A stretch of 64,000 nucleotides of DNA. It comes from Sphaerolaimus hirsutus. Lineage: Eukaryota > Nematoda > Chromadorea > Monhysterida > Sphaerolaimidae. The position numbers were made by a program, and so were the translations under genes. The notes beneath the pieces were generated by a model. That model was given only the letters and a program-made list of their open reading frames with translations. It was not told the DNA's origin and made no database searches. Of this stretch, positions 1 through 64,000 are shown piece by piece (the first letter of the stretch is position 1; each line of letters begins with the position of its first letter). The stretch is from positions 25,134,352-25,198,351 of the forward strand of contig OZ038453.1 in NCBI GenBank assembly GCA_964036195.1, given 5' to 3'.

Positions 1-594
1 TGTTTGTAGTACCTTCTTTATATATGCCTTTTTGCTGTAATTTGACTCTCGACACAGCAACAATGAATTGTGGAATATCTCTATTCCGTCCCAAATGCTT
101 TCTAGTGGGTTTGGCACATATGCAACTTGATCCTTAAGCGACACAGGAGCTGCAGCATTAAAGATGTTTCCGACGGGATATTCTTTTTTTATCTCATGCC
201 CATCGATTGTAACAACGCGCATCACCAAATGTAAATGTAGCGATGAGAAGTCCAATAGACCCGTACTGGCCGCAACAGTTGTGAACACGTCTTTGTATGG
301 TGTTGAGCAATAGTAATCATGCATAAATTAAAACAAAAAACAATAATAATCTTACATGGTGATGTTTCATTGCCATCGCTTATTAGAAGCAGTTGTTCAC
401 GATCACAGTGGCTCACATATGCTTGTGTCGGGGGTAATGCATCTAAATAGGGTGTGCCTTTTGTATATATGGCTTCAATTACACATGCATATCTTACCTG
501 GTCGGAATTCTGGTGGACATGGTAGCAGGTGCGATCCACTGTCCAAAAGTTTCTTTCTTGGGCTCAATATACGTGCAGGATGATTGGAAGACAT
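1..594 (-). CDS. Polinton capsid-family protein, 5' part (partial)
   Basis: Putative virion structural protein of the Maverick/Polinton element; its 3' part lies beyond the left edge. Three exons are read: 594-498, 457-356 and 290 to the edge. The two introns (40 and 65 bp) have GT-AG ends and consistent phases (1 and 1). Near the N-terminus is LPPTQ, followed by a segment ending in DFSSLHLHL and, further on, the stretch SIWDGIEIFHN and YSKKAYIKKVL. From memory, this order (LPPTQ, then a 'DL..T.L.V' strand, then 'LHSLF..V.V.LN', then 'Y.YRAYIE.LL') is that of the large family of transposon-derived animal proteins typified by C. elegans F54H12.2, which sits beside Polinton polymerases and is thought to be virion related. 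The start is the first ATG of the open exon. The family call is pattern recognition, not a database match; capsid function is inference. Confidence 0.6.
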
Positions 595-734
595 GATGTA
601 AGCTAGTGCTGATGAACCATATGTATAATGACACGATATGTAAAAGCGACACAATATTGCATATATCGAAACATATGCATGTGTATTGTACTACACACAA
701 ACAAGTACGCATTGGACTGTATCAAGAAAATGAT

Positions 735-740
735 TTTATT
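735..740 (-). terminator. AATAAA polyadenylation signal
   Basis: AATAAA on the minus strand, about 36 bp past the stop of the 776-1330 frame. It fits that gene having its own poly(A) site. Confidence 0.4.
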
Positions 741-775
741 GAATTAATGCAACAGTAGCAAAGACACAACAATCA

Positions 776-1330
776 CTATAGCCACTCGGAAGAAACAGAA
801 ATTCCAGCCGTGGAACTGTTTGATTTTGCATTCGCAGCATTGCTTGGTGGCTGAACAAACTGTATACTCTCTTGTGATTTCTTTTTCTTTCCTCCCTTTG
901 CTGCTACTGGCACAGTGCCAATATTGCTTTCTAATGGTGGTTTTTGTGAGTGCAATTCTCCCTGTGGCGCTGCAGGTTCGCCTGTTGTGTGCGTAAACTG
1001 TTCCTGCTGTTGTTGCATGTTCACATCAGACGTATCTTGCACATTTGGCGTTATTAGTTTTTGTGAAGACAGCTCCGATAACATAGCAGACGACCATTTG
1101 TCGCGGTTTGTGGCTTCCAAAACACCAGCATTTTGATCAAGTTGTTGTGCCCAGTATTGTCGTGTAAATATTTCATCTGGCACATTGGCCATAGTATCAT
1201 ACCAGTGTGTACCACGTGGTGCAAACTGTAAATATGAGTTGCAGCTGGTTGTTTGATTTCGAGCTGAAGATAGAAAATTCGCTGATGACTGATATAGTGG
1301 CTTTGAACGACGAGATTGCCGATTAGCCAT
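776..1330 (-). CDS. hypothetical protein of the Polinton
   Basis: A single open frame of 184 codons starting at ATG (MANRQSRRSKPLYQ). It lies between the capsid-family gene and the 630-residue virion-type protein, in the same direction. The N-terminal half has aromatic residues and a possible folded part (PDEIFTRQYWAQQL). The C-terminal half is low complexity: a glutamine run (MQQQQEQ), Pro/Ala-rich sequence and a basic patch (KGGKKKKSQ) that could be a nuclear localisation signal. No enzyme motif, signal peptide or membrane segment is visible. Its position suggests a virion or accessory protein, but I do not recognise it. No intron is needed to read it. Confidence 0.5.
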   Translation of the reverse strand: MANRQSRRSKPLYQSSANFLSSARNQTTSCNSYLQFAPRGTHWYDTMANVPDEIFTRQYWAQQLDQNAGVLEATNRDKWSSAMLSELSSQKLITPNVQDTSDVNMQQQQEQFTHTTGEPAAPQGELHSQKPPLESNIGTVPVAAKGGKKKKSQESIQFVQPPSNAANAKSNSSTAGISVSSEWL

Positions 1331-1388
1331 TTTGAGTCGCCCACAACAATAGAATAGTCAAATAATCACTGCAAAAGTTTTGTTTTTG

Positions 1389-1394
1389 TTTATT
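1389..1394 (-). terminator. AATAAA overlapping the upstream gene's stop codon
   Basis: On the minus strand the TAA stop of the 1390-3554 gene is part of an AATAAA hexamer, so the coding end and the poly(A) signal overlap. Such packing is typical of compact viral genomes. Confidence 0.5.
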
Positions 1395-3554
1395 CATACA
1401 ACAACCGATAAAGTAATAAAGAGATGAATGAATCGTAGATCAAATCCAATCGGCATCGACTCCGCCTTCTGCATTTGAATTCGTCAATGCACATTTTGCA
1501 AACACAATTCCATTCGCACGCATCGGTTTGCCCCAATGGTTGAAAAGAGCTATTTTCAGCCCTTTTTCGCATCCACTTGTCGGTGTCTGTGGTGGTGGTG
1601 TTGTTTATATAGTATGTGTGTACATGTGTGCATGTGGCTACACAAGTATATATTACCTGTTTCAGTGGTACAAAGTGCGGCGACGTTGGTTCATATACAT
1701 AATTGCGCCGTGAAAACTGCCACGCAGCTGAACCGCTGTCGGGCGAGTGTAGTGCCGCTTTCCATGTAAACACAGCCAATATTGGCTTTTCCTCAGATTG
1801 AAATACGGTACATGTTGGGTCCACGCTATCACATCGAACTTGTACTTGTCGACGTAAATCCAGCTGATGGGGAACCGTGGCATATGTTCGCATTCTACTG
1901 ATCATATATCCGCGTTGCCTATTGTTGACATCTTGCCAATCAATTTGATTTGCACGTATATGTGACACACTGACAAAGCCTAGTTCCCATGCCAAGTGCT
2001 CACTAATGTACATTCTTGTGACAAGATTGTTATCAGGGTTTCGAATCGCAAAGCGACGTATTCCAATATGTGAGGGTGTTTCTGCATTTGCCTCAAAAGA
2101 CAACGTGTTCGATCGTAGAGAATCTCCATGTAACAGAGCATTGTCATCGTCAAGTAGCACTGAGGCCACATAAGTCGTTACATCGTCTAAAGACATGTGA
2201 TCAAACACTGTCAGAGTCTCCTTCAATTTTTTGGCTATCCAATAGTCCAACGTCGATGTGGCCATGTTGGATGCCCAGAAACTTGGCATTTTGTATCCAT
2301 TGTCAACAAGGATTTCTTTGACCATGAAAACACCCTTGTTTATTTTGTCACTGTCGTTGGCATCGACAACATGGTCGTCCTTTTTTGTCGCTGTTGTCGA
2401 TTGTGGAGGTGACTTTTGAGCAGCTTGTCTTTTCAATCGCAATTGTGTATGGTTGTTCACAGCGGCAATTTCATCCTTTGTCAGTGGCTGTGTGTGTGTT
2501 GTGGGTAGGTTCGTAATTGCAAAAGATACAATAATCAAAAAATACACTATTAAACAAACAACCTCCACACTATCACTATCACTTTCTACTGTGGCAAACA
2601 TGTTCTCGTCATCATTGTCAACAACAATATCCTGCATGTGCTCATCTTCAGATTCTGACATGCCATCTCGCCACAAAACGTCATCGTCATCGTCATTGTC
2701 GTCGTCCTTTGCGTCTAGGCGGTTGTTTCTCCTTTTGACGTTGATGGTATGTGTTGTGTCACTGGTGCTGTCGCCCCTGCCGTTTTTTGCGTGGTGGACA
2801 CTTGTGGTTTTGGTTTGGCTACCAGTTGACCGCTCCTTATTCGGGGATATTTCCATGTCGTGAAGTGACTAGTTTCGAAGAGCTTCCTAGAGCTTCGTTT
2901 CTCAGTGGACATATTCGACGATTCAATCGTCCCGCCCCCGCTGTCAGTGCTGGTTTCTTTTTCGATTGCTCTGCCGTTGTCATTTTTTGTGGGCCCCCCC
3001 TCTTTTTCATTGTTGTTGCCGTTGTCGATATGGTCATTGGGGTTGGGTGGGTCAACAGGTTGGGGTTGGAAACGTCCAGACTTTGACTCGTCTTTGGTAA
3101 AAACGGAGGGCGATGTGTGACCTTGGTGTGGTGGAGCTCCATTGCGCCCAGGTTTTTTCGTATTGCCTTCATCCCCCCCAGCCGTTGACCTTTTCTGCTG
3201 TTCTTTGAGGAGCTCTTGGTCGGCTGCTGCTTTTTTGTTCGCCCCATCTTGAAGCCACTGGAAAAAACCAGGCTCCAATCTTGATAGTAGTGCAGCTGTC
3301 GACTCGTCCAATTCCCTTAGCCTTCCACCCCCAATTTTGCCGGCGCCTCCTTGTGGATTGTCGGCACTCAGAATTGAGTTTAGCTGTCGTTCAACAATTT
3401 TGCCCCAATCTTCAAACGTATTGGCTGGAAACGTCAATGCACTGGTAATGTCGATTTGACACCAGTGCAATGTACCCCCACAGTCAACCGCGATAAACGC
3501 CGGTATTGTGTCCTTTCCCTCAAATACTGGGCAGCCCCAAAGCTCCAAATGCAT
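1390..3554 (-). CDS. Polinton virion-type protein, spliced (predicted 630 aa)
   Basis: Two overlapping frames join into one four-exon gene: 3554-2823, 2706-2563, 2487-1657 and 1575-1390. All three introns have GT-AG ends and all joins are phase 0. The first intron (117 bp) is the least certain. The N-terminal part (WGCPVFEGKD, AVDCGGTLHW) looks folded. The middle is low complexity and strongly acidic (DDDNDDDDD, ESEDEH). The C-terminal 300 residues contain LAWELGF, VQVRCDSVDP and YEPTSPHFVPLKQ, then a short basic, Cys-containing tail. This order resembles the C-terminal domain of a common Polinton virion protein (LGF, then 'Y.DIV.PQ', then 'Y.PV....F..I'). That resemblance is recalled, not searched; a minor capsid or penton role is inference. 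A TATA-like box lies upstream. The start is the first in-frame ATG; the TTG just before it is ignored. Confidence 0.55.
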
Positions 3555-3713
3555 CAAACTAATGTGGTCCGCACGGTTCTGTAGGTCTGCACAGCGCGAG
3601 AATGTCTCTTCTAAAATAACAATGCTTCCATCATCAATTGGGCATAGTGGCGATGACGAAATGGCTGTAGTGTTGCCTATAATGCAATGTTGTCGTCGTC
3701 ATGGTCTCCCTCC

Positions 3714-3721
3714 TTTTATAG
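3714..3721 (-). promoter_or_regulatory. TATA-box-like motif upstream of the virion-type gene
   Basis: CCTATAAAAGG on the minus strand, about 160 bp upstream of the chosen ATG at 3554. A start site 25-30 bp downstream would give a short leader, although that leader holds out-of-frame ATGs. Confidence 0.4.
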
Positions 3722-3978
3722 GAATAACAACAATAAAAAACAACAAACCGTTAGTGATTGCACCATCAGGTGCTGCATTGTGTGAGGAAAAATTGTTGGA
3801 GAAAAAGTTATGTGAGCTGGTTTTCTCATTCCATTGTCTGTCCGAACTTAGATATACAACTTGTCGCATTTTGTTGTTTATTAACACTATACTTTACCAG
3901 TAGCACAATAAGAGAATGATTGACGAAAAACGTAAACGGCACAGTCTTAAATACTAGTACTACAATTACAATACAAAA

Positions 3979-6133
3979 TCACTGTTTCTTTTCCTGAAGA
4001 CGCGCACTTTGTCGGCGGCGGCCAGTGTTTGCCGATTTCCTTCTGGTTTTCCGGCCATGATCGATCATGCGGCGTTGCCCATTACCATGTTGCTGCGTCT
4101 GTTGTGGCGACTGCCTCCCGCCCCCCCTGTTTTCCTCGGCGCTGGGAGCGGACGGACCGACACCACGCTTGTGCCGCCGTCTTGCGCCGCCGTCTTTTTG
4201 ATGACGGGAGGTGGGGGCGGCGCCGAAGGCACCGCGACGGGGGGGCGCGCGCTCATATGTTTTTGACTGTGATCTGTCTTTTGGTTGCCTTCCACCAATG
4301 GTAGTATTGGTTGTGTGAGAATGATCCTGCAACATAATCATAATAATAATGACTCATCATCATAATGCATGATAGAAATAGAAACAACTCACACGCTCTT
4401 GTTGTTGTTGTTGTCGTTGTCGTCTTTCCTCCTGTCGCTTACTCTTTCGTAAAGGTGCCTCTCCCATCTCTTTGTGTTGTCGGCGGCGACTTTGTTTTGC
4501 TGCTGCTGCTGCATGTGACGTCGACGACGTCTCCCCAAGATTGACGACTCCATTGGTAGTTGCATCGGTATTGCGAGGTTTGGCAACATTGGTGGTTGTG
4601 GTGGTGGAAACTCGTACGGGTAATAGTGGTGCTCTATGTTGTTGTTTCGATGATTGTTGTTGTGATTCGAGTGAGCGTTGCTGTCTCTGGCTGATTTCCT
4701 CCACTGATTGCAATGTTGAAAATCCACTATTGTTGTAATCAGCCACTTTTGAACCATTAACATTAGAACTAGAGCCGACACCGCCGTTATTAGCACCACG
4801 CTTGTTATTATCAGCACGGCCACTAGGAGTACCGGTGTTGTCATTGCTGTCATTTTTTCCTCCACCGTTTCCAATATTGGTTGTCGCTGTCGTATCACTG
4901 CTGATCCTACTGGATTCACCTGCTCTAGTAAGATTATCAAGTGTAGCAGCGGGCGGTTTAGTATTGTCAGGTTGATTAGCTGCAATCAATTCTTGTCGAT
5001 AGAATCGTCCTTTTAAAGGTGCTAGTTTTTCATCCTGTGGATCCAAGACGAAATAAGTATCTGGTTTATCGGGCTGCACAAATCTTCGGCCAAGTGGGAA
5101 AACCTCGCGTGTATATTTTTCACGCGCAACCAGTTTTATAGGATTTCCATGCGCTGGTGGTGGCCTTGAAAGGCGGACCCAGCCAGTCAGCGACGATAGT
5201 TTTTCATGTGCAGCGTCCGCTGCCTCACGACTGGTTGCACTGTATACAGTATTTGGCTGTACACGCCTCCGTCTATGTCGCAATTGGCGTGCAACCAATA
5301 ATGCATGTGCATTTGCACTTTGTGGCTCTGATGTGTCAACAGGAGCTGCTCCAAACAAAGCACGTGTTTGTGTTGTATTCATTTGTGTTTCAATTGCCGG
5401 CAAAATGTGTAACCATCGACGGTGTTTACCCTCTGGATTTTGCTGCTCCCCAAGAGTCATAAAATACATTTCGATGCGTTTGCGAATGTTTCGAATAAAT
5501 GAGTCCAGTTTTGGTAGGCGTGTTACATCCTCAGCAGCTGGAGCAAATGTGCACTTTATCTGTATGGTGCAATACCTATTGTTGTTGTTGTTGTTCTTAC
5601 AGTTGAACGACGTAAAAAACTCACACCATATAACATCTTTTGAAAGTGTATAGACATGAAACAACGATCAAAGTCGGAACGCAAACGCATGGGGGCACGT
5701 CCATTATTACGTTTCATAATGTGCTTGAAAGCACTTGTCACCTCTAAACCTGTCTTTTGTTTCAATGGCTCCATCCAAACTTCATTTGTAAAATCATCAC
5801 AACATACCAAAATATAACGATAATTGTCATTGGAATGCATATCACGTTCTGGCATCACCATTAAATCAACAGACCAAAACCGATCTGGGCCGCTTACCTA
5901 AGTAATGATAAAGACACATGGTTAATTATTAAATATCATCACAATTCACAGGAAAAGGAACGTACAAGAATAGGTAATCGCTCAAAACCACGTCTCCAGG
6001 ATGGATGTCCTTTTAAATAATAGGCCGGTTCATTTAATAGAGCATGTTTTCGCCATTCATCACTAGGTAGATTATATTGTGTACGTAACCATTTAGAACC
6101 ACCAAGATTTTGAGTATATTGTTTATGCATCAT
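3979..6133 (-). CDS. Polinton retroviral-type integrase with long basic tail (predicted 651 aa)
   Basis: Rve-family integrase that would insert the element's DNA ends into the host genome. Four exons: 6133-5966, 5897-5625, 5559-4393 and 4326-3979, with phase-0 joins and introns of 65-68 bp. The N-terminus has the Polinton-type 'LGG..' lead and a segment ending in PSWRRGFERLP. The catalytic core follows: FWSVDLMVM supplies the first Asp, YRYILVCCDDFTNEVW is the next strand, and LRSDFDRCF supplies the second. The position of the usual Glu (VERFNRTL in relatives) reads LDSFIRNI, so Asp replaces Glu. An SH3-like C-terminal domain ends in TYFVLDPQDE and GRFYRQEL. After it comes about 300 residues of Ser/Asn/Gln/Arg-rich sequence not normal for the family. 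Identity is strong from motif order; activity is uncertain because of the third acidic residue. Confidence 0.85.
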
Positions 6134-6144
6134 CACGATAGAGA

Positions 6145-7356
6145 TTAATGTGATTTTTTTGTTATTTCACTATAGTGTTTAGGCACCTGTTGTCGAGGTA
6201 CCTTTCTACCTCTAGGCACACGATGGTGAGGTTCGTCCTCCTCGTCTTCAGAGGTTGTTTGTTCCCGTAGTGCTGTACTAGCTACAATCGCAGCAGATCG
6301 TTTCGCAACCTCTCTCTTAGGTACTTCGGGCTGTGTACTACTGGCCCCGCCACGAGAACTGACAGCACCACGAGGTCGGCCACGACCACGCTTGAGAATT
6401 TCTCTAGGCGCTTTTGGTGTTATACTTTGTCGGGTTGATTCGCCACCGCCACCGCCACCTCTTTTTGGAATCTCTTCTAATGGGGTTCCAAATTCTGTAG
6501 GAGCACTTTTAAAATCCTCTTGTTGCTCATCCTGATCAGTATCGTCTTCAATTATAACACTGTCGTCTTCAACAACATCTGAATCAGCCTTTTCTGCCTC
6601 CAAGTTTCGATCATAGCCTTCACCATCACTAGATTCAACTCGATCGGTTTCTTGTTTTGTTGTCACTCCTCCAGTCTGTGGCGTTTGTTGAATCTCTGTT
6701 TGTATTTTAGCACTTACATCTCCACTTTTCTGCCCCTGTACTTTTTGCTGCTGTTGCTGTTTCTCATAGCTATCCATAACTTTATTGTAGAAATAGCTTG
6801 AACCTTCTGGTGGGGCAGAACTTGTGCCAGGTTCAGGTCCAACAATTCCATGATGTAAATAATCAAACACGTCAGCTCCAGGTTGCTCTTCTCCGGGTAT
6901 TTTCAAACGCCCCAATGGATCCAAAACATCAGATGCAATAGGCTCCAATGCATTAAGAACCTTATCCACTTTTGCTCTATGCTCTGTTGCAAAACTTGCA
7001 CGTATAAGAGAAGCCGAATATGGTAATGGGACTGCGTTTTTAGAGTATGGCACAGGTGCACCTTTACTTTTATGTGTTATATTCTGTTGTAGTTTATGTG
7101 CTTCTTCTAGAACAGCTTCTGGAGGTATTGCAGGGATTTTTGGATCAACCACATTGTTGCCACGTCGCAGCTCTTTCAAATGTTGTCCTCGTACTTTACG
7201 TGCAGCACCATGTAAAAAATTAGCTAGTCGTTCATTATCGTCCACTGTCTGTGCATATAGATTAGAGTCGTTTGCTCCTACAATTCGTGCTTTCTTTATA
7301 GGGTCTTCAGCAACACCATGTCTATGTCCTTTCTGTTTAAACTCGAGCCAAGCCAT
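6145..7356 (-). CDS. hypothetical charged protein of the Polinton
   Basis: One uninterrupted frame of 403 residues from ATG (MAWLEFKQKGHRHG), between the integrase and the small basic protein. The N-terminal 200 residues look folded (NERLANFLHGAARKVRG, LEPIASDVLDPLGRLKIPG). The rest is disordered: a glutamine run (EKQQQQQK), an acidic stretch (DDSVIIEDDTDQDEQQED), a glycine run and AT-hook-like RGRGRPRG, then a basic C-terminus. The AT-hook-like motif and alternating charge suggest DNA or chromatin contact, for example genome packaging, but this is inference. I do not recognise the family. A longer N-terminus (an upstream in-frame hydrophobic stretch from 7422) exists but starts from a non-conserved leader and is not preferred. 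Confidence 0.55.
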   Translation of the reverse strand: MAWLEFKQKGHRHGVAEDPIKKARIVGANDSNLYAQTVDDNERLANFLHGAARKVRGQHLKELRRGNNVVDPKIPAIPPEAVLEEAHKLQQNITHKSKGAPVPYSKNAVPLPYSASLIRASFATEHRAKVDKVLNALEPIASDVLDPLGRLKIPGEEQPGADVFDYLHHGIVGPEPGTSSAPPEGSSYFYNKVMDSYEKQQQQQKVQGQKSGDVSAKIQTEIQQTPQTGGVTTKQETDRVESSDGEGYDRNLEAEKADSDVVEDDSVIIEDDTDQDEQQEDFKSAPTEFGTPLEEIPKRGGGGGGESTRQSITPKAPREILKRGRGRPRGAVSSRGGASSTQPEVPKREVAKRSAAIVASTALREQTTSEDEEDEPHHRVPRGRKVPRQQVPKHYSEITKKSH

Positions 7357-7432
7357 GATCCTCTTTATTATTGTTATTATTAGCAGTAGCAAATGAATGC
7401 AAAAAAACAACAACAGCAACAAGTATATAGTG

Positions 7433-7438
7433 TTTATT
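7433..7438 (-). terminator. AATAAA polyadenylation signal
   Basis: AATAAA on the minus strand about 30 bp past the stop of the small basic protein gene. Confidence 0.45.
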
Positions 7439-7466
7439 CAATAAGTGTAGAAGACTGAAAAGAAAA

Positions 7467-7958
7467 TCACTTTTTAATGCCACCACCAGATTTTGGGGGA
7501 GAATAATTCGACATGAAAAAGCTTAAAAGAATGTTAAGTGCCTGACCATTACACAATGATAAAAGGGCACGTCGAAGAGAATTCTCTTGCATGTTACCAG
7601 ACAAAACAGACATAAACTTATGCTTGTATCGCTTTAACACGCGTTTACGTTTTTTATTCACATATATCACACCAGACATTAGGTTTGCAATGACATCCTG
7701 TAGACATCGTAGCGTGTCCTCGGAAACAGAGTTTATAATGTTGCGACGTTCCTTCACTGAAGATACTTTTGCCAGCCTTTCCAAAATTAGCCAATTGCGC
7801 ACAAGTCGACTTGTACTTTTTCGACGTTTAACACCACCACCAGTTGTTGCTTGTTGTGACGGTGCTTTATGTTGTTGAGATACCTGCGGCGGCTTGCTTT
7901 GCAGCTCCGAAAGCTGTTGTTGTATATGGCGGTTGGGATTGGAAGGTCCATCTGTCAT
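7467..7958 (-). CDS. small basic Polinton protein
   Basis: A frame of 163 residues from MTDGPSNPNRH. The first 60 residues are Gln/Pro-rich. The rest is a compact basic region: KRRKSTSRLVRNWLILERLA, then RRNIINSVSEDTLRCLQDVI, then KKRKRVLKRYKHKFMSVL. Polintons and related adintoviruses commonly encode a short protein of this form ('RK.IL.N....L...L.E...N.L.G.V.....QK..L.R.K..L..L'), of unknown function and probably DNA-binding or virion-associated. I recognise the pattern, not a named gene. Its start overlaps the 3' end of the ATPase gene by about 90 bp in another frame, as in compact viral genomes. Confidence 0.6.
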   Translation of the reverse strand: MTDGPSNPNRHIQQQLSELQSKPPQVSQQHKAPSQQATTGGGVKRRKSTSRLVRNWLILERLAKVSSVKERRNIINSVSEDTLRCLQDVIANLMSGVIYVNKKRKRVLKRYKHKFMSVLSGNMQENSLRRALLSLCNGQALNILLSFFMSNYSPPKSGGGIKK

Positions 7959-9194
7959 TCTGTTGATTTTCCTTCTGTGCCGTCTGTTTTTTATTACTAC
8001 TACTACCACTAGTGTGACGGCGATTCAAGCTTGACCACTTTGCTTTTAGTGGACCTCCAGCTGCACAAAGCTCTTTTCGAAATGATTCGTCTGAATCACA
8101 TACACGCTCTATTGCCAAATCGGCTGGCACAGCAACAACTTTTCGACCCAATCGTTGTGCGTGTCGTGACAGTGGCGCAAATCTCAAGGTGTCTTTTTCT
8201 CCTGATGACGACTTATCTGTTGTTGCTGCTACTTTACGACTGTCAATACCTTGATGATCAATATCGCTAGATAACTTTTCCCACTGATAAAAAACACGAT
8301 CTTTGTCCCAGGGGAAAACTGAATTTGATAGTCTTAGTTCATCGGGAATTGAGGGATCAGAATTTGCAAACAAATGTCCAAAGTTCTTGTCTGCAATCGC
8401 TTGTTTATATGCACCAATAAATAGTGCAGGGTCTTGCCAACGTTGAGCAAACGATTTTGTTGTTAATGCGTCCGATGGGAAACTGAATAGTACAAAATAA
8501 ACACTTGAACTGCGTGTTTGTTTCAGATTCTGCAATGGTGGTGGTGTGAAGCTTGAATGAATGCATGCAGGAAAAAACTTTCAAAATAAATAATACCTGT
8601 GTGTCAAATAGACTTTGTAGTGTTGCTACAAGCGTAATGTTATGGTGTCTGGCCGCTCCCTGTGCGAGATCTCGAAGTAATCGTGTGGGATTAGCACCTA
8701 TTGTTGAACGAGTGTTTTTGCTCACACCTTCTCCACTTTTATCGTCAACATCAACGATAGCCGACGAAACACTGGCTGATAAATCGTCAAAAACCAGTAG
8801 CAAGTGTGAATCCTTTGTGTTTGAACGCTCGTCGAGTTCCTCTTTATATTTCACGATTGTTCGCCACGAGTCACAAAAATCTTCTGTTCTGCCAAACTCG
8901 GCATATGTTTTTAGTGCTAAATACTTTTCCTGCCAATAACTGAACAAGAATAGACAATGGTCGGGCGGATGGTCATAAATGTGTTGTCTGTTTTTAATCA
9001 GTTCAATTAACAGCGTTGTTTTTCCAGAGCATGGGGGAAATTTATACAAATAAACACATACTTTTTAATGACACAATCCATATATACCATGTATATATGT
9101 TTTGTGCATTAAAACGGCAATTATTTGTATTAATTTCAAAGGCATCTGAGCTTCCAAAAATTAACATTGGATAGGAACTGTGAAGTCTCTGCAT
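7867..9194 (-). CDS. FtsK/HerA-type (A32-like) DNA packaging ATPase
   Basis: Putative motor that would pump element DNA into capsids. Segments read are 9194-9147, 9031-8597 and 8529-7867 (381 residues). The first ends in MLIFGSS and the second opens with CSGKTTLL, together giving a perfect Walker A (GxxxxGKT). Walker B is LLLVFDDLSAS, and a later strand reads NITLVATLQSLFDTQ. The second join is an ordinary GT-AG intron (67 bp, phase 0). The first is not: the 115 bp between the Walker A halves have no GT or AG at the edges. Without it the second segment has no ATG start and loses the first Walker glycine. The C-terminal third is low complexity. Family call is strong; the 5' structure is unresolved. 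Confidence 0.75.
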
Positions 9195-9269
9195 CTTTAC
9201 CTCTTCTTCTTCTTCTTCTTCTTCTTATAATAGTGATAGTAGTAGTATACTAAAAGTCAAGCATTAACC

Positions 9270-9275
9270 TTTATT
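9270..9275 (-). terminator. AATAAA polyadenylation signal
   Basis: AATAAA on the minus strand about 90 bp past the stop of the zinc-cysteine gene. Confidence 0.4.
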
Positions 9276-9363
9276 TGATCGCACCACAATCAAACAATTA
9301 CAAAAAAGTTTACAGTTCACAACAAAAGCAGAAAAAGCCTAAAATACAAAAGTGACATGATCA

Positions 9364-11538
9364 TTAATCGCGAATGCATTTTCCGGCGGTACGCACAACC
9401 TTGCTACCATGTCCATCATACATTCCTGCAAAATAGTCCCTGCGGCCCTTTTGACGATCGAGTTCAGCTTGGGTTGGATAGGTCGACATTGACATTTCGT
9501 GATTGGCAGTGACACACTTTTGGCACATGTCAATGGTCAGCTGAAAACGAGCAGCATATGTGAACAAAAAGAAAAATATGAAAAACAAGAAACATACCCG
9601 GCATCTCCCATTCACATCGCGCATGCACTCTCGGAAAGATGTGACCGCCCTGAAACAAAAACAAATGTGCAAGTGTCATTTGAATAATAACAACAACAAC
9701 ATGAAAAACACACCTGCAATATTCGCACATTAGCAGAACAATTGCCTCTGTACGTGTCAGACAGAACGGCGGCCCCACCAGCTGAGTATACTGCATCGGA
9801 TATGGGTACTTTTTGTGCCGTTCATCAATCTCCGACTTGTCCAAGGTGTCAAACTCCCGTTCTGTACTGTCCCCTTGAAACAGATCATATGCCTCGCAGT
9901 TCAATGTCCGACATGGCTGCGTACACACACACACACATTACCATGATATTGAACACTGTTGTTGCTGACAAACAAAAACATAACAGAACCTTGCACATGT
10001 CGATTATGAAGGTTGTGCGGTCGTTCGCAAACCGTTTCCCGCGTGCACGTTGTGAAATATCCCGGCAGGTTCTGCACATCCAAAACACCACAGTGTTTGG
10101 AGGGCGAAAGGGGAACGGCGGTGCATCGAGTACATCCTTCTTCACAAACGGTTGATCAAACAGTGCGGGATTGCCACCTGCGTTGCAATATAATACCCCA
10201 CCACAACATATAATAATAAAAAGAAGTAAACAAACGGGAAAGGATTGAGCTGCGTCCATGTTGATCCACATGTTGAATGCCGCGTTCAAACTCGGTCAAT
10301 CCAATGTACTTTCTTCCATCAGCCGTTTTTTTCACTTCTTCTTCTACCCCTTTGTCTGCACTGTTTCTTTTCTTCTGCTGCTGCTCCATTGTAGACCTTT
10401 CCAGAGCCTCGAGAAACATGTCGTCGTCCTCGTTTTCATCATTCTCGTCCATATCATCCTCATCTGTAAGATGTACAATTTTCTGACACTCTGCAAAAAA
10501 GGAATTCTCAACAAATCGCCAACTTTTGGCACTCTTTTTGCTCATGTTTCCACCACCTTCTCCACTTGGACGCTTTCTGGAGCCACCATCTCGTCCTTTT
10601 GGGTTTTTTTCTTCCTGTTGTTGCTGCTGCTGCTGGTCGGATCGCGTAACACCATGTGATAGCCCAGCGATGTCTGCTTCAAGGCGACGTGGTTTTGCTC
10701 TCTTTAACATTTGCAAATCACTCCCAATATACTCAAATTCATGCTCACTGGTGTCATCCCCCCCGCTGTCGTGGATGATTTCACATGATTTGTCTTTTTC
10801 CTCGTTGTCGATTTCTTCGGTGGCGGCGGTTTCTGTTGGTTGTCCAGGGAGCACTTTTCCAGAGACCCTTCGACGTCTGCCCCTTGCGGATCCTGTATCC
10901 ATTTGCAGTGTTGTTGGGGGTATCCTTTCAGGCACTTGAGATCTCGTATTTTCGTCTGCACAATAGTCGTCACTGTTGACACTACTGGGGAAGAGAGCTC
11001 GCTTTGCGTGTGTGCTGTGTGTGGATTGTGACTGTGTGCTGATGACATTTGGTCCAATGACTTGGGCGGGGGGGGCGGCGGCGGCGACGTTTGCATGCGC
11101 GACACCATCTCCTCCCAACCCTCTGACAACGTTTCTGTTGCGAATGGCATCGGCCTCGTTTCTGTTGAGGTACTCTGCGTTTGTACATTATGATTATTTT
11201 TACAAAGTTATAAAAATAAAAACAACATGTCCGACCTGGAGGGCCATCTGCACTGGGTCCACTGCTGTTTTGCTGCACTCTTCCAATACCGCCTCCAGAT
11301 TTTCCACCTCTGGCAGAGGGTTTGGCCTTTGTATCTGTGGCACTTCTCTTTGTGGCTGCGGCTGCTGCGGCTGCTGAAACGCCATATGGCTTGGTGGCAA
11401 TGCTGGTGGTGGGTTTGGAAACACCATCATCTCTCCCATGGGCTGTGCTTGAGTCTGCTGCTGCAACATTTGTGGCTGATAAAACATGGAACTCTCTGCC
11501 ATGCTTATCTGTCTGGCCTGACATTCTGCCGCTGACAT
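9364..11538 (-). CDS. spliced acidic/zinc-cysteine protein of the Polinton (about 619 aa)
   Basis: Six exons join in phase: 11538-11236, 11172-10236, 10177-9990, 9916-9714, 9649-9598 and 9540-9364. Introns are 57-73 bp with GT-AG ends. The N-terminal part is Pro/Gln-rich. The middle is disordered, with acidic runs (DEDDMDENDENEDDD), a Gln run and basic patches. The last 170 residues are folded and Cys-rich: FWMCRTCRD, MCK-PCRTLNC, LLMCEYC, RECM, GRC, IDMCQKC. That looks like several zinc-binding sites. I do not recognise it; a transcription or replication factor is possible, since it lies directly after the polymerase. The start is uncertain: ATG 11538 is the first in-frame Met, but the frame also continues through an upstream 39-codon exon ending at 11631 that lacks an ATG. 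Confidence 0.6.
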
Positions 11539-11821
11539 TGTTGCCAGTGTTTGGGATATTATCGGACATTCTGCAAGGGGGAAAAAATGACATTGGGCAA
11601 GAAGCATAATCAAAACCAATAAACTCACTTTTCAATCGTTCCAATAGTCTCTGACTGTCTGTTAGACACTGATATTCTGTTTCGGCAACCACACGAACAG
11701 AATCCAGTTCGAAATTGATGACCAACGACGACGACGACCGCAATGAATCAATTATGGTGTTGCTAGACCACTAATATTATTGTAGTAGTAGTAATAGTGA
11801 TTTAGTAATAGAGCCTGCGAT

Positions 11822-11827
11822 TTTATT
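11822..11827 (-). terminator. AATAAA polyadenylation signal of the polymerase gene
   Basis: AATAAA on the minus strand about 50 bp past the polymerase stop codon. Confidence 0.5.
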
Positions 11828-11877
11828 TTTTCACATTAGTAACACGATATAATAATAATAATAATAGCAACAATAGT

Positions 11878-14800
11878 CTAAATGCGATTGTATCCATATG
11901 GAAATGTTCGAATAGCTGTAGCACCTCCAACACCAGGCGGAACAAAAAAACGCTTATTTGAAACAGGCTTATAATACTTTTTCCGTCCATCAACAGATAT
12001 GCGGAAATCTTTACTCAACAAAAAGTTGAGTTCGTTCAATCCTAATTTTTTCAACTCTACTTGTTCTAAAAGAGATCGTACAGCATCACACATATTATCA
12101 TAGGAAACGGTTGGTTTTCTATCGCTCTGTCCTTGTTGATCAGTTTCCGCAGCGGTTGCAAAGCCTCGCAGTCGTACAGTCTTATATGTTTCTCCAGTGT
12201 CAGGGTTTTTTGCAGTATAGGCATATTGTTTAGGCTGCAATGAGATAACAGTGTTAAACAGAATTTTCATCAATTATGTTCATATATAAACCAACCCCCA
12301 CAATGCAAATATGCTCCAGTTTGAATTGATCCTTCAGTACCGGTGTCAACTGTCCAAGATGATGTCCACATAATGACTGCAAACTTGACCCATCCAAAGC
12401 CATTATTGAATCCCTATGACAACAAGAACAATGACATCATAATCTAAAAAGGATATGATGAAGCGATAATAATAATAATGACAAACGTGTCTGTATACAG
12501 CAATGATTCTTCTGGAATTCTAATCATAGCCTCATATAACTCCACTCTAGCATATCCAGTCACCATTGTAGTGATTATTGGAACACTAAACGCATTGTTT
12601 GGACCAACATGTGCCAAACTTGACTCCTCTGATATAGAATGCTGCACCATTACAGAAGACTCTAGTCCAAGCTTTGACGCATCAGCTGAACCAAAGTGCT
12701 GAAAGGGGGGTGAAACACATATATTATCAGTTTACATACCATAATATAAACACAAGTGTAAACCTGTAGCCAGTGCACATTCAAATTTGGATTTTCAAGA
12801 ACCTTTAACAAGCTTCCATGGTCTTTGAAAAACTCTGTCTGTGAACCTGATTTCTTCTGTGCAAACTTTCCAATGAGCGAGTTGATCATCAACTTGGCAA
12901 CAGAACGTTTCACCGGATTTGGAGCAAACGATGTTGGTGCAATGTAAATCCCAAATCTCTCAAAAATTTCAGCTGAATATTCTTCTGCACTCTTGTCTGG
13001 TGGTAAATCTATAAAAAAAACATATTTATTTGTCATTCCTACATGAAAAACATAAAAAAACAAACGAACCGCTTGCCTGACACTTCAGCTTATAAAAAGC
13101 CAGCATGAATGCACTTATCAACCCTGAATAAACCCCAGCATCTCTTGACCATACACGTGACTCATAAACATGGGCTGAAACAATCCGCACAACCTTCAGT
13201 CCCGTATGCTTGATTGCTGCACACAATTCAACCTGAAAAAGGCAAACTTCAAAATGAAAAAACTTGCAACAATAACAACAACAAACCGTTGTCCATGTGC
13301 CACGAAAAATTTGCTCTTGAAATGTATGCGTACACACATTTACATTCTGTTCAATACAACATGCTGCACATGTACTATAGAATATCTTCTCATCACCTCC
13401 TGGTAGTTTGGCTCGGAATGGCAGCGGTGGAACAAATATATCCGCCTTTGGATAATGTACCCATGCTTTGACAATGCCAAAATGACTCTGCGATATATTG
13501 AAAACATAGCTACATGGTGAAAACAGAAAAACATGAAAAACTTACCAAAACCCATTCATTCAAGTCTCCAGAAATGCCCCCTTCTGTAACAATTTGTCCT
13601 GGGCCTTGTGCCATTGGTTTTGTTAAACACATTGCAGGATACAGACTGCAAAAGTCCAAAAAATCTGCATTTGGCTTTTGAACATTCATATTGTCATATG
13701 TTCCAATTTGGAATGTGTCAATTCTACCACCTGTAATATGATACATTGTTTACAGCAGAGCAAAACAAAAAACAGCAAAAAATGCCACTTCTACACTAAC
13801 CAAAGTTCGCATCATAGATGCTCAAAGGTTTATCTGATAACGCTTCTGTGAAAAACTGTTTCATTATACGATTCGAACTTAAAACATTCCGACACTCATG
13901 TTCCCAATATACATCATAATGCAAAGGGTGAACGGCCTTCGCAATGTTATTGGCTCGAAAAAAGTCATATTCTCGAACCTGCAACGGCGTTTTACCACCG
14001 AGCAATGTGAGTGGTCTGCATGAATAACAAAATGTGTAGTATATATAAGCATGAAACCAACCGTTTCTTTACCAAATAACATACCTGACAGCACTCAAGT
14101 GATTTGTACACATTGGGCATGCATGGAAAAAACATCCGTGAATGTCAATTAGTCGTGATGGTCTGTTACAGTCTGCTTCAAACTCTGCACCATCCACTTT
14201 GTATTGTCGATTTCGGGCACAGCGAACGACATATTCACGACTGTTGCCAGCATGTTGTACGTGAACCTAAAAGTCTATAATTAATACATGTAACAGGAGC
14301 AACAAATATGAAACAACTTACACCAAAATATCTACTATATGCTGTCAAAAAGGCCATTGAAAATCTACTATTTCGATCCATCAGAGCTTCACCTCGATAA
14401 ATGGCCAATGTATTCTCTTGTAAAAATCGAACTGAAAAACAAGGTGAAACCATAATGTGCCAAAAAAGCTATGACAAAAACATAAAGATAAACATACTTT
14501 GGAATACACGTAGTGCCAATCCTGATATGGTAAATGTACCTGTTTCTGCAAAAAGATCAACCTTCAACAGGTTTATTAGTTCCTCACGAAAACGCATCGC
14601 TGCATATGATAGCGCATAGCTATCTCTTTGGCAATAGACAGACATCTCTTCAAAAACACAGAAGGTTTTATCATAATGTTCAGCATGGTACAGGTTGAAA
14701 GCGTTTGCATCTCTCCCAGAAACCGTAAACTCCCACTTGGGTCGCAAGTGACAATATGCATCCGTCACATGTTCCTCATTCATATCATAGCAGAAGAAAG

Positions 14801-17266
14801 ATTTTGCCACTGGAACCTCAAACGATTTGCACAGATTTTCCAATGATGTAGGTATATAGTTTGCCCAGCATATCAGTTTGATTCCACCTTTGAACTTGAC
14901 ATATAGTAGCCGATTCCCACATGAAAAGGTTGTCTCTGGTGTTTTGCATTGTTCTATCAATGCAGATAGTAGAAAGTGAAAATCAAACCGACTTCCAAAG
15001 TGGCTAACAATCGTTGCATTGACATTATCTGAAAAGACAAAAGATTAATAAGAACCATGGAAAAAACAATATAAAAACTCACCCATGCAAAAAAAGCTTT
15101 CGACAAAATCATACACACAATTCTCTCCTGCCCAAACACAGACTCTTGCCACACCACATTTAGCACATGGTGCATACATGTCCTTTTTCCAACAGCGAGA
15201 ACATGAACTATAACGATGGCACAAAATCAAAACATTATAGAGTGAAAAGGAGCAAAAAACTCACACTATAGTCGTCAACAGGTTGGCTTTGTGTATATTT
15301 GTACTGCTACATACTCTGGTTTCCAAATCCAAAAACACAATTTTCTTGGACTTTTCAATTTTGTGTGCTTTCAAAACAGGCAAATGACATGCTGTATGTG
15401 GTTCTGTCATAGACACTTGCTTTTTACAGTAACCGCAACCAAAAGTTCTTTCCTCGGAACATCGGTGAGTATTTATAAAAGATCCATCCTCACATTTTTT
15501 TAGACTAAAATAATGACCACACCCAGGGCATAGTCGCTGTGCATAGCATCGAGCGATGGACCATCGACCTCTGCCTTGTGCATGTAAATGCTGCCTATGT
15601 CGAAACATTACATATGTTATCACATGGTTACATCAAAAACAATTCAAAACGTACCGAAAGCAAAAGTTGGAGAAAAACTTTCTTAGACAATCCGGACATG
15701 TCCTCTCTTCACCTTTGATTTTCTCACAATCGCACAGCATACTTGTAATTTTCCTTGTTGATGTCAGAGCAACAATTCCACAATAGCTACATCGAAATGG
15801 ACATATGTGCCTAAAATTTAATTTAACATGTTAAAGTAGTCACTTGAAAATAACACAAAACAAAATAACCTTTTCTGTCCAAACAGCACCTCGTTGCATG
15901 CCTCACAATATCCACGTGCACTTAAAAAGGTCACTATACCCCATATTACAGCAAAAAATATGTTTCCGCCATGGTGATACAAACACAAATTGATTACATA
16001 TGGGCTTAACATTGTATGTAAGTGAGACTCAGATGGGGGCCAAACCTGCTGTTTAGTACCCTCTTGAAAAACCCTAATTAAAACACCACGTAACATGGGA
16101 GCATTTTGAATCATATCTAAGGCATCCAGACCTACAAAAACGTTTGCAGGTGGTAAACTGGCTTCAGTACGTAATTGAGATGCCAGCTTTTCAAGTTCTG
16201 CCGATGGACTTTTTTGGCAATTACGTCTAACACGACGCCAATAATTGCGAGATTCCTTACCCTTATCAGGATTATAAGCACGTATTTTACCTAAAGCTAA
16301 GCATACAGCATAAACCAAAGTTTGTTCAGATGCAACAACATATTCACAATGTTTTCGTTTTTTATTTTCCATCATTGATTGACGTAATCTTGCAGTTGTG
16401 ACGTCCTGATATGCAGATCTTCTGCGGCCAGAACTCAGCCTGCCAACGGTACCATAGTTTCTTAAATCAGTCAAATCCTCAGGTATTGTAGTATCCGATG
16501 CATCAGAACAGTTCCCATCATCATTATCATTAAAGCATCTAGTCAAGTTTAATGAGTCAGCTGGAACAGCATATGAACAGGATGGCTGATCGGCAGGGTC
16601 CATTATCGTTCTATGTGTGTGTGTATGTCCAAAACATATAGATGTCACTTTCTCACCAGTTTAATATACAAATTAAACAAACCTATAACATTAACAACCA
16701 GTGTCATAGAAGAATCCGTCAGATTTATAGTTTGATGAGAATTTAGTAAGTTTCCAATATCTTGAGCTGTAGCAATCGAACTAAATCGAGTTCCCAAACG
16801 AAAGTGCTCCAAATATGCTGCGTGAATGCAACACATGCTCATTACAAAAAGGAATCATGTTTAAAATTAGCATAGAAGGGGAACATACATTCTGGCAAAT
16901 TTGGATGTTGTAGTGAAACGCCAACATATACACTAGACGGATGACGGTCCCCAACAGTGTGTCTAAAAATGCATGGCGGGAAAATCAAAATAGTTTATGA
17001 TATGTATAAAAAAACCAAAAATACCTGAATACACAGTCTATTGCTTCGCTCAAAACAACATCAATATTTGAATGTTCATCCAAATCATGGAACGAAACCT
17101 TGTATGCATTCAAATTTAGCTTGAACCTTTCAGCATATTGTCTTTGTGGTTTAAAAATTGTGAAATGTTTCCGCCCAAACAAAATACCACTCCCTGATCT
17201 ACTTTTCAGAATATTCGCTAATACCTCATTATCACCATTAGATGAACCAGCTACATCATCATCCAT
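11878..17266 (-). CDS. protein-primed family B DNA polymerase of Maverick/Polinton, 18 exons (predicted 1441 aa)
   Basis: Replicative DNA polymerase with proofreading exonuclease. Exons: 17266-17025, 16962-16889, 16817-16679, 16610-15870, 15810-15655, 15594-15265, 15207-15083, 15028-14498, 14431-14322, 14266-14085, 14015-13801, 13730-13546, 13487-13287, 13232-13070, 13008-12764, 12698-12487, 12413-12296, 12234-11878. All 17 introns are GT-AG, 54-73 bp long, and their phases sum to an intact frame. The N-terminus has the Polinton-type domain (VYVGVSLQHPNL ... NSHQTINL) and Cys clusters. Exonuclease motifs: FLDLET, SHFGSRFDFHFLL, YCQRDSYAL. Polymerase motifs: DFCSLYPAMC (A), KLMINSLIGKF (B), and YTDT plus DS (C), with intron 16 between the two halves. 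No catalytic residue is missing, so the gene may be functional. Alternative joins exist for introns 3 and 12. Confidence 0.9.
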
Positions 17267-17278
17267 ATTTTATTAAAA

Positions 17279-18353
17279 ATGAGCACCACCAGATCTGTGG
17301 CAGTTCAAAATGTGATAAAGGGCAAACAGATTTATATTTCAAAGGTTAGTGAACAATATCAAAACCTCAATTTTTATATGCTACTAGACACAAAACACCA
17401 CATTACAGGATGATGATGATTACACGGAAAACCTAAAGGCATACTTCAGAAAAGATGTGCCACTTGAAATAGGTGCTCTCCTACTGTCCTACATTCCAAT
17501 CGGACACATCCTAATGCTGATCAAATGTGTTGCAACAAAGAAGCGAAGCCATGAAGATTGTGATGAATTTAATATACGCAGGACCTTGATTCACTTACTA
17601 AATAGCAATCACATTATGACAATTATGCGAGGCAAACTTATAACACTAATTGAATTCCAAGCTAGGACAGTCACATCTAATGGTGCAATGCAACTTGTCA
17701 TCAACTACTTTGGATCTGGAAAAAATGATGGTTTCTCATTATCCATCCCATATGGTGAAAAAATACCCATACATGTTACCAATATGATACACTGGTGTAT
17801 GAATATTAAAAGAGTATGCTTTGTTGTAAGAGATGAGATGAATTATAGCTGCACACATTACCTACATCAATTATGGCCAATTTTTGTCAAAAAGGAAAAA
17901 ATGTGTGAATTGGCTTTGTTTGTAATCGGTAATAACACTCAAATTGCCTTTAGGCACACATTTGCTTATTTACACACAATTGTTAATACCTTAAAACCAT
18001 CCCAATTAGTTTTGTCATTTGTATGTACAAATGACATACTTACAGGACAAATGCTACAATTATTTTTAGATGCAAGTCAACTTGATCAAATACTTTCAAA
18101 ATGTAAGACATGTACAATTACAGTACAAATTACAAAACTCATTCATCAACATGACATGAATGCTTCACCTCTTGCAATGTGGAAAAACATGATTTGGCAC
18201 ATCAAGCAAAAAATACCAGATCAATATCTTGAAACCTTTCACTATGAATTCAAGTATTGTGTCATGTTAAGCAGTAAAAATGAATTGAAAGAAAAGTTTC
18301 ACTTTTGTCATAAAATAGCTGAAGAACATACATCACTTAGGTGTGCTACATGA
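17279..18353 (+). CDS. divergent hypothetical protein next to the polymerase
   Basis: Two exons, 17279-17344 and 17409-18353, joined across a 64-bp GT-AG intron in phase, giving 336 residues from ATG (MSTTRSVAVQNV). It is the only plus-strand gene of the element, and its ATG is just 12 bp from the polymerase ATG on the other strand. The protein is rich in Leu, Ile, His and Cys with no signal peptide or clear membrane span. Segments such as LEIGALLLSYIPIGHILMLI and NMIHWCMNIKRVCFVV suggest an alpha/beta or repeat fold. No motif is recognised. It may belong to the element or to DNA at its edge; the short intron matches the element's style, so the first is more likely. Confidence 0.55.
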
Positions 18354-18952
18354 TTATATACTTATTGACACTGTTACTGTTACTATTATTGTTGTTGTTG
18401 TTCTTAATGTGAAAAGTTGAAGTTATGAAGTTACTTTCTTCACATGGTTCTATTTATACTAACCCAAGTTCATAAAAAACACAACAGCTGCAGAATGGGA
18501 CATGGCAACATCAAAGGTGTCTCATAACTCACAACAGGTGCAAAGTGGCAACATCAAAGGTGTCTACTAATTCAATTAAGGACAGGTGTCTACAAATTTA
18601 ATTCAAGGACATTTCAAAACAACACCACATAGTGCCATGGCCATACATAATTTACATGCATTCACTATGCTGTGGAACACTTTTCAGCAAAACTCTTCCA
18701 AGGTCATCACAATTTCAAACTCCCCAAAAATCTTTCAAGGCCATCACATTTTCAAACACCTGTACATGTGTTCAATCCACTATTCACTTTTCAAACTTCA
18801 AACAACCTTTAGTTCATTCAATTCAGTCTAGGCATTCTCTCTTTCTTTTCTGTACACAACACTCATTGAACATAATATTTTTTATCAATCTCAAAACAAC
18901 ACAAACATTTTTATCATACAAATAAACAATATATACTATATGCAAAATTACC
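18354..18952. other. no gene; possible right end of the Polinton
   Basis: AT-rich sequence with a GTT-rich microsatellite near 18390 and a repeated 19-mer (ggcaacatcaaaggtgtct) at about 18505 and 18548. An AATAAA at 18921 could serve the upstream gene. The terminal inverted repeat of the Polinton should lie near here, but its partner is outside the window and cannot be checked. Confidence 0.4.
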
Positions 18953-19397
18953 TATAAGGACCATTTAACCTATTGGGGAAAAGGGTGTGCACTACACTCG
19001 TTCCAATAGTCCCCCCACACACACACAAAAAATTCCATATTAAAAATCTGACGCAAAATTAGGTTACGGTAGCGACGCAAAAAAATCTGACGCAAAATTA
19101 GGTTACGGTAGCGACGCAAAACCCAATCTTCCCCAACACTACCATAAGATTTGGATACGGCGCAAAAAAATACGACGCAATACTATACGACGACGCAATT
19201 CTCGCGTCGCTACCGTAACCCACTTTTGCGTCAACAACTATGACGTCATAATATGGGACATAAGTTTCCAAAAATGGGACATAACTCTCACAAAACGGAC
19301 ACTTTCCGGACATTTTCCTACCATAAACCAACATTTTCTTTACTAGGAACGAGTGTAGCGCACACCCTTTTCCCCAATAGGTTAAAATGTCCTTATA
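18953..19397. mobile_element. 445-bp MITE with ~50-bp terminal inverted repeats
   Basis: The ends are near-perfect inverted copies: TATAAGGACCATTTAACC opens it and its reverse complement closes it, continuing through the CCTATTGGGGAAAAGGGTG part to about 50 bp. Inside, a 44-bp block (around 19041-19120) is duplicated in tandem, and the word GACGCAA or its complement TTGCGTC recurs on both strands. There is no coding capacity. Confidence 0.8.
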
Positions 19398-20326
19398 TTC
19401 TGCTCAGAGGTTACGGTACAGTCGAGAGCAGGTGGTGTGACACGTGTTATCAACCTGCGCCCCTTTAGGTGGAAAATATTTTTATAGCGCGCCCGACCAA
19501 GGCCACAGAAAGAACGCTCATTTGCGGGGGTTGTTCAAGGTTATTGCATTGCCGGGTAAGGGTTGGAAACTTCGGGCCTGAACACACGCCACAAGACACT
19601 AGCACTTATGAGTTCACCAATCACCCTGGGTGATGGGAATAATTAATTGGCACTGCTGTGCTCTTCACTGTAAACTGTGCTCTGCATGTGTCTTGCAGTC
19701 GCATGCCGACAATAATTGCCGTTTGCCACTTTTCCACCCATTACCTAGTCCTAAATAAAAATGCACTTGGTCGGGGAATTTTCTGAATGTTATCTATCGG
19801 GGCGTCTAAGCATTTAACAGAGTTAACACCTGTTAGCTTAACTAGAAACATAAAAACCTTTCTAAATCATTCCCAGACACTGCACCCTTTTTAACTAAAA
19901 TGTAAACTTGATAAAAACCTAATAATTATGACGTTCGACAGTACATATTGGGAAAATGCAAAAAGAAAAACGAGAGTAATCACTTAATTAACTCAAAATG
20001 TGGGTAACCTAATTAGCTTAATTAATGAATCACTAAAATAAAAATTAAAAATTAGCGTCACACGGGAAGTAATTAAATACTTAACGGAAAAGAAACAATT
20101 AATGAATTCATGGCCGCAGTAGTGTCCATTCGGGCGTACCGTCCTGGGGCTGCGGCTTCGTTGGCGGATTTGCAGTGCACAGCGAACCGCACGTTCACTG
20201 TGACTTCCCTGTGCACCGCGGGTCGTCATTCGGTCGCACATGGTCGTTCTCGAGTCGTCGGAGTGTCTGCACAAAAATTGTCGTTACGTTTTTACGCATG
20301 ATTAGTTAGCCATATTTCTACCTACA
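19398..20326 (-). mobile_element. lone LTR fragment of the retroelement at 58535
   Basis: About 929 bp that is the near-identical reverse complement of 58535-59463, starting at TGTAGGTAGAAATATGGC on the minus strand. No internal retroelement sequence adjoins it. Its inner end stops exactly where the MITE at 18953-19397 begins. It is either a solo LTR or a truncated one; no convincing target duplication was found. Confidence 0.8.
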
Positions 20327-20584
20327 TACTGATCGGAGTCGTTGCTGTACAGAGAATGGAACTATCTCTGTCATAAACTGAAAACAAATTTTGAACAAAA
20401 AAGTAAGATAAATATATAATATAAAAATGATTTAAAATTCAACAAAATTTTAGATTCGCTCATCAGATCACGTATCGGGTATAATGGATTTCACAGTAGG
20501 TATATTTATTTGATAGGGAGGTTTACAAAATAGGCAAAAACGGTTGGGTAAATATATCGCTGTTTTTTGAAATATGAATAAGCA

Positions 20585-20855
20585 CATACTATGGACAAAA
20601 TTGCACAGCACATGAAGCCTTGGCCGGTGCCTTTCCCGGTGCCTTTTACTTTGCCCTGGTGCTAGCACCGTTGGCACCGGCAAAAAAATGGCACCGCACC
20701 GCACCGGCACCGGTGCTATTCTGAAAAAAGTGGCACCGGCATGGCACCCCTGAAGATTGCAATGGCACCGCACCAGCACCGGTGCTGGTGCCCTTCGGTG
20801 CCCAGCACCGGGGCACCGGTGCCCCGGTGCCTTTACATCACTACCCGTCACAATA
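20585..20855. repeat. word element, word GGCACC (TAGTGATG family)
   Basis: Dense GGCACC/GGTGCC words in both orientations, ending in CCTTTACATCACTA, which is the inverted end of the TAGTGATG family. It is the opposite-strand relative of the copy at 46347-48429. The left end is degraded. Confidence 0.65.
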
Positions 20856-21412
20856 AATAATTGTAAAAAGTAAAAAATCTAAGAGTGAAAAACAGTGATA
20901 TTGATGAACACAAAAATAAACATAAATTATCTAGGCAGCCGGAAGAGATATCGATCTGACTCAACTTTGATCGATATTGTTTATGCACATGACACGTTTG
21001 TGTGTGTCGTAAAATATTTGCTCATTTTATCGACACGTTACGCGTGCAGTGATGGAAAATTTTGTAAATGTTTTTTACTCTTTTACGTTTTACATCCATT
21101 AAATGCTCGAATTTATGGGGAAACAAATGTAACATGACATATTTATACATTAAAAATACTTACTTTATACTTAATTGTTTCTGTCAAATCCGATGTTTTA
21201 AAATTTAGTGTATTTTTTTGACATTCCGTTGACGCGAGCTAGTGTGTTTGTGAGCAAATCGGTGATTTGTGCTGTGATGTGAAAAACGCCATGGTTATTT
21301 TGGCGCTGTTCACATAACTAAGCGTAAGTTAGACATAAGTTAAGTTATGTCACACGTTTCCTGGGGATTTTTTTCATTGACGACATGGGCGGGCGTGCGT
21401 CATTTTTAAAGT
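20856..21412. other. AT-rich DNA, no gene
   Basis: No open frame with coding character and no repeat that I can delimit. Confidence 0.4.
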
Positions 21413-22295
21413 ACCGTATTTATCTGAATAGAAGGCGCGCTACTATTTTTGTCAACTTCCCGTAATTTTTTGTTAACTTCACTTTCTCCCGCCTTTCTAT
21501 TGGAAGATGCCCTTCTATTTTTCAGCCATTTTTCTGCCTATTTTCAATTTTTTTAATGTTCTGCCAAACTTTTTTTCAAATTGTTACGCCACATATGATA
21601 GAATGACGATTCCATAGCGCTCATTCAAAATTTCATCTTAAAATCGCACCAAAAAATTAACCAACGCCATTAAATAACAGCCTCCGCTGACATTTTTATA
21701 TTTGTATCCATTTGGCACAATTCCAGCAGTTTTGACATTTTTATTGGAGACCACCTCTACCGTATTTCCTCGAAATACCCCCCCCCCCTCGAAATACCCC
21801 CCCCCCTCGTTTGACCCCCCCCCCTCTCGAGACCACTATGAAACAATCACCCCCCCCCCCCCTCGAAATACCCCCCCCCCAAATTGAGTGTAAAGAGAAC
21901 GTACATCACAAATATGGCAGTTTGTGTTCTGCGTAGTGCAGAACACACGTTAAAACAATGTCGGAATCACGTTAGAACAGTGTACATACCATCTACATAC
22001 TAATATTAGTCTACAGAACCTTATAAATGGCGGTTTTTGTATCATTTTTCGACGTCTGCGTACGTTTCAGACGACAATTTCGTACTTGGTTTTCAAAAAT
22101 TTTCTTGTGAAATAATAACCCCCCCCCCCTCGAAATACCCCCCCCCCTCGTTTGACCCCCCCCCTCTCGGGACCACTATGAAACAATCACCCCCCGGGGG
22201 GTATTTCGAGGAAATACGGTATATTTATTTTGTGGCCCAAAAAGATCAAAAGTGTACCTTCTATTGGGGACGGCCTTTTTTACAAAAGATACGGT
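21413..22295. repeat. TACCGTATTT-family element, word AATAGAAG, interrupted by another member
   Basis: Opens with TACCGTATTTATCTGAATAG and has ACCTTCTATTGGGGACGGCC near 22256, with a degraded closing end (AAAAGATACGGT). The element at 21761-22220 is nested in it. Confidence 0.45.
21761..22220. mobile_element. TACCGTATTT-family MITE, word CGAAATACCCC
   Basis: Terminal inverted repeats TACCGTATTTCCTCGAAATA and the complement, with long C or G runs and repeated CGAAATACCCC words inside. Two near-identical internal blocks each carry 'accactatgaaacaatcacc'. The short open frames here come from the repeat. Confidence 0.75.
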
Positions 22296-22494
22296 CTCAC
22301 TCTCAGCATTACACTGAGTATCTACGACTACAGCTCAGATATTTATGTTTAGAATATTGTGAATATGTAATGAACGGAGATTTCACGTAAAATATTATAC
22401 CTACAAAATTGGGTATGGAATAACGTTGTTGTTTTATAGAAAACGTTTTTTTTAAGTTCCCAGATATGGCTATGAGTCAACATTTCTATACAGG

Positions 22495-22777
22495 TATTGT
22501 ATTTACTCGAATAATTCCCTCTTGTTGAATAATTCCCCCTGGAATAATCCCCCCTTAAGGCCATAGGATAGGATCAATTTGTTATGTCAAATTTGAACAA
22601 AACTGGCATTTTAGTGTGTTTAAAATGCATATTTTGTGGAATGACTTGATAGAAACATGCTTGAAAATTTTGGCGAAAAATAATTCCCACTTGAATAATT
22701 CCCCCTCGAATAGTATCCCTCAAAAAAGTCTGACGAAAAAATAATCCCCTAGAGGGATTATTCGAGTAAATATGGTA
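22495..22777. mobile_element. TACCGTATTT-family MITE, word GAATAATCCCC
   Basis: TATTTACTCGAATAATTCCC at the left and GGGATTATTCGAGTAAATA at the right, with GAATAAT-C-run words between. A fragment of the same type lies near 23060-23105. Confidence 0.65.
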
Positions 22778-23407
22778 GATCAGACAGGCCGGCTACAGGG
22801 GGTGTTTTTTTTAAATGCAAGCATCGAAAACATCCTTCAACAGCTGCCAAACTTTCTAGTACTTTTCACTAGGTATTTTGCGATTTTTTCACGCTAGCGT
22901 GCAATTTCACATATCGATTTACATTGGTGGTTGTTTTCATTCATTCATAACGGATAATTTTCTTAAAACATATAACAAAAATATGACATTCCACTCTATT
23001 CCCACCCATCAAACGTGGGAACTATTTAAAGTTGTGATAAAAATTTTACTCATTCTGCTAGCAGGGGGATTATTCAAGGGGGGGGCCTTAAACTTTGGTA
23101 TAATACCAGGGGATGTACCACTAAATGACTAGTGCCTGAAACGGGTGAAAATGGCATTGATTTCAGTGTGATTTAAACACGGTTTATTTTGCTGATATTT
23201 AAAACGGTGGTAAACCAGCTAACGGTTGATGTTTGTTTATGTAAAATAAATTTTAAAAAATACAGCTTACACTGGGGTGTGATATTTAGTTTATGCGTGC
23301 TTCTGGTGAGGGGCGGGATAAAATTGTTCGCACGCATATTTTCGGGCAGCCCGATACACTTTAAATACATTTCTGACTTGACATTACCCAATTAACTAAC
23401 ATTGATC

Positions 23408-24925
23408 ACTTTACATTAACCACTTGAAATTGATTTGTCATGTGACCAATTGGGAAACAGTGGAAATGGGGATGGGTCATGTGACCAATTGGGAAACAGT
23501 GGAAATGGGGATGGGTCATGTGACCAATTGGGAAATGGGGGATGGTCATGTGACCAATAGGGAAATGGAGTCGGTAATGTGACCAATTAGGAAATGGGGG
23601 TGGGTCATGTGACCAATTGGGAAATGGGGGCTGGTCATGTGACCAAAAGGGAAATGGAGTCGGTAATGTGACCAATTGGGAAATGGGGGTGGGTCATGTG
23701 ACCAATTGGGAAATGGGGGCTGGTCATTTGACCAATAGGGAAATGGAGTCGGTAATGTGACCAATTGGGAAATGGGGGTGGGTCATGTGACCAATTGGAA
23801 AATGGGGGTGGGTCATGTGACCAATAGGGAAATGGAGTCGGTAATGTGACCAATTAGGAAATGGGGGTGTGTCATGTGACCAATTGGGAAATGGGGGTGG
23901 GTCATGTGACCTTTTGGGAAATATGATGTGACCAATAGCAAAATGGAGTCGGTAATGTGACCTATTGGGAAATGGGGGTGGGTCATGTGACCAATTGGAA
24001 AATGGGGGTGGGTCATGTGACCAATTGGGAAATGGGGGCTGGTCATGTGACCAAAAGGGAAATGGAGTCGGTAATGTGACCAATTGGGAAATGGGGGTGG
24101 GTCATGTGACCTTTTGGGAAATATGATGTGACCAATAGCAAAATGGAGTCGGTAATGTGACCTATTGGGAAATGGGGGTTGGTCATGTGACCAATTGGGA
24201 AATGGGGGCTGGTCATGTGACCAATAGGGAAATGGAGTTGGTAATGTGATGAATTGGGAAATGGGGGTGGGTCATGTGACCAATTGGGAAATATGATGTG
24301 ACCAATAGCAAAATGGCATTGGTAATGTGACCTATTGGGAAATGGGGGTGGGTCATGTGACCAATTGGGAAATGGTGGTGGGTGATGTGACCAATTGGGA
24401 AAGGGGGGTGGGTGATGTGACCAATTGGGAAATGGGGGTGGGTCATGTGACCAATTTGGAAATGGGATGGGTCATGTGACCAATTGGGAAATGGGATGGG
24501 TCATGTGACCAATTGGGATATGGGGTGGGTCATGTGACCAATTGGGAAATGTTGGTGGGTGATGTGACCAATTGGGAAAGGGGGGTGGGTGATGTGACCA
24601 ATTGGGAAATGGGGGTGGGTCATGTGATCAATTGGGAAATGGGGTAGGTCCTGTGACCTATTGGGAAATGGGGTGGGTCATGTGACCAATTGGGAAATTG
24701 GGGTGGGTCATGTGACCAATTGGGAAATGGGGTAGGTCATGTGACCTATTGGGAAATGGGGTGGGTCATGTGATGTGACCAATTGGGAAATGGGGGTGGG
24801 TCATGTGACCAATTGGGAAATGGGGTAGGTCATGTGATCTATTGGGAAATGGGGTGAGTCGTGTGATTGTGAACAGTTGCGAAATGGGGGTGGGTCATGT
24901 TACCAATTTGGAAATGGGGATGGAT
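23408..24925. repeat. ~30-bp tandem satellite with GTCATGTGAC core
   Basis: Roughly 50 tandem monomers of about 29-30 bp (ggtcatgtgaccaattggga plus an A/G tail). In the left half three monomers form an 89-bp higher-order unit in which every third copy varies (gagtcggtaatgtgacc). Each typical monomer has the near-palindrome GTCATGTGAC. Open frames here are repeat artefacts. There are no unique spacers, so it is not a CRISPR array. Confidence 0.95.
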
Positions 24926-26492
24926 GGGTCATATTTCTGCTTTTCGTACAGAGATCCAATTATTTTACATCCGATGCAGATTAGACAAAAACTGCAGAAA
25001 ATCGAATCCTAATCTACATGAAAACGTGAAAATCAGCATAGCATACATGATCGCTGCCTTATTTTATTTGAATTGCCATTGTTGTCATTTCCAACATTGT
25101 TCGTTATAAGCTATTTCAGTTTAATTAACGGTAAATCAACAGACGGATTGAAATAAAAAGTTATCTCAATTTGCCCTTAGAAAGAGCAGCCCTTTCAAAG
25201 TCTCATAAGAGAAAACATACCATAAATATCGAAAACAGCGCAAATTATTCCACTGGGGCATTTATATTTTCGAAGCCCAACCCTCATTTTACTTGTCCAA
25301 TGACACTTTGCATTTGTCTTCTGGTCACTTGGGTGGTCCAGCCCATACATAGACGCGTATTTAGATAAAGTGCGTATTGTTGCTTACGGTACAGGGTGGG
25401 TCGGGTTTGAAGTGATTTTTTTATTTTTTGTTTTCTATTTAAAAAATGGGAATTGTGATCTGAACTCTGATCTGAGGGAATTGTGATCTAAAACTATTGC
25501 CTATCATTTATTGCCTAAATTTTAGTCATGTTAGATATTTATGAAGTGAACATTTTTATTGAACACCCAGACCTCCTCTGAGGCTACACACACTGGGTGT
25601 CAACTCGTTTCCATGTCAATTCCGATTTAAGTTGACGGGTCGCAGGACAATTTTCAAGTTCGCATGCACCAAAGGAATTACCGGTATGAGCATTTGAAAG
25701 TCGTTCCCCAACCGGTCAACTAAAATCTGAATGGAAACCAGTTGACACTTGATTTCACTGTCAACTAGTATGGGTAGGGCCTTTGGAAAATTGTCTAGTC
25801 AAAGCCAAGTAAGATGCATCACTTTGATGATGTCCATTTGCATAGAAGCATTTGCCATATCCCACTCATAAGTTGCATACTCCCGTCATAAGTTCCGTGT
25901 TTCAGTTCTGATGAGATTAGGTGTAGATGTCATCTAGAATTCACAAAGTAAGAACTGAATAAACATAGAATTTGAGAGTATACATGGCTATATTATGTAG
26001 TAGGTATTCAGTGTGTATAAGAAAAATGGTTGGCGCGCATTTGCTTACATAAATATATCCGGGTAGTAAATAAACAGCGTCCCATGAAGGTTCGGCACCC
26101 TGACAGATTTCAAAATATACAACTGTAACCCACTGAAATAACGATAACCCGAGACAAAATGTATGCTACAAATAGACTGTATAGCCTGATATTTTTTCAT
26201 AGTTTGAAATTAAATCAGGATTTGGGACTGGAATGCCCTAGGTGGGGGTAACCCCACAAATCGCCCAGCTATCTATATATTCCAATAGAAATCATTTGGC
26301 TACTATTCCCTGAACCCCTCCTGACATTTTACAACAATTTTTACACTTTTTACATGACATTTTACATTTACAATAACATTTTATAAAGTCTGTATCTGGA
26401 AGTGTCAACTAAATCAATCATTTTTTGTTGATGGATCCACTATGCAAAATGGCACAGATTATAATCAAGTTTATGGTGGGAGTTTACCATAT
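24926..26492. other. no gene recognised
   Basis: AT-rich DNA. Around 25570-25790 the words GTTGAC/GTCAAC recur in both orientations, suggesting an old word element, but no ends could be fixed. Confidence 0.35.
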
Positions 26493-26655
26493 ATACTGTA
26501 TTTGCTTGAATAATCCCCCAGGGAATAATTATTTCATTGGACATTTTTTGAGAGGGAAATATTCAAGGGGGGGATACTTATTTCCTCACTTGTCGTACAG
26601 GGAGGATTTTTCGAGGGGGGTATTCAAGGGGGTGTCTATTCAAGCAAATATGGTA
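26493..26655. mobile_element. TACCGTATTT-family MITE, word GAATAATCCCC
   Basis: ACTGTATTTGCTTGAATAAT on the left and TATTCAAGCAAATATGGTA on the right, 163 bp, with G-run words inside. It is one of the shortest members. Confidence 0.65.
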
Positions 26656-26910
26656 TTGTACCGGGTTTGTATTATATTTGCCAGGTCAAAGTATATCACT
26701 TGAGATCGAACTTGGATTGGACGCTCTGTATATATGTACCTAAGTATCGCCTCTTGTCAATTTGAAGTGTGGAATTCAAGTTTTCCCACAGGAAAACCCG
26801 TATCAATCATGCGTCCAGGTATAGATGGAACTGTCACTCAACCCTTTGCATATACCTGAATACCTTTTTGGAACATTCTTATCTTTTGGAAAGTTCCGTA
26901 TATTCGTGAA

Positions 26911-27275
26911 TACCGTATTTCTTCGAAATATCCCCCTCAATTAACCCCCCTCGAAATACCCTTGTCTTGAATGAGGTACATCATGTATACAATGTACATG
27001 ATGTATTTATTGGAGCCAAATCTCATCGCAGCTATACATACAGTAGTTTGCATAGCTATCTACGTTTGAATTCTCTGATACGTCCCGTTTGGTGACGTTC
27101 ATTACCAGTTTCGCTATGTAAAACCACATTCTTTACTACAATATTTACGAAAATTTCTAGCGAATTAATAACCTCCCCCTCTCGAATAAACCCCCCCCCC
27201 CACCTCGAAATACCCCCCTCAAAATTTCCACTCTGAAAAAATAAACTCCTGGGGGTATTTCGAAGAAATACGGTA
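26911..27275. mobile_element. TACCGTATTT-family MITE, word CGAAATACCCC
   Basis: TACCGTATTTCTTCGAAATA and its complement close a 365-bp element with CGAAATACCCC words. It carries the CTTCGAA variant in both ends. Confidence 0.75.
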
Positions 27276-27326
27276 AGTTTTTTAATGAGGGGTGTCGTGA
27301 TAAATTGAACAGGGGTTATTTTGGGG

Positions 27327-27403
27327 TAGTGATGTGAGAAGCGCCAAAAGCGCCAAGGCGCTTTTTCCTTTGGCGCTAGCGCCACGGCGCTTTTAAGTCA
27401 CTA
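27327..27403. mobile_element. 77-bp TAGTGATG-family element, word AGCGCC
   Basis: TAGTGATG at the left, TCACTA at the right, flanked by TTTTGGGG and TTTAGGGG (7 of 8 identical). The interior is almost only GCGCC/GGCGC words in both orientations. It is the smallest complete word element here. Confidence 0.7.
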
Positions 27404-27411
27404 TTTAGGGG

Positions 27412-28143
27412 CATAACTCTATCGCACATTTTCGTCACAGTCAGCATTGTATTTATCGCCAAAATGAAGTTACCTTCCACCAGACCAAACTAGGGATGAG
27501 AAAAATGTTCACTGCACTGAGAATGTTCACTAGAATGAGTTGTTTTTACTCTCTACGACAAGCGTAGTTGGCAAACGTCCAATTCCAGTAAACTCAAATG
27601 CCATTCAAATTTCTAACACGTTGATTACTAGTTTACCAAATTTTCAGTTTACTGGCTGTATACTAGTGTGTGCAGAGCCAATAAAAGCTACATTCAATAG
27701 TATACGGTAACATTAATACGTTTTGCCGAATGCATTTCAAGTTATCCCATTAATCTTAAGAAAATAATCCCAAAGTGCCAATTCGAAAGTCCACAATTGC
27801 GCATTTTATTTCCTCGACATTCATGTCAGATTTTTTTATTTAGAAAACCAACTTTTCGAAAACGCTTTTCGTCGCTGGGGTGCCATTTGTGATGTAATAA
27901 AATATCATTGTCATGTTCATGTGCTTTTTTGACAAAAACACATTGGAACTTTTTGCCGTTCATAAATTTGCTTTGAAATTGTGCAATGTAATTTAGTACC
28001 AGCACATTGTGTTGTAAAATGGGGTTTTTATCTTTTAGTTTTCACAAAAATTTCGCTATCGGTGATTTCAGAGTGAGTTTTTTCGGATTTATAAATATTT
28101 GTATTCGGATTTATAGATATTATAAATAAATATTAAATATAAA
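27412..28143. other. no gene; relic of a TTTACTGG word repeat
   Basis: Between about 27490 and 27690 GTTCACT/TTTACTGG words occur, ending in 'actagtgtgtgcag'. Similar tracts are at 50480-50700 and 52755-52990 in receptor introns. The rest is AT-rich and unassigned. Confidence 0.4.
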
Positions 28144-28259
28144 TACCGTTTTTCCTCGAAATACACTCAGGTCTGAGCGAGCTTATGAAAAAATAAACCC
28201 CTCAAAATTTACACTCTGGAAAAATAACTCCCCTGGGGGTATTTCGAGGAAAAACGGTA
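28144..28259. mobile_element. 116-bp TACCG-family MITE, word CGAAATACCC
   Basis: TACCGTTTTTCCTCGAAATA at the left and its complement at the right; a very short member with both ends sharing the GTTTTTCC variant. Confidence 0.7.
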
Positions 28260-28681
28260 AGTACATTATGTGTCTATTTTTATTTGTGAATAAGCGACAA
28301 ATTTCGAATTTAGTCGCAAATTTCCTGTCAATTGACGAGTGGAATCGAATTAATGGAAAATTGCTCACTTAGCATTAGAACGCTTTCAAATTAGGGGTAC
28401 CTCAAAATTTGTCGTTTTGCGTCACCAAAAAGTGTTGGTTCTGCCATACTTTTACGTATTTTTTCAGCAAGTTATGGTTGGCAGATATATTTTCAAAAAT
28501 GGTTGTTGTTGTTTTTCAAACGCGTGATAAAAAAAAAAATTTATACAAGAAGAAACTGCAACCACGATTTTTATACCTACTTAGGTATTCATAGTGTTGA
28601 AAGCAACCTTTTTCGATAAAAGAGCATTTGTTAAAAAAACGTTTTTGTCTGCTAACTAACTTGCTAACAGTCAGGAGGTAT

Positions 28682-29086
28682 TGGAGATGGCTGGCTTTTT
28701 CAATGTTTTTTTAAACATTATCTAAAAAAATTCTAGCATTTATTCCATTTTTGAAATGGCTACTGCAATTCTAAAAAACTTATAAGCCATTATAAATTAG
28801 TTCACTAGATATTTTGTATCTTTACAAACTTCCACTGTGTGGAACACCCTTCTCAATCTACTAGCCTTCTGTTATAACATTATTTAAGCACTATTCCATA
28901 CCCAACTTCACTATAAAGTAATGTACATTTGACGAAAAACGATAAATTTATGTAACAAGTTGACATAAAAATGGATTGTTTGGCACTTTGCAGAAATCAC
29001 CACTGATAAGAGTTTCTAAGAAAAAACGTCTTAATTCAAAAACCTTTTTTTAAATTGACTTATTTAAATTTTTTTCCATCCCTACA
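28682..29086. repeat. TTTTTAAA word element
   Basis: GGAGATGGCTGG at the left and CCATCCCTAC at the right with TTTTTTAAA runs between. It resembles 35446-35919, which opens with GGGGATGGCTGG. The flanks do not give a clean target duplication. Confidence 0.4.
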
Positions 29087-29386
29087 AGGTATAAAGCCTC
29101 CATAAGTGTACACGAGCAGCCATTTTATTATTACTTATTCATAGGAAAGGGATGTAGAGGTAAATTAATACTAATACACTCACACTTTGTGTACAGTGTG
29201 TGCTTTGATGTAAATAAGAGTGGTCTCTAGACCTAACAAATCACCATCCATAATTGATATCACTAATAGGAAAAAGTGATATCTGTATTTTGCCTAGAGT
29301 AATTTGTGATGTTAAAAAACGTTTTTCCAATACTAGTTCACCACACTTATTTATGAACTTTAAGTGAAAGAAATGAAACTACTGAT

Positions 29387-29660
29387 GGCAGTCTCAAGCC
29401 CTGTAATGTGTGAAGTAAAGTGTAATGTTGTTTTTCACATAAGATTTGGACACAAAACAAAAGATGTGGATGTGAAAAATTGATGCACAATTGACACTAC
29501 TTTTTGACTTTACATTTTACACTTTGCATGACAATTTACACTTGCATTTGACTTTACATTTGACACTTTGCATGACAATTGACACTTGACTTGATTTGAC
29601 ATTGCATTACTTGACTTGACTTGACTTTACTTTACACTTTACAGGACTTGGGACTGCCCC
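29387..29660. repeat. word element, word GACACTTTAC/ATGACATTT
   Basis: GGCAGTCTCAAGCCCTGTAA at the left and the inverted form ACAGGACTTGGGACTGCCCC at the right. The interior repeats GACACTTT, TTGACATT and ATGACAATT words. Relatives occur at 34355-34550, 49847-50140, 51768-51970, 53842-54245 and 58428-58534. Confidence 0.65.
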
Positions 29661-30230
29661 CAGATTGACACATGTCAAAATTACACTTTTCAGGAATCCC
29701 TGATATTTAGATCTGCCAAACTTTTTTTAAATATATTTTCCAAGCAGACACCAGACAGCATTATTATAGACAATATTAAGTCCAATCATAAGAGGTCTGC
29801 ATATGTTTACTGATGAATATTACATGAAATTAGATACTTGAAAATGTATGCATTGCTCAATACTGGTGTTGTTAAATTGGCAACCCAAAACCTTTCATAG
29901 TTGTTAAACGTATTTAGGTATGTTTACTCAAAAATACCTATACTTGAGTACTGTGTGAATATGTTTATGTTTCCTCTGAAAAAAACAGTAATTGCTTTTA
30001 CATATACTTTTTGAAGTACTCATGTACACAAAACATATTTCAGATAGGTATTTATGGCACTTTTCAAGGCACCTTTCAAGGAAAAAAGGGAGGAAAAAGC
30101 AAAAATAGGGAAAAATAGCCCAACATTGGTATATAAGGAGTCAATTAAGAACATATATAGACAAAAATAACTGAAAATAGTCAAAAAACATACAAATAGT
30201 TAATTTGAAGGAGAAAACAGGGGATAAGAT

Positions 30231-31389
30231 CAACGATGGGTAAGTTCTCCAAAAAAAAACACTTTCTGTGTTTTGAGTTTTTCAAAAATGAATACCTGTG
30301 TTTTGAGTTTTTCTTGAGTAACTCTGTTTTTATTTCTGTGTTTTTTTGTAAAAACTTGAGTTTTTTTAGTTTTTTTTCTAAAAAAACTCGAGTTTTTTCC
30401 AAAAAATTCGAGTTTTCCCCCAAAAAATTTTGATTTACAGCATTTCGATCTGGAAACAGTGGTTTTCTTATAAAATATTGGTTTTGCACATGTTTTAACC
30501 CCACACAACATTTGTGTATTCATTCAAGTGTCAAAAAAGTCCATAAAAATGTCCACAATGAGGACATCAACATCACAACACCAGCAACAAAATGCCCAGA
30601 AACGACAATTTACACAGTACTCCAAAATTCTTCAATGGATGTGCACTGTATGGAAGACTACGGAATTGATTTGAACTACAACTACCATATTACCTCCAAA
30701 TACCCCCATGGGCATTATTATTTCATCAGAAAGTTTTGTAAGGATCATAGAAAATAGTAGGCATTTACGTACCCAAAACAGGTTATAAATGCATACAAAC
30801 AGGATATATTTGAAATCAACATGTAGATAGCTACACAACTTAGTACAGTCTATATGTAGCTGCGATGCGAATTAGCAGTAATAAATACATCATGTACATT
30901 GGATACATGATGTACATCATGCCAGAGGGGGGTATTTCGAGGGGGGCGGGGCTTATTACTTCACCAGTCCATTTTGAGGGGAGTTAATTCAAGGGGGGGG
31001 GGTTAATTCAAGCTAATAAGGTATACTTGAATGTCGAAACTTGAATTGTCAAATCCACCATGAGATGTGCATGCCATCTTGAATTTCTTTTTTGTACCAT
31101 TATAAAATATGAATACATGATGTACATATTTACATACTATAGATGCTTATCTTATCTTGTTTAGTTTAACTGAATGAATGTACATTCAACCGCTTTGTTG
31201 AAAAAACACACAAAAACTCAAAAAACTTTTCTGTGTTTCCGTGTTTCTGTGTTTCTGTGTTCTCCAAAAAAAAACTCATTTGAGTTTTGAGTTTTTCAAA
31301 ATTTATGAGTTTCCGTGTTTCTGTGTAAAACAAAAACACAGAAACTCAATGAGTTTCTGTGTTCAATTTCTGTGTTTTTTCCATCGTTG
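30231..31389. mobile_element. AACGATGG-family hAT-like element, words TTTGAGTTTT and CACAGAAAC
   Basis: Ends CAACGATGG and CCATCGTTG, with the exact 8-bp target duplication GATAAGAT at 30223-30230 and 31390-31397. The subterminal regions are packed with 'tgagtttttc' and 'tttctgtgttt' words on both strands. A TACCG-type MITE (30682-31023) is inserted inside. There is no transposase frame, so it is non-autonomous. Its relative is at 46523-47357. Confidence 0.85.
30682..31023. mobile_element. TACCGTATTT-family MITE nested in the AACGATGG element
   Basis: TACCATATTACCTCCAAATA at the left and AAGCTAATAAGGTA at the right, with G-run words. Both ends are diverged. Confidence 0.5.
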
Positions 31390-31599
31390 GATAAGATAAG
31401 AAAGATTTTGAGTGAAAATTGGAGCGAAAATTACCAAAAATACAAGTTTTCTGCAGAAAAAGTATTTTACTCACGTTTACTCATTAGTAAAATTTAAAAA
31501 ACTTACTTTACGTTTTCTGTACTCATACTCAGAGAGTGTGTAAAAATACTGTATGGTTACTTATATTTAAAAAAGTTAAGTAAAATGTTAACAACTCTC

Positions 31600-32328
31600 A
31601 ACCATTGTATTTACACATGGCGAAAAAAGCCAATGAATGCATACCCTCACATGGTTTAATCTGTAACTTGATGTTGCGCAAAATGTTGCAAATTACAATC
31701 AACATCGCACTCAATTAATCCCCCACTCCACTCTTTTTTTCCATTTTTTTAAATCATTCAATTTTTTGCCATCCGACCGAAAAATGGAAATGTCAAAAAA
31801 GGCGGGACCACCCACATAGTTCGCATGATGCAAGCGCAAGTTCAACGAGAATACATATGAGAAGGGCACTCGCGCTCCACTGGTTGCGTATGCATTTTTC
31901 TCATTTTTAGCTAGCCAGTGTTGGGAAATGCGCCATTTTTGTTTGGCGGAAATAATGTTTTTTAGATATTTTTTTGTGAGATTTAATAAATATTTAAAAT
32001 GGTTTTATTTTCAAAATTCACGTTCGCCAGCAGTCAGCCAACCCCAGAAAATTTTCAAATATCAATCCAGACAAAAAATTTACCCAATCCTAATACTGAA
32101 TTTTTTGAGACTATGTTGAGAAAAACTTTTCTGCAAAAAAATAGAGAAAAAGCTGAATACCAAAATTATTGGCCAAAATGCTGAGCATAACCCCGAGACC
32201 CAAATTTAATATCTGAAATTTTTATTAAAAAAACAATTCTAATCCCAAAAAGTCAATCCCATTCAAACTCCAATACTCTGTGAGATAACAATCACTCACA
32301 GCTTAAATAGGTTTCTTTGACTGAATAC
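31600..32328. other. no gene recognised
   Basis: AT-rich DNA with poly-A and poly-T runs; two overlapping short frames near 31930-32180 have no coding character. Confidence 0.35.
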
Positions 32329-33296
32329 CAGAGTTGTTAAAGTGTATTTACATTTACTCAAAAAATATATATATACTTGAGTACTTTACATAGTAAATAC
32401 ATTTTACATTTCCACCGGAAAACGACCTGTACTCTACTCGTATGTGTACTGTTTGAAAGTATGTGAGTACTATACTTTCAAAGTATGTGAGTACTATACT
32501 TTTGAAAGTATGTGAGTACTATACTTAGTATGTGGTTAAAATTAAAACGATTAGTTGTTTCTTGTGAGGGGTAGGGAAATCGATGTCCCTCACTTTTACT
32601 TTACTCACTTTTATGCTTCCTGGGTACAGAATTAAAAAATACTTGTTTTGTATTTAAAAAAATTACTTGACGTCTTGTACTCCATAGTTGTTTAAACGTA
32701 TTTACTTTTACTCGATAAATATGTATACTCGAGTACAGAGTAAATATGTTTACGTTTATGTAGTAAATATGTTTACGCAAAAAGTTCTGGTACTCGCTTT
32801 TACATATCCTTTTTGAAAGTACTCAAGTACAGAAAACATATTTCAGATAGTTTTTTTACAGGTTTTTAAAGGCATAGAAAGGAAAAAAAGGTGAAATTTA
32901 GCTAAAAATACATGAAACTAGTCGAAAATGGATATAGAACCAAAAATATAGTCAACAATTGCATAAAATAGGCAAAAAGTTATGAAAATAGCTCATTTTG
33001 AGTGACATTTCTCGAAAATTTTGGCAACATTTCTCAAAAGTACTCACGTTTACGTTTTTTGCGGGGAAAAGTACGTTTACTCACGTTTACTCATGAGTAA
33101 AAGTAAAAAAAATTACTTGACGTTTTCTGTACTCAAGGGGTGAGTAAAAAATAAATACTTTACGTTTACGTATACTTTGAAAAAAGTTCGGTACTTTTAA
33201 CAACTCTGTTATACTCGAGTATGAGTAAAAATAAATACTGTAGGTAAATATGTCTACATTTACTTTCGAAAAAGTGAAGTAATTTTAACAACTCTG
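32329..33296. mobile_element. CAGAGTTG-family hAT-like element, word TTTACTC/GAGTA
   Basis: CAGAGTTG at the left and CAACTCTG at the right, flanked by CTGAATAC and TTGAATAC (7 of 8 match). GAGTACT, TTTACTC and CACGTTTAC words occur throughout. An extra inverted end near 33205 suggests two copies joined head to tail. Confidence 0.75.
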
Positions 33297-33304
33297 TTGA
33301 ATAC

Positions 33305-34842
33305 GCCAAAAATTTGGCCCTTCTTCGTTTATACCATTCAGTCCAGCTATCTATGTCAACTTTCCATCACTATAATCACAAAATTATCTTATTTTTATCA
33401 CAAAAAAGCTACCAGTCTACAAAGTTTACTTCGTTCCCGTCACGGTGTACTAAAGTGTACTAAAGTTAATCAGCGCTTATACTCGGCTGACCGCAAAGTA
33501 TGCGTCCAAAATGACTTATGACTCATGTATTAAGCGATAACGCGCCGCCAGCTGGATACTTATGCACGCGCTTTCGGAAAATTTTTTTTCTTTTTAGAAA
33601 AATTTTTGATACGGGAACTTGGCCCGTCGCCAAGTTTGTATTTGGATACGGGTACGTATTGTATGAACTAGAGTAAGAGACATAGGATTTCCATCAAGTC
33701 CCCGATAAAGGTTGCGGAATGCAATTACCATATTTTTTCTAATAGAAGAGCGCCATTCTATTGTTTTCATGAGTGCAAGGACATGCCAAAACATGCAGTT
33801 CTATTGGAGGTGCCATTCTATTAGAAGAAATACAGTAAGGGACTGGAAGAAAGTGTCGCTGGTGCCGCGCCAGTTTGCCATTGTCAAATGCGGTATAAAA
33901 ACGGGTGTATCCAAACACTGTTTTGGCAATCTGCCAAGTTCCCATATGGGGTCTCTTACACAATGTTGCTTCTATTTACGATGACGTCACGTTGGAGTGT
34001 TTCGTTCAGAAAAAAGAATAGCTAAGCGTGCCGTTGAGTATATTAAATCTGCCTTCGTATGGGGTTTTGAGTTACCTTTTCGGGGTTTTTTTATAGACAC
34101 ACATTTATTCTAAACCTTGTCTGAGCGATTTAGCTAAATTATGATGCACAGTTTTTTGGCAGATGTATTAACTTTCATGTGTTTAAATATTCACCGCGTT
34201 GACTTCTGTCAGTTGGGAAACATTTGGACCATAATATTGTTTTACTTCCTATCTTTGTCATATTGACCTATTTACATATTTCACATTATTTAAAGATCCT
34301 AACAGGTTCACAAAAGTAGGAAAATCAGTACTAAGAGAAAAATGGTTTACAAAAGGACTCCCGCACCCTGTAAAGTGTAAAGTGGTGTAAAGTCAAAGTT
34401 AAGTGTCGAATGTCATGTAAAATGCAAAATGTCAAAAGTTCAGTGATAAAATCTTTTCTTTTTATTTCACTTGACATTTTGCACTGAATTTTGCTTGGAA
34501 TTTGACACTTGACTTTGACACTTTTGACACTTTACATAGTGCGGGACTGCTCCCTGCTAGAATTTTACCTGTTCATAATTCCTACTTTAGTACAACTATC
34601 TGAGCGCCCGTAAACCTCAGTTCAAAATGTAATCAAAATCGTGATATGGATTAATGATAGCAAGATTTCCCATCTCAATTTGTTGTCCAATGCTACAATC
34701 CATCCATGTGCATTTATCTCGAATGCAAGCTTCACTGAACATTGCGGCAGATAAGTTTTTATAATATATCATGTGGAGTTATTGTCTTTGTAACAGTGTT
34801 TCGTTTGGGTTTAGTGGGGTGTGGTCCGGGGGTCCGATTTAC
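33305..34842. other. repeat-rich DNA without genes
   Basis: Contains a 112-bp TACCATATTT element with word AATAGAAG (33726-33837) and a GACACTTTAC-word element (34355-34550, ends GACTCCCGCAC and GTGCGGGACTG). The remainder is unassigned. Confidence 0.45.
33726..33837. mobile_element. 112-bp TACCGTATTT-family MITE, word AATAGAAGNGCGCC
   Basis: TACCATATTTTTTCTAATAG at the left and CTATTAGAAGAAATACAGTA at the right. It pairs with 36134-36235 and shares only the outer ten bases with the C-run subfamilies. Confidence 0.7.
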
Positions 34843-35157
34843 CAGAGTTGAGAAAGCGTATTTACGCTTACCTGAAATACCCGAATGAATGGGTATTTAT
34901 ACTCACGCTTACGCTTTTGTAAAATACCCTTACGCTTTATTACGCTTTCCCGGTCAAAATACGTGGGTACTAAAAGAGTAAAAACTATTCACACAGTCCA
35001 GTTTTATGCTTTAAAATTGGTTAAAATTTACGCTTACGCTTCCTTTTACGCTTTCCTATGTAGGTATCTTAAAAATGCCTGTCGTTTTAGTATCCATACT
35101 CAAAATTTGGAAAGTGTTTTTACGCTTTCCAAAAATACCGGTATTTTAACAACTCTG
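34843..35157. mobile_element. CAGAGTTG-family hAT-like element, word TTACGCTT
   Basis: CAGAGTTG and CAACTCTG ends, with the exact 8-bp duplication CGATTTAC at 34835-34842 and 35158-35165. TACGCTT words occur about ten times and no TACACTT or TACGTTT. Confidence 0.9.
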
Positions 35158-35445
35158 CGATTTACCACGATTTTTTTAAGTTGAAATTTGGGGAAAATGT
35201 TCAAATGTGCAAAATTCTCACGTGCAAATATCCTATTTTTTTCTAACCTACTAAATACAAACCCGTCCCTATCTCATTTTATCTAAACACTCAACTCTGA
35301 CTGAATTCTGAATCAAACCAAAGTGCAAAAAGCCAATCCCATTTCACGCAGTCGATTTCAAGCGAGCGGCACGTTTTAACAAGCCGACGCATTTTGTCAG
35401 CGGGCAGAAATAGTCCCATGGAAACTTGTCAGCGGAAAAAGTAAT

Positions 35446-35919
35446 GGGGATGGCTGGAGTTTTAAAAAAACCTTTTTAAAAAAATGCATGTGTTGAAATT
35501 GTTTTTAAAACGGTATGAGTTTTTAAATAACCATTTTAAAAAAATGCATGCGTTGAAAATGTATCTTTAAAATGGTAGTAGTTTTTGAATAACCTGTTTT
35601 TAAATGCAGGAAAAATGGAGCACACTGGCTGGATAATAATATACAAAATAACATATCATGGCTTATAATGACACAAAACACAAAATATGGAAGTTTTTAC
35701 ACTATTAAAGCCTCAAAACCAATGAAAACCACCACCAATGGTACCTAATGTGTATGTGAAATTGTGCACCCACATGCAAAAAAATTGCAAAATACCTAAC
35801 GCCTTGTACTATAAAATTTTGCTGAGATTTTTTTAATAAATAAAACAGTTGTTACACTTGCATTTTTTAAAACGTTGTTTTAAAAAAACCTTTGAAAAAA
35901 ACATGGACATCCCTACCTT
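35446..35919. repeat. TTTTTAAAAAA word element
   Basis: GGGGATGGCTGG at the left and GGACATCCCT at the right with TTTTTAAAAAAACC and its complement repeated. A short similar tract continues to about 36000. Confidence 0.45.
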
Positions 35920-36133
35920 CAACTATCATTGCAGTGGATGGTTTTGAAAAAAACTTTAAAAAAGTTTAAAAAACATTTTTCCCACCACTAGGTGGTTATG
36001 AACTTCACCATATGATTGGACTGACAGTTGATTTGATATAAACGCAGCATGGGTGGTCTTATCTACATTATTTACTGGGTTTTTGAGTCCGTAAGCCAGC
36101 TTTCCAGGTTGTGGGTTTATTCGATTTTGTTTT

Positions 36134-36235
36134 TACCATATTTTTTCTAATAGAAGAGCGCCGTTATATTTTTCCGTCAACTTTTTACATGCTGTTCTAT
36201 TGGAGATATGCCGTTCTGTTAGAAGAAATACGGTA
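36134..36235. mobile_element. 102-bp TACCGTATTT-family MITE, word AATAGAAG
   Basis: TACCATATTTTTTCTAATAG at the left and GTTAGAAGAAATACGGTA at the right, close relative of 33726-33837. Confidence 0.7.
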
Positions 36236-36277
36236 TTCAACATTGTTGTATTATATTTAAAGATTTTCCGTTAGGTT

Positions 36278-36460
36278 TGGGACGATATTGACGTTTTAAT
36301 TTCGATATTTGCTAGTCGATATTTTTTACTGAAACTATATCGTCGAAATCGATATCGATATCGACCATATCGATATTCGAAAGGGAAAAATAGTCGATAT
36401 CTGATATTCGGTATGGAAAAATGATCGATGTTTAATATTGAATACGATCTATCGTCCCAA
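36278..36460. repeat. inverted-repeat element, word CGATAT
   Basis: TTGGGACGAT and ATCGTCCCAA ends. The interior is built from TCGATAT/ATATCGA words (including GATATCGATATCGA). No target duplication is clear. Confidence 0.6.
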
Positions 36461-36819
36461 CACCAACTACTTTCCGTCCCTACTTCCAATTTTTTCCTGT
36501 GTAATTTGTTTGCTATATTGTTACACTTATTGGCGTGCTCTGTGGCAATTTTTGCCACTACTTTGATTGATTATGACTGTTAAATGTCGCCTATTTCAAT
36601 GTAAAATGTTCAAATAAGTTCAGTGCGCTAATGCATTTAATGATATTTACTTAACCATCTGAAAAAGTCATGTACACACATTTTGTAACTGTAGAATCTG
36701 ACCTAAAGTTGGTTTATTGGGAAAAAATTATTAAAATATTAATTAATTTTATTTTATCGAAATAAATATCATTGTCAACGTTTACTCTTACTTGAGTAGA
36801 ATAAGCTACTTTATTTATG

Positions 36820-37230
36820 TACCGTATTTCCTCGAAATACCCCCAGGGGGTTTATTTTTTCATAGTGGAAATTTTGAGGGGGGGGGGGTATTTCGAGGGG
36901 GGGGGGGGGTTATTATTTCGTCAGAATTTTTCACGAAATTCATAGTAAAGAGTATGCTTTTATATACACAAAACAGGTAATCAACGTGTCCAAGTAGGGT
37001 ATATTTGGACATAACAACGTCCATCGCTACACAAACTAGTACATGTGTAGCTGCGATGCAAACTGCGACCAATATATACATCATGTTCACTGCATACATC
37101 ATGTACATCATTCCAGAGGGGGGGTTTTTTGAGGGGGGGGGGTATTTTTTCCAAAGCCCAAAAACACCTGGGGTTTTTTCGAGGGGTGGGGTAATTCAAG
37201 GGGGGGGGTTTAAATCGAGGAAAGACGATA
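36820..37230. mobile_element. TACCGTATTT-family MITE, word CGAAATACCCC
   Basis: TACCGTATTTCCTCGAAATA at the left; the right end is diverged (TCGAGGAAAGACGATA). Long G runs occupy the interior. Confidence 0.65.
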
Positions 37231-38051
37231 AATACATACCTTTCAATATGCTTTGAGTCTACCTTTTCATTTATTTTCCAGTTTATTACAATATTTTTTC
37301 ATTAAATTTCCAATAATTTGCCAACCTCATGCTAGCAAATATGTTACTTGTATGAACATTTTCATGGTTTGACACTATTAGCACCATAATGGGCATTTAT
37401 CACACTCACAAAATGGCCTCATTCCATGTGAACCCATAATTTTAATACTAATTAGTATTTTATAAATGGTAACATGTCTGATTTGCGACCACCATGCAAT
37501 TTTGTCGACATTTTGTACAAAAATTCGATCGTAAATCACTCACAGTTTTTTTCGGTATATTTATACAGTTCCATGAAGTTTTGGCTCGAATGGCAGCAAG
37601 AAAAGTAAATAGGAAACTTTTAAGTTTCACTTCTCTTTTCACTAGCGAACTTGCAATTTGGGTTTTCAGCTAACACCGGGTTCGGTCCCGCACGCTTTAG
37701 AATTTCATGTTAAATGCGGGACAAAATTTATTGAAAGCCGTGTTAAGTTTCGAATTACCGGTAAAATCCAAAAGAAAACTTTTCCGGGCGCTTTGCGGAT
37801 TTACCGGAATGAATTACTTCCGCCTAATGACCCGCCGTTACATTTTACATTAGACGTTTTTTTTCTGATATTTTACAAAACATTTTACACTTGTGAACTA
37901 TTACAAGGGAACTAGTAGCAGTAGGGCGGGGCATATCCCGAGTGGGACACAAAAAGTTCCCAATATTGTAATTTTCTATATTTTATGATTCATAAGTTAC
38001 CTATTTTGCAAAAGTGTAGCATGGTAGCGAGCCTCATCAATCACATGAATG
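37231..38051. other. no gene recognised
   Basis: AT-rich DNA. A short frame at 37658-37915 lies in a tract with GCGGGAC/GTCCCGC and TTACCGG inverted words and is more likely repeat than gene. Confidence 0.35.
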
Positions 38052-38327
38052 TTTACCGTATTTCCTCGAAATACCCCCCTCCCTCGAAATACCCCCCCCC
38101 CTCAAAATGGGCACTATGAATTTGTGGTCCGGGAAATGCATAACAGACGTTCAAAACACTTACCTACTGTGTTACGTTAGAACACCGTTTATACCATCTA
38201 CATCCTTATATAAGGCTGTAAAAACTTATAAATGGTGGTTATTGTTGCATTTTTCACGTTTTTCTCTCAAAATTTTCACTCTGAAACCCCCCCCCGGGGG
38301 GGGGGGGTAATTCGAGGAAATACGGTA
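38052..38327. mobile_element. TACCGTATTT-family MITE, word CGAAATACCCC
   Basis: Intact inverted ends, 276 bp, C-run words at the left and G runs at the right. Confidence 0.75.
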
Positions 38328-38475
38328 TAAAATAATCTACCGTATGATTTGACTTCCAAAGTCTCCTACAAGTAAATAAAATTTAATCCAATTGTACACA
38401 TTGCATATTCAATGTGACATCTGTATAAAAAAAATTGAATTATATTTATACTTTTCTTGTGACAATTAGTTTTGT

Positions 38476-38960
38476 AAAAGTGCCATGGCGCTGGCGCCAG
38501 CGGCAGAGAAAAAGGGGCCATGGCGCTTTTGGCACTTGGCGCCATTGGCGACAAAAGCGCCATTAAGCATTTGGCGCATGGCGCCAAAGTTCTGGCGCTT
38601 TTCACTTCATTATTCACTAATCAGCATTGAAAAACTCTGTTGAAAATTTTTATTTAAAATACCATAAATATAATATTTATATTTATATTTTTTCAGGCTT
38701 TTCTAGAGAAATAAATTTATATTTATATTTTTACAGGGTTTTCTGAGATTTTTAAAAATGTTTTTTTTTGTTCTTCACACGCGTGCGTCACTGTTAGTCA
38801 CAATTAGCATTCGAAAAATAACCCGTGATTTATATTTTCGAAAATCACAATAAATATAAATAACCCGTGATTTATATATATTTATATTTTTTTCAAATTC
38901 TGAGTGATATATTTATATATATTTTTCAAATTCAAAAAAAAATCACTGAGAAAATCACTC
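38476..38960. repeat. GGCGC-word tract followed by TTTATATTT-word tract
   Basis: 38476-38620 is dense in TGGCGC/GCGCCA words, as in 27327-27403, with diverged ends. 38640-38960 repeats TTTATATTTATATTT; a shorter relative is at 40590-40760. Confidence 0.5.
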
Positions 38961-39226
38961 ATACTAGATACATTGCGGTGCAAGTATTGCGCTATCATGA
39001 CTAAAACATGTAATTTGTGCAAGAGAATTTTGAATTTTGCAAGAGAATTTTCTCCTGAAAATCTCTGATCTGCTCATGCAGAGCATTATTGAGTTAAAAT
39101 AGTGTTTGAAGCAGGTAAATATTGTGCCTACACACACTAGTTTTCACCATGACTTTTTTGAAAACTGAAATGGCCAAAAATGGTGACATGTATCCATCCA
39201 GTTTTCCACAATAGAATGCTGTAGAT

Positions 39227-39592
39227 CATAGGCGGCGTAAGTGCTTGTGGGCTTGTGAATGTCACAAGCGAAATTTTTGGTGTCACAAGCAGAAATTTCA
39301 CTGTCACATTGTGACATTCACAAGCGTGTATTGTACAAATGAGAGTGAAAGCTCAAAATTAGCTCAAAATCGCTAAAATCTGCTATATTTTGCCAATTTT
39401 CACCCTTATAATCACTATTTTCATCTATATAAAATACATGGTTTTATGCCTATTTTGAGCCAATTTTAGCCAAGCCAAAATTTTGGCCGACTGCCAGCTT
39501 CACATAAGGGCTCCGATGAAAAGTTGTCACAAGGTGAAATTTTGGCTAATGTGAATGTCACAAGCACAAATTGGGGCTTTGCGCCGCCTATG
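39227..39592. mobile_element. AGGCGGCG-family hAT-like element, word TTGTGACATTCACAAG
   Basis: CATAGGCGGCG at the left and CGCCGCCTATG at the right with the exact 8-bp duplication CTGTAGAT at 39219-39226 and 39593-39600. GTCACAAGC/GCTTGTGA words repeat inside. A relative is at 57529-57715. It sits in a larger tract (about 39128-40080) with GTCACCA and ACTAGTTTTC words. Confidence 0.85.
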
Positions 39593-40131
39593 CTGTAGAT
39601 GTTCAGTTTTCACAAATAACGTGAATTTAAGTGGGGTTGTTTTGGCAAGTCACTAGTTTGCCACTGTGTTTACCTGATGTGAAAACTCAAATGATGACAA
39701 ATGGTGATATCACCATCACTTAGTCTTCATTATGTGTGTGACAAAGATGTAAACTGTTTTAGTAACTTTTTATGTCATCCTGCTATGAATTGTATTGTCA
39801 CGTTTAAGTGTATAAAGCATCTCTGTATCTTTTAACATACTTTTCTGAAATAAAACATAACATTGAATCAAAAATACCTGCTTGATATCATTAAAAATGA
39901 TCTACAGTAATTGAAAACTCACTTCACCACTTTTGAAAGCTGGCAACACTTGGTGACATCCACCAATGTTGCCAGTTATCAAATATGGGGGACAACTGTG
40001 GAAAACTGTCACCATGGTGTCATCAAAATGTCACCAAAATTTTGCCAAACATGTAGCCGTGTGCCCTGAGTTTTCACAGCTCACCACTGTTGAAAAAGTA
40101 GCTTTTTAAAACACTAGATGATTGCATGAAC

Positions 40132-40267
40132 TACTGCATTTCCTCTAAATACACCCCCCCCCCCTCAAAATAGACACTATGAATTTATAACCCCCTCTGG
40201 TTTAACCCCCTCAAAATTCTCACTCTGAAAAAATAAACCCCCTGGGGGTATTTCGAGGAAATATGGT
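40132..40267. mobile_element. 136-bp TACCGTATTT-family MITE, word CGAAATACCCC
   Basis: Diverged left end (TACTGCATTTCCTC) and intact-type right end (TCGAGGAAATATGGTA). Confidence 0.6.
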
Positions 40268-40817
40268 ACGTGAATTCGCACTAAACTTCCTCGGCATACC
40301 TGGCACTGCTGCAAGTACTAAGCACCTATTTAGTCAAACATCACTGCCACAACCAGGCGCTATAGGTTCAGTGCAACATGTTTGCAGTGCAAAATGTTTT
40401 TGAAGTTGTTATTGAGGTTGTAGGTTGAATTTTTCTGTTGTGATATTTGTGTGATATTTTCACTTGTCAATATTGTATGAAATGAATACTGCTTGTGAAA
40501 CAATAATAAATAGATTGTGGGATGTTAGAGTACATTTTTGTGCTTGCAAAAAGTAAATTAAGTGCGCAATAGCCTACAATTTTGCTTGTAATTGAAATAA
40601 ACCGCAAGTGATTTTTTGTGATTTTTTTTGAGCTTAGAGTTATTTTTTCAGTGATTTAATTATATTTTCTGAACGCCTTGAGTGATTTATATATATTTAT
40701 ATTTTTCCAAGTTTGGGGTGATATATTTATATATATTTTCCAAACAATTGGTGATTTTTTTGAATGCTAGTCACAATTCAGTGACCTTTCCTGTGGTATA
40801 CAAAGTGTCACCCCGCC

Positions 40818-41000
40818 AGGTGCCAGTTCCGCAAATTGAGTAGTGAAAAGTAAAATGGCAAATGCGAAGTGAAATGGCAAATAAATTGGCAAAAGCGAAG
40901 TAAAAAAAAATTTCCCCTCGCTTATGCCAATTTCCTTCTCAATTCACCTCGCATTTGCCATTTTACTTCTCACTTTTCAATTTGCGGAACTGCCTCCTGA
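40818..41000. repeat. foldback element, word AAATGGCAAA
   Basis: AGTTCCGCAAATTGAG at the left and CAATTTGCGGAACT at the right; GTAAAATGGCAAATGCGAAG words inside. The copy at 44755-45246 is interrupted by the MITE 44829-45161. Confidence 0.65.
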
Positions 41001-41252
41001 ATATTAAACTGATCTATTTGCTCCAAAAAATTCCCTGATTAAAGTGCCTTTCACACCATGAAACTTTAAATGATTAATGCTAAAATAGCCGTTACATGAA
41101 CATGTTTATTCGTGTCACTTTAAGCGGGAGAGGTGGCATTTTTTTGCTCCTTCAATAAAGGAATGGAGTCATGGCGCTGGCGCCATTTGTAGGCGCCAGC
41201 GCCATGGGGGGTTGGTGTTGGTATGGCTATGGCACCCATGTCTACTACCTAT

Positions 41253-43846
41253 ATATGAAAGGTGTGCTTCTAAAAGTACCGATCTACAAAAAATCGATTT
41301 TGAGATAATCCATTTTTGAAAGTTTGGAGTATGCAAATACCCATACATGGGTATTGGGTATGGGAATTTTGGGTATGGGTATTTTGGCCATATTGTTGGG
41401 TATCCACATGCATGGGTATGATCATTGTTTATACACATAACACTAGCTATATAACATTTAGTGAATTGTATTTTTTGTAGTACAGTACATTTTAAAGGAA
41501 CAACTTGGTAATATCATGTAGATCAGTACCTTTTAAAGCACAAAATCAGATAGATGTAGATCGGTACTTTTACCCAGGCTGTCTGTGAAAATGTAACATT
41601 TTCTATACCATGCATAACCCGCAAATGCAACATTATTAAAAAAAAGTTGTAACATGTAACCCGTTTCTAATGATCCCCAATGTGAGAGCATAATTGGGTA
41701 ACACGATGCAGTGTGTGTTATATAAGACAGGCACACACGCAGCAGAAGTTTCGGGGGAGTGCTCTCGAGTTGCTCATTACAGTCTCATATAGTAGAGTTC
41801 CATACAGTGTCATCTCATCTCGGGAACGTGTGGACTTAGTGGCAGATTGCATTTTTTCATCTCATATTATTCCTTGTACGTCCGGCTATGGTCAATGCAG
41901 TCAACGCACCGCGCGCAGCGATAATCTATTGATTTGCACATAAACGTAGGCCAGCTGATTGACACTTTTGCGAAAATTTGGAAATGGTAATTGACAGTCC
42001 GGAAAGGATTATTGATGTACGCAGCGAAAACATTGTAAATAATTACGGACTTCTTTGTAATTATTTATAGTATTCTTGACAGTTGACAAATTTAAAACAC
42101 GTTGCACAGTGGTATGCAATTTATGTTGCACACACTCATGAAGTGACCACGTGTTTGCACAATGCATTCAACACAAGCAATTTTTCTAGTGCGCGTCAAG
42201 CAAAAAAGTGTTCGCTCGCACCTTGTTATACCACTAACGATGGCAAACAGTCGAAAAAAAAAGTATTTAAATTTTTAAGTGTTTTTTCTGAAATGAATTT
42301 TCGAATTTTCGAATTTTTCCTAAAAATAATTTTCGAATTTCAAATTTAATTTTCGAATTTCGAATTTTCGAATCTTTTTTGGCAATTTTCGAATTTTTTT
42401 GGCTAGTTTTCGAATTTTTTCAAATAATTTTCGAATCTTTTTGGAAAAATATTGAATCTTAAGCTTTAAACACAGAATTTGGACTGTCTTCATGTTCTGC
42501 TCAGTTGTTATGACCTTATTTTAACCATAAATTAGCATAAAAAATGGTGGAATGAGTTATGCAAACCAGTGTGCTGCTTCTTCATTTAATTAACACATTG
42601 ATACATTTAATTCACCAACAGAGCGAAGGCAATAAAAACAACAATTTAAAAATTGGCGTCAAATAAAATATCAGCATAAAATACAAAATTGGCTTTAAAT
42701 ACCGTATTATTTTTTCAGAGTGGAAACTTGGGGGGGGTAAACGAGGGTGGGTATTTCGAGGGGGGTGTATTATTTTGCCAGAAATTTTTCAAAATCCCAG
42801 TACTAAATTGTTGTTTGTAGGTAACACAGATGTCAAAAAATGCAACAAAAACTGCCTTTTATAATGCTCTATATACTTATATAAGTACGTAGATGGTACA
42901 AACCCTGTTCTACACAACACAGTCATTGTTTTTAACGTGTGTTCTGTGTTTCCCAGATCACAAACTGCATTACGTTCTCTATACACCAAATTGGGGGGGG
43001 GGGGTGGTATTTCGAGGGGGGTTTATGAATTAATAGTGTAAATTTTGAGGTGTGTATTTCGAGGGGGGGGGGATATTTCGAGTAAATACAGTATAAAAAA
43101 CGGATGTGTCGAAGTCCGCCTCTTCCGCCATGGAGACATTTCAACGTTTTTTTGTTACGTTTCACTTTTCCATCCGCGCCGCGTATCAATTGTTGATTTA
43201 TTAAGCACGTTGAACTTAACAGTGTGTTTGATTGCCTTGAATTCCTTAAAAAATTTGAAAACTATTTTTGAATTTTTGAATTTTGAATTTTCGAATTTTT
43301 TGAAAAATAAATCGATTTTTAAGTGTTTTTTCTAGGGGCGAAATAAAAATTCGAAAATTCCGAAAAAATTCGAAAATTCGAAAATGTTTTCGAATTTTCG
43401 AATCTTTTTTTGCCATCGTTATATACCACGCTTGTATACCGCGGGGTATACTCTCACAAACAGCCTGCTTTTACCCATAGTAAAAAAGCACAAATTGAGT
43501 TTTTGCTGCTAATGATGCTGAGCTGACTTCGGTACTTTTAGAAGCACAAAAAATCTTGTGCAGATTGGTACATTAAGAAGTACAATTTTGAAAAATGTGT
43601 GTAGATCGGTACTTTTAAAAATACAAAAGCTGAAAAAGCTTGTAGATTGGTACTTTTAAAATTTCAAAAGTGTATTTTGCAATTTTTTGCTTTTTCGACC
43701 CCCCAAATCTCAAAATTGAATTTCGCACCCCCCCACATATTATATATTTTTTTGAAGCGCATTTTTATGGGGACCCCAAAAATGGTCCGCACTCAAATTT
43801 GAAAAATTTGTAGATCGGTACTTTTAGAAGCACACCCTTCATATGT
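41253..43846. repeat. 2.6-kb inverted-repeat element, word GTACCGATCTAC
   Basis: GGTGTGCTTCTAAAAGTACC near the left end is inverted near the right end (GGTACTTTTAGAAGCACACC). GATCGGTACTTTTA words occur at both sides. The centre holds unrelated DNA and the nested element 42235-43421. Its boundaries are tentative. Confidence 0.5.
42235..43421. mobile_element. AACGATGG-family hAT-like element, word TCGAATTTT
   Basis: TAACGATGGCAA and TTGCCATCGTTA ends with the exact 8-bp duplication TATACCAC at 42227-42234 and 43422-43429. Words are TCGAATTTT/AAAATTCGA. A CGAAATACCCC-type MITE (about 42702-43094) is nested inside. Confidence 0.85.
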
Positions 43847-44090
43847 ACTGGGCACTTTTTACTCAGACTTGTCAAATGTACTGAACTTCTTCAATCTAAA
43901 CAAAATGTAAAGTGGGTATTTTTTTTACTCGTTGAGTACAGAAAACGTAAAGTGACTTTTTTTACTTTTGCACTGCGTCAAGGTGCGTAAAATACTTTTT
44001 GCTCATTTAACAACTCATTTGGGCAAAATGGCGCCAAGCGCTTTTTCCATGGCGTTTTTACATTACTATCAGTATTCATAAATTCATAAC

Positions 44091-44513
44091 TACCGTATTT
44101 CCTCGAAATACCCTCCCCCCTCGAAATCCCCCCTCGTGTGACCCCCCCCCCCCCTCTCGAGACCACTATGAAACAATCACCCCCCCTCGAAATACCCCCC
44201 CAGATTGAGTGTAAAGAGAACGTACATGACAAATACTGCAGTTTGTGAGAACACACGTTAAAACAATGTCGGAATCTCGTTAGAACAGAGTGTTTATACC
44301 ATCTACGTACTAATATTAGTCTACAGGAGTCTATACATGTCAGTTATTGATGCATTTTTCTACCCCAGCGCACATCACAAACAACGATTTTGTACTAGGA
44401 TTTCAAAAAAGTTCTTGCGAAATAATAACCCCCCCCCCTCGAAATACCCCCACCCCTCTCGGGAGCACTATGAAACAATCACCCCCCGGGGGGTATTTCG
44501 AGGAAATACGGTA
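44091..44513. mobile_element. TACCGTATTT-family MITE, word CGAAATACCCC, with target duplication
   Basis: Intact ends flanked by TTCATAAC (44083-44090) and TTCATAAA (44514-44521), 7 of 8 matching. This supports hAT-type transposition of the family. Confidence 0.8.
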
Positions 44514-44754
44514 TTCATAAAAAACCGGAGGGTTCACGTCATTCAATCTCGACTGATTAATAGAGTGATTCATTGAAGTTGCCCAGATTGAAACTTTAAA
44601 AAGATCAGCTGTTTTCTGCAACATGCTATTTTCGATCCGGCACCTGGGTACCGCTGAAAATACCGTATTCCCTCGAATTGTCCCCCACCCCCATTTGAAT
44701 GGATGATGATTCATTATGGATCCCCGTCGAAATACCCTCAGGTCTGAAATGACC

Positions 44755-45246
44755 TGGTGCCAGTTCAGCAAATTGAGAAGTGAGAAGTAAAATGGCAAAT
44801 GCGAAGTAAAATTAATACGAATAAAGAGTACCGTATTTGCTTGAATAATTCCCCCTTGAATAATTCCCCCCTTGAATAATCCCCCCTGTAAGATTAGTGA
44901 GGAAAAAATAATTCCCCCCTCGAATAATCCCCCCCCCTCAAAGCATACGATCAATTTTTTATGTCTAATTTGGACAATGTTTAGCATGTTATTGTGTAAA
45001 AAAAGCATGTTTTGTCAAATGAGTTTATGGAAACATGCTTGAGAATTCTGATGAAAAAATAATTCTTCCCCTTGAATAATTTCCCCCCAGGAATAATCCC
45101 CCCTCAAAAAAGTCTGACGAAATAATAATCCCCCAGGAGGATTATTCAAGCAAATACGGTAATTTCTCTTCGCTATTGCCATTTTACTTCTTAATTCACT
45201 TCGCATTAGCCATTTTACTTCTCACTCCTCAATTTAGGAACTGGTC
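44755..45246. repeat. foldback element interrupted by a MITE
   Basis: Second copy of the AAATGGCAAA foldback. Its two arms are 44755-44828 and 45162-45246. Confidence 0.6.
44829..45161. mobile_element. TACCGTATTT-family MITE, word GAATAATCCCC
   Basis: TACCGTATTTGCTTGAATAA and its complement as ends; GAATAAT-C-run words through the interior. The TTTGCTTGAA variant is present in both ends and in the internal words. Confidence 0.8.
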
Positions 45247-46346
45247 CCCGAGCAAATAACGTTCCCTCACGAAATACCTCCACCCGAATGAAGTGTAAGG
45301 AGTTTATTTTTCCAGGGGGGGGGTATTCGAGGGGGGTTATCTTTTCCTCAAGCTCACAAGAGGGGGGACCCACAAAATTCCAACCTATCCAAAAAAACCG
45401 TTTTCGCATTTTTGGATCTTTGTTTGTTATCCGGTAACAACTACTGGGTAACTTGCAAAACTGAAACATAATTATTCAATATCATTTTCTCGGCATTCTA
45501 AGAGACAACCTGTTTATAAATATTTATCTTCATCTTAAACCGCTATTTTTGAAGATAACTAATGTTTTTCGCCGTTCTTTTTGCCATAACGTGGTCTGGA
45601 TTAAGGCACCGCGCATATTTGTGCAAATGTTTTTACATGCATGGGGAAAAACGACAAATTTTATAGTGCCATTAATATTTTGTTAGCACATGTGCAAATT
45701 AATGTGTAGAGCGCAGAGTTGTTAAAAGTATCAAACTTATATCAAAGTGTACGTAAATGTAAAGTATTCATTTTTTACTCACCACCTGAGTACCGAAAAC
45801 GTAAAGTATTTATATATTTTTTTATACTTTTTTATACTCATGAGTAAACGTGAGGAAACGCACTTTTCACCGCCGAAAAACTGGAAGTTTCTGGAAAATC
45901 AAGTATTTTACTCACGTTTTACGCAGTGTAACAGTGTTTTTTCTGCGATTAAGTCCTGTGGCGTATTTCTATTCGCATGCGTAATTTGAGTTATTATAGT
46001 ATGCACTTAACTATACACCGGTCCTAGGCCCTGAACACTCCCCAATAAATGCTGGATATTTATTTGAATATAAATTTATTCCCACGCACTAGTAATCTCG
46101 AATCTGAAATGAACTTGCGTACTTTTTCAGCGACCAGCCAATTAACTAATTTCTCACCAAATGCTACCCGCACGCGCCGAAAAACTTTCTATATTTTTAT
46201 TTTTATTTTTTCAAATTTTGAGCTCAATTAATTGCGCAAATTTGATTTCGGAGAAAACTTTGACTATAACCACGCTTGAAAGGCACATTGTCAGGCAGTT
46301 GAACATTACACCGTTTAACAAAATTCGTGGTTAGTTCAGTGGTGAT
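45247..46346. other. no gene; partial CAGAGTTG-family element
   Basis: A CAGAGTTGTTAAAAGT end at 45714 starts a tract of GTAAAGTA and TTTACTCA words to about 45925, without a clear right end. The rest is unassigned. Confidence 0.4.
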
Positions 46347-46522
46347 TAGTGATGGAAAAGGCACCGGGAAATATGGCACCGGCACTGGCACCGCACCGCA
46401 CCGGCACCGGTCCTATTCTGTAAAAAATGGCACCGGCACCGGCAGGGCATCCTCGAAAAAGGGCACCGCATTGCACCAGCACCGGTGCTGGTGCCCTTCA
46501 GTGCCCAGCACCGGGGCACCGG

Positions 46523-47357
46523 CAACGATGGAAAAAAACACAGAAATTGAACACAGAAACTCATTGAGTTTCTGTGTTTTTGTTTTACACAGAAACACGG
46601 AAACTCACAAATTTTGAAAAACTCAAAACTCAAATGAGTTTTTTTTTGGAGAACACAGAAACACAGAAACACGGAAACACAGAAAAGTTTTTTGAGTTTT
46701 TGAGTTTTTTTCAGCGAAGTGGTTGAACACATTTTCAGAATGCACATGAATTCAGTTAAACTAAACAAGATAAGATATGCATGTAAAGCATGTAAATATG
46801 TACATAATGCATTCATACTTTATGATGGAACAAAAAATCAATTAAAGATGGCATGCACATCTCCTGGTGGACATGTTTAAATATAGTTGTAGTTCAAATC
46901 AATTCTGTAGTCTTCCATACAGTGCACATCCATTGAAGAATTTTGGAGTAGTGCGTAAATTATTGTTTGTGAGCATTTTGTTGATGCTGGTGTTGTGATG
47001 TGGGTGGATGTCCTCATTGAGGACATTTTTATGGACTTTTCCAACACTTGAATGAATACACAGATGTTATGTGGGGTTAAAACATGTGCAAAACCAATAT
47101 TTTATAAGAAAACCACTGTTTCCACATCAAAATGCTGTAAATCAGAATTTTTTGGGGGAAAACTCAAGTTTTTTTGACAAAAACTCGAGTTTTTTCAAAA
47201 AAACTAAAAAAAACTCGAGTTTTAACAAAAAAAACACAGAAATAAAAACAGAGTTACTCAATTTTTTTTCGAAAAAAACCCTCAAAACACATGTATTCAT
47301 TTTTGAAAAACTCAAAACACAGAAAGTGTTTTTTTTTGGAGAACTTACCCATCGTTG
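46523..47357. mobile_element. AACGATGG-family hAT-like element, words CACAGAAAC and AAAACTCAAA
   Basis: CAACGATGG and CCATCGTTG ends, exact duplication GGCACCGG at 46515-46522 and 47358-47365. It is a diverged relative of 30231-31389 in the opposite orientation. Confidence 0.85.
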
Positions 47358-47384
47358 GGCACCGGTGCCCCGGTGCCTTTCCAT

Positions 47385-48416
47385 CAGAGTTGCGAAAGTG
47401 TATTTACGCTTACCCGAAATACCTACGTAAATGGGTATTTATACTTATGCTTACGCTTATGCTTTCATAAAATACCCATACGCTTTTTTACGCTTTCCCG
47501 GCCAAAATACCCGGGTACTAAAAGCGTAAAAAATCTTTTCACACAGTTTAGTTTTACGCTTTTGAAAAGCGTAAAAACACAAAAAAGAGAGTGAACGAGT
47601 CTGCGTTCAAAAAAATTACTGCGTGTGTGCAGTAATGCACTGGAAATAGTGGCACATGTACAAATTGTGTCGCAATATGAAAGTTTTGTTAAGATGTACT
47701 GTGTCATCGAGCAAAATTGTGGCTTCAGGTGAGAAAAATTTGTTCACAGCAAAAAATGGTTGTGTGATGCGCGGTGAAGTGTCCTGAAGTGTCTTCACGC
47801 AGACACACAATGTCGGATGACACTTCACTACATCCCAGATGGTTCACGGCACTTCACAAACCATGCAAAGTATGCTGCAAAAGTTTGTGAAGTGCACTTC
47901 ATGAATTTCGGTCTTTGTGAAGCTAGGTGAAGTGAGTGGAAGACACTTCACCGAAAACTTCGTGAAATGTGTGGAAGTGAGTGGAAGTGCCTTCACAGAG
48001 CGCACTTCCACACACTTCATGAACCCATTTTTTTTGCTGTGGTTGCTGAAAATGGATCCCGACGACGATTTTATCGCCCTTGACAGCACTAACTCCACAT
48101 TAGAAGATGAGGATGACATAAATGTTGCTGCCGATGAATAACCAAACAAAATATGAGGACAGAATATGCTAAATGACATCTGAAAAATGTCACCGAGACC
48201 TTGATTTGGAAAGAATTCATAGAGCAAAAAGCCTCTAAAAGATTTTTACGCTTACGCTTTTATTTATGTATGCTTTTATTTATGTATTTATTTAGGTATG
48301 CTTTTCTAGGTATTTTAAAAATACCTTACGCTTTCAGTATCCATACTCAAAATTTGGAAAGTGTATTTACGCTTACGCTTACGCTTTCCAAAAATACCGG
48401 TATGTTAACAGTTCTG
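47385..48416. mobile_element. CAGAGTTG-family hAT-like element, word TTACGCTT
   Basis: CAGAGTTG and CAGTTCTG ends with the exact duplication CTTTCCAT at 47377-47384 and 48417-48424. Flank words are TACGCTT. The centre (about 47760-48020) has a separate GAAGTG/CACTTC word block, probably a nested insertion. Confidence 0.85.
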
Positions 48417-48429
48417 CTTTCCATCACTA

Positions 48430-49083
48430 GTGACAGGCCCGCACACACTAGTTGACATCGCAAATTCGTGTCAACTGAATGTCAACTAAAGAAATTAAAA
48501 GCATCAAACGTAACAGAGACAATGGAAATTTAGTGTCAGTATGCTCTATCACATAGGAAAGTTGAAATCACATAATAAATTAACCAAAATTTAGTTGAAT
48601 TTAGTTGACACGAATTTTCATGTAAACTGTGTGAGGGCCCATTGTCAGTGCACACACTAGTTTTCTATAAAAATGCATTGAAGATATGGGATTAGATGAA
48701 TGAAATCTGTGAATGTGAATACAATTTTACAGTTTGATTGTTAGAAATTTTAGTGCTTGTAAAATGGATTCCAATGGCAATGCCATGGGCTATGGACACC
48801 ACAAAGTCTGGGTTACATGATGAATAAACTTCTGATTTGTGTAATGCTACTGCTGGAAGTATGCATGGAATGTTTGCATAAAATGGTGCCAATTGCGAAA
48901 ACTTTGAAAGTCGCCCCTTGAAAAAAAAGTCGCCCCTTGAATAACCCCCTGAATAGTTCCCCCTCAAAAGTCGAACGGAAAAATTTCCCGGTAGAATTAT
49001 TCGAGCAAATGCTGTAGAAAATTTTTCTCTTGTACAATGCCAGGGCGGTTTAGATTTCACTAATTTATTTTCATTTTTTACAG
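48430..49083. other. repeat relics upstream of the receptor's first visible exon
   Basis: 48433-48640 has GTTGACA and 'cacacactagtt' words. 48905-49017 is a diverged GAATAATCCCC-type MITE ending 51 bp before the intron-exon border consensus. No upstream receptor exon was found. Confidence 0.4.
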
Positions 49084-52000
49084 TGACAACGCCCTCAAGT
49101 GAAACGTCAATCTCAAACCCGCACGGTGAAAATGAAAATGAAAATTCCGAGCTTTATTCCATGGCGGCGCTCGAAGTCAAGAAGCAATATTACCGATTTT
49201 TGGTGCCTATTTTGATGATTATGTGCCTAATTTCGGCAGCCGCTAATGGCACCATACTTTTGTCGGCAAAGTGAGTTTTTGGTGGAATTTTGTGATGAGA
49301 GAACAGTTAAATATGTAGATGCTGGAAGGATTATCAGCGCATGGGTTTGATGAGTGATTTTTAACGATTTTCGATGTTCATATTCAATGCTTTTAAAGAA
49401 AAAATCTCGATATTCAGTCCCAAATGCGCATACAGTAAATACATTCCCCGGGGATAACATTTTGCGGGAGTTACCTTCCACAAAAAGCGTGGAGTTATCG
49501 ACTTCTTGCTGGATACCGCGTGGAGTTATCGACTTGCTGGATACCGCGTGGAGTTATCGACTCATTGGTACCCTACTTTTCGACTTCTCGCTGAATACAG
49601 CGTTTATTGGTTGACTAATGGTTCTTCTTTTCAACTGAATCCAGCTTAGACTTATCGACTTCTCACTGACCTTATCGACATCTCCTCACCTTGATCCGCC
49701 CCGCGCAGGTTTCTGTCGCGCTCGCCCACCCCTCCATTGGTGTTCACGCTGTCGCTGTGCGCGGCGGACGCGTGGCTGTGCGTTTCCATGGCTTTCGGAT
49801 TGTTCACGCAGAGTTTGCTGCCTCAGGTTGGTTGGGGGATGTGATAGGGGGGCTATTTCACAGCCTCTAAAATGAAATGTAAAATGTAGTGTCAAATGCC
49901 ATGTAAAATGTCCTGTAGAATGTAAAATGTCATGTAAAATGCCTTGGAAAAAGTATCACGGCATGCAGAGGGTAGGAAGTCATGTAAAAACCCGTGGAAA
50001 ATGTCTGATGCCATGCAAACTGAAAAAAAGTTATGCAAAATGCCCTGAAAAATGTCCAATTATTTAAAATTGTACTTCCGAGATATTCCATCACATTTTA
50101 CATGACTTTAGAGAGTTTGCATGACATTGGACACTATACAAAGCCTGAGAAGCCCCTGGAAGCCCCCATGATGTATGGATAAATGGAATAAAACATTTGT
50201 AAGGTCGAACAAAGGGACCTTTCAAAACAGTTTCTCCCCCTAAATCCGCCCTAAACCCCCCACCCCAACCCCCCCCCAGCTCTGGCGCTGGGCGGGCGCG
50301 TGGGAGACGTGCTGGGGGCTGGGGCTGGAGTCGGTGCGGCTGGGCGCCATGGTCACCAGCGTGCTGCACCTGCTCGCGCTCGCTCACAACCACCACATGG
50401 CCATCAGACATCCGCTCCAGTATACGCAGCATGTTGGTGGGGTAGATGTCTGGCGGGTTTGCTTGCGCACTGGGTTAGGGGTGAGATTTTGAGAATTTGG
50501 TGAACGAGTAATCAGTATTTGAATGTATTTGAGTTTACTGGAATGAGTTGTTTTAATTCTTGGTCAACTTATATTGACATACCTGTTACCTCATTCTTGT
50601 AAACCGAAAATGTGTTCAAAGCAGATTTATTAGCTTTTACCAAATTTTGGCACTGAGTACCAAACTTTGAGTTTACTGGCAGTAAATTAGTGTGTGCACC
50701 AATCATCATGGGTTGGTATACTGACGCTGATATCAAAACCATATACACCTCAAATTTTCATACATTTATGCACTTTCAGGCTTCCGTGTGCCGCGCTGCA
50801 ATGTTATGCATTTGTCTGTGGCTTTTTCCGCCACTCACTCTGACGATATTCTTCTTTTCAGTGCCTAAACAAGCATTTAGGTCGGCCTATTGCCAGAACA
50901 TTTACTTCTACAAGACCGCTGTGTTAGTGGTGATTTTGTTCTATTGAGTTTTATTTTTGAAAAAAATGCAAAAAAATCATTTTTTCTCGCAGGTTTCGAA
51001 CACCAGTGGGCGCGGCGGTGATGATTCCACTATTGCTTATGTTGGGAATGTACGTGCACGCTGGCATTCTTTTGTTGCACAGAAAATCGAACAGAGATAG
51101 TGGCGCGGCTGAGTCCGAGTTGAGCAAGGTTGGGTTTGAAAAAAAAGATTTTGTTGTAGCGCTGTGCAGAGAACACCGCTGGACAACTGCAGCACATATA
51201 CACCAGTAGACACATTGTTGACAAACAGACATGTGCACATGTCTGTGCTGTAAGAGCAGTACCAGTTGATCCACTGGCTAAACATGCACCGCGGATGTCC
51301 AGGGGTGTTTGCTGCTGGCTGCGTGCATAGGTGTCCAGATGTCCAGGGGTGTTGAATGCCACATAAATAAAGCTGTGGTAAATTGTGGTAAATGCCAATA
51401 TACATAAATGTATTCATGTTTTCATGAGGTTAATAAAACAACTTACAATAGCACCCATATTTTCTACAACTTCAAACATATAGACATTAATAAGACCCAC
51501 TAAACATCCCCCCAAAAATGCAGGTAACTCGGCGAAACTTGAAAGCTACCCAAACCACTGCACTTTACGTGCTAGTTTTCATCGTTGGCTGGTTGCCACC
51601 AGTTTTATTATTCACTTTGCTGTGCGCCGATTGTCCACTGGATTTGCTGCAGGCGCTAGAACGAAATCCCGTAGCTACTATTTGTTGGTTTTCAAAAAAT
51701 GTATTTCTTTTGTTGTTGTTTTTTGGGTGGGGGTGATTGATGGCACCTTTGGTAGATTGCGGACGCCTAACCAGGGGGTAATCCCAAGCCCTCTAACGTG
51801 TCAAGTAAAGTGTCAAATGTCATGTAATGTGTCAATAAAAACGAAAAATGAGAAGATTTTAGCACTGAAATTTGCATGACAATAGACACTTTAATCTACA
51901 TTTGTCATAATTGACACTTTGCAGGACTATTTGACACTTTACATTACATTTTAGGGGGTCTGGGATCGGCACCAGGGGACTATTTTTATTGGCTTTTTTG

Positions 52001-55000
52001 TGGCTCCACGCACTAGTTTAAAATGGAAATGAAATTTATAGAATTAGAAATGAAACCTAAAATGCCATTTTCTCGAAATCGATTTTATTGATTTCTATGT
52101 AGAATTTGAGTCTTCAGACCTGTCAAATTTTTCTGGAATTTACGGTAGGCTACGAAGAGTTTTTAAATTTCCAAATTTCTCCGCAGTGATGTCGGCCGGC
52201 GTGAACGTATTAATCATAGCAAAATCAATGGTCGACGCATATATTTATGCAGCCAGAAATCGAGAAATTCGAATAGCTTTACTTCGAATGCGAGCGAAAC
52301 TTTGCTGCGGCACGTGCGGCGCAAGTGCCGCGCGCAAATTGGAGGTTATTTTTTACTTTTTATCCCCCTGCTTGAATAAGTCCCCAGGGTTTTTTCGCAG
52401 CAGGATACTTATGCACTCACTTTTGCAAGAAAAAAGAAAATAGTTGCAAAAAGAAAAAGGCGGAGTCGCGCACAAGTGACTAATGTTTATTTCTTGGAAA
52501 GGTTTTTTTCGTTTGAACAATTTTGATTTTACTACGAATGACGTCGTGATGGAGTGTTTGGAAAAATGCATTGCATGTGGTCAGCGGAGAATATCCATTA
52601 TTGTTCACTATTTTTTCCCATGATGTCAGAAAACTTTCTCAAAAAACGAACATTTTCAGTTTGAACGGAGGCGCATGTACGGTGGAAATCCGCCCACATT
52701 AACACCGACGATATTACATAGTAATGCGGAAGGCCCTCTGAGGTAAGACATTGTCGCTGCACTGCATGCACTATTTAGTTCACTAAAGAGATTTGAAGAT
52801 TGGGTAAACTCATAATTTAGCCTTGAACGCATTTGAGTTCACTGGAATGAGTTATTTTTCCTCGCGATCAACTGTAGTTGATGAACAACTTTTTAATTTA
52901 CACTAAACTTAAATGCCAGTCAAAGTTGCTTTATGAGTGAACGAAAATTTTAGAATGCTGGCAGTAAACTATTAGTGCGTGCAGCATAATTATGAACATT
53001 TTTGTGATGTCCATTTAAATATTTATCATCTTTTGTCATATCCAGAGGTAGTTATGGAAGGAACGCACAAAGCATGGCATCAAATCTGAAACTTAGAAAG
53101 ACTACCATTACAGGTGCGTTTTATATGCTCTGGGTTATACAAAAATAGTTATCACACCAACCTATGCCTACTAGTCATGTAAACCCAACTAGTCATGTAT
53201 GCCCGCCAGTCATGTAAACCCGCTAGTAATGAAAACCCGCTAGTCATATAGGCCCGCCAGTCATGTAAACCCGCTAGTCATGTAAACCCGCTAGTTATGT
53301 AGGCCCGCTAGTCTGTATTTAGCAGAGTTGCGAAAGTGTATTTACACTTACCCGAAATACCCGGGTAAATGGGTATTTATATTTACACTTACACTTACAC
53401 TTTCATAAAATACCAATACACTTTTTTTACACTTTCCAGGGCAAAATACCCGGGTACAGAAAGTGTATTTTTATCTTTCAGATGGCCCTGTTTTATGCTT
53501 TTGAGAAAATAGGGTCATGTACAAAAAATGCATTAAATGTAGAAAATATGGCAAATGTACAAACATGCATTTGATCTACAACATTTGATCAGTACCAGGG
53601 TTGGCAAAATCTCAGAAAGAAATAAAAATAAAATAAAAATAAAATGGAAAATTTGAGAATAAAATAAAATAAAATAAAATGGAAAATTTCAAAATAAAAA
53701 TAAAAATTGTATAAAAATTCAAATTTTTGTAAAATTTTTGTAAAATTGTATAGAAATTCATATTTTTGTAAAAATTGTATAAAAATTCATACTTTTTGTA
53801 AAATTTTTTCTTTTCTTGCTTATGGTTCAACATGTTTATCCATGGAGCTGGATCAGTCCCAAGCCCTGTAAAGTGCCAAATGTCATATGAAATGTCATGC
53901 AAAGCATCAATTGTCATAACAAATGTTAAGTAAAGTGTCAATTGTCATGACAAATAACAAGTAAAGTGGCAACTGTCAAGCAAATTGTATTCAAATCTTG
54001 TTTTCTATCCAAATCTTGGTGTTGGTTTTGTATGCAAATCTTATGTCAACATTTGGATACAAAAAATAAGATATGGATACAAAAACATAAGATTTAGATA
54101 TAAAAACACAAGATTCGGATACATAATTGACACTGCATGACATTTTTCATGACAATTGACACTTTGTTTGACATTTGAGATGTCAATAGACTCTACTTTA
54201 CATTCATCATGACAATTGACACTTTGCAGGACATTTTACAAATATCCCCGCACACTCCAGTACTCCGTCTACTGAAAATGCGAACCATTATTATCAATAA
54301 TTGTTACTTTACACTTGCTACCTATTGCATGCAACTACCTACTGCATGTAAGTTCTGCAAAGTAATGGAAAGATTTGTCACCAGTTTTTCATGTTTAGGT
54401 CTAATTATAAAGTTTTTCTGGCCTTGCATGCAAGATTCTGATTTTTTGTAAAATTTCTGTACATTTTTATAAAATTTTTGTAAAATGGTTCCATTTTATT
54501 ATTTTATTATGATTTTGGAATAAAATAAAATAAAATAAAATGAAACAAGAATAAAATACAAATAAAATACATTTTTATACAATTTTTATACAATTTGAAT
54601 ACAAATGATTTTTATAAAACCAACCCTGATCAGTACTCATGGTATTCTACAGTTTCATCATACTTTTGTAAAAAGGACAAGATCAATGGAAGTTCACTAA
54701 CTGGACACAAAGTCAACTTTTGCATTGGCATTTGCTGCATGTCCATTCTTGCATTTAAACAGTGTGTATCGCATTGCTTTATCAGTAAAATATCAACACA
54801 GAAAAACTGCCATTATTAGGGAACTTCATACCACTACAGTATTTCTTACAGTCTGAAATGTGAAATAAAAGACTGTAAAATGTGAAAAAAATGCATGAAA
54901 ATGATAAATAAATTGATCTAAAGGTGAGAACAGCGGTGTTTTCTAATGCTCAACAGTGAGAGCTCTGTTTAAAAATTTTTTTTACACTTACACTTTTTTT

Positions 55001-58000
55001 TACACTTTCCTAGGTATTTTTAAAATACCTTACACTTTTGGTATCCATACTCAAAATTTGGAACTTGTATTTACATTTACACTTACACTTTCCAAAATTA
55101 CCGGAATTTTAATAACTCTGGTATTTAGTCTGTATTACCGTATTTCCTCGAAATACCCCCTCGAAATACCCCCCCTCGTTTGACCCCCCCCCCCCCCTCT
55201 CGAGACCACTATGAAACAATCACCCCCCCCCCCTCGAAATACCCCCCCAAATTGAGTGTAAAGGGAACGTACATGACAATAACTGTAGTTTGTGTTCTGT
55301 GTACTGCAGAACACACGTTAAAACAATGTCGGTGTCACGTTAGAACAGTGTACATACCACCTACATACCAGTCTACAGAACCTTAAAAATGGCGGTTTTT
55401 GTTGCATTTTCCGACGTCTGCGTACGTTTCAGACGACAATTTCGTACTTGGTTTTCAAAAATGGTCTTGTGAAATAATAACCCCCCCCTCGAAATACCCC
55501 CCCCCTCGTTTAACCCCCCCCCCCTCTCGGGACCACTATGAAACAATCACCCCCCGGGGGGTATTTCGAGGAAATACGGTAGTCTGTATTTAAATGGGGA
55601 TTAGCGCAGCACACGGGTTAGTGGCAGCTTTACTTGCGGCAGCGGGTTTACGCGGGTTTACAAGTATTTTCTTCGCCATTTTCGCACTCGCATTTTCTAA
55701 CATTAAAATAACAATTTCTAACATTTTCGACCATTAAAATCAGCCTCCCAATTTACAGGCATAGAGACAAGAAAACCGTCTTCCCGTTGCTCAACCTACA
55801 CAAAGAACTATCTCCAAGTGAACCAAAATGAAACTAGACGCGCGCACAGTATGGCAACCACACCGATAAATACAAATTCCAGTTTGAAAAGTCAACTAGA
55901 TGACAATTGTGCATTTCTGGATGGAGGAAATGAACCTTTTAATGTGAAAGATTTGTCGTGCAGATCACCTTCCAGACAGTCTTCGAGGTTGGATTTTTGA
56001 TTAATTGTTTTCATGACTACCAGATTTGCTTGAATGATTTCCCTGGGAAATTATCATTTGGTCAGACATTTTTTGAGGGGGGGGGGCTATTCAAGGGGGG
56101 GATTATTCAAAGTGGGGAATTTCTATTTTGTCAAAAGTTTCAATCATGCTTATGCTTATATCATTTCATTTCACGAAATATGCTGAATTAATAAAATAAC
56201 GTGCCATTTCTGTTTTCACTTGGCACAACAAATTGATCGTATGCTTAGAGGGGAATTATCGAGCGGTATTTATTAAAATATCATTCACTTTAAATACTCC
56301 ACACTCGTAAACTCCCCCCCCCCCCCAGCACAAAAATACATTTTAAATGTATGAATTGTATTTAATGTGTACCAGAGTTGGAAAAACGTATTTACGTTTA
56401 CCCAAAATACCCGGTTATTTGGGTATTTATATTTACGTTTACGTTTACATTTTCCAAAAATACCATTACGTTTTGTTACGTTTTCCTGGCACAATTACCC
56501 GGGTACCAGAGAAAACGTAAAAATCGTATGGAAAATGCACAAAAACGGTGCATTTTTGAACTTTTTTCTCATGCAATAAGTACTATTTATATTTTTGGCC
56601 AATTAGCTGGTTAATTGTTTGATAAATAACATAGGTAAGCAAAGATGTGATTGTATTAGCAGAGAAATGCTTGAAATAGGAAAAACAAAGGTGTTTTTCA
56701 ATGCATCTGATCACGGGTTGTGCACTTCAATTAAATTTTTACGTTTACGTTTTTTTTACGTTTACCCGTGTATTTTAAAAGTATTTTACGTTTACGTTTT
56801 TTTTACGTTTACCCATGTATTTTAAAAGTATTTTACGTTTTCAGTATTAATACTCACAATTTAGAAAAGGTATTTACGTTTACGTTTACGTTTTCCGAAA
56901 ATACCAGTATTTGTACAACTCTGATGTGTACCCAAATACATGCCACGCGTGGGTTCACAGGTGGAAAAGTGTTAGAACTACTGAAAATTGTCCATAAAAT
57001 GAGATTTGGTTGAAAACTCAGACGTAAAAATCACGCCCTCCCTCTGAGAAACCGAGTAACCAGCAGGCGAACTAATCGAAGAAATACGGTAAATCCCGTT
57101 TCGTCCATTCCCTTTTCGACTTTAGATCGCGGCGGCTATCCGCGGCGGCGATCGAATCGATCGCTTGCGATTGTGACGCGGCTGTACAGAACCGTGACCA
57201 ATCGACACCGCAATTCTCCACGCGTCTCAGGCCTGCCAGGTTTTTTGGGGGGTGATAATTGAAGCTAGGTTTGATCAAAGTGCTAACGGTGTCATGGCGC
57301 TTGTCAGATGACTTTGGAGGAAAATTGCATCAAGTATACTTCGCGGACAGAACAGTTTACATCTGTAAAACGTACTTATGTATTCATTACGCGCCGACGC
57401 ACCAACCAATGCCATACTTCTTTCTGCACGCACTTTCACAAAAAAGAAAAATGCTGAGTCGGGTACGGCCCTGTGCCATTACGCATGTAAACCCAACACG
57501 CATGTAGATTTGATACGCATACATACATCACAGGCGGCGCAAGGTCCCAATTTGTGCTTGTGACATTCACAATCACATTGGCCAAAATTTGACAATGTGG
57601 CACTTTTTACTAGGTAATAATAGATGATCCTGCTTTTTTGTTGGTATTTCTGCTTGTGACACCAGAAATTCCGCTTGTGACATTCACAAGCGCACAAGCA
57701 CTTACGCCACCTATGACATACATACATGACTATACATGGCATGCTGAAAATAAGCCATAAAACACATGACCTGGTGATTTAAAGGTGAAAATCTATAAAA
57801 AGTATGAAAATTAGTGACTTTGGGGGAAAATTCCTCAAAAGTGCTCCAGAAGTTGCTAGATTGCTTGGCAATTTGCAGGGGTGGGGCTGTTCAGGGGAAA
57901 GTAGCCAAATGATAGATAGATAGCTGGGCGATTTGGGGTGGGGATACACGCCCCCTTTTCTTACTCCTGTGGGTATAATGTGTCTATAATGGGCGACATG

Positions 58001-58444
58001 CGTAATGGGTTTACATGTGTAATGGGTTTACATGCATAATAGGTCTGACCCATCGGGTATTTCACACATATTTCTGTGCCTGTAATTTTTTCTGCTAAAA
58101 AAAGGACAAGTGCCACGACAATAGTGCGTTTTACCCCTCTTCTTGTGAATATAACATCCCCATCGATTTAACATCCGAAAACAATCCCAATTCACACCCC
58201 CCCCAGGCCTTATCTAACCCACATGGGCGGCTCAATAGACAGTGCATCCTCAGTTCAACTAATTCACCCCCACACGCCACTTTCTGACAAAAATAGCATC
58301 AGTAGTTGCAACACTGCGAATAGCCCATTCCATGATAGACAGTCTATCAATATGGTGAATTCACATGGATTGTATGATAATTCAAAGAATACTACCCCAC
58401 TGTTGACTGTGACCTATGCCAGGTGCCAGTCCCAGACATTGTAA
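49084..58444 (+). CDS. rhodopsin-type (class A) G-protein-coupled receptor, 11 exons, 5' end not found
   Basis: Cell-surface receptor of unknown ligand. Exons: 49084-49270, 49709-49826, 50280-50441, 50780-50922, 50993-51128, 51524-51683, 52187-52344, 52660-52742, 53046-53113, 55759-55987, 58207-58444. All joins are GT-AG with matching phases, giving about 560 codons. TM1 has AANGTILL, TM2 LSLCAADAW with the conserved Asp, TM5 MIPLLLMLGMYVHAGILLL, TM6 VLVFIVGWLPP, and TM7 IIAKSMVDAYIYAARN in place of NPxxY. The DRY box is AHNHHMAIRHP, so the usual Arg is His. A Ser/Thr-rich cytoplasmic tail of about 200 residues follows. The first visible exon begins inside a codon, so a short upstream exon is missing. 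Exon 3 could also end at 50432. The ligand class is not recognisable. Confidence 0.85.
49847..50140. repeat. GACACTTTAC-word element in a receptor intron
   Basis: ATGTAAAATG and ATGTCATG words, with 'cacagcctctaaaatg' at the left and 'caaagcctgagaagcc' at the right as inverted ends. Confidence 0.5.
51768..51970. repeat. GACACTTTAC-word element in a receptor intron
   Basis: ACCAGGGGGTAATCCCAAG at the left and TCTGGGATCGGCACCAGGGG at the right enclose GTAAAGTGTC and TTGACACTTT words. Confidence 0.6.
53165..53322. repeat. minisatellite, unit near cccgctagtcatgtaaa
   Basis: About nine tandem units of 16-18 bp in the intron between receptor exons 9 and 10. The CATGTAAACCC word recurs at 57479 and, inverted, at 58005-58045. 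Confidence 0.75.
53333..55120. mobile_element. CAGAGTTG-family hAT-like element, word TTACACTT, with nested insertions
   Basis: CAGAGTTG and TAACTCTG ends, exact duplication GTATTTAG at 53325-53332 and 55121-55128. TACACTT words fill both arms. The CAGGGTTGG element 53596-54628 is inserted inside. Confidence 0.9.
53596..54628. mobile_element. CAGGGTTGG hAT-like element, word AAAATAAAAT
   Basis: CAGGGTTGG and CCAACCCTG ends, exact duplication ATCAGTAC at 53588-53595 and 54629-54636. Arms are AAAATAAAAT and TTTTTGTAAAATT words. A GACACTTTAC-word element (53842-54245) is nested in the middle. The ends resemble the CAGAGTTG family. Confidence 0.9.
55136..55581. mobile_element. TACCGTATTT-family MITE, word CGAAATACCCC, exact target duplication
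   Basis: Intact ends with the exact 8-bp duplication GTCTGTAT at 55128-55135 and 55582-55589. It is nearly the same sequence as 21761-22220 and 44091-44513. Confidence 0.85.
56019..56275. repeat. diverged GAATAATCCCC-type MITE
   Basis: 'accagatttgcttgaatg' at the left, G-run words in the middle and 'aattatcgagcggta' at the right. Confidence 0.45.
56373..56923. mobile_element. CAGAGTTG-family hAT-like element, word TTACGTTT
   Basis: CAGAGTTG and CAACTCTG ends, exact duplication ATGTGTAC at 56365-56372 and 56924-56931. Every arm word reads TACGTTT where 34843-35157 reads TACGCTT and 53333-55120 reads TACACTT. Confidence 0.9.
57529..57715. mobile_element. 187-bp AGGCGGCG-family hAT-like element
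   Basis: CACAGGCGGCG and CGCCACCTATG ends, exact duplication ACATACAT at 57521-57528 and 57716-57723. Words are CTTGTGACATTCACAA. Confidence 0.85.
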
Positions 58445-58534
58445 ATGCCCTGTAAAATGTGAATTTTCATGCAAAGTGGCAAACTCGGTTGCCATTCTGC
58501 AGGGAATCTTCCATGACTTTTGACACTTTGCATG
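58428..58534. repeat. truncated GACACTTTAC-word element over the receptor's stop codon
   Basis: CAGTCCCAGACATTGTAAAT opens like the other members (cagtcccaagccctgtaaa) and runs to the LTR border, where it is cut off. The receptor's last codons and TAA are inside it. Confidence 0.6.
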
Positions 58535-59463
58535 TGTAGGTAGAAATATGGCTAACTAATCATGCGTAAAAACGTAACGACAATTTTGCGCAGACACTCC
58601 GACGACTCGAGAACGACCATGTGCGACCGAATGACGACCCGCGGTGCACAGGGAAGTCACAGTGAACGTGCGGTTCGCTGTGCACTGCAAATCCGCCAAC
58701 GAAGCCGCAGCCCCAGGACGGTACGCCCGAATGGACACTACTGCGGCCATGAATTTATTAATTGGTTCTTTTCCGTTAATTATTTAATTATTTCCCGTGT
58801 GACGCTAATTTTTAATTTTCATTTTAGTGATTCATTAATTAAGCTAATTAGGTTACCCGCATTTTGAGTTAATTAAGTGACTACTTCCGTTTTTTCTTTT
58901 TAAATGCATTTCCCAACATGTACCTTCGAATGTTATAATTTTTAGGTTTAATCAAGTTTACATTTTTGATTAAAAGGGTGCAGTGTCTGGGAATGGGTTA
59001 GAAAGACTTTAATGTTTCTGGTTAAGCTAACAGGTGTTGACTCTGTTAAATGCTTAGACGCCCCGATAGATAACATTCAGAAAATTCCCCGACCAAGTGC
59101 TTTTTACTTAGGACTAGGTAATGGGTGGAAAAGTGGCAAACGGCAATTATTGTCGGCATGCGACTGCAAGACACATGCAGAGCACAGTTTATAGTGAAGA
59201 GCACAGTAGTGCCAATTAATTATTCCCATCACCTAGGGTGATTGGTGAACTCACAAGTGCTAGTGTTTTGTGGCGTGTGTTTAGTCCCAAAGTTCCAACC
59301 CTTACCCGGCAATGCAATAACCTTGAACAAACCCCGCAAATGAGCGTTCTTTCTATGGCCTTGGTCGGGCGCGCTATAAAAATATTTTTCACCTAAAGGG
59401 GCGCAGGTTGATAACACGTGTCACACCACCTGCTCTAATTTGTACCGTAACCTCTGAATAGAA
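58535..59463 (+). mobile_element. 5' LTR of the retroelement (at least this far)
   Basis: Starts TGTAGGTAGAAATATGGC and matches the reverse complement of 19398-20326 along about 929 bp. It has a TATA box at 59375. The true LTR may extend to about 59950, because an AATAAA lies at 59825 and a TGG-starting primer-site candidate at 59954. The other copy is cut by a MITE, so it cannot show the end. Confidence 0.75.
59375..59380 (+). promoter_or_regulatory. LTR TATA box
   Basis: TATAAA in 'gcgcgctataaaaatatt', conserved in the opposite-strand LTR copy (ctataaaaatattttcc). Confidence 0.55.
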
Positions 59464-60248
59464 CCCAGTTTACGACACTCACCTTTGAGATGAATTGCAT
59501 TTTAATTACGTCAGTGATAACCACAGTTACTTTACGCTTGATTTAAATTACGTTTGCACCCGTTCGATTAATTAGTTATTTTTCCCGCATTGAATTAATT
59601 TACTTGTGCCTCGTACGCTATGTTTACGGTTTTCCAGTGATCATTGAATTTGCCTTATTAATTCGCTTATTACGGTTAATTGTTGTGTCTTTGATTTAGT
59701 ATTCGTTTCGCTTATGGTAGGTTTTTGGTGATTATAAAACGCGCTGATTTTACATTTTTTCACCCACTAGAGGCTATACGACTCACTTGAGCTATTGTGA
59801 AATTGACTCTGACTACATCGCTAAAATAAAGTTTCCCGTGAACCCAACTTGGTCCCCCTGAAGCATACTAACTGCTTGAATTTTAATTTGAATTTTATTA
59901 ATTTCGGCTTTGCATTAATTACGGCTTTTAACAATTAATCGAAGTAAAACCGCTGGCAGCAGTTACGAAAGGGAGTGGTAAGTTGCCGTGTCCGTCCTCA
60001 GGAACTGTCAGGACCCCAAGGGGTACTGGCGCCGTTCCTGATTTGCGTGTGAACATCCCCGTACCATAAAAACCAATTATTTATTTAATTAAGCACGCAA
60101 GTGGGAGCGCAAAGGGACCGGAATTTGCAATTCTCCGCCGCGGCAAAACTCGACGAGTGGCGTATTTTTGTGGTAAAAACGGAAAGTAGTAAAATTAGTA
60201 AAAACGTAAAATATCTGACAACTGGTAGCGTAGCGAGTGGTTTCCTAA
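59464..60248 (+). other. U5/leader of the retroelement
   Basis: No coding frame. Holds AATAAA at 59825, the TGGCAGCAG primer-binding candidate, and a splice-donor-like GTGGTAAGT near 59986. The frame of the following ORF is closed by a TAA at 60246. Confidence 0.5.
59954..59971 (+). promoter_or_regulatory. candidate tRNA primer-binding site
   Basis: TGGCAGCAGTTACGAAAG begins with the TGG complementary to a tRNA CCA end. The tRNA is not identified. If correct, the 5' LTR ends just before it. Confidence 0.4.
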
Positions 60249-63200
60249 GCAAGCCATAAAGTTTTCTGTCTGGGGCGCCTGATCAACGCCTCTACAAAAA
60301 ACGGCTTCACGGATAACGAGTCACCCCAAAGGGAATTGAGATCGAGGGGGCCAGCAAGCTTACAAGGGGACACCATAGAACAAGTTTGGCACGCTGCGTT
60401 GGAGAAGCAGAAACAAGCACGAAGGCGCGCGCGACAACAGAAGGCTGGGCAAGAAGTGGACGCACAACTTGCTGCAGCTGAGAGTCAAGCAGGAGACAGT
60501 GAGTCGAACGATTCGGTTAACCCTGAAACAGAGGCGCCGGAAGCGCTAGAGGAGAGTGAAAGTCAACGCTGGTCTGGACAGACAGCTGAGGACACCCCGG
60601 TAATCAGATTATCAACGGTTGAAGGTGCAGGGCCTGCGCCAGACAGTTTCAGTCAGTGGAAGACGCCAGCTGTACCGGCAGCGGCGCGGCAGCTAACGTC
60701 CAGCGCAGAAGCGGAAGAAGCGCCTGGGACAAGCAGACAAGCTGCAGGAAAGGAAGCAGGTAAGACAGGTAAGTGGTCTAAGCTTCGGAGGACACTGGGT
60801 TGGAGCGCGGGCAGCTCATCCATATCGCCTGGAGTGCGATCGGGTTCTGAAGTCGGTTCAGACGGATACGTTGGTGACAGCGAGCCTCTAGGGCAGCCGT
60901 CGATTCAACGTGATTACCCTGTGATTGCAGCTGAGCTTGGAGCTACTGCAGATCAATTTCCCGTGATTGAAAATACCGTAGCGGAACTGTTGGAGACAGC
61001 GACGCAGAGTGGAGACACTTCCCCGGCGCTGCAGTTAAGCCCACCGAAGAACACTTCGACGCCGAGAGACGTATCAGGTAACAGTAGCCGGAATTTATCG
61101 AGCGACCAGTCGAGATCGCAGAGCGCAACTGCAAAGGCTAGACGCCAGTTAATTAAGACTGAAATTTCAAATAATCCCCCCGTGATAATCATTAGCAGCC
61201 CCGCAAGCAGAATGACAAACAACGGCGCGAACCAGACGGCGGCCCCGGCACTGGAAGACAGGTACGCAAAGGTCACTAATACGGACTTAATTTACCAAGC
61301 TACCATAATGGACCTGGACCCGGTGCAAACAACGCCATCTTGTGCACAATGGACACCTAAAAAGGCATGTGCAGCGGCGAAGAAATGGGCAAACATGATG
61401 AGTCAAGCGAGACCGGTTGGTGCTTTCTCACAGAATGGTGAACCAGGGGACTTGCGTATGGTGGCACTAATTAAAATTGCTATGAATTTATGGGGAAGTG
61501 ACCCAGTCGCCGAGGTACCTAGGGTGGAACATTTTTTGCAGGAATTCGAAGCGCACCACAGTGTACATAGCGACGATATAGCTGACCTGACGACTGCGTA
61601 CCAACAGCACAATCAAGCCGTACAAAATCAGAATGCGACGCTGGGAGGAAATTCACCGGCTAGTGGCCAGCAGCCGATAGTGTTGACCAATGGTCAAGCA
61701 GCGCCCTTACAGTCATCAACGGCCCCAGCGGCGCCCCCGTCGGCAGCTGGAACGAACCAGGTGAGAACTGTTACGCAGCGACGCGCTCGATCCCGTTCGC
61801 CAGCATCCTCCAGGAACTCGTCAGCTACATCTGAAGTGGCGTGGCCCACGGACCCGGGACAAAATTGGCAATTAGAGCAAAGTAATGCGGCAGTCATCAC
61901 AGCCCTAGCACAGCAATGTGGATATTTTCGCGGCAAGCCAAATGAGGGTTTCAGGGACTGGAGAAGGAGCTGGGATACGGTATGTGATGCGCTGCGCATA
62001 AAGTTACAGGAGCGGAAGCCGCTGGTGAAATTGTTTCTGAAGGGCAGTGCCAGAGCCATTTTCAACACGCGGTACAGAGAATTGCGCGACCTGAACTACA
62101 AGGACATGATGCAGGCACTGGAAAAGTTCTATGAAAATCCGAATGACAAACATCATGCGCAGAGAGAGATTTTTGAGACGCGACAGGGCGCAGATGAGTC
62201 GGTACTGGAATGGGCGGTACGTTTGGAGAAGTTGATAAAACGCGCCTATCCAGGCATGGGCCATGAAAAACGAGGTGACACATGCATGATAAAATTTCAT
62301 GGAGGACTGAGAAATGAAATCCGGCGCAATGTACCTGTCACGGCGTCTATCACTTGGAAAGAGATGGTTGACAACGCACGCGCACAAGAGAGCTTTCTGG
62401 AAGCAGAACAGAGCCAGAATAAGGGAGAAAAATCCAAACAGGATGTGGTTGCCAGCGCTACAGACAAGGTAATGGACAGGTTGATGGCGCTAAACATGCC
62501 CGCCATGGCTGGACTGCCGTCCCAGGCCGACAAGACGTTAGAAACGATGGAACAGAAAATGACTGAGAGTGTTGCCAAATTCGACTCTGTGCACCAAGAG
62601 ATAGCGAAGAAATTAGCGCAGCTGGGCGCGTTGGAAGGTAAACTTTTGGGATTGAATAGGGACCCCCCTAAATTGCCCCCACGAAAATTTGACAAAGGAT
62701 GCTGGGAATGTGGCTCTGAAGAGCATATCAGATATGAGTGCCCCAAACTAACCCCAGAACAGAGGGAACAGTATTTCAAAAGGAGCCGCGGCGGCGGAGC
62801 ATCCAGAGGAAATGGACGTGGGCGCGGCGGAGGACAACGTGGTGGCTATCAGGGAAATAATCAAGCCCAAGCGATGCAGCCAGGTATGGTGCCCATGCAA
62901 TACGCATATCCGCAGTGGCAACCAGCGCAGCCGATGCCTGTACAACCAGCGCAGACGGTACAGAGGGCTGGCGATATGAACATGCAACCGCAAATGATGG
63001 CTTATCAAACGCCGCCAGCTAACTGGATGGCTATGGGACCAGATGGGCGCATGCAACAATATAACATGCAACCGGTACAGGTAAGTAACCCACACGTAGA
63101 GTCGCTGAACCCCACGCGAGTGTCCAGTACGACTGGAATGACCATGCATGTGCGCGAAGATGATCGCTGCATGATGATACGTCCCGTTAATAAATTAATC

Positions 63201-64000
63201 CCGGTGATGCAAGGCCTGGAATTAGAGGATGAGGAACCTGACGAACTGGTCCCAGAGTCACCCGAAGAGCAGCAGCGCACTACTGGAATGCATGTGCTCG
63301 CGCAGGAGCGGGAATTCTGGATCAAACCATGGGCATACATGCGAACTGAAAAAGGTTACCTGTTTCGAACTACCTGGCTGGCCTTTCTACGCAGGATTGG
63401 AATGCATGATTTGAGAGAAACGGACTGTACGTTGTGGCCTAATTGCCCTGCAGACGACCACTCGGACACGCTGACTGAGGTGCCCTTGGATGTGCTCATG
63501 AACATCAGCCTGGACCCGTTCCTGTACGCCACGCCGGCCGCCCTGCCGCCACGTACTGGCTCCAGCAACCAGGTAGACAGGTATATGGGTTTTCTGTCTA
63601 CTGAGGAAGGGGTGCGCCCCGCGCCGCGCGCATATTCAGAACCCCCCTACATGCCTCAGGTCGCACAGTCGCTGTTTTTCGTATTGGCAGTTGGGTTAAT
63701 TATAATGGGATTAGCCTTTTTGCCGGGCGCGGGCGCGACTACCATGCCCTCGTTTCCACTGCTCTGCAGCGACTTGACAGATCACTACGATTTATACACG
63801 TACCCCCCTCTACCCAATTGCACGGCTATTGTTGACACTACGGCGTCATTAGAACGGCCACGAAAATTGACACTGACAATCTACAAGCGAAATATGGTAG
63901 AATATCGTGCGGCAGCACACAGGTGTGTGGCCTCGATTCGAACGGCAAAGACGTATCAGAACTTCTGGGGCGACGTCACGCTGGAAAAGTTTGATTCTAA
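60249..64000 (+). CDS. retroelement Gag joined in frame to an envelope-like region (open at right edge)
   Basis: One frame stays open from 60249 to the window end, about 1250 codons. Residues 1-550 or so are disordered Gln/Ala/Ser-rich. A capsid-like helical part follows (FRDWRRSWDTVCDAL, VKLFLKGSARAIF, MMQALEKFY, CMIKFHGGLRNEIRR), then a coiled region and one zinc knuckle, CWECGSEEHIRYEC (62699-62740), then a Gly/Arg and Gln/Pro-rich tail. From about 63220 the character changes: acidic linker, a Cys pair (DCTLWPNC), a hydrophobic span (SLFFVLAVGLIIMGLAFLPG, near 63670-63730), then an ectodomain-like stretch with CSDL, PNCTA, KLTLTIYK and HRCVASI. The last part recalls phlebovirus-type Env proteins of invertebrate retroelements. 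No protease, reverse transcriptase or integrase motif lies between. The first in-frame ATG is only at about 61210. Confidence 0.7.

Follow-up and report, generated by a model that had tools for sequence, protein, structure and literature searches.

Evidence for concerted replacement of subterminal words in hAT transposon families of the nematode Sphaerolaimus hirsutus

Subterminal repeats have been termed a defining feature of hAT transposons (PMC4890040). In maize, the Ac transposase binds AAACGG repeats in the subterminal regions of Ac/Ds elements (PMC3260210). Binding words vary between hAT families, and one-base variants are bound less well (PMC3143072). The BED domain of Hermes binds AAGT and binds an isolated AAGC weakly; since AAGC can take part beside AAGT in Hermes, a change of one letter need not abolish binding (PMC10368747). 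These statements, and the comparisons made below, draw on excerpts of the cited reports. It is an open problem how the recognition sequence can change for a protein dependent on many sites simultaneously, because any single-site change should lower binding.

We analysed a 64,000-nt stretch of the S. hirsutus genome (the window) together with 20 random 10-kb stretches. A scan for inverted 10-bp ends of the form [CT]A..G (at most 1 mismatch), flanked by direct repeats of k bp with the same tolerance, returned 44 matches for k = 8, 3 for k = 7, 2 for k = 9 and none for k = 10, some matches having an end in common. Five dinucleotide shuffles yielded 0, 0, 0, 2 and 0 matches at k = 8, so that the 8-bp duplications named in an earlier note on this DNA are present. 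The same scan at k = 6 gave 27 matches, a separate signal. Exact 8-bp duplications flank 4 of 4 pairs of the terminal repeat AACGATGG, 6 of 12 of TAGTGATG, 6 of 12 of TAGGGTTC and 5 of 15 of CAGAGTTG, totals that contain chance pairings, and none of these families has an exact duplication at k = 6, 7 or 9.

The short terminal repeats of hAT elements carry A at position 2 and G at position 5. Among perfect 10-bp terminal repeats, taken unfiltered, this pattern occurs in 10 of the 14 with an 8-bp duplication, and in 2/33, 0/2 and 0/1 at k = 6, 7 and 9, respectively. The duplications also show the target bias nTnnnnAn, with T2 and A7 together in 14 of 32 exact duplications of CAGAGTTG and 10 of 36 of other families, against a background of 8.9%. 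Because of the 8-bp duplications, this bias and the hAT transposase C-termini that lie near two word-bearing ends (see below), the assignment of the elements to the hAT superfamily of DNA transposons, as the earlier note had proposed, is supported, with the exception of TACCGTATTT; most of the elements seen are non-autonomous. Together they occupy ~12-14% of the random stretches.

The family TACCGTATTT was rejected as hAT. An 8-bp duplication (at most 1 mismatch) was found in only 2 of 28 strict pairs, and with 26 pairs lacking one its place among hAT families is unsupported. Under looser pairing, 2 of 159 pairs match at 7 or more of 8 positions, many of the 159 being chance pairs. Two TACCGTATTT elements with the word CTCGAAATACCCC lie in the window, at 44091..44513 (duplication TTCATAAC/TTCATAAA, 1 mismatch) and 55136..55581 (duplication GTCTGTAT).

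The elements are rich in repeated words. The most frequent 7-mer of an element has a median count of 11 over 53 elements, compared with 3.4 in their own shuffles and 4 in background, and in 47 of the 53 it reaches at least twice the shuffled count. The CAGAGTTG words fall into three main classes, TTACGCTT (GC), TTACACTT (AC) and TTACGTTT (GT), beside an older TACTCA-type. The TAGGGTTC ends, a family missing from the earlier list, carry GGGACC, GGGATC or GATATC; those of TAGTGATG carry AAGCGCC, ATGGCGCC or CACCGG; and those of AACGATGG carry ACACAGAA in three copies and TTCGAAA in one, two copies holding 2 words of the other kind. The central claim that the same ends go with different words thus stands for CAGAGTTG, TAGTGATG and AACGATGG among the four families originally named, TACCGTATTT dropping out, and extends to TAGGGTTC. 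Two further details had been drawn too broadly. Words had been described as lying on both strands, which does not fit CAGAGTTG and TAGGGTTC, where they are mostly on one. Interiors had been described as built almost wholly of words, which by eye is true of some TAGGGTTC and TAGTGATG elements and not of CAGAGTTG; there, subterminal repeats, a hAT feature, are present at each end, and nearly all full words lie within 200 bp of the ends.

All main CAGAGTTG classes are present in the window on the plus strand: GC at 34843..35157 (word TTACGCTT, duplication CGATTTAC) and 47385..48416 (word TTACGCTT, duplication CTTTCCAT), AC at 53323..55120 (word TTACACTT, duplication GTATTTAG) and GT at 56373..56923 (word TTACGTTT, duplication ATGTGTAC). 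An older element of the family at 32329..33296, carrying mixed words besides those of TACTCA-type (duplication CTGAATAC/TTGAATAC, 1 mismatch), contains a nested CAGAGTTG-family copy at 32683..33208 (duplication TTGTACTC/TTATACTC, 1 mismatch). Nested in the AC element is a CAGGGTTGG element at 53596..54628 (word AAATAAAAT, duplication ATCAGTAC). Elements with the ends CAACGATGG occupy 30231..31389 (word ACACAGAAA/AAACTC, duplication GATAAGAT) and 46523..47357 (word ACACAGAAA, duplication GGCACCGG); by eye, the latter and the GC element at 47385..48416 sit in one GCACCGG-word stretch with TAGTGATG-type ends. A CATAGGCGGC element lies at 39227..39592 (word around GTGACATTCACAAGC, duplication CTGTAGAT), and pieces resembling it occur at 57524-57571 and 57646-57722 (inverted repeats I24 and I14). 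A TAACGATGG element at 42235..43421 (word TTCGAAAA, duplication TATACCAC) holds, by eye, a nested GGTATTTCGAGG-type element.

Could the classes be unrelated hAT families whose terminal repeats converged or were exchanged, one family with several words being an appearance only? By eye, the AACGATGG classes and the TAGTGATG classes do share little beyond the terminal repeat. The CAGAGTTG classes, in contrast, align along both ends including the spacers, with AC and GC interiors sharing stretches at ~70-85% identity, and the TAGGGTTC classes have TAGGGTTCAAAC and a TTTTC spacer in common. We consider this explanation fairly unlikely overall, though it may apply to AACGATGG and TAGTGATG.

Within a CAGAGTTG copy the words change together. 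For 152 TTACNNTT words in 15 copies, the mutual information between copy and word is 1.547 bit, against a maximum of 0.546 bit in 10,000 shuffles; the sample comprises 15 divergent copies of the 40 listed, with most near-identical TTACACTT copies omitted. In an alignment of 12 copies chosen by word content (GT4 excluded from the class consensus), 15 slots were set from the GC class alone. The exact GT word occupies 15 of these and the exact AC word 14, the fifteenth AC slot deviating where the alignment opens a gap in a run of T, so that the class change is present in every slot, whether forward or reversed, tandem or isolated. This bears out the earlier statement that almost every word of a copy carries the same change. 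Relative to GC, none of the non-switch word positions is changed (0/74 in AC, 0/75 in GT), compared with 25/211 and 48/216 spacer columns (Fisher, 5e-4 and 3e-7); the source lineages have conserved the remainder of the word. These counts replace a previous 0/83 and 0/85, which were partly circular because only words exact in both classes had been marked. A sixteenth slot does not follow: its right-end reversed word is AAGTGTA in GC and AC, and GT has no word there. One copy, L031:5358-6686, with 12 GT and 2 GC words, may be partly switched.

Such uniformity might also arise if words were homogenised within the element by gene conversion, template switching or unequal exchange, with no need for selection on binding. 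Tandem word runs exist in several families, unit number differs among TAGGGTTC copies, and 8 of the 15 CAGAGTTG slots belong to such runs, two more forming a close inverted pair. Yet the 7 slots outside tandem runs and the 2 that are reversed have all switched as well. Sequence flanking a slot has an identity of 0.78 to that at the same slot in another class (45 comparisons), and of 0.45 to that at other slots in its own class (237 comparisons); the flanks are orthologous, not homogenised.

No homogenisation is visible after insertion either. The AC class is MITE-like in its high copy number, near-uniform length and duplications, its non-coding status being judged by length: among the copies listed in L003-L030, 24 of 25 paired copies measure 729-845 bp and 25 of 25 have exact duplications. 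In each of 26 AC copies there are 9 to 12 TTACACTT words, and other TTACNNTT words number one or none. In the AC decay set, from which L035:7630-8373 (7 TTACACTT words) was excluded, right-end singletons are equally frequent in words (16/1358) and spacers (20/1817; homopolymer spacers 2/364), and inserted copies decay evenly across both. Divergence was taken from the 23 of the 26 AC copies shorter than 800 bp. Against the reading preferred below, shared, non-singleton differences are rarer in words (2/1358) than in spacers (11/1817). Rates pooled over both AC ends and including shared differences (18/2762 words, 125/5008 spacers) were set aside, because they included subfamily differences and a left end that had itself been the search query. 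We disfavour homogenisation for CAGAGTTG and hold it to be quite improbable overall.

Of 3,760 two-word ends in the genome, 3,525 carry a pure pair and 217 + 18 a mixed one; the AC class accounts for 998 exact two-word ends, and ends that mix GC with GT number 18 (12 GC/GT and 6 GT/GC) against 2,527 pure ones. These figures leave little room for microsatellite or CpG-decay effects, in which words would arise by slippage and change through mutation bias. It is true that TTACGCTT to TTACACTT is a CpG transition, and that of 97 ends read 4 are mixed, all of them separated from a pure class by a single CpG transition. But the other 93 are pure where ~34 would be expected under independence, mixed ends are a minority genome-wide, and CpG decay predicts TTATGCTT besides TTACACTT, word by word, which the near-uniform AC copies contradict; TTACGTTT, moreover, is altered at a base outside the CpG. 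Such an origin is highly improbable.

The TAGGGTTC family behaves alike. In each of 8 copies the strict words, 135 in total, are all of one kind, and paired ends agree in 40 of 40 cases. The copies vary in tandem word number; when the last letter may be C or T, 3 of 165 GGGAC/GGGAT words contradict the class of their copy. Word changes are thus not scattered independently within copies, the outcome that would have undone the original proposal, and concerted word replacement is strongly supported in CAGAGTTG and TAGGGTTC. Because the pure copies of a class have a common descent, the number of independent switches may be small, at least 2 in CAGAGTTG and 2 in TAGGGTTC.

Two word-bearing ends lie within ~0.5 kb downstream of hAT C-termini. 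In L051, a frame ends in a hAT dimerisation domain (Pfam, 5.8e-8) with its stop near base 1740, followed by TTCGAA words (bases 1416-1285) and the end TAACGATGGC at 1221-1230; this end and word are also those of the TAACGATGG element at 42235..43421. In L052, a frame with the same domain (1.7e-7; stop near 1622) is followed by CGGAAA words (1352-1162) and the end TAGGGTGTCAA at 1137-1147. The word classes TTCGAAAA and AAACGGAAA are thus each bounded by the 3' end of a hAT frame on one side and by the matching terminal repeat on the other, with coding members for TTCGAAAA ends in L051 and, by eye, L053, and for AAACGGAAA ends in L052, all three transposases being read at the 3' end. Another transposase member of the L051 set, which we had hoped would bear another word, also has TTCGAAAA. 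For CAGAGTTG, TAGGGTTC and TAGTGATG, no coding member with a hAT dimerisation domain was found. With the CAGAGTTG GC-class interior as a link, 40 of 592 candidate places were scored and none lay near the 28 hAT matches; this interior retains what looks like a coding relic. A tblastn search of 358 kb with generic hAT and BED motifs gave only two weak matches (E 0.11 and 0.14).

The words might instead be sites for a host factor, be it an activator, a silencer or a host defence, whose changes the concerted replacement would track. Consistent with this, all 8 zf-BED matches in the genome fall outside the 5-kb surroundings of the 28 hAT dimerisation matches, although divergent fingers or introns could hide such a domain. 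The CAGAGTTG words are, however, nearly all placed in the end regions where hAT transposases bind according to the excerpted literature, and words adjoin the terminal repeat of two transposase-coding elements. We regard a host factor as quite unlikely.

Our preferred reading, to which we give a probability of roughly 70%, is that the words are putative binding sites of the transposase and were exchanged in place as selection favoured an altered recognition. That they bind transposase is suggested by the precedent of Ac, Herves, Hermes and Tgf2, and the same letter changed in nearly all words of sister lineages suggests that the moving enzyme changed the word it reads. The many word copies of an end (~15 in CAGAGTTG) would be read cooperatively by the N-terminal DNA-binding domain of the transposase. 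A shift of recognition in one transposase lineage would presumably drive the switch, with selection acting through mobilisation: elements with matching words would be copied more, and for this reason words would be replaced in place, one after another and always at the same base, until the switch was complete. Terminal repeat and spacers would remain recognisable, either because a different part of the protein reads them or because they drift slowly. More tentatively, and in our estimate somewhat short of an even chance, the hAT radiation itself may have proceeded in this way, each lineage being founded by a base-by-base, in-place switch of the whole array to a new word that made its own and parasitic copies orthogonal to the parent's transposase; pure classes, the near absence of mixtures and the possibly part-switched copy in L031 would then be traces of such events.

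Word-bearing elements make up about one eighth of random sequence here and can be mistaken for unrelated repeats or simple sequence. A single genome offers several alternative, complete site sets a single base apart, each in more than 1,000 copies, along with rare mixtures. In what order sites change, what a mixture costs and which protein changes accompany the process can thereby be measured.

Among known systems, maize Ac/Ds shares with these elements 8-bp duplications, short terminal repeats and one short word copied in the terminal 200 bp, and the TAGGGTGTCA class uses AAACGGAAA, which includes the Ac hexamer AAACGG; Ds classes vary in length, filler and AAACGG number, and the excerpt describes no replacement of the word in all copies (PMC3260210). 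Tol2/Tgf2 resemble our elements in the CAGAG start, 8-bp duplications and subterminal repeats, 17 and 18 at the two ends of Tgf2 (PMC4890040). CAGAGTTG bodies bear a weak likeness to the Tgf2 end as printed. Good scores, equalled in 2 to 17 of 500 shuffles of the body, were obtained for two older copies out of four; those of the remaining two and of the three young-class copies were equalled in 36 to 242 of 500. In Herves (CG/AATTCAT), a motif is likewise repeated at both ends and suffices for transposase binding, but its variants are minority sites within one element, not alternative complete sets (PMC3143072). The coral CMITE sets of miniature elements also share one part and differ in another, although in CMITE conservation is higher in the interior than in the terminal repeats and the proposed helpers are piggyBac-like (PMC2872659), whereas in our elements it is the ends that are conserved and the word that differs. 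Hermes has a quasi-palindromic word pair near the tip (here AAGTGTA-TT-TACACTT) and the nTnnnnAn target bias, and the letter that separates its AAGT from AAGC is the one separating AAGTGTAA from AAGCGTAA; unlike the families described here, where zf-BED was not found within 5 kb of hAT dimerisation matches, it is one element with one motif, its BED domains on subterminal AAGT repeats (PMC10368747).

The window (G000:C4:25134352-25198351, from a 348-Mb assembly of 762 contigs) is eukaryotic, judged by size and make-up. The analysis covered the window, 20 random 10-kb stretches (L031-L050) and 30 loci recruited with one element's left end, after which patterns were counted over the whole genome. 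In the window and random stretches, the length of adjacent direct repeats at inverted ends peaks at 8, with 44 matches compared to 3 at 7, 2 at 9 and 0 at 10; five dinucleotide shuffles gave 0, 0, 0, 2 and 0 matches at length 8. Exact 8-bp duplications accompany 4/4 pairs of the AACGATGG family, 6/12 of TAGTGATG, 6/12 of TAGGGTTC and 5/15 of CAGAGTTG, and none of these families has exact duplications of 6, 7 or 9 bp. The 8-bp duplications anticipated by the earlier note are present in these four families. TACCGTATTT does not follow this pattern: even with one mismatch allowed, 2 of 28 pairs carry a duplication. Inverted ends are also in excess at length 6 (33 perfect 10-bp ends and 27 matches in the duplication scan of L031-L050 and the window), which possibly represents another transposon class. 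T at position 2 and A at position 7 occur jointly in 24 of 68 duplications, against a background of 8.9%, which is the same bias as the target preference stated for Hermes (PMC10368747). Using 11 terminal-repeat seeds, with TACCGTATTT excluded, elements including nested insertions occupy 23,496 of 200,000 random bases when the duplication must be exact, and 27,368 when one mismatch is tolerated.

Genome-wide there are 28 matches to the hAT dimerisation family, and the 3' side of three was fetched (L051, L052 and L053). In L051 (contig C7) the frame ends near base 1740 on the minus strand and is followed by TTCGAA words and then by the end TAACGATGGC at 1221-1230, both of which match the window element at 42235-43421. 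A related frame in L053 (C15) has these words and this end as well. The frame of L052 (C4) is a different one and stops near 1622; CGGAAA words come next and then, at 1137-1147, the end TAGGGTGTCAA, both also present in the element at 8903-9431 of random stretch L033. Pfam confirmed the dimerisation domain in the L051 and L052 frames. Two word classes therefore sit on the outside of elements that encode, or once encoded, hAT transposase. Together with the 8-bp duplications and the Hermes-like target bias, these frames support the proposed hAT identity. The three fetched 3' sides gave no transposase for CAGAGTTG, TAGGGTTC or TAGTGATG, and zf-BED matches are absent within 5 kb of all 28 places. 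A 0.2-Mb region of contig C1 (G000:C1:7466186-7680097), away from the dimerisation matches, contains 7/8 of the genome's zf-BED matches, perhaps a host gene family.

The class alignments of the CAGAGTTG family contain 16 word slots, 15 of which hold a class word in each of the GC, AC and GT classes. When these 15 were set from the GC class only and then checked in the others, the exact GT word was present in 15/15 and the exact AC word in 14/15, the remaining AC slot differing through an alignment gap inside a T run. In the exceptional slot, the reversed word at the right end is AAGTGTA in the GC class as in the AC class, and GT has no word there. The concerted replacement of the word described in the earlier note is strongly supported here: 15 of the 16 slots follow the class, and non-switch word positions changed in 0/74 (AC) and 0/75 (GT) cases, compared to 25/211 and 48/216 spacer columns (Fisher, 5e-4 and 3e-7). 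Two slots are reversed, each with the complementary change; eight lie within tandem runs and seven outside, two of the seven forming a close inverted pair. Slot flanks have an identity of 0.78 to the same slot of another class versus 0.45 to other slots of their own class. Individual copies fall below the consensus, with 9 to 15 exact words per 12 to 15 scorable slots.

Genome-wide, the two-word end AAA[RY]GTATTTAC[RY]TTACCCG occurs 3,760 times, with 1,113 GC/GC, 998 AC/AC and 1,414 GT/GT ends, 12 GC/GT, 6 GT/GC and 217 remaining combinations; backward-pattern controls gave 0. As same-class copies share descent, these counts describe discrete classes with rare mixtures, not thousands of independent switches. 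Among the first 97 of these ends, 93 are pure (30 GC, 22 AC, 41 GT), with 34 expected under independence, and each of the 4 mixed ends is a single CpG transition away from a pure class. At the right end of 26 AC copies, which is outside the search query, singletons are alike in words (16/1358) and spacers (20/1817, homopolymer columns excluded). Inserted copies are therefore not kept uniform, and it is the source lineages to which the uniformity belongs. Outside the query region the mean difference among AC copies is 5.5% (23 copies), compared to ~14% at the ends of GC (4 copies) and GT (3 copies), so that AC looks the youngest of the sampled classes. In L031 a GT element is nested within a GC element, and at window 46345-48430 a GC element and a ACACAGAAA element lie, by eye, inside a GCACCGG stretch. 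The element at L031:5358-6686, with 12 GT and 2 GC words, may be partly switched, the alternative being decay.

Copies of TAGGGTTC share the frame TAGGGTTCAAAC...TTTTC with GGGACC, GGGATC or GATATC words, and none of the 8 copies combines two of these words (135 strict words in total); with the final letter free (C or T), 3/165 GGGAC/GGGAT words contradict their copy's class. The number of tandem units varies in this family, indicating that exchange between units plays a part. There are 11,202 TAGGGTTCAAACGGGA ends and 3,241 TAGGGTTCAAACGATAT ends in the genome, and in the part of C1 common to both end listings, words agree in 40/40 convergent end pairs less than 1.6 kb apart (33 GGGA, pooling GGGACC and GGGATC, and 7 GATAT). 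TAGTGATG and AACGATGG also have clear word classes with few foreign words, and no alignment of their classes was obtained outside the terminal repeat.

Further word stretches were seen by eye in the window: three at 20585-20845, 27325-27410 and 38480-38620 in which GCACCGG and GCGCC words occur together with degraded ends of the TAGTGATG type, and two stretches rich in the TTTATATATATTTATATTTTT word, perhaps another class, at 38620-38960 and 40600-40790. Candidate exons of a seven-helix receptor-like gene (by eye) lie within the element-rich region at ~49000-52400, and a minisatellite, GTCATGTGACCAATTGGGAAATGGGGGTGG, with a unit of ~30 bp and at least ~44 units, at ~23430-24930. The element-rich region is flanked by the long arms of an inverted repeat (19398-20326 and 58535-59463), pieces of which are 92-100% complementary; with the gag frame at 60336-63998 (Retrotrans_gag, 4.1e-6), they may be the ends of oppositely oriented LTR retroelements. 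Between 1390 and 18353 there are several long frames, most of them minus-strand, and six of these (276-488 aa) were scanned with no Pfam match above cut-off.

The most likely reading, with a probability of roughly 0.7, is a putative change of transposase recognition in which the binding sites were replaced in place. In active sources the word seems to be held constant by selection, and which word is preferred has changed by single bases. Among the literature matches listed, as titles and abstract openings, none described hAT elements whose words had been replaced in concert, with Repbase reports and most subscription journals outside their scope. The closest precedent is the binding of such words by hAT transposases: published work describes binding of the Ac transposase to AAACGG words (PMC3260210), of the Herves transposase to CG/AATTCAT, with one-base variants weaker (PMC3143072), and of the Hermes transposase to AAGT, isolated AAGC being bound weakly (PMC10368747). 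The letter distinguishing AAGT from AAGC in Hermes is the one that separates the AC word AAGTGTAA from the GC word AAGCGTAA here.
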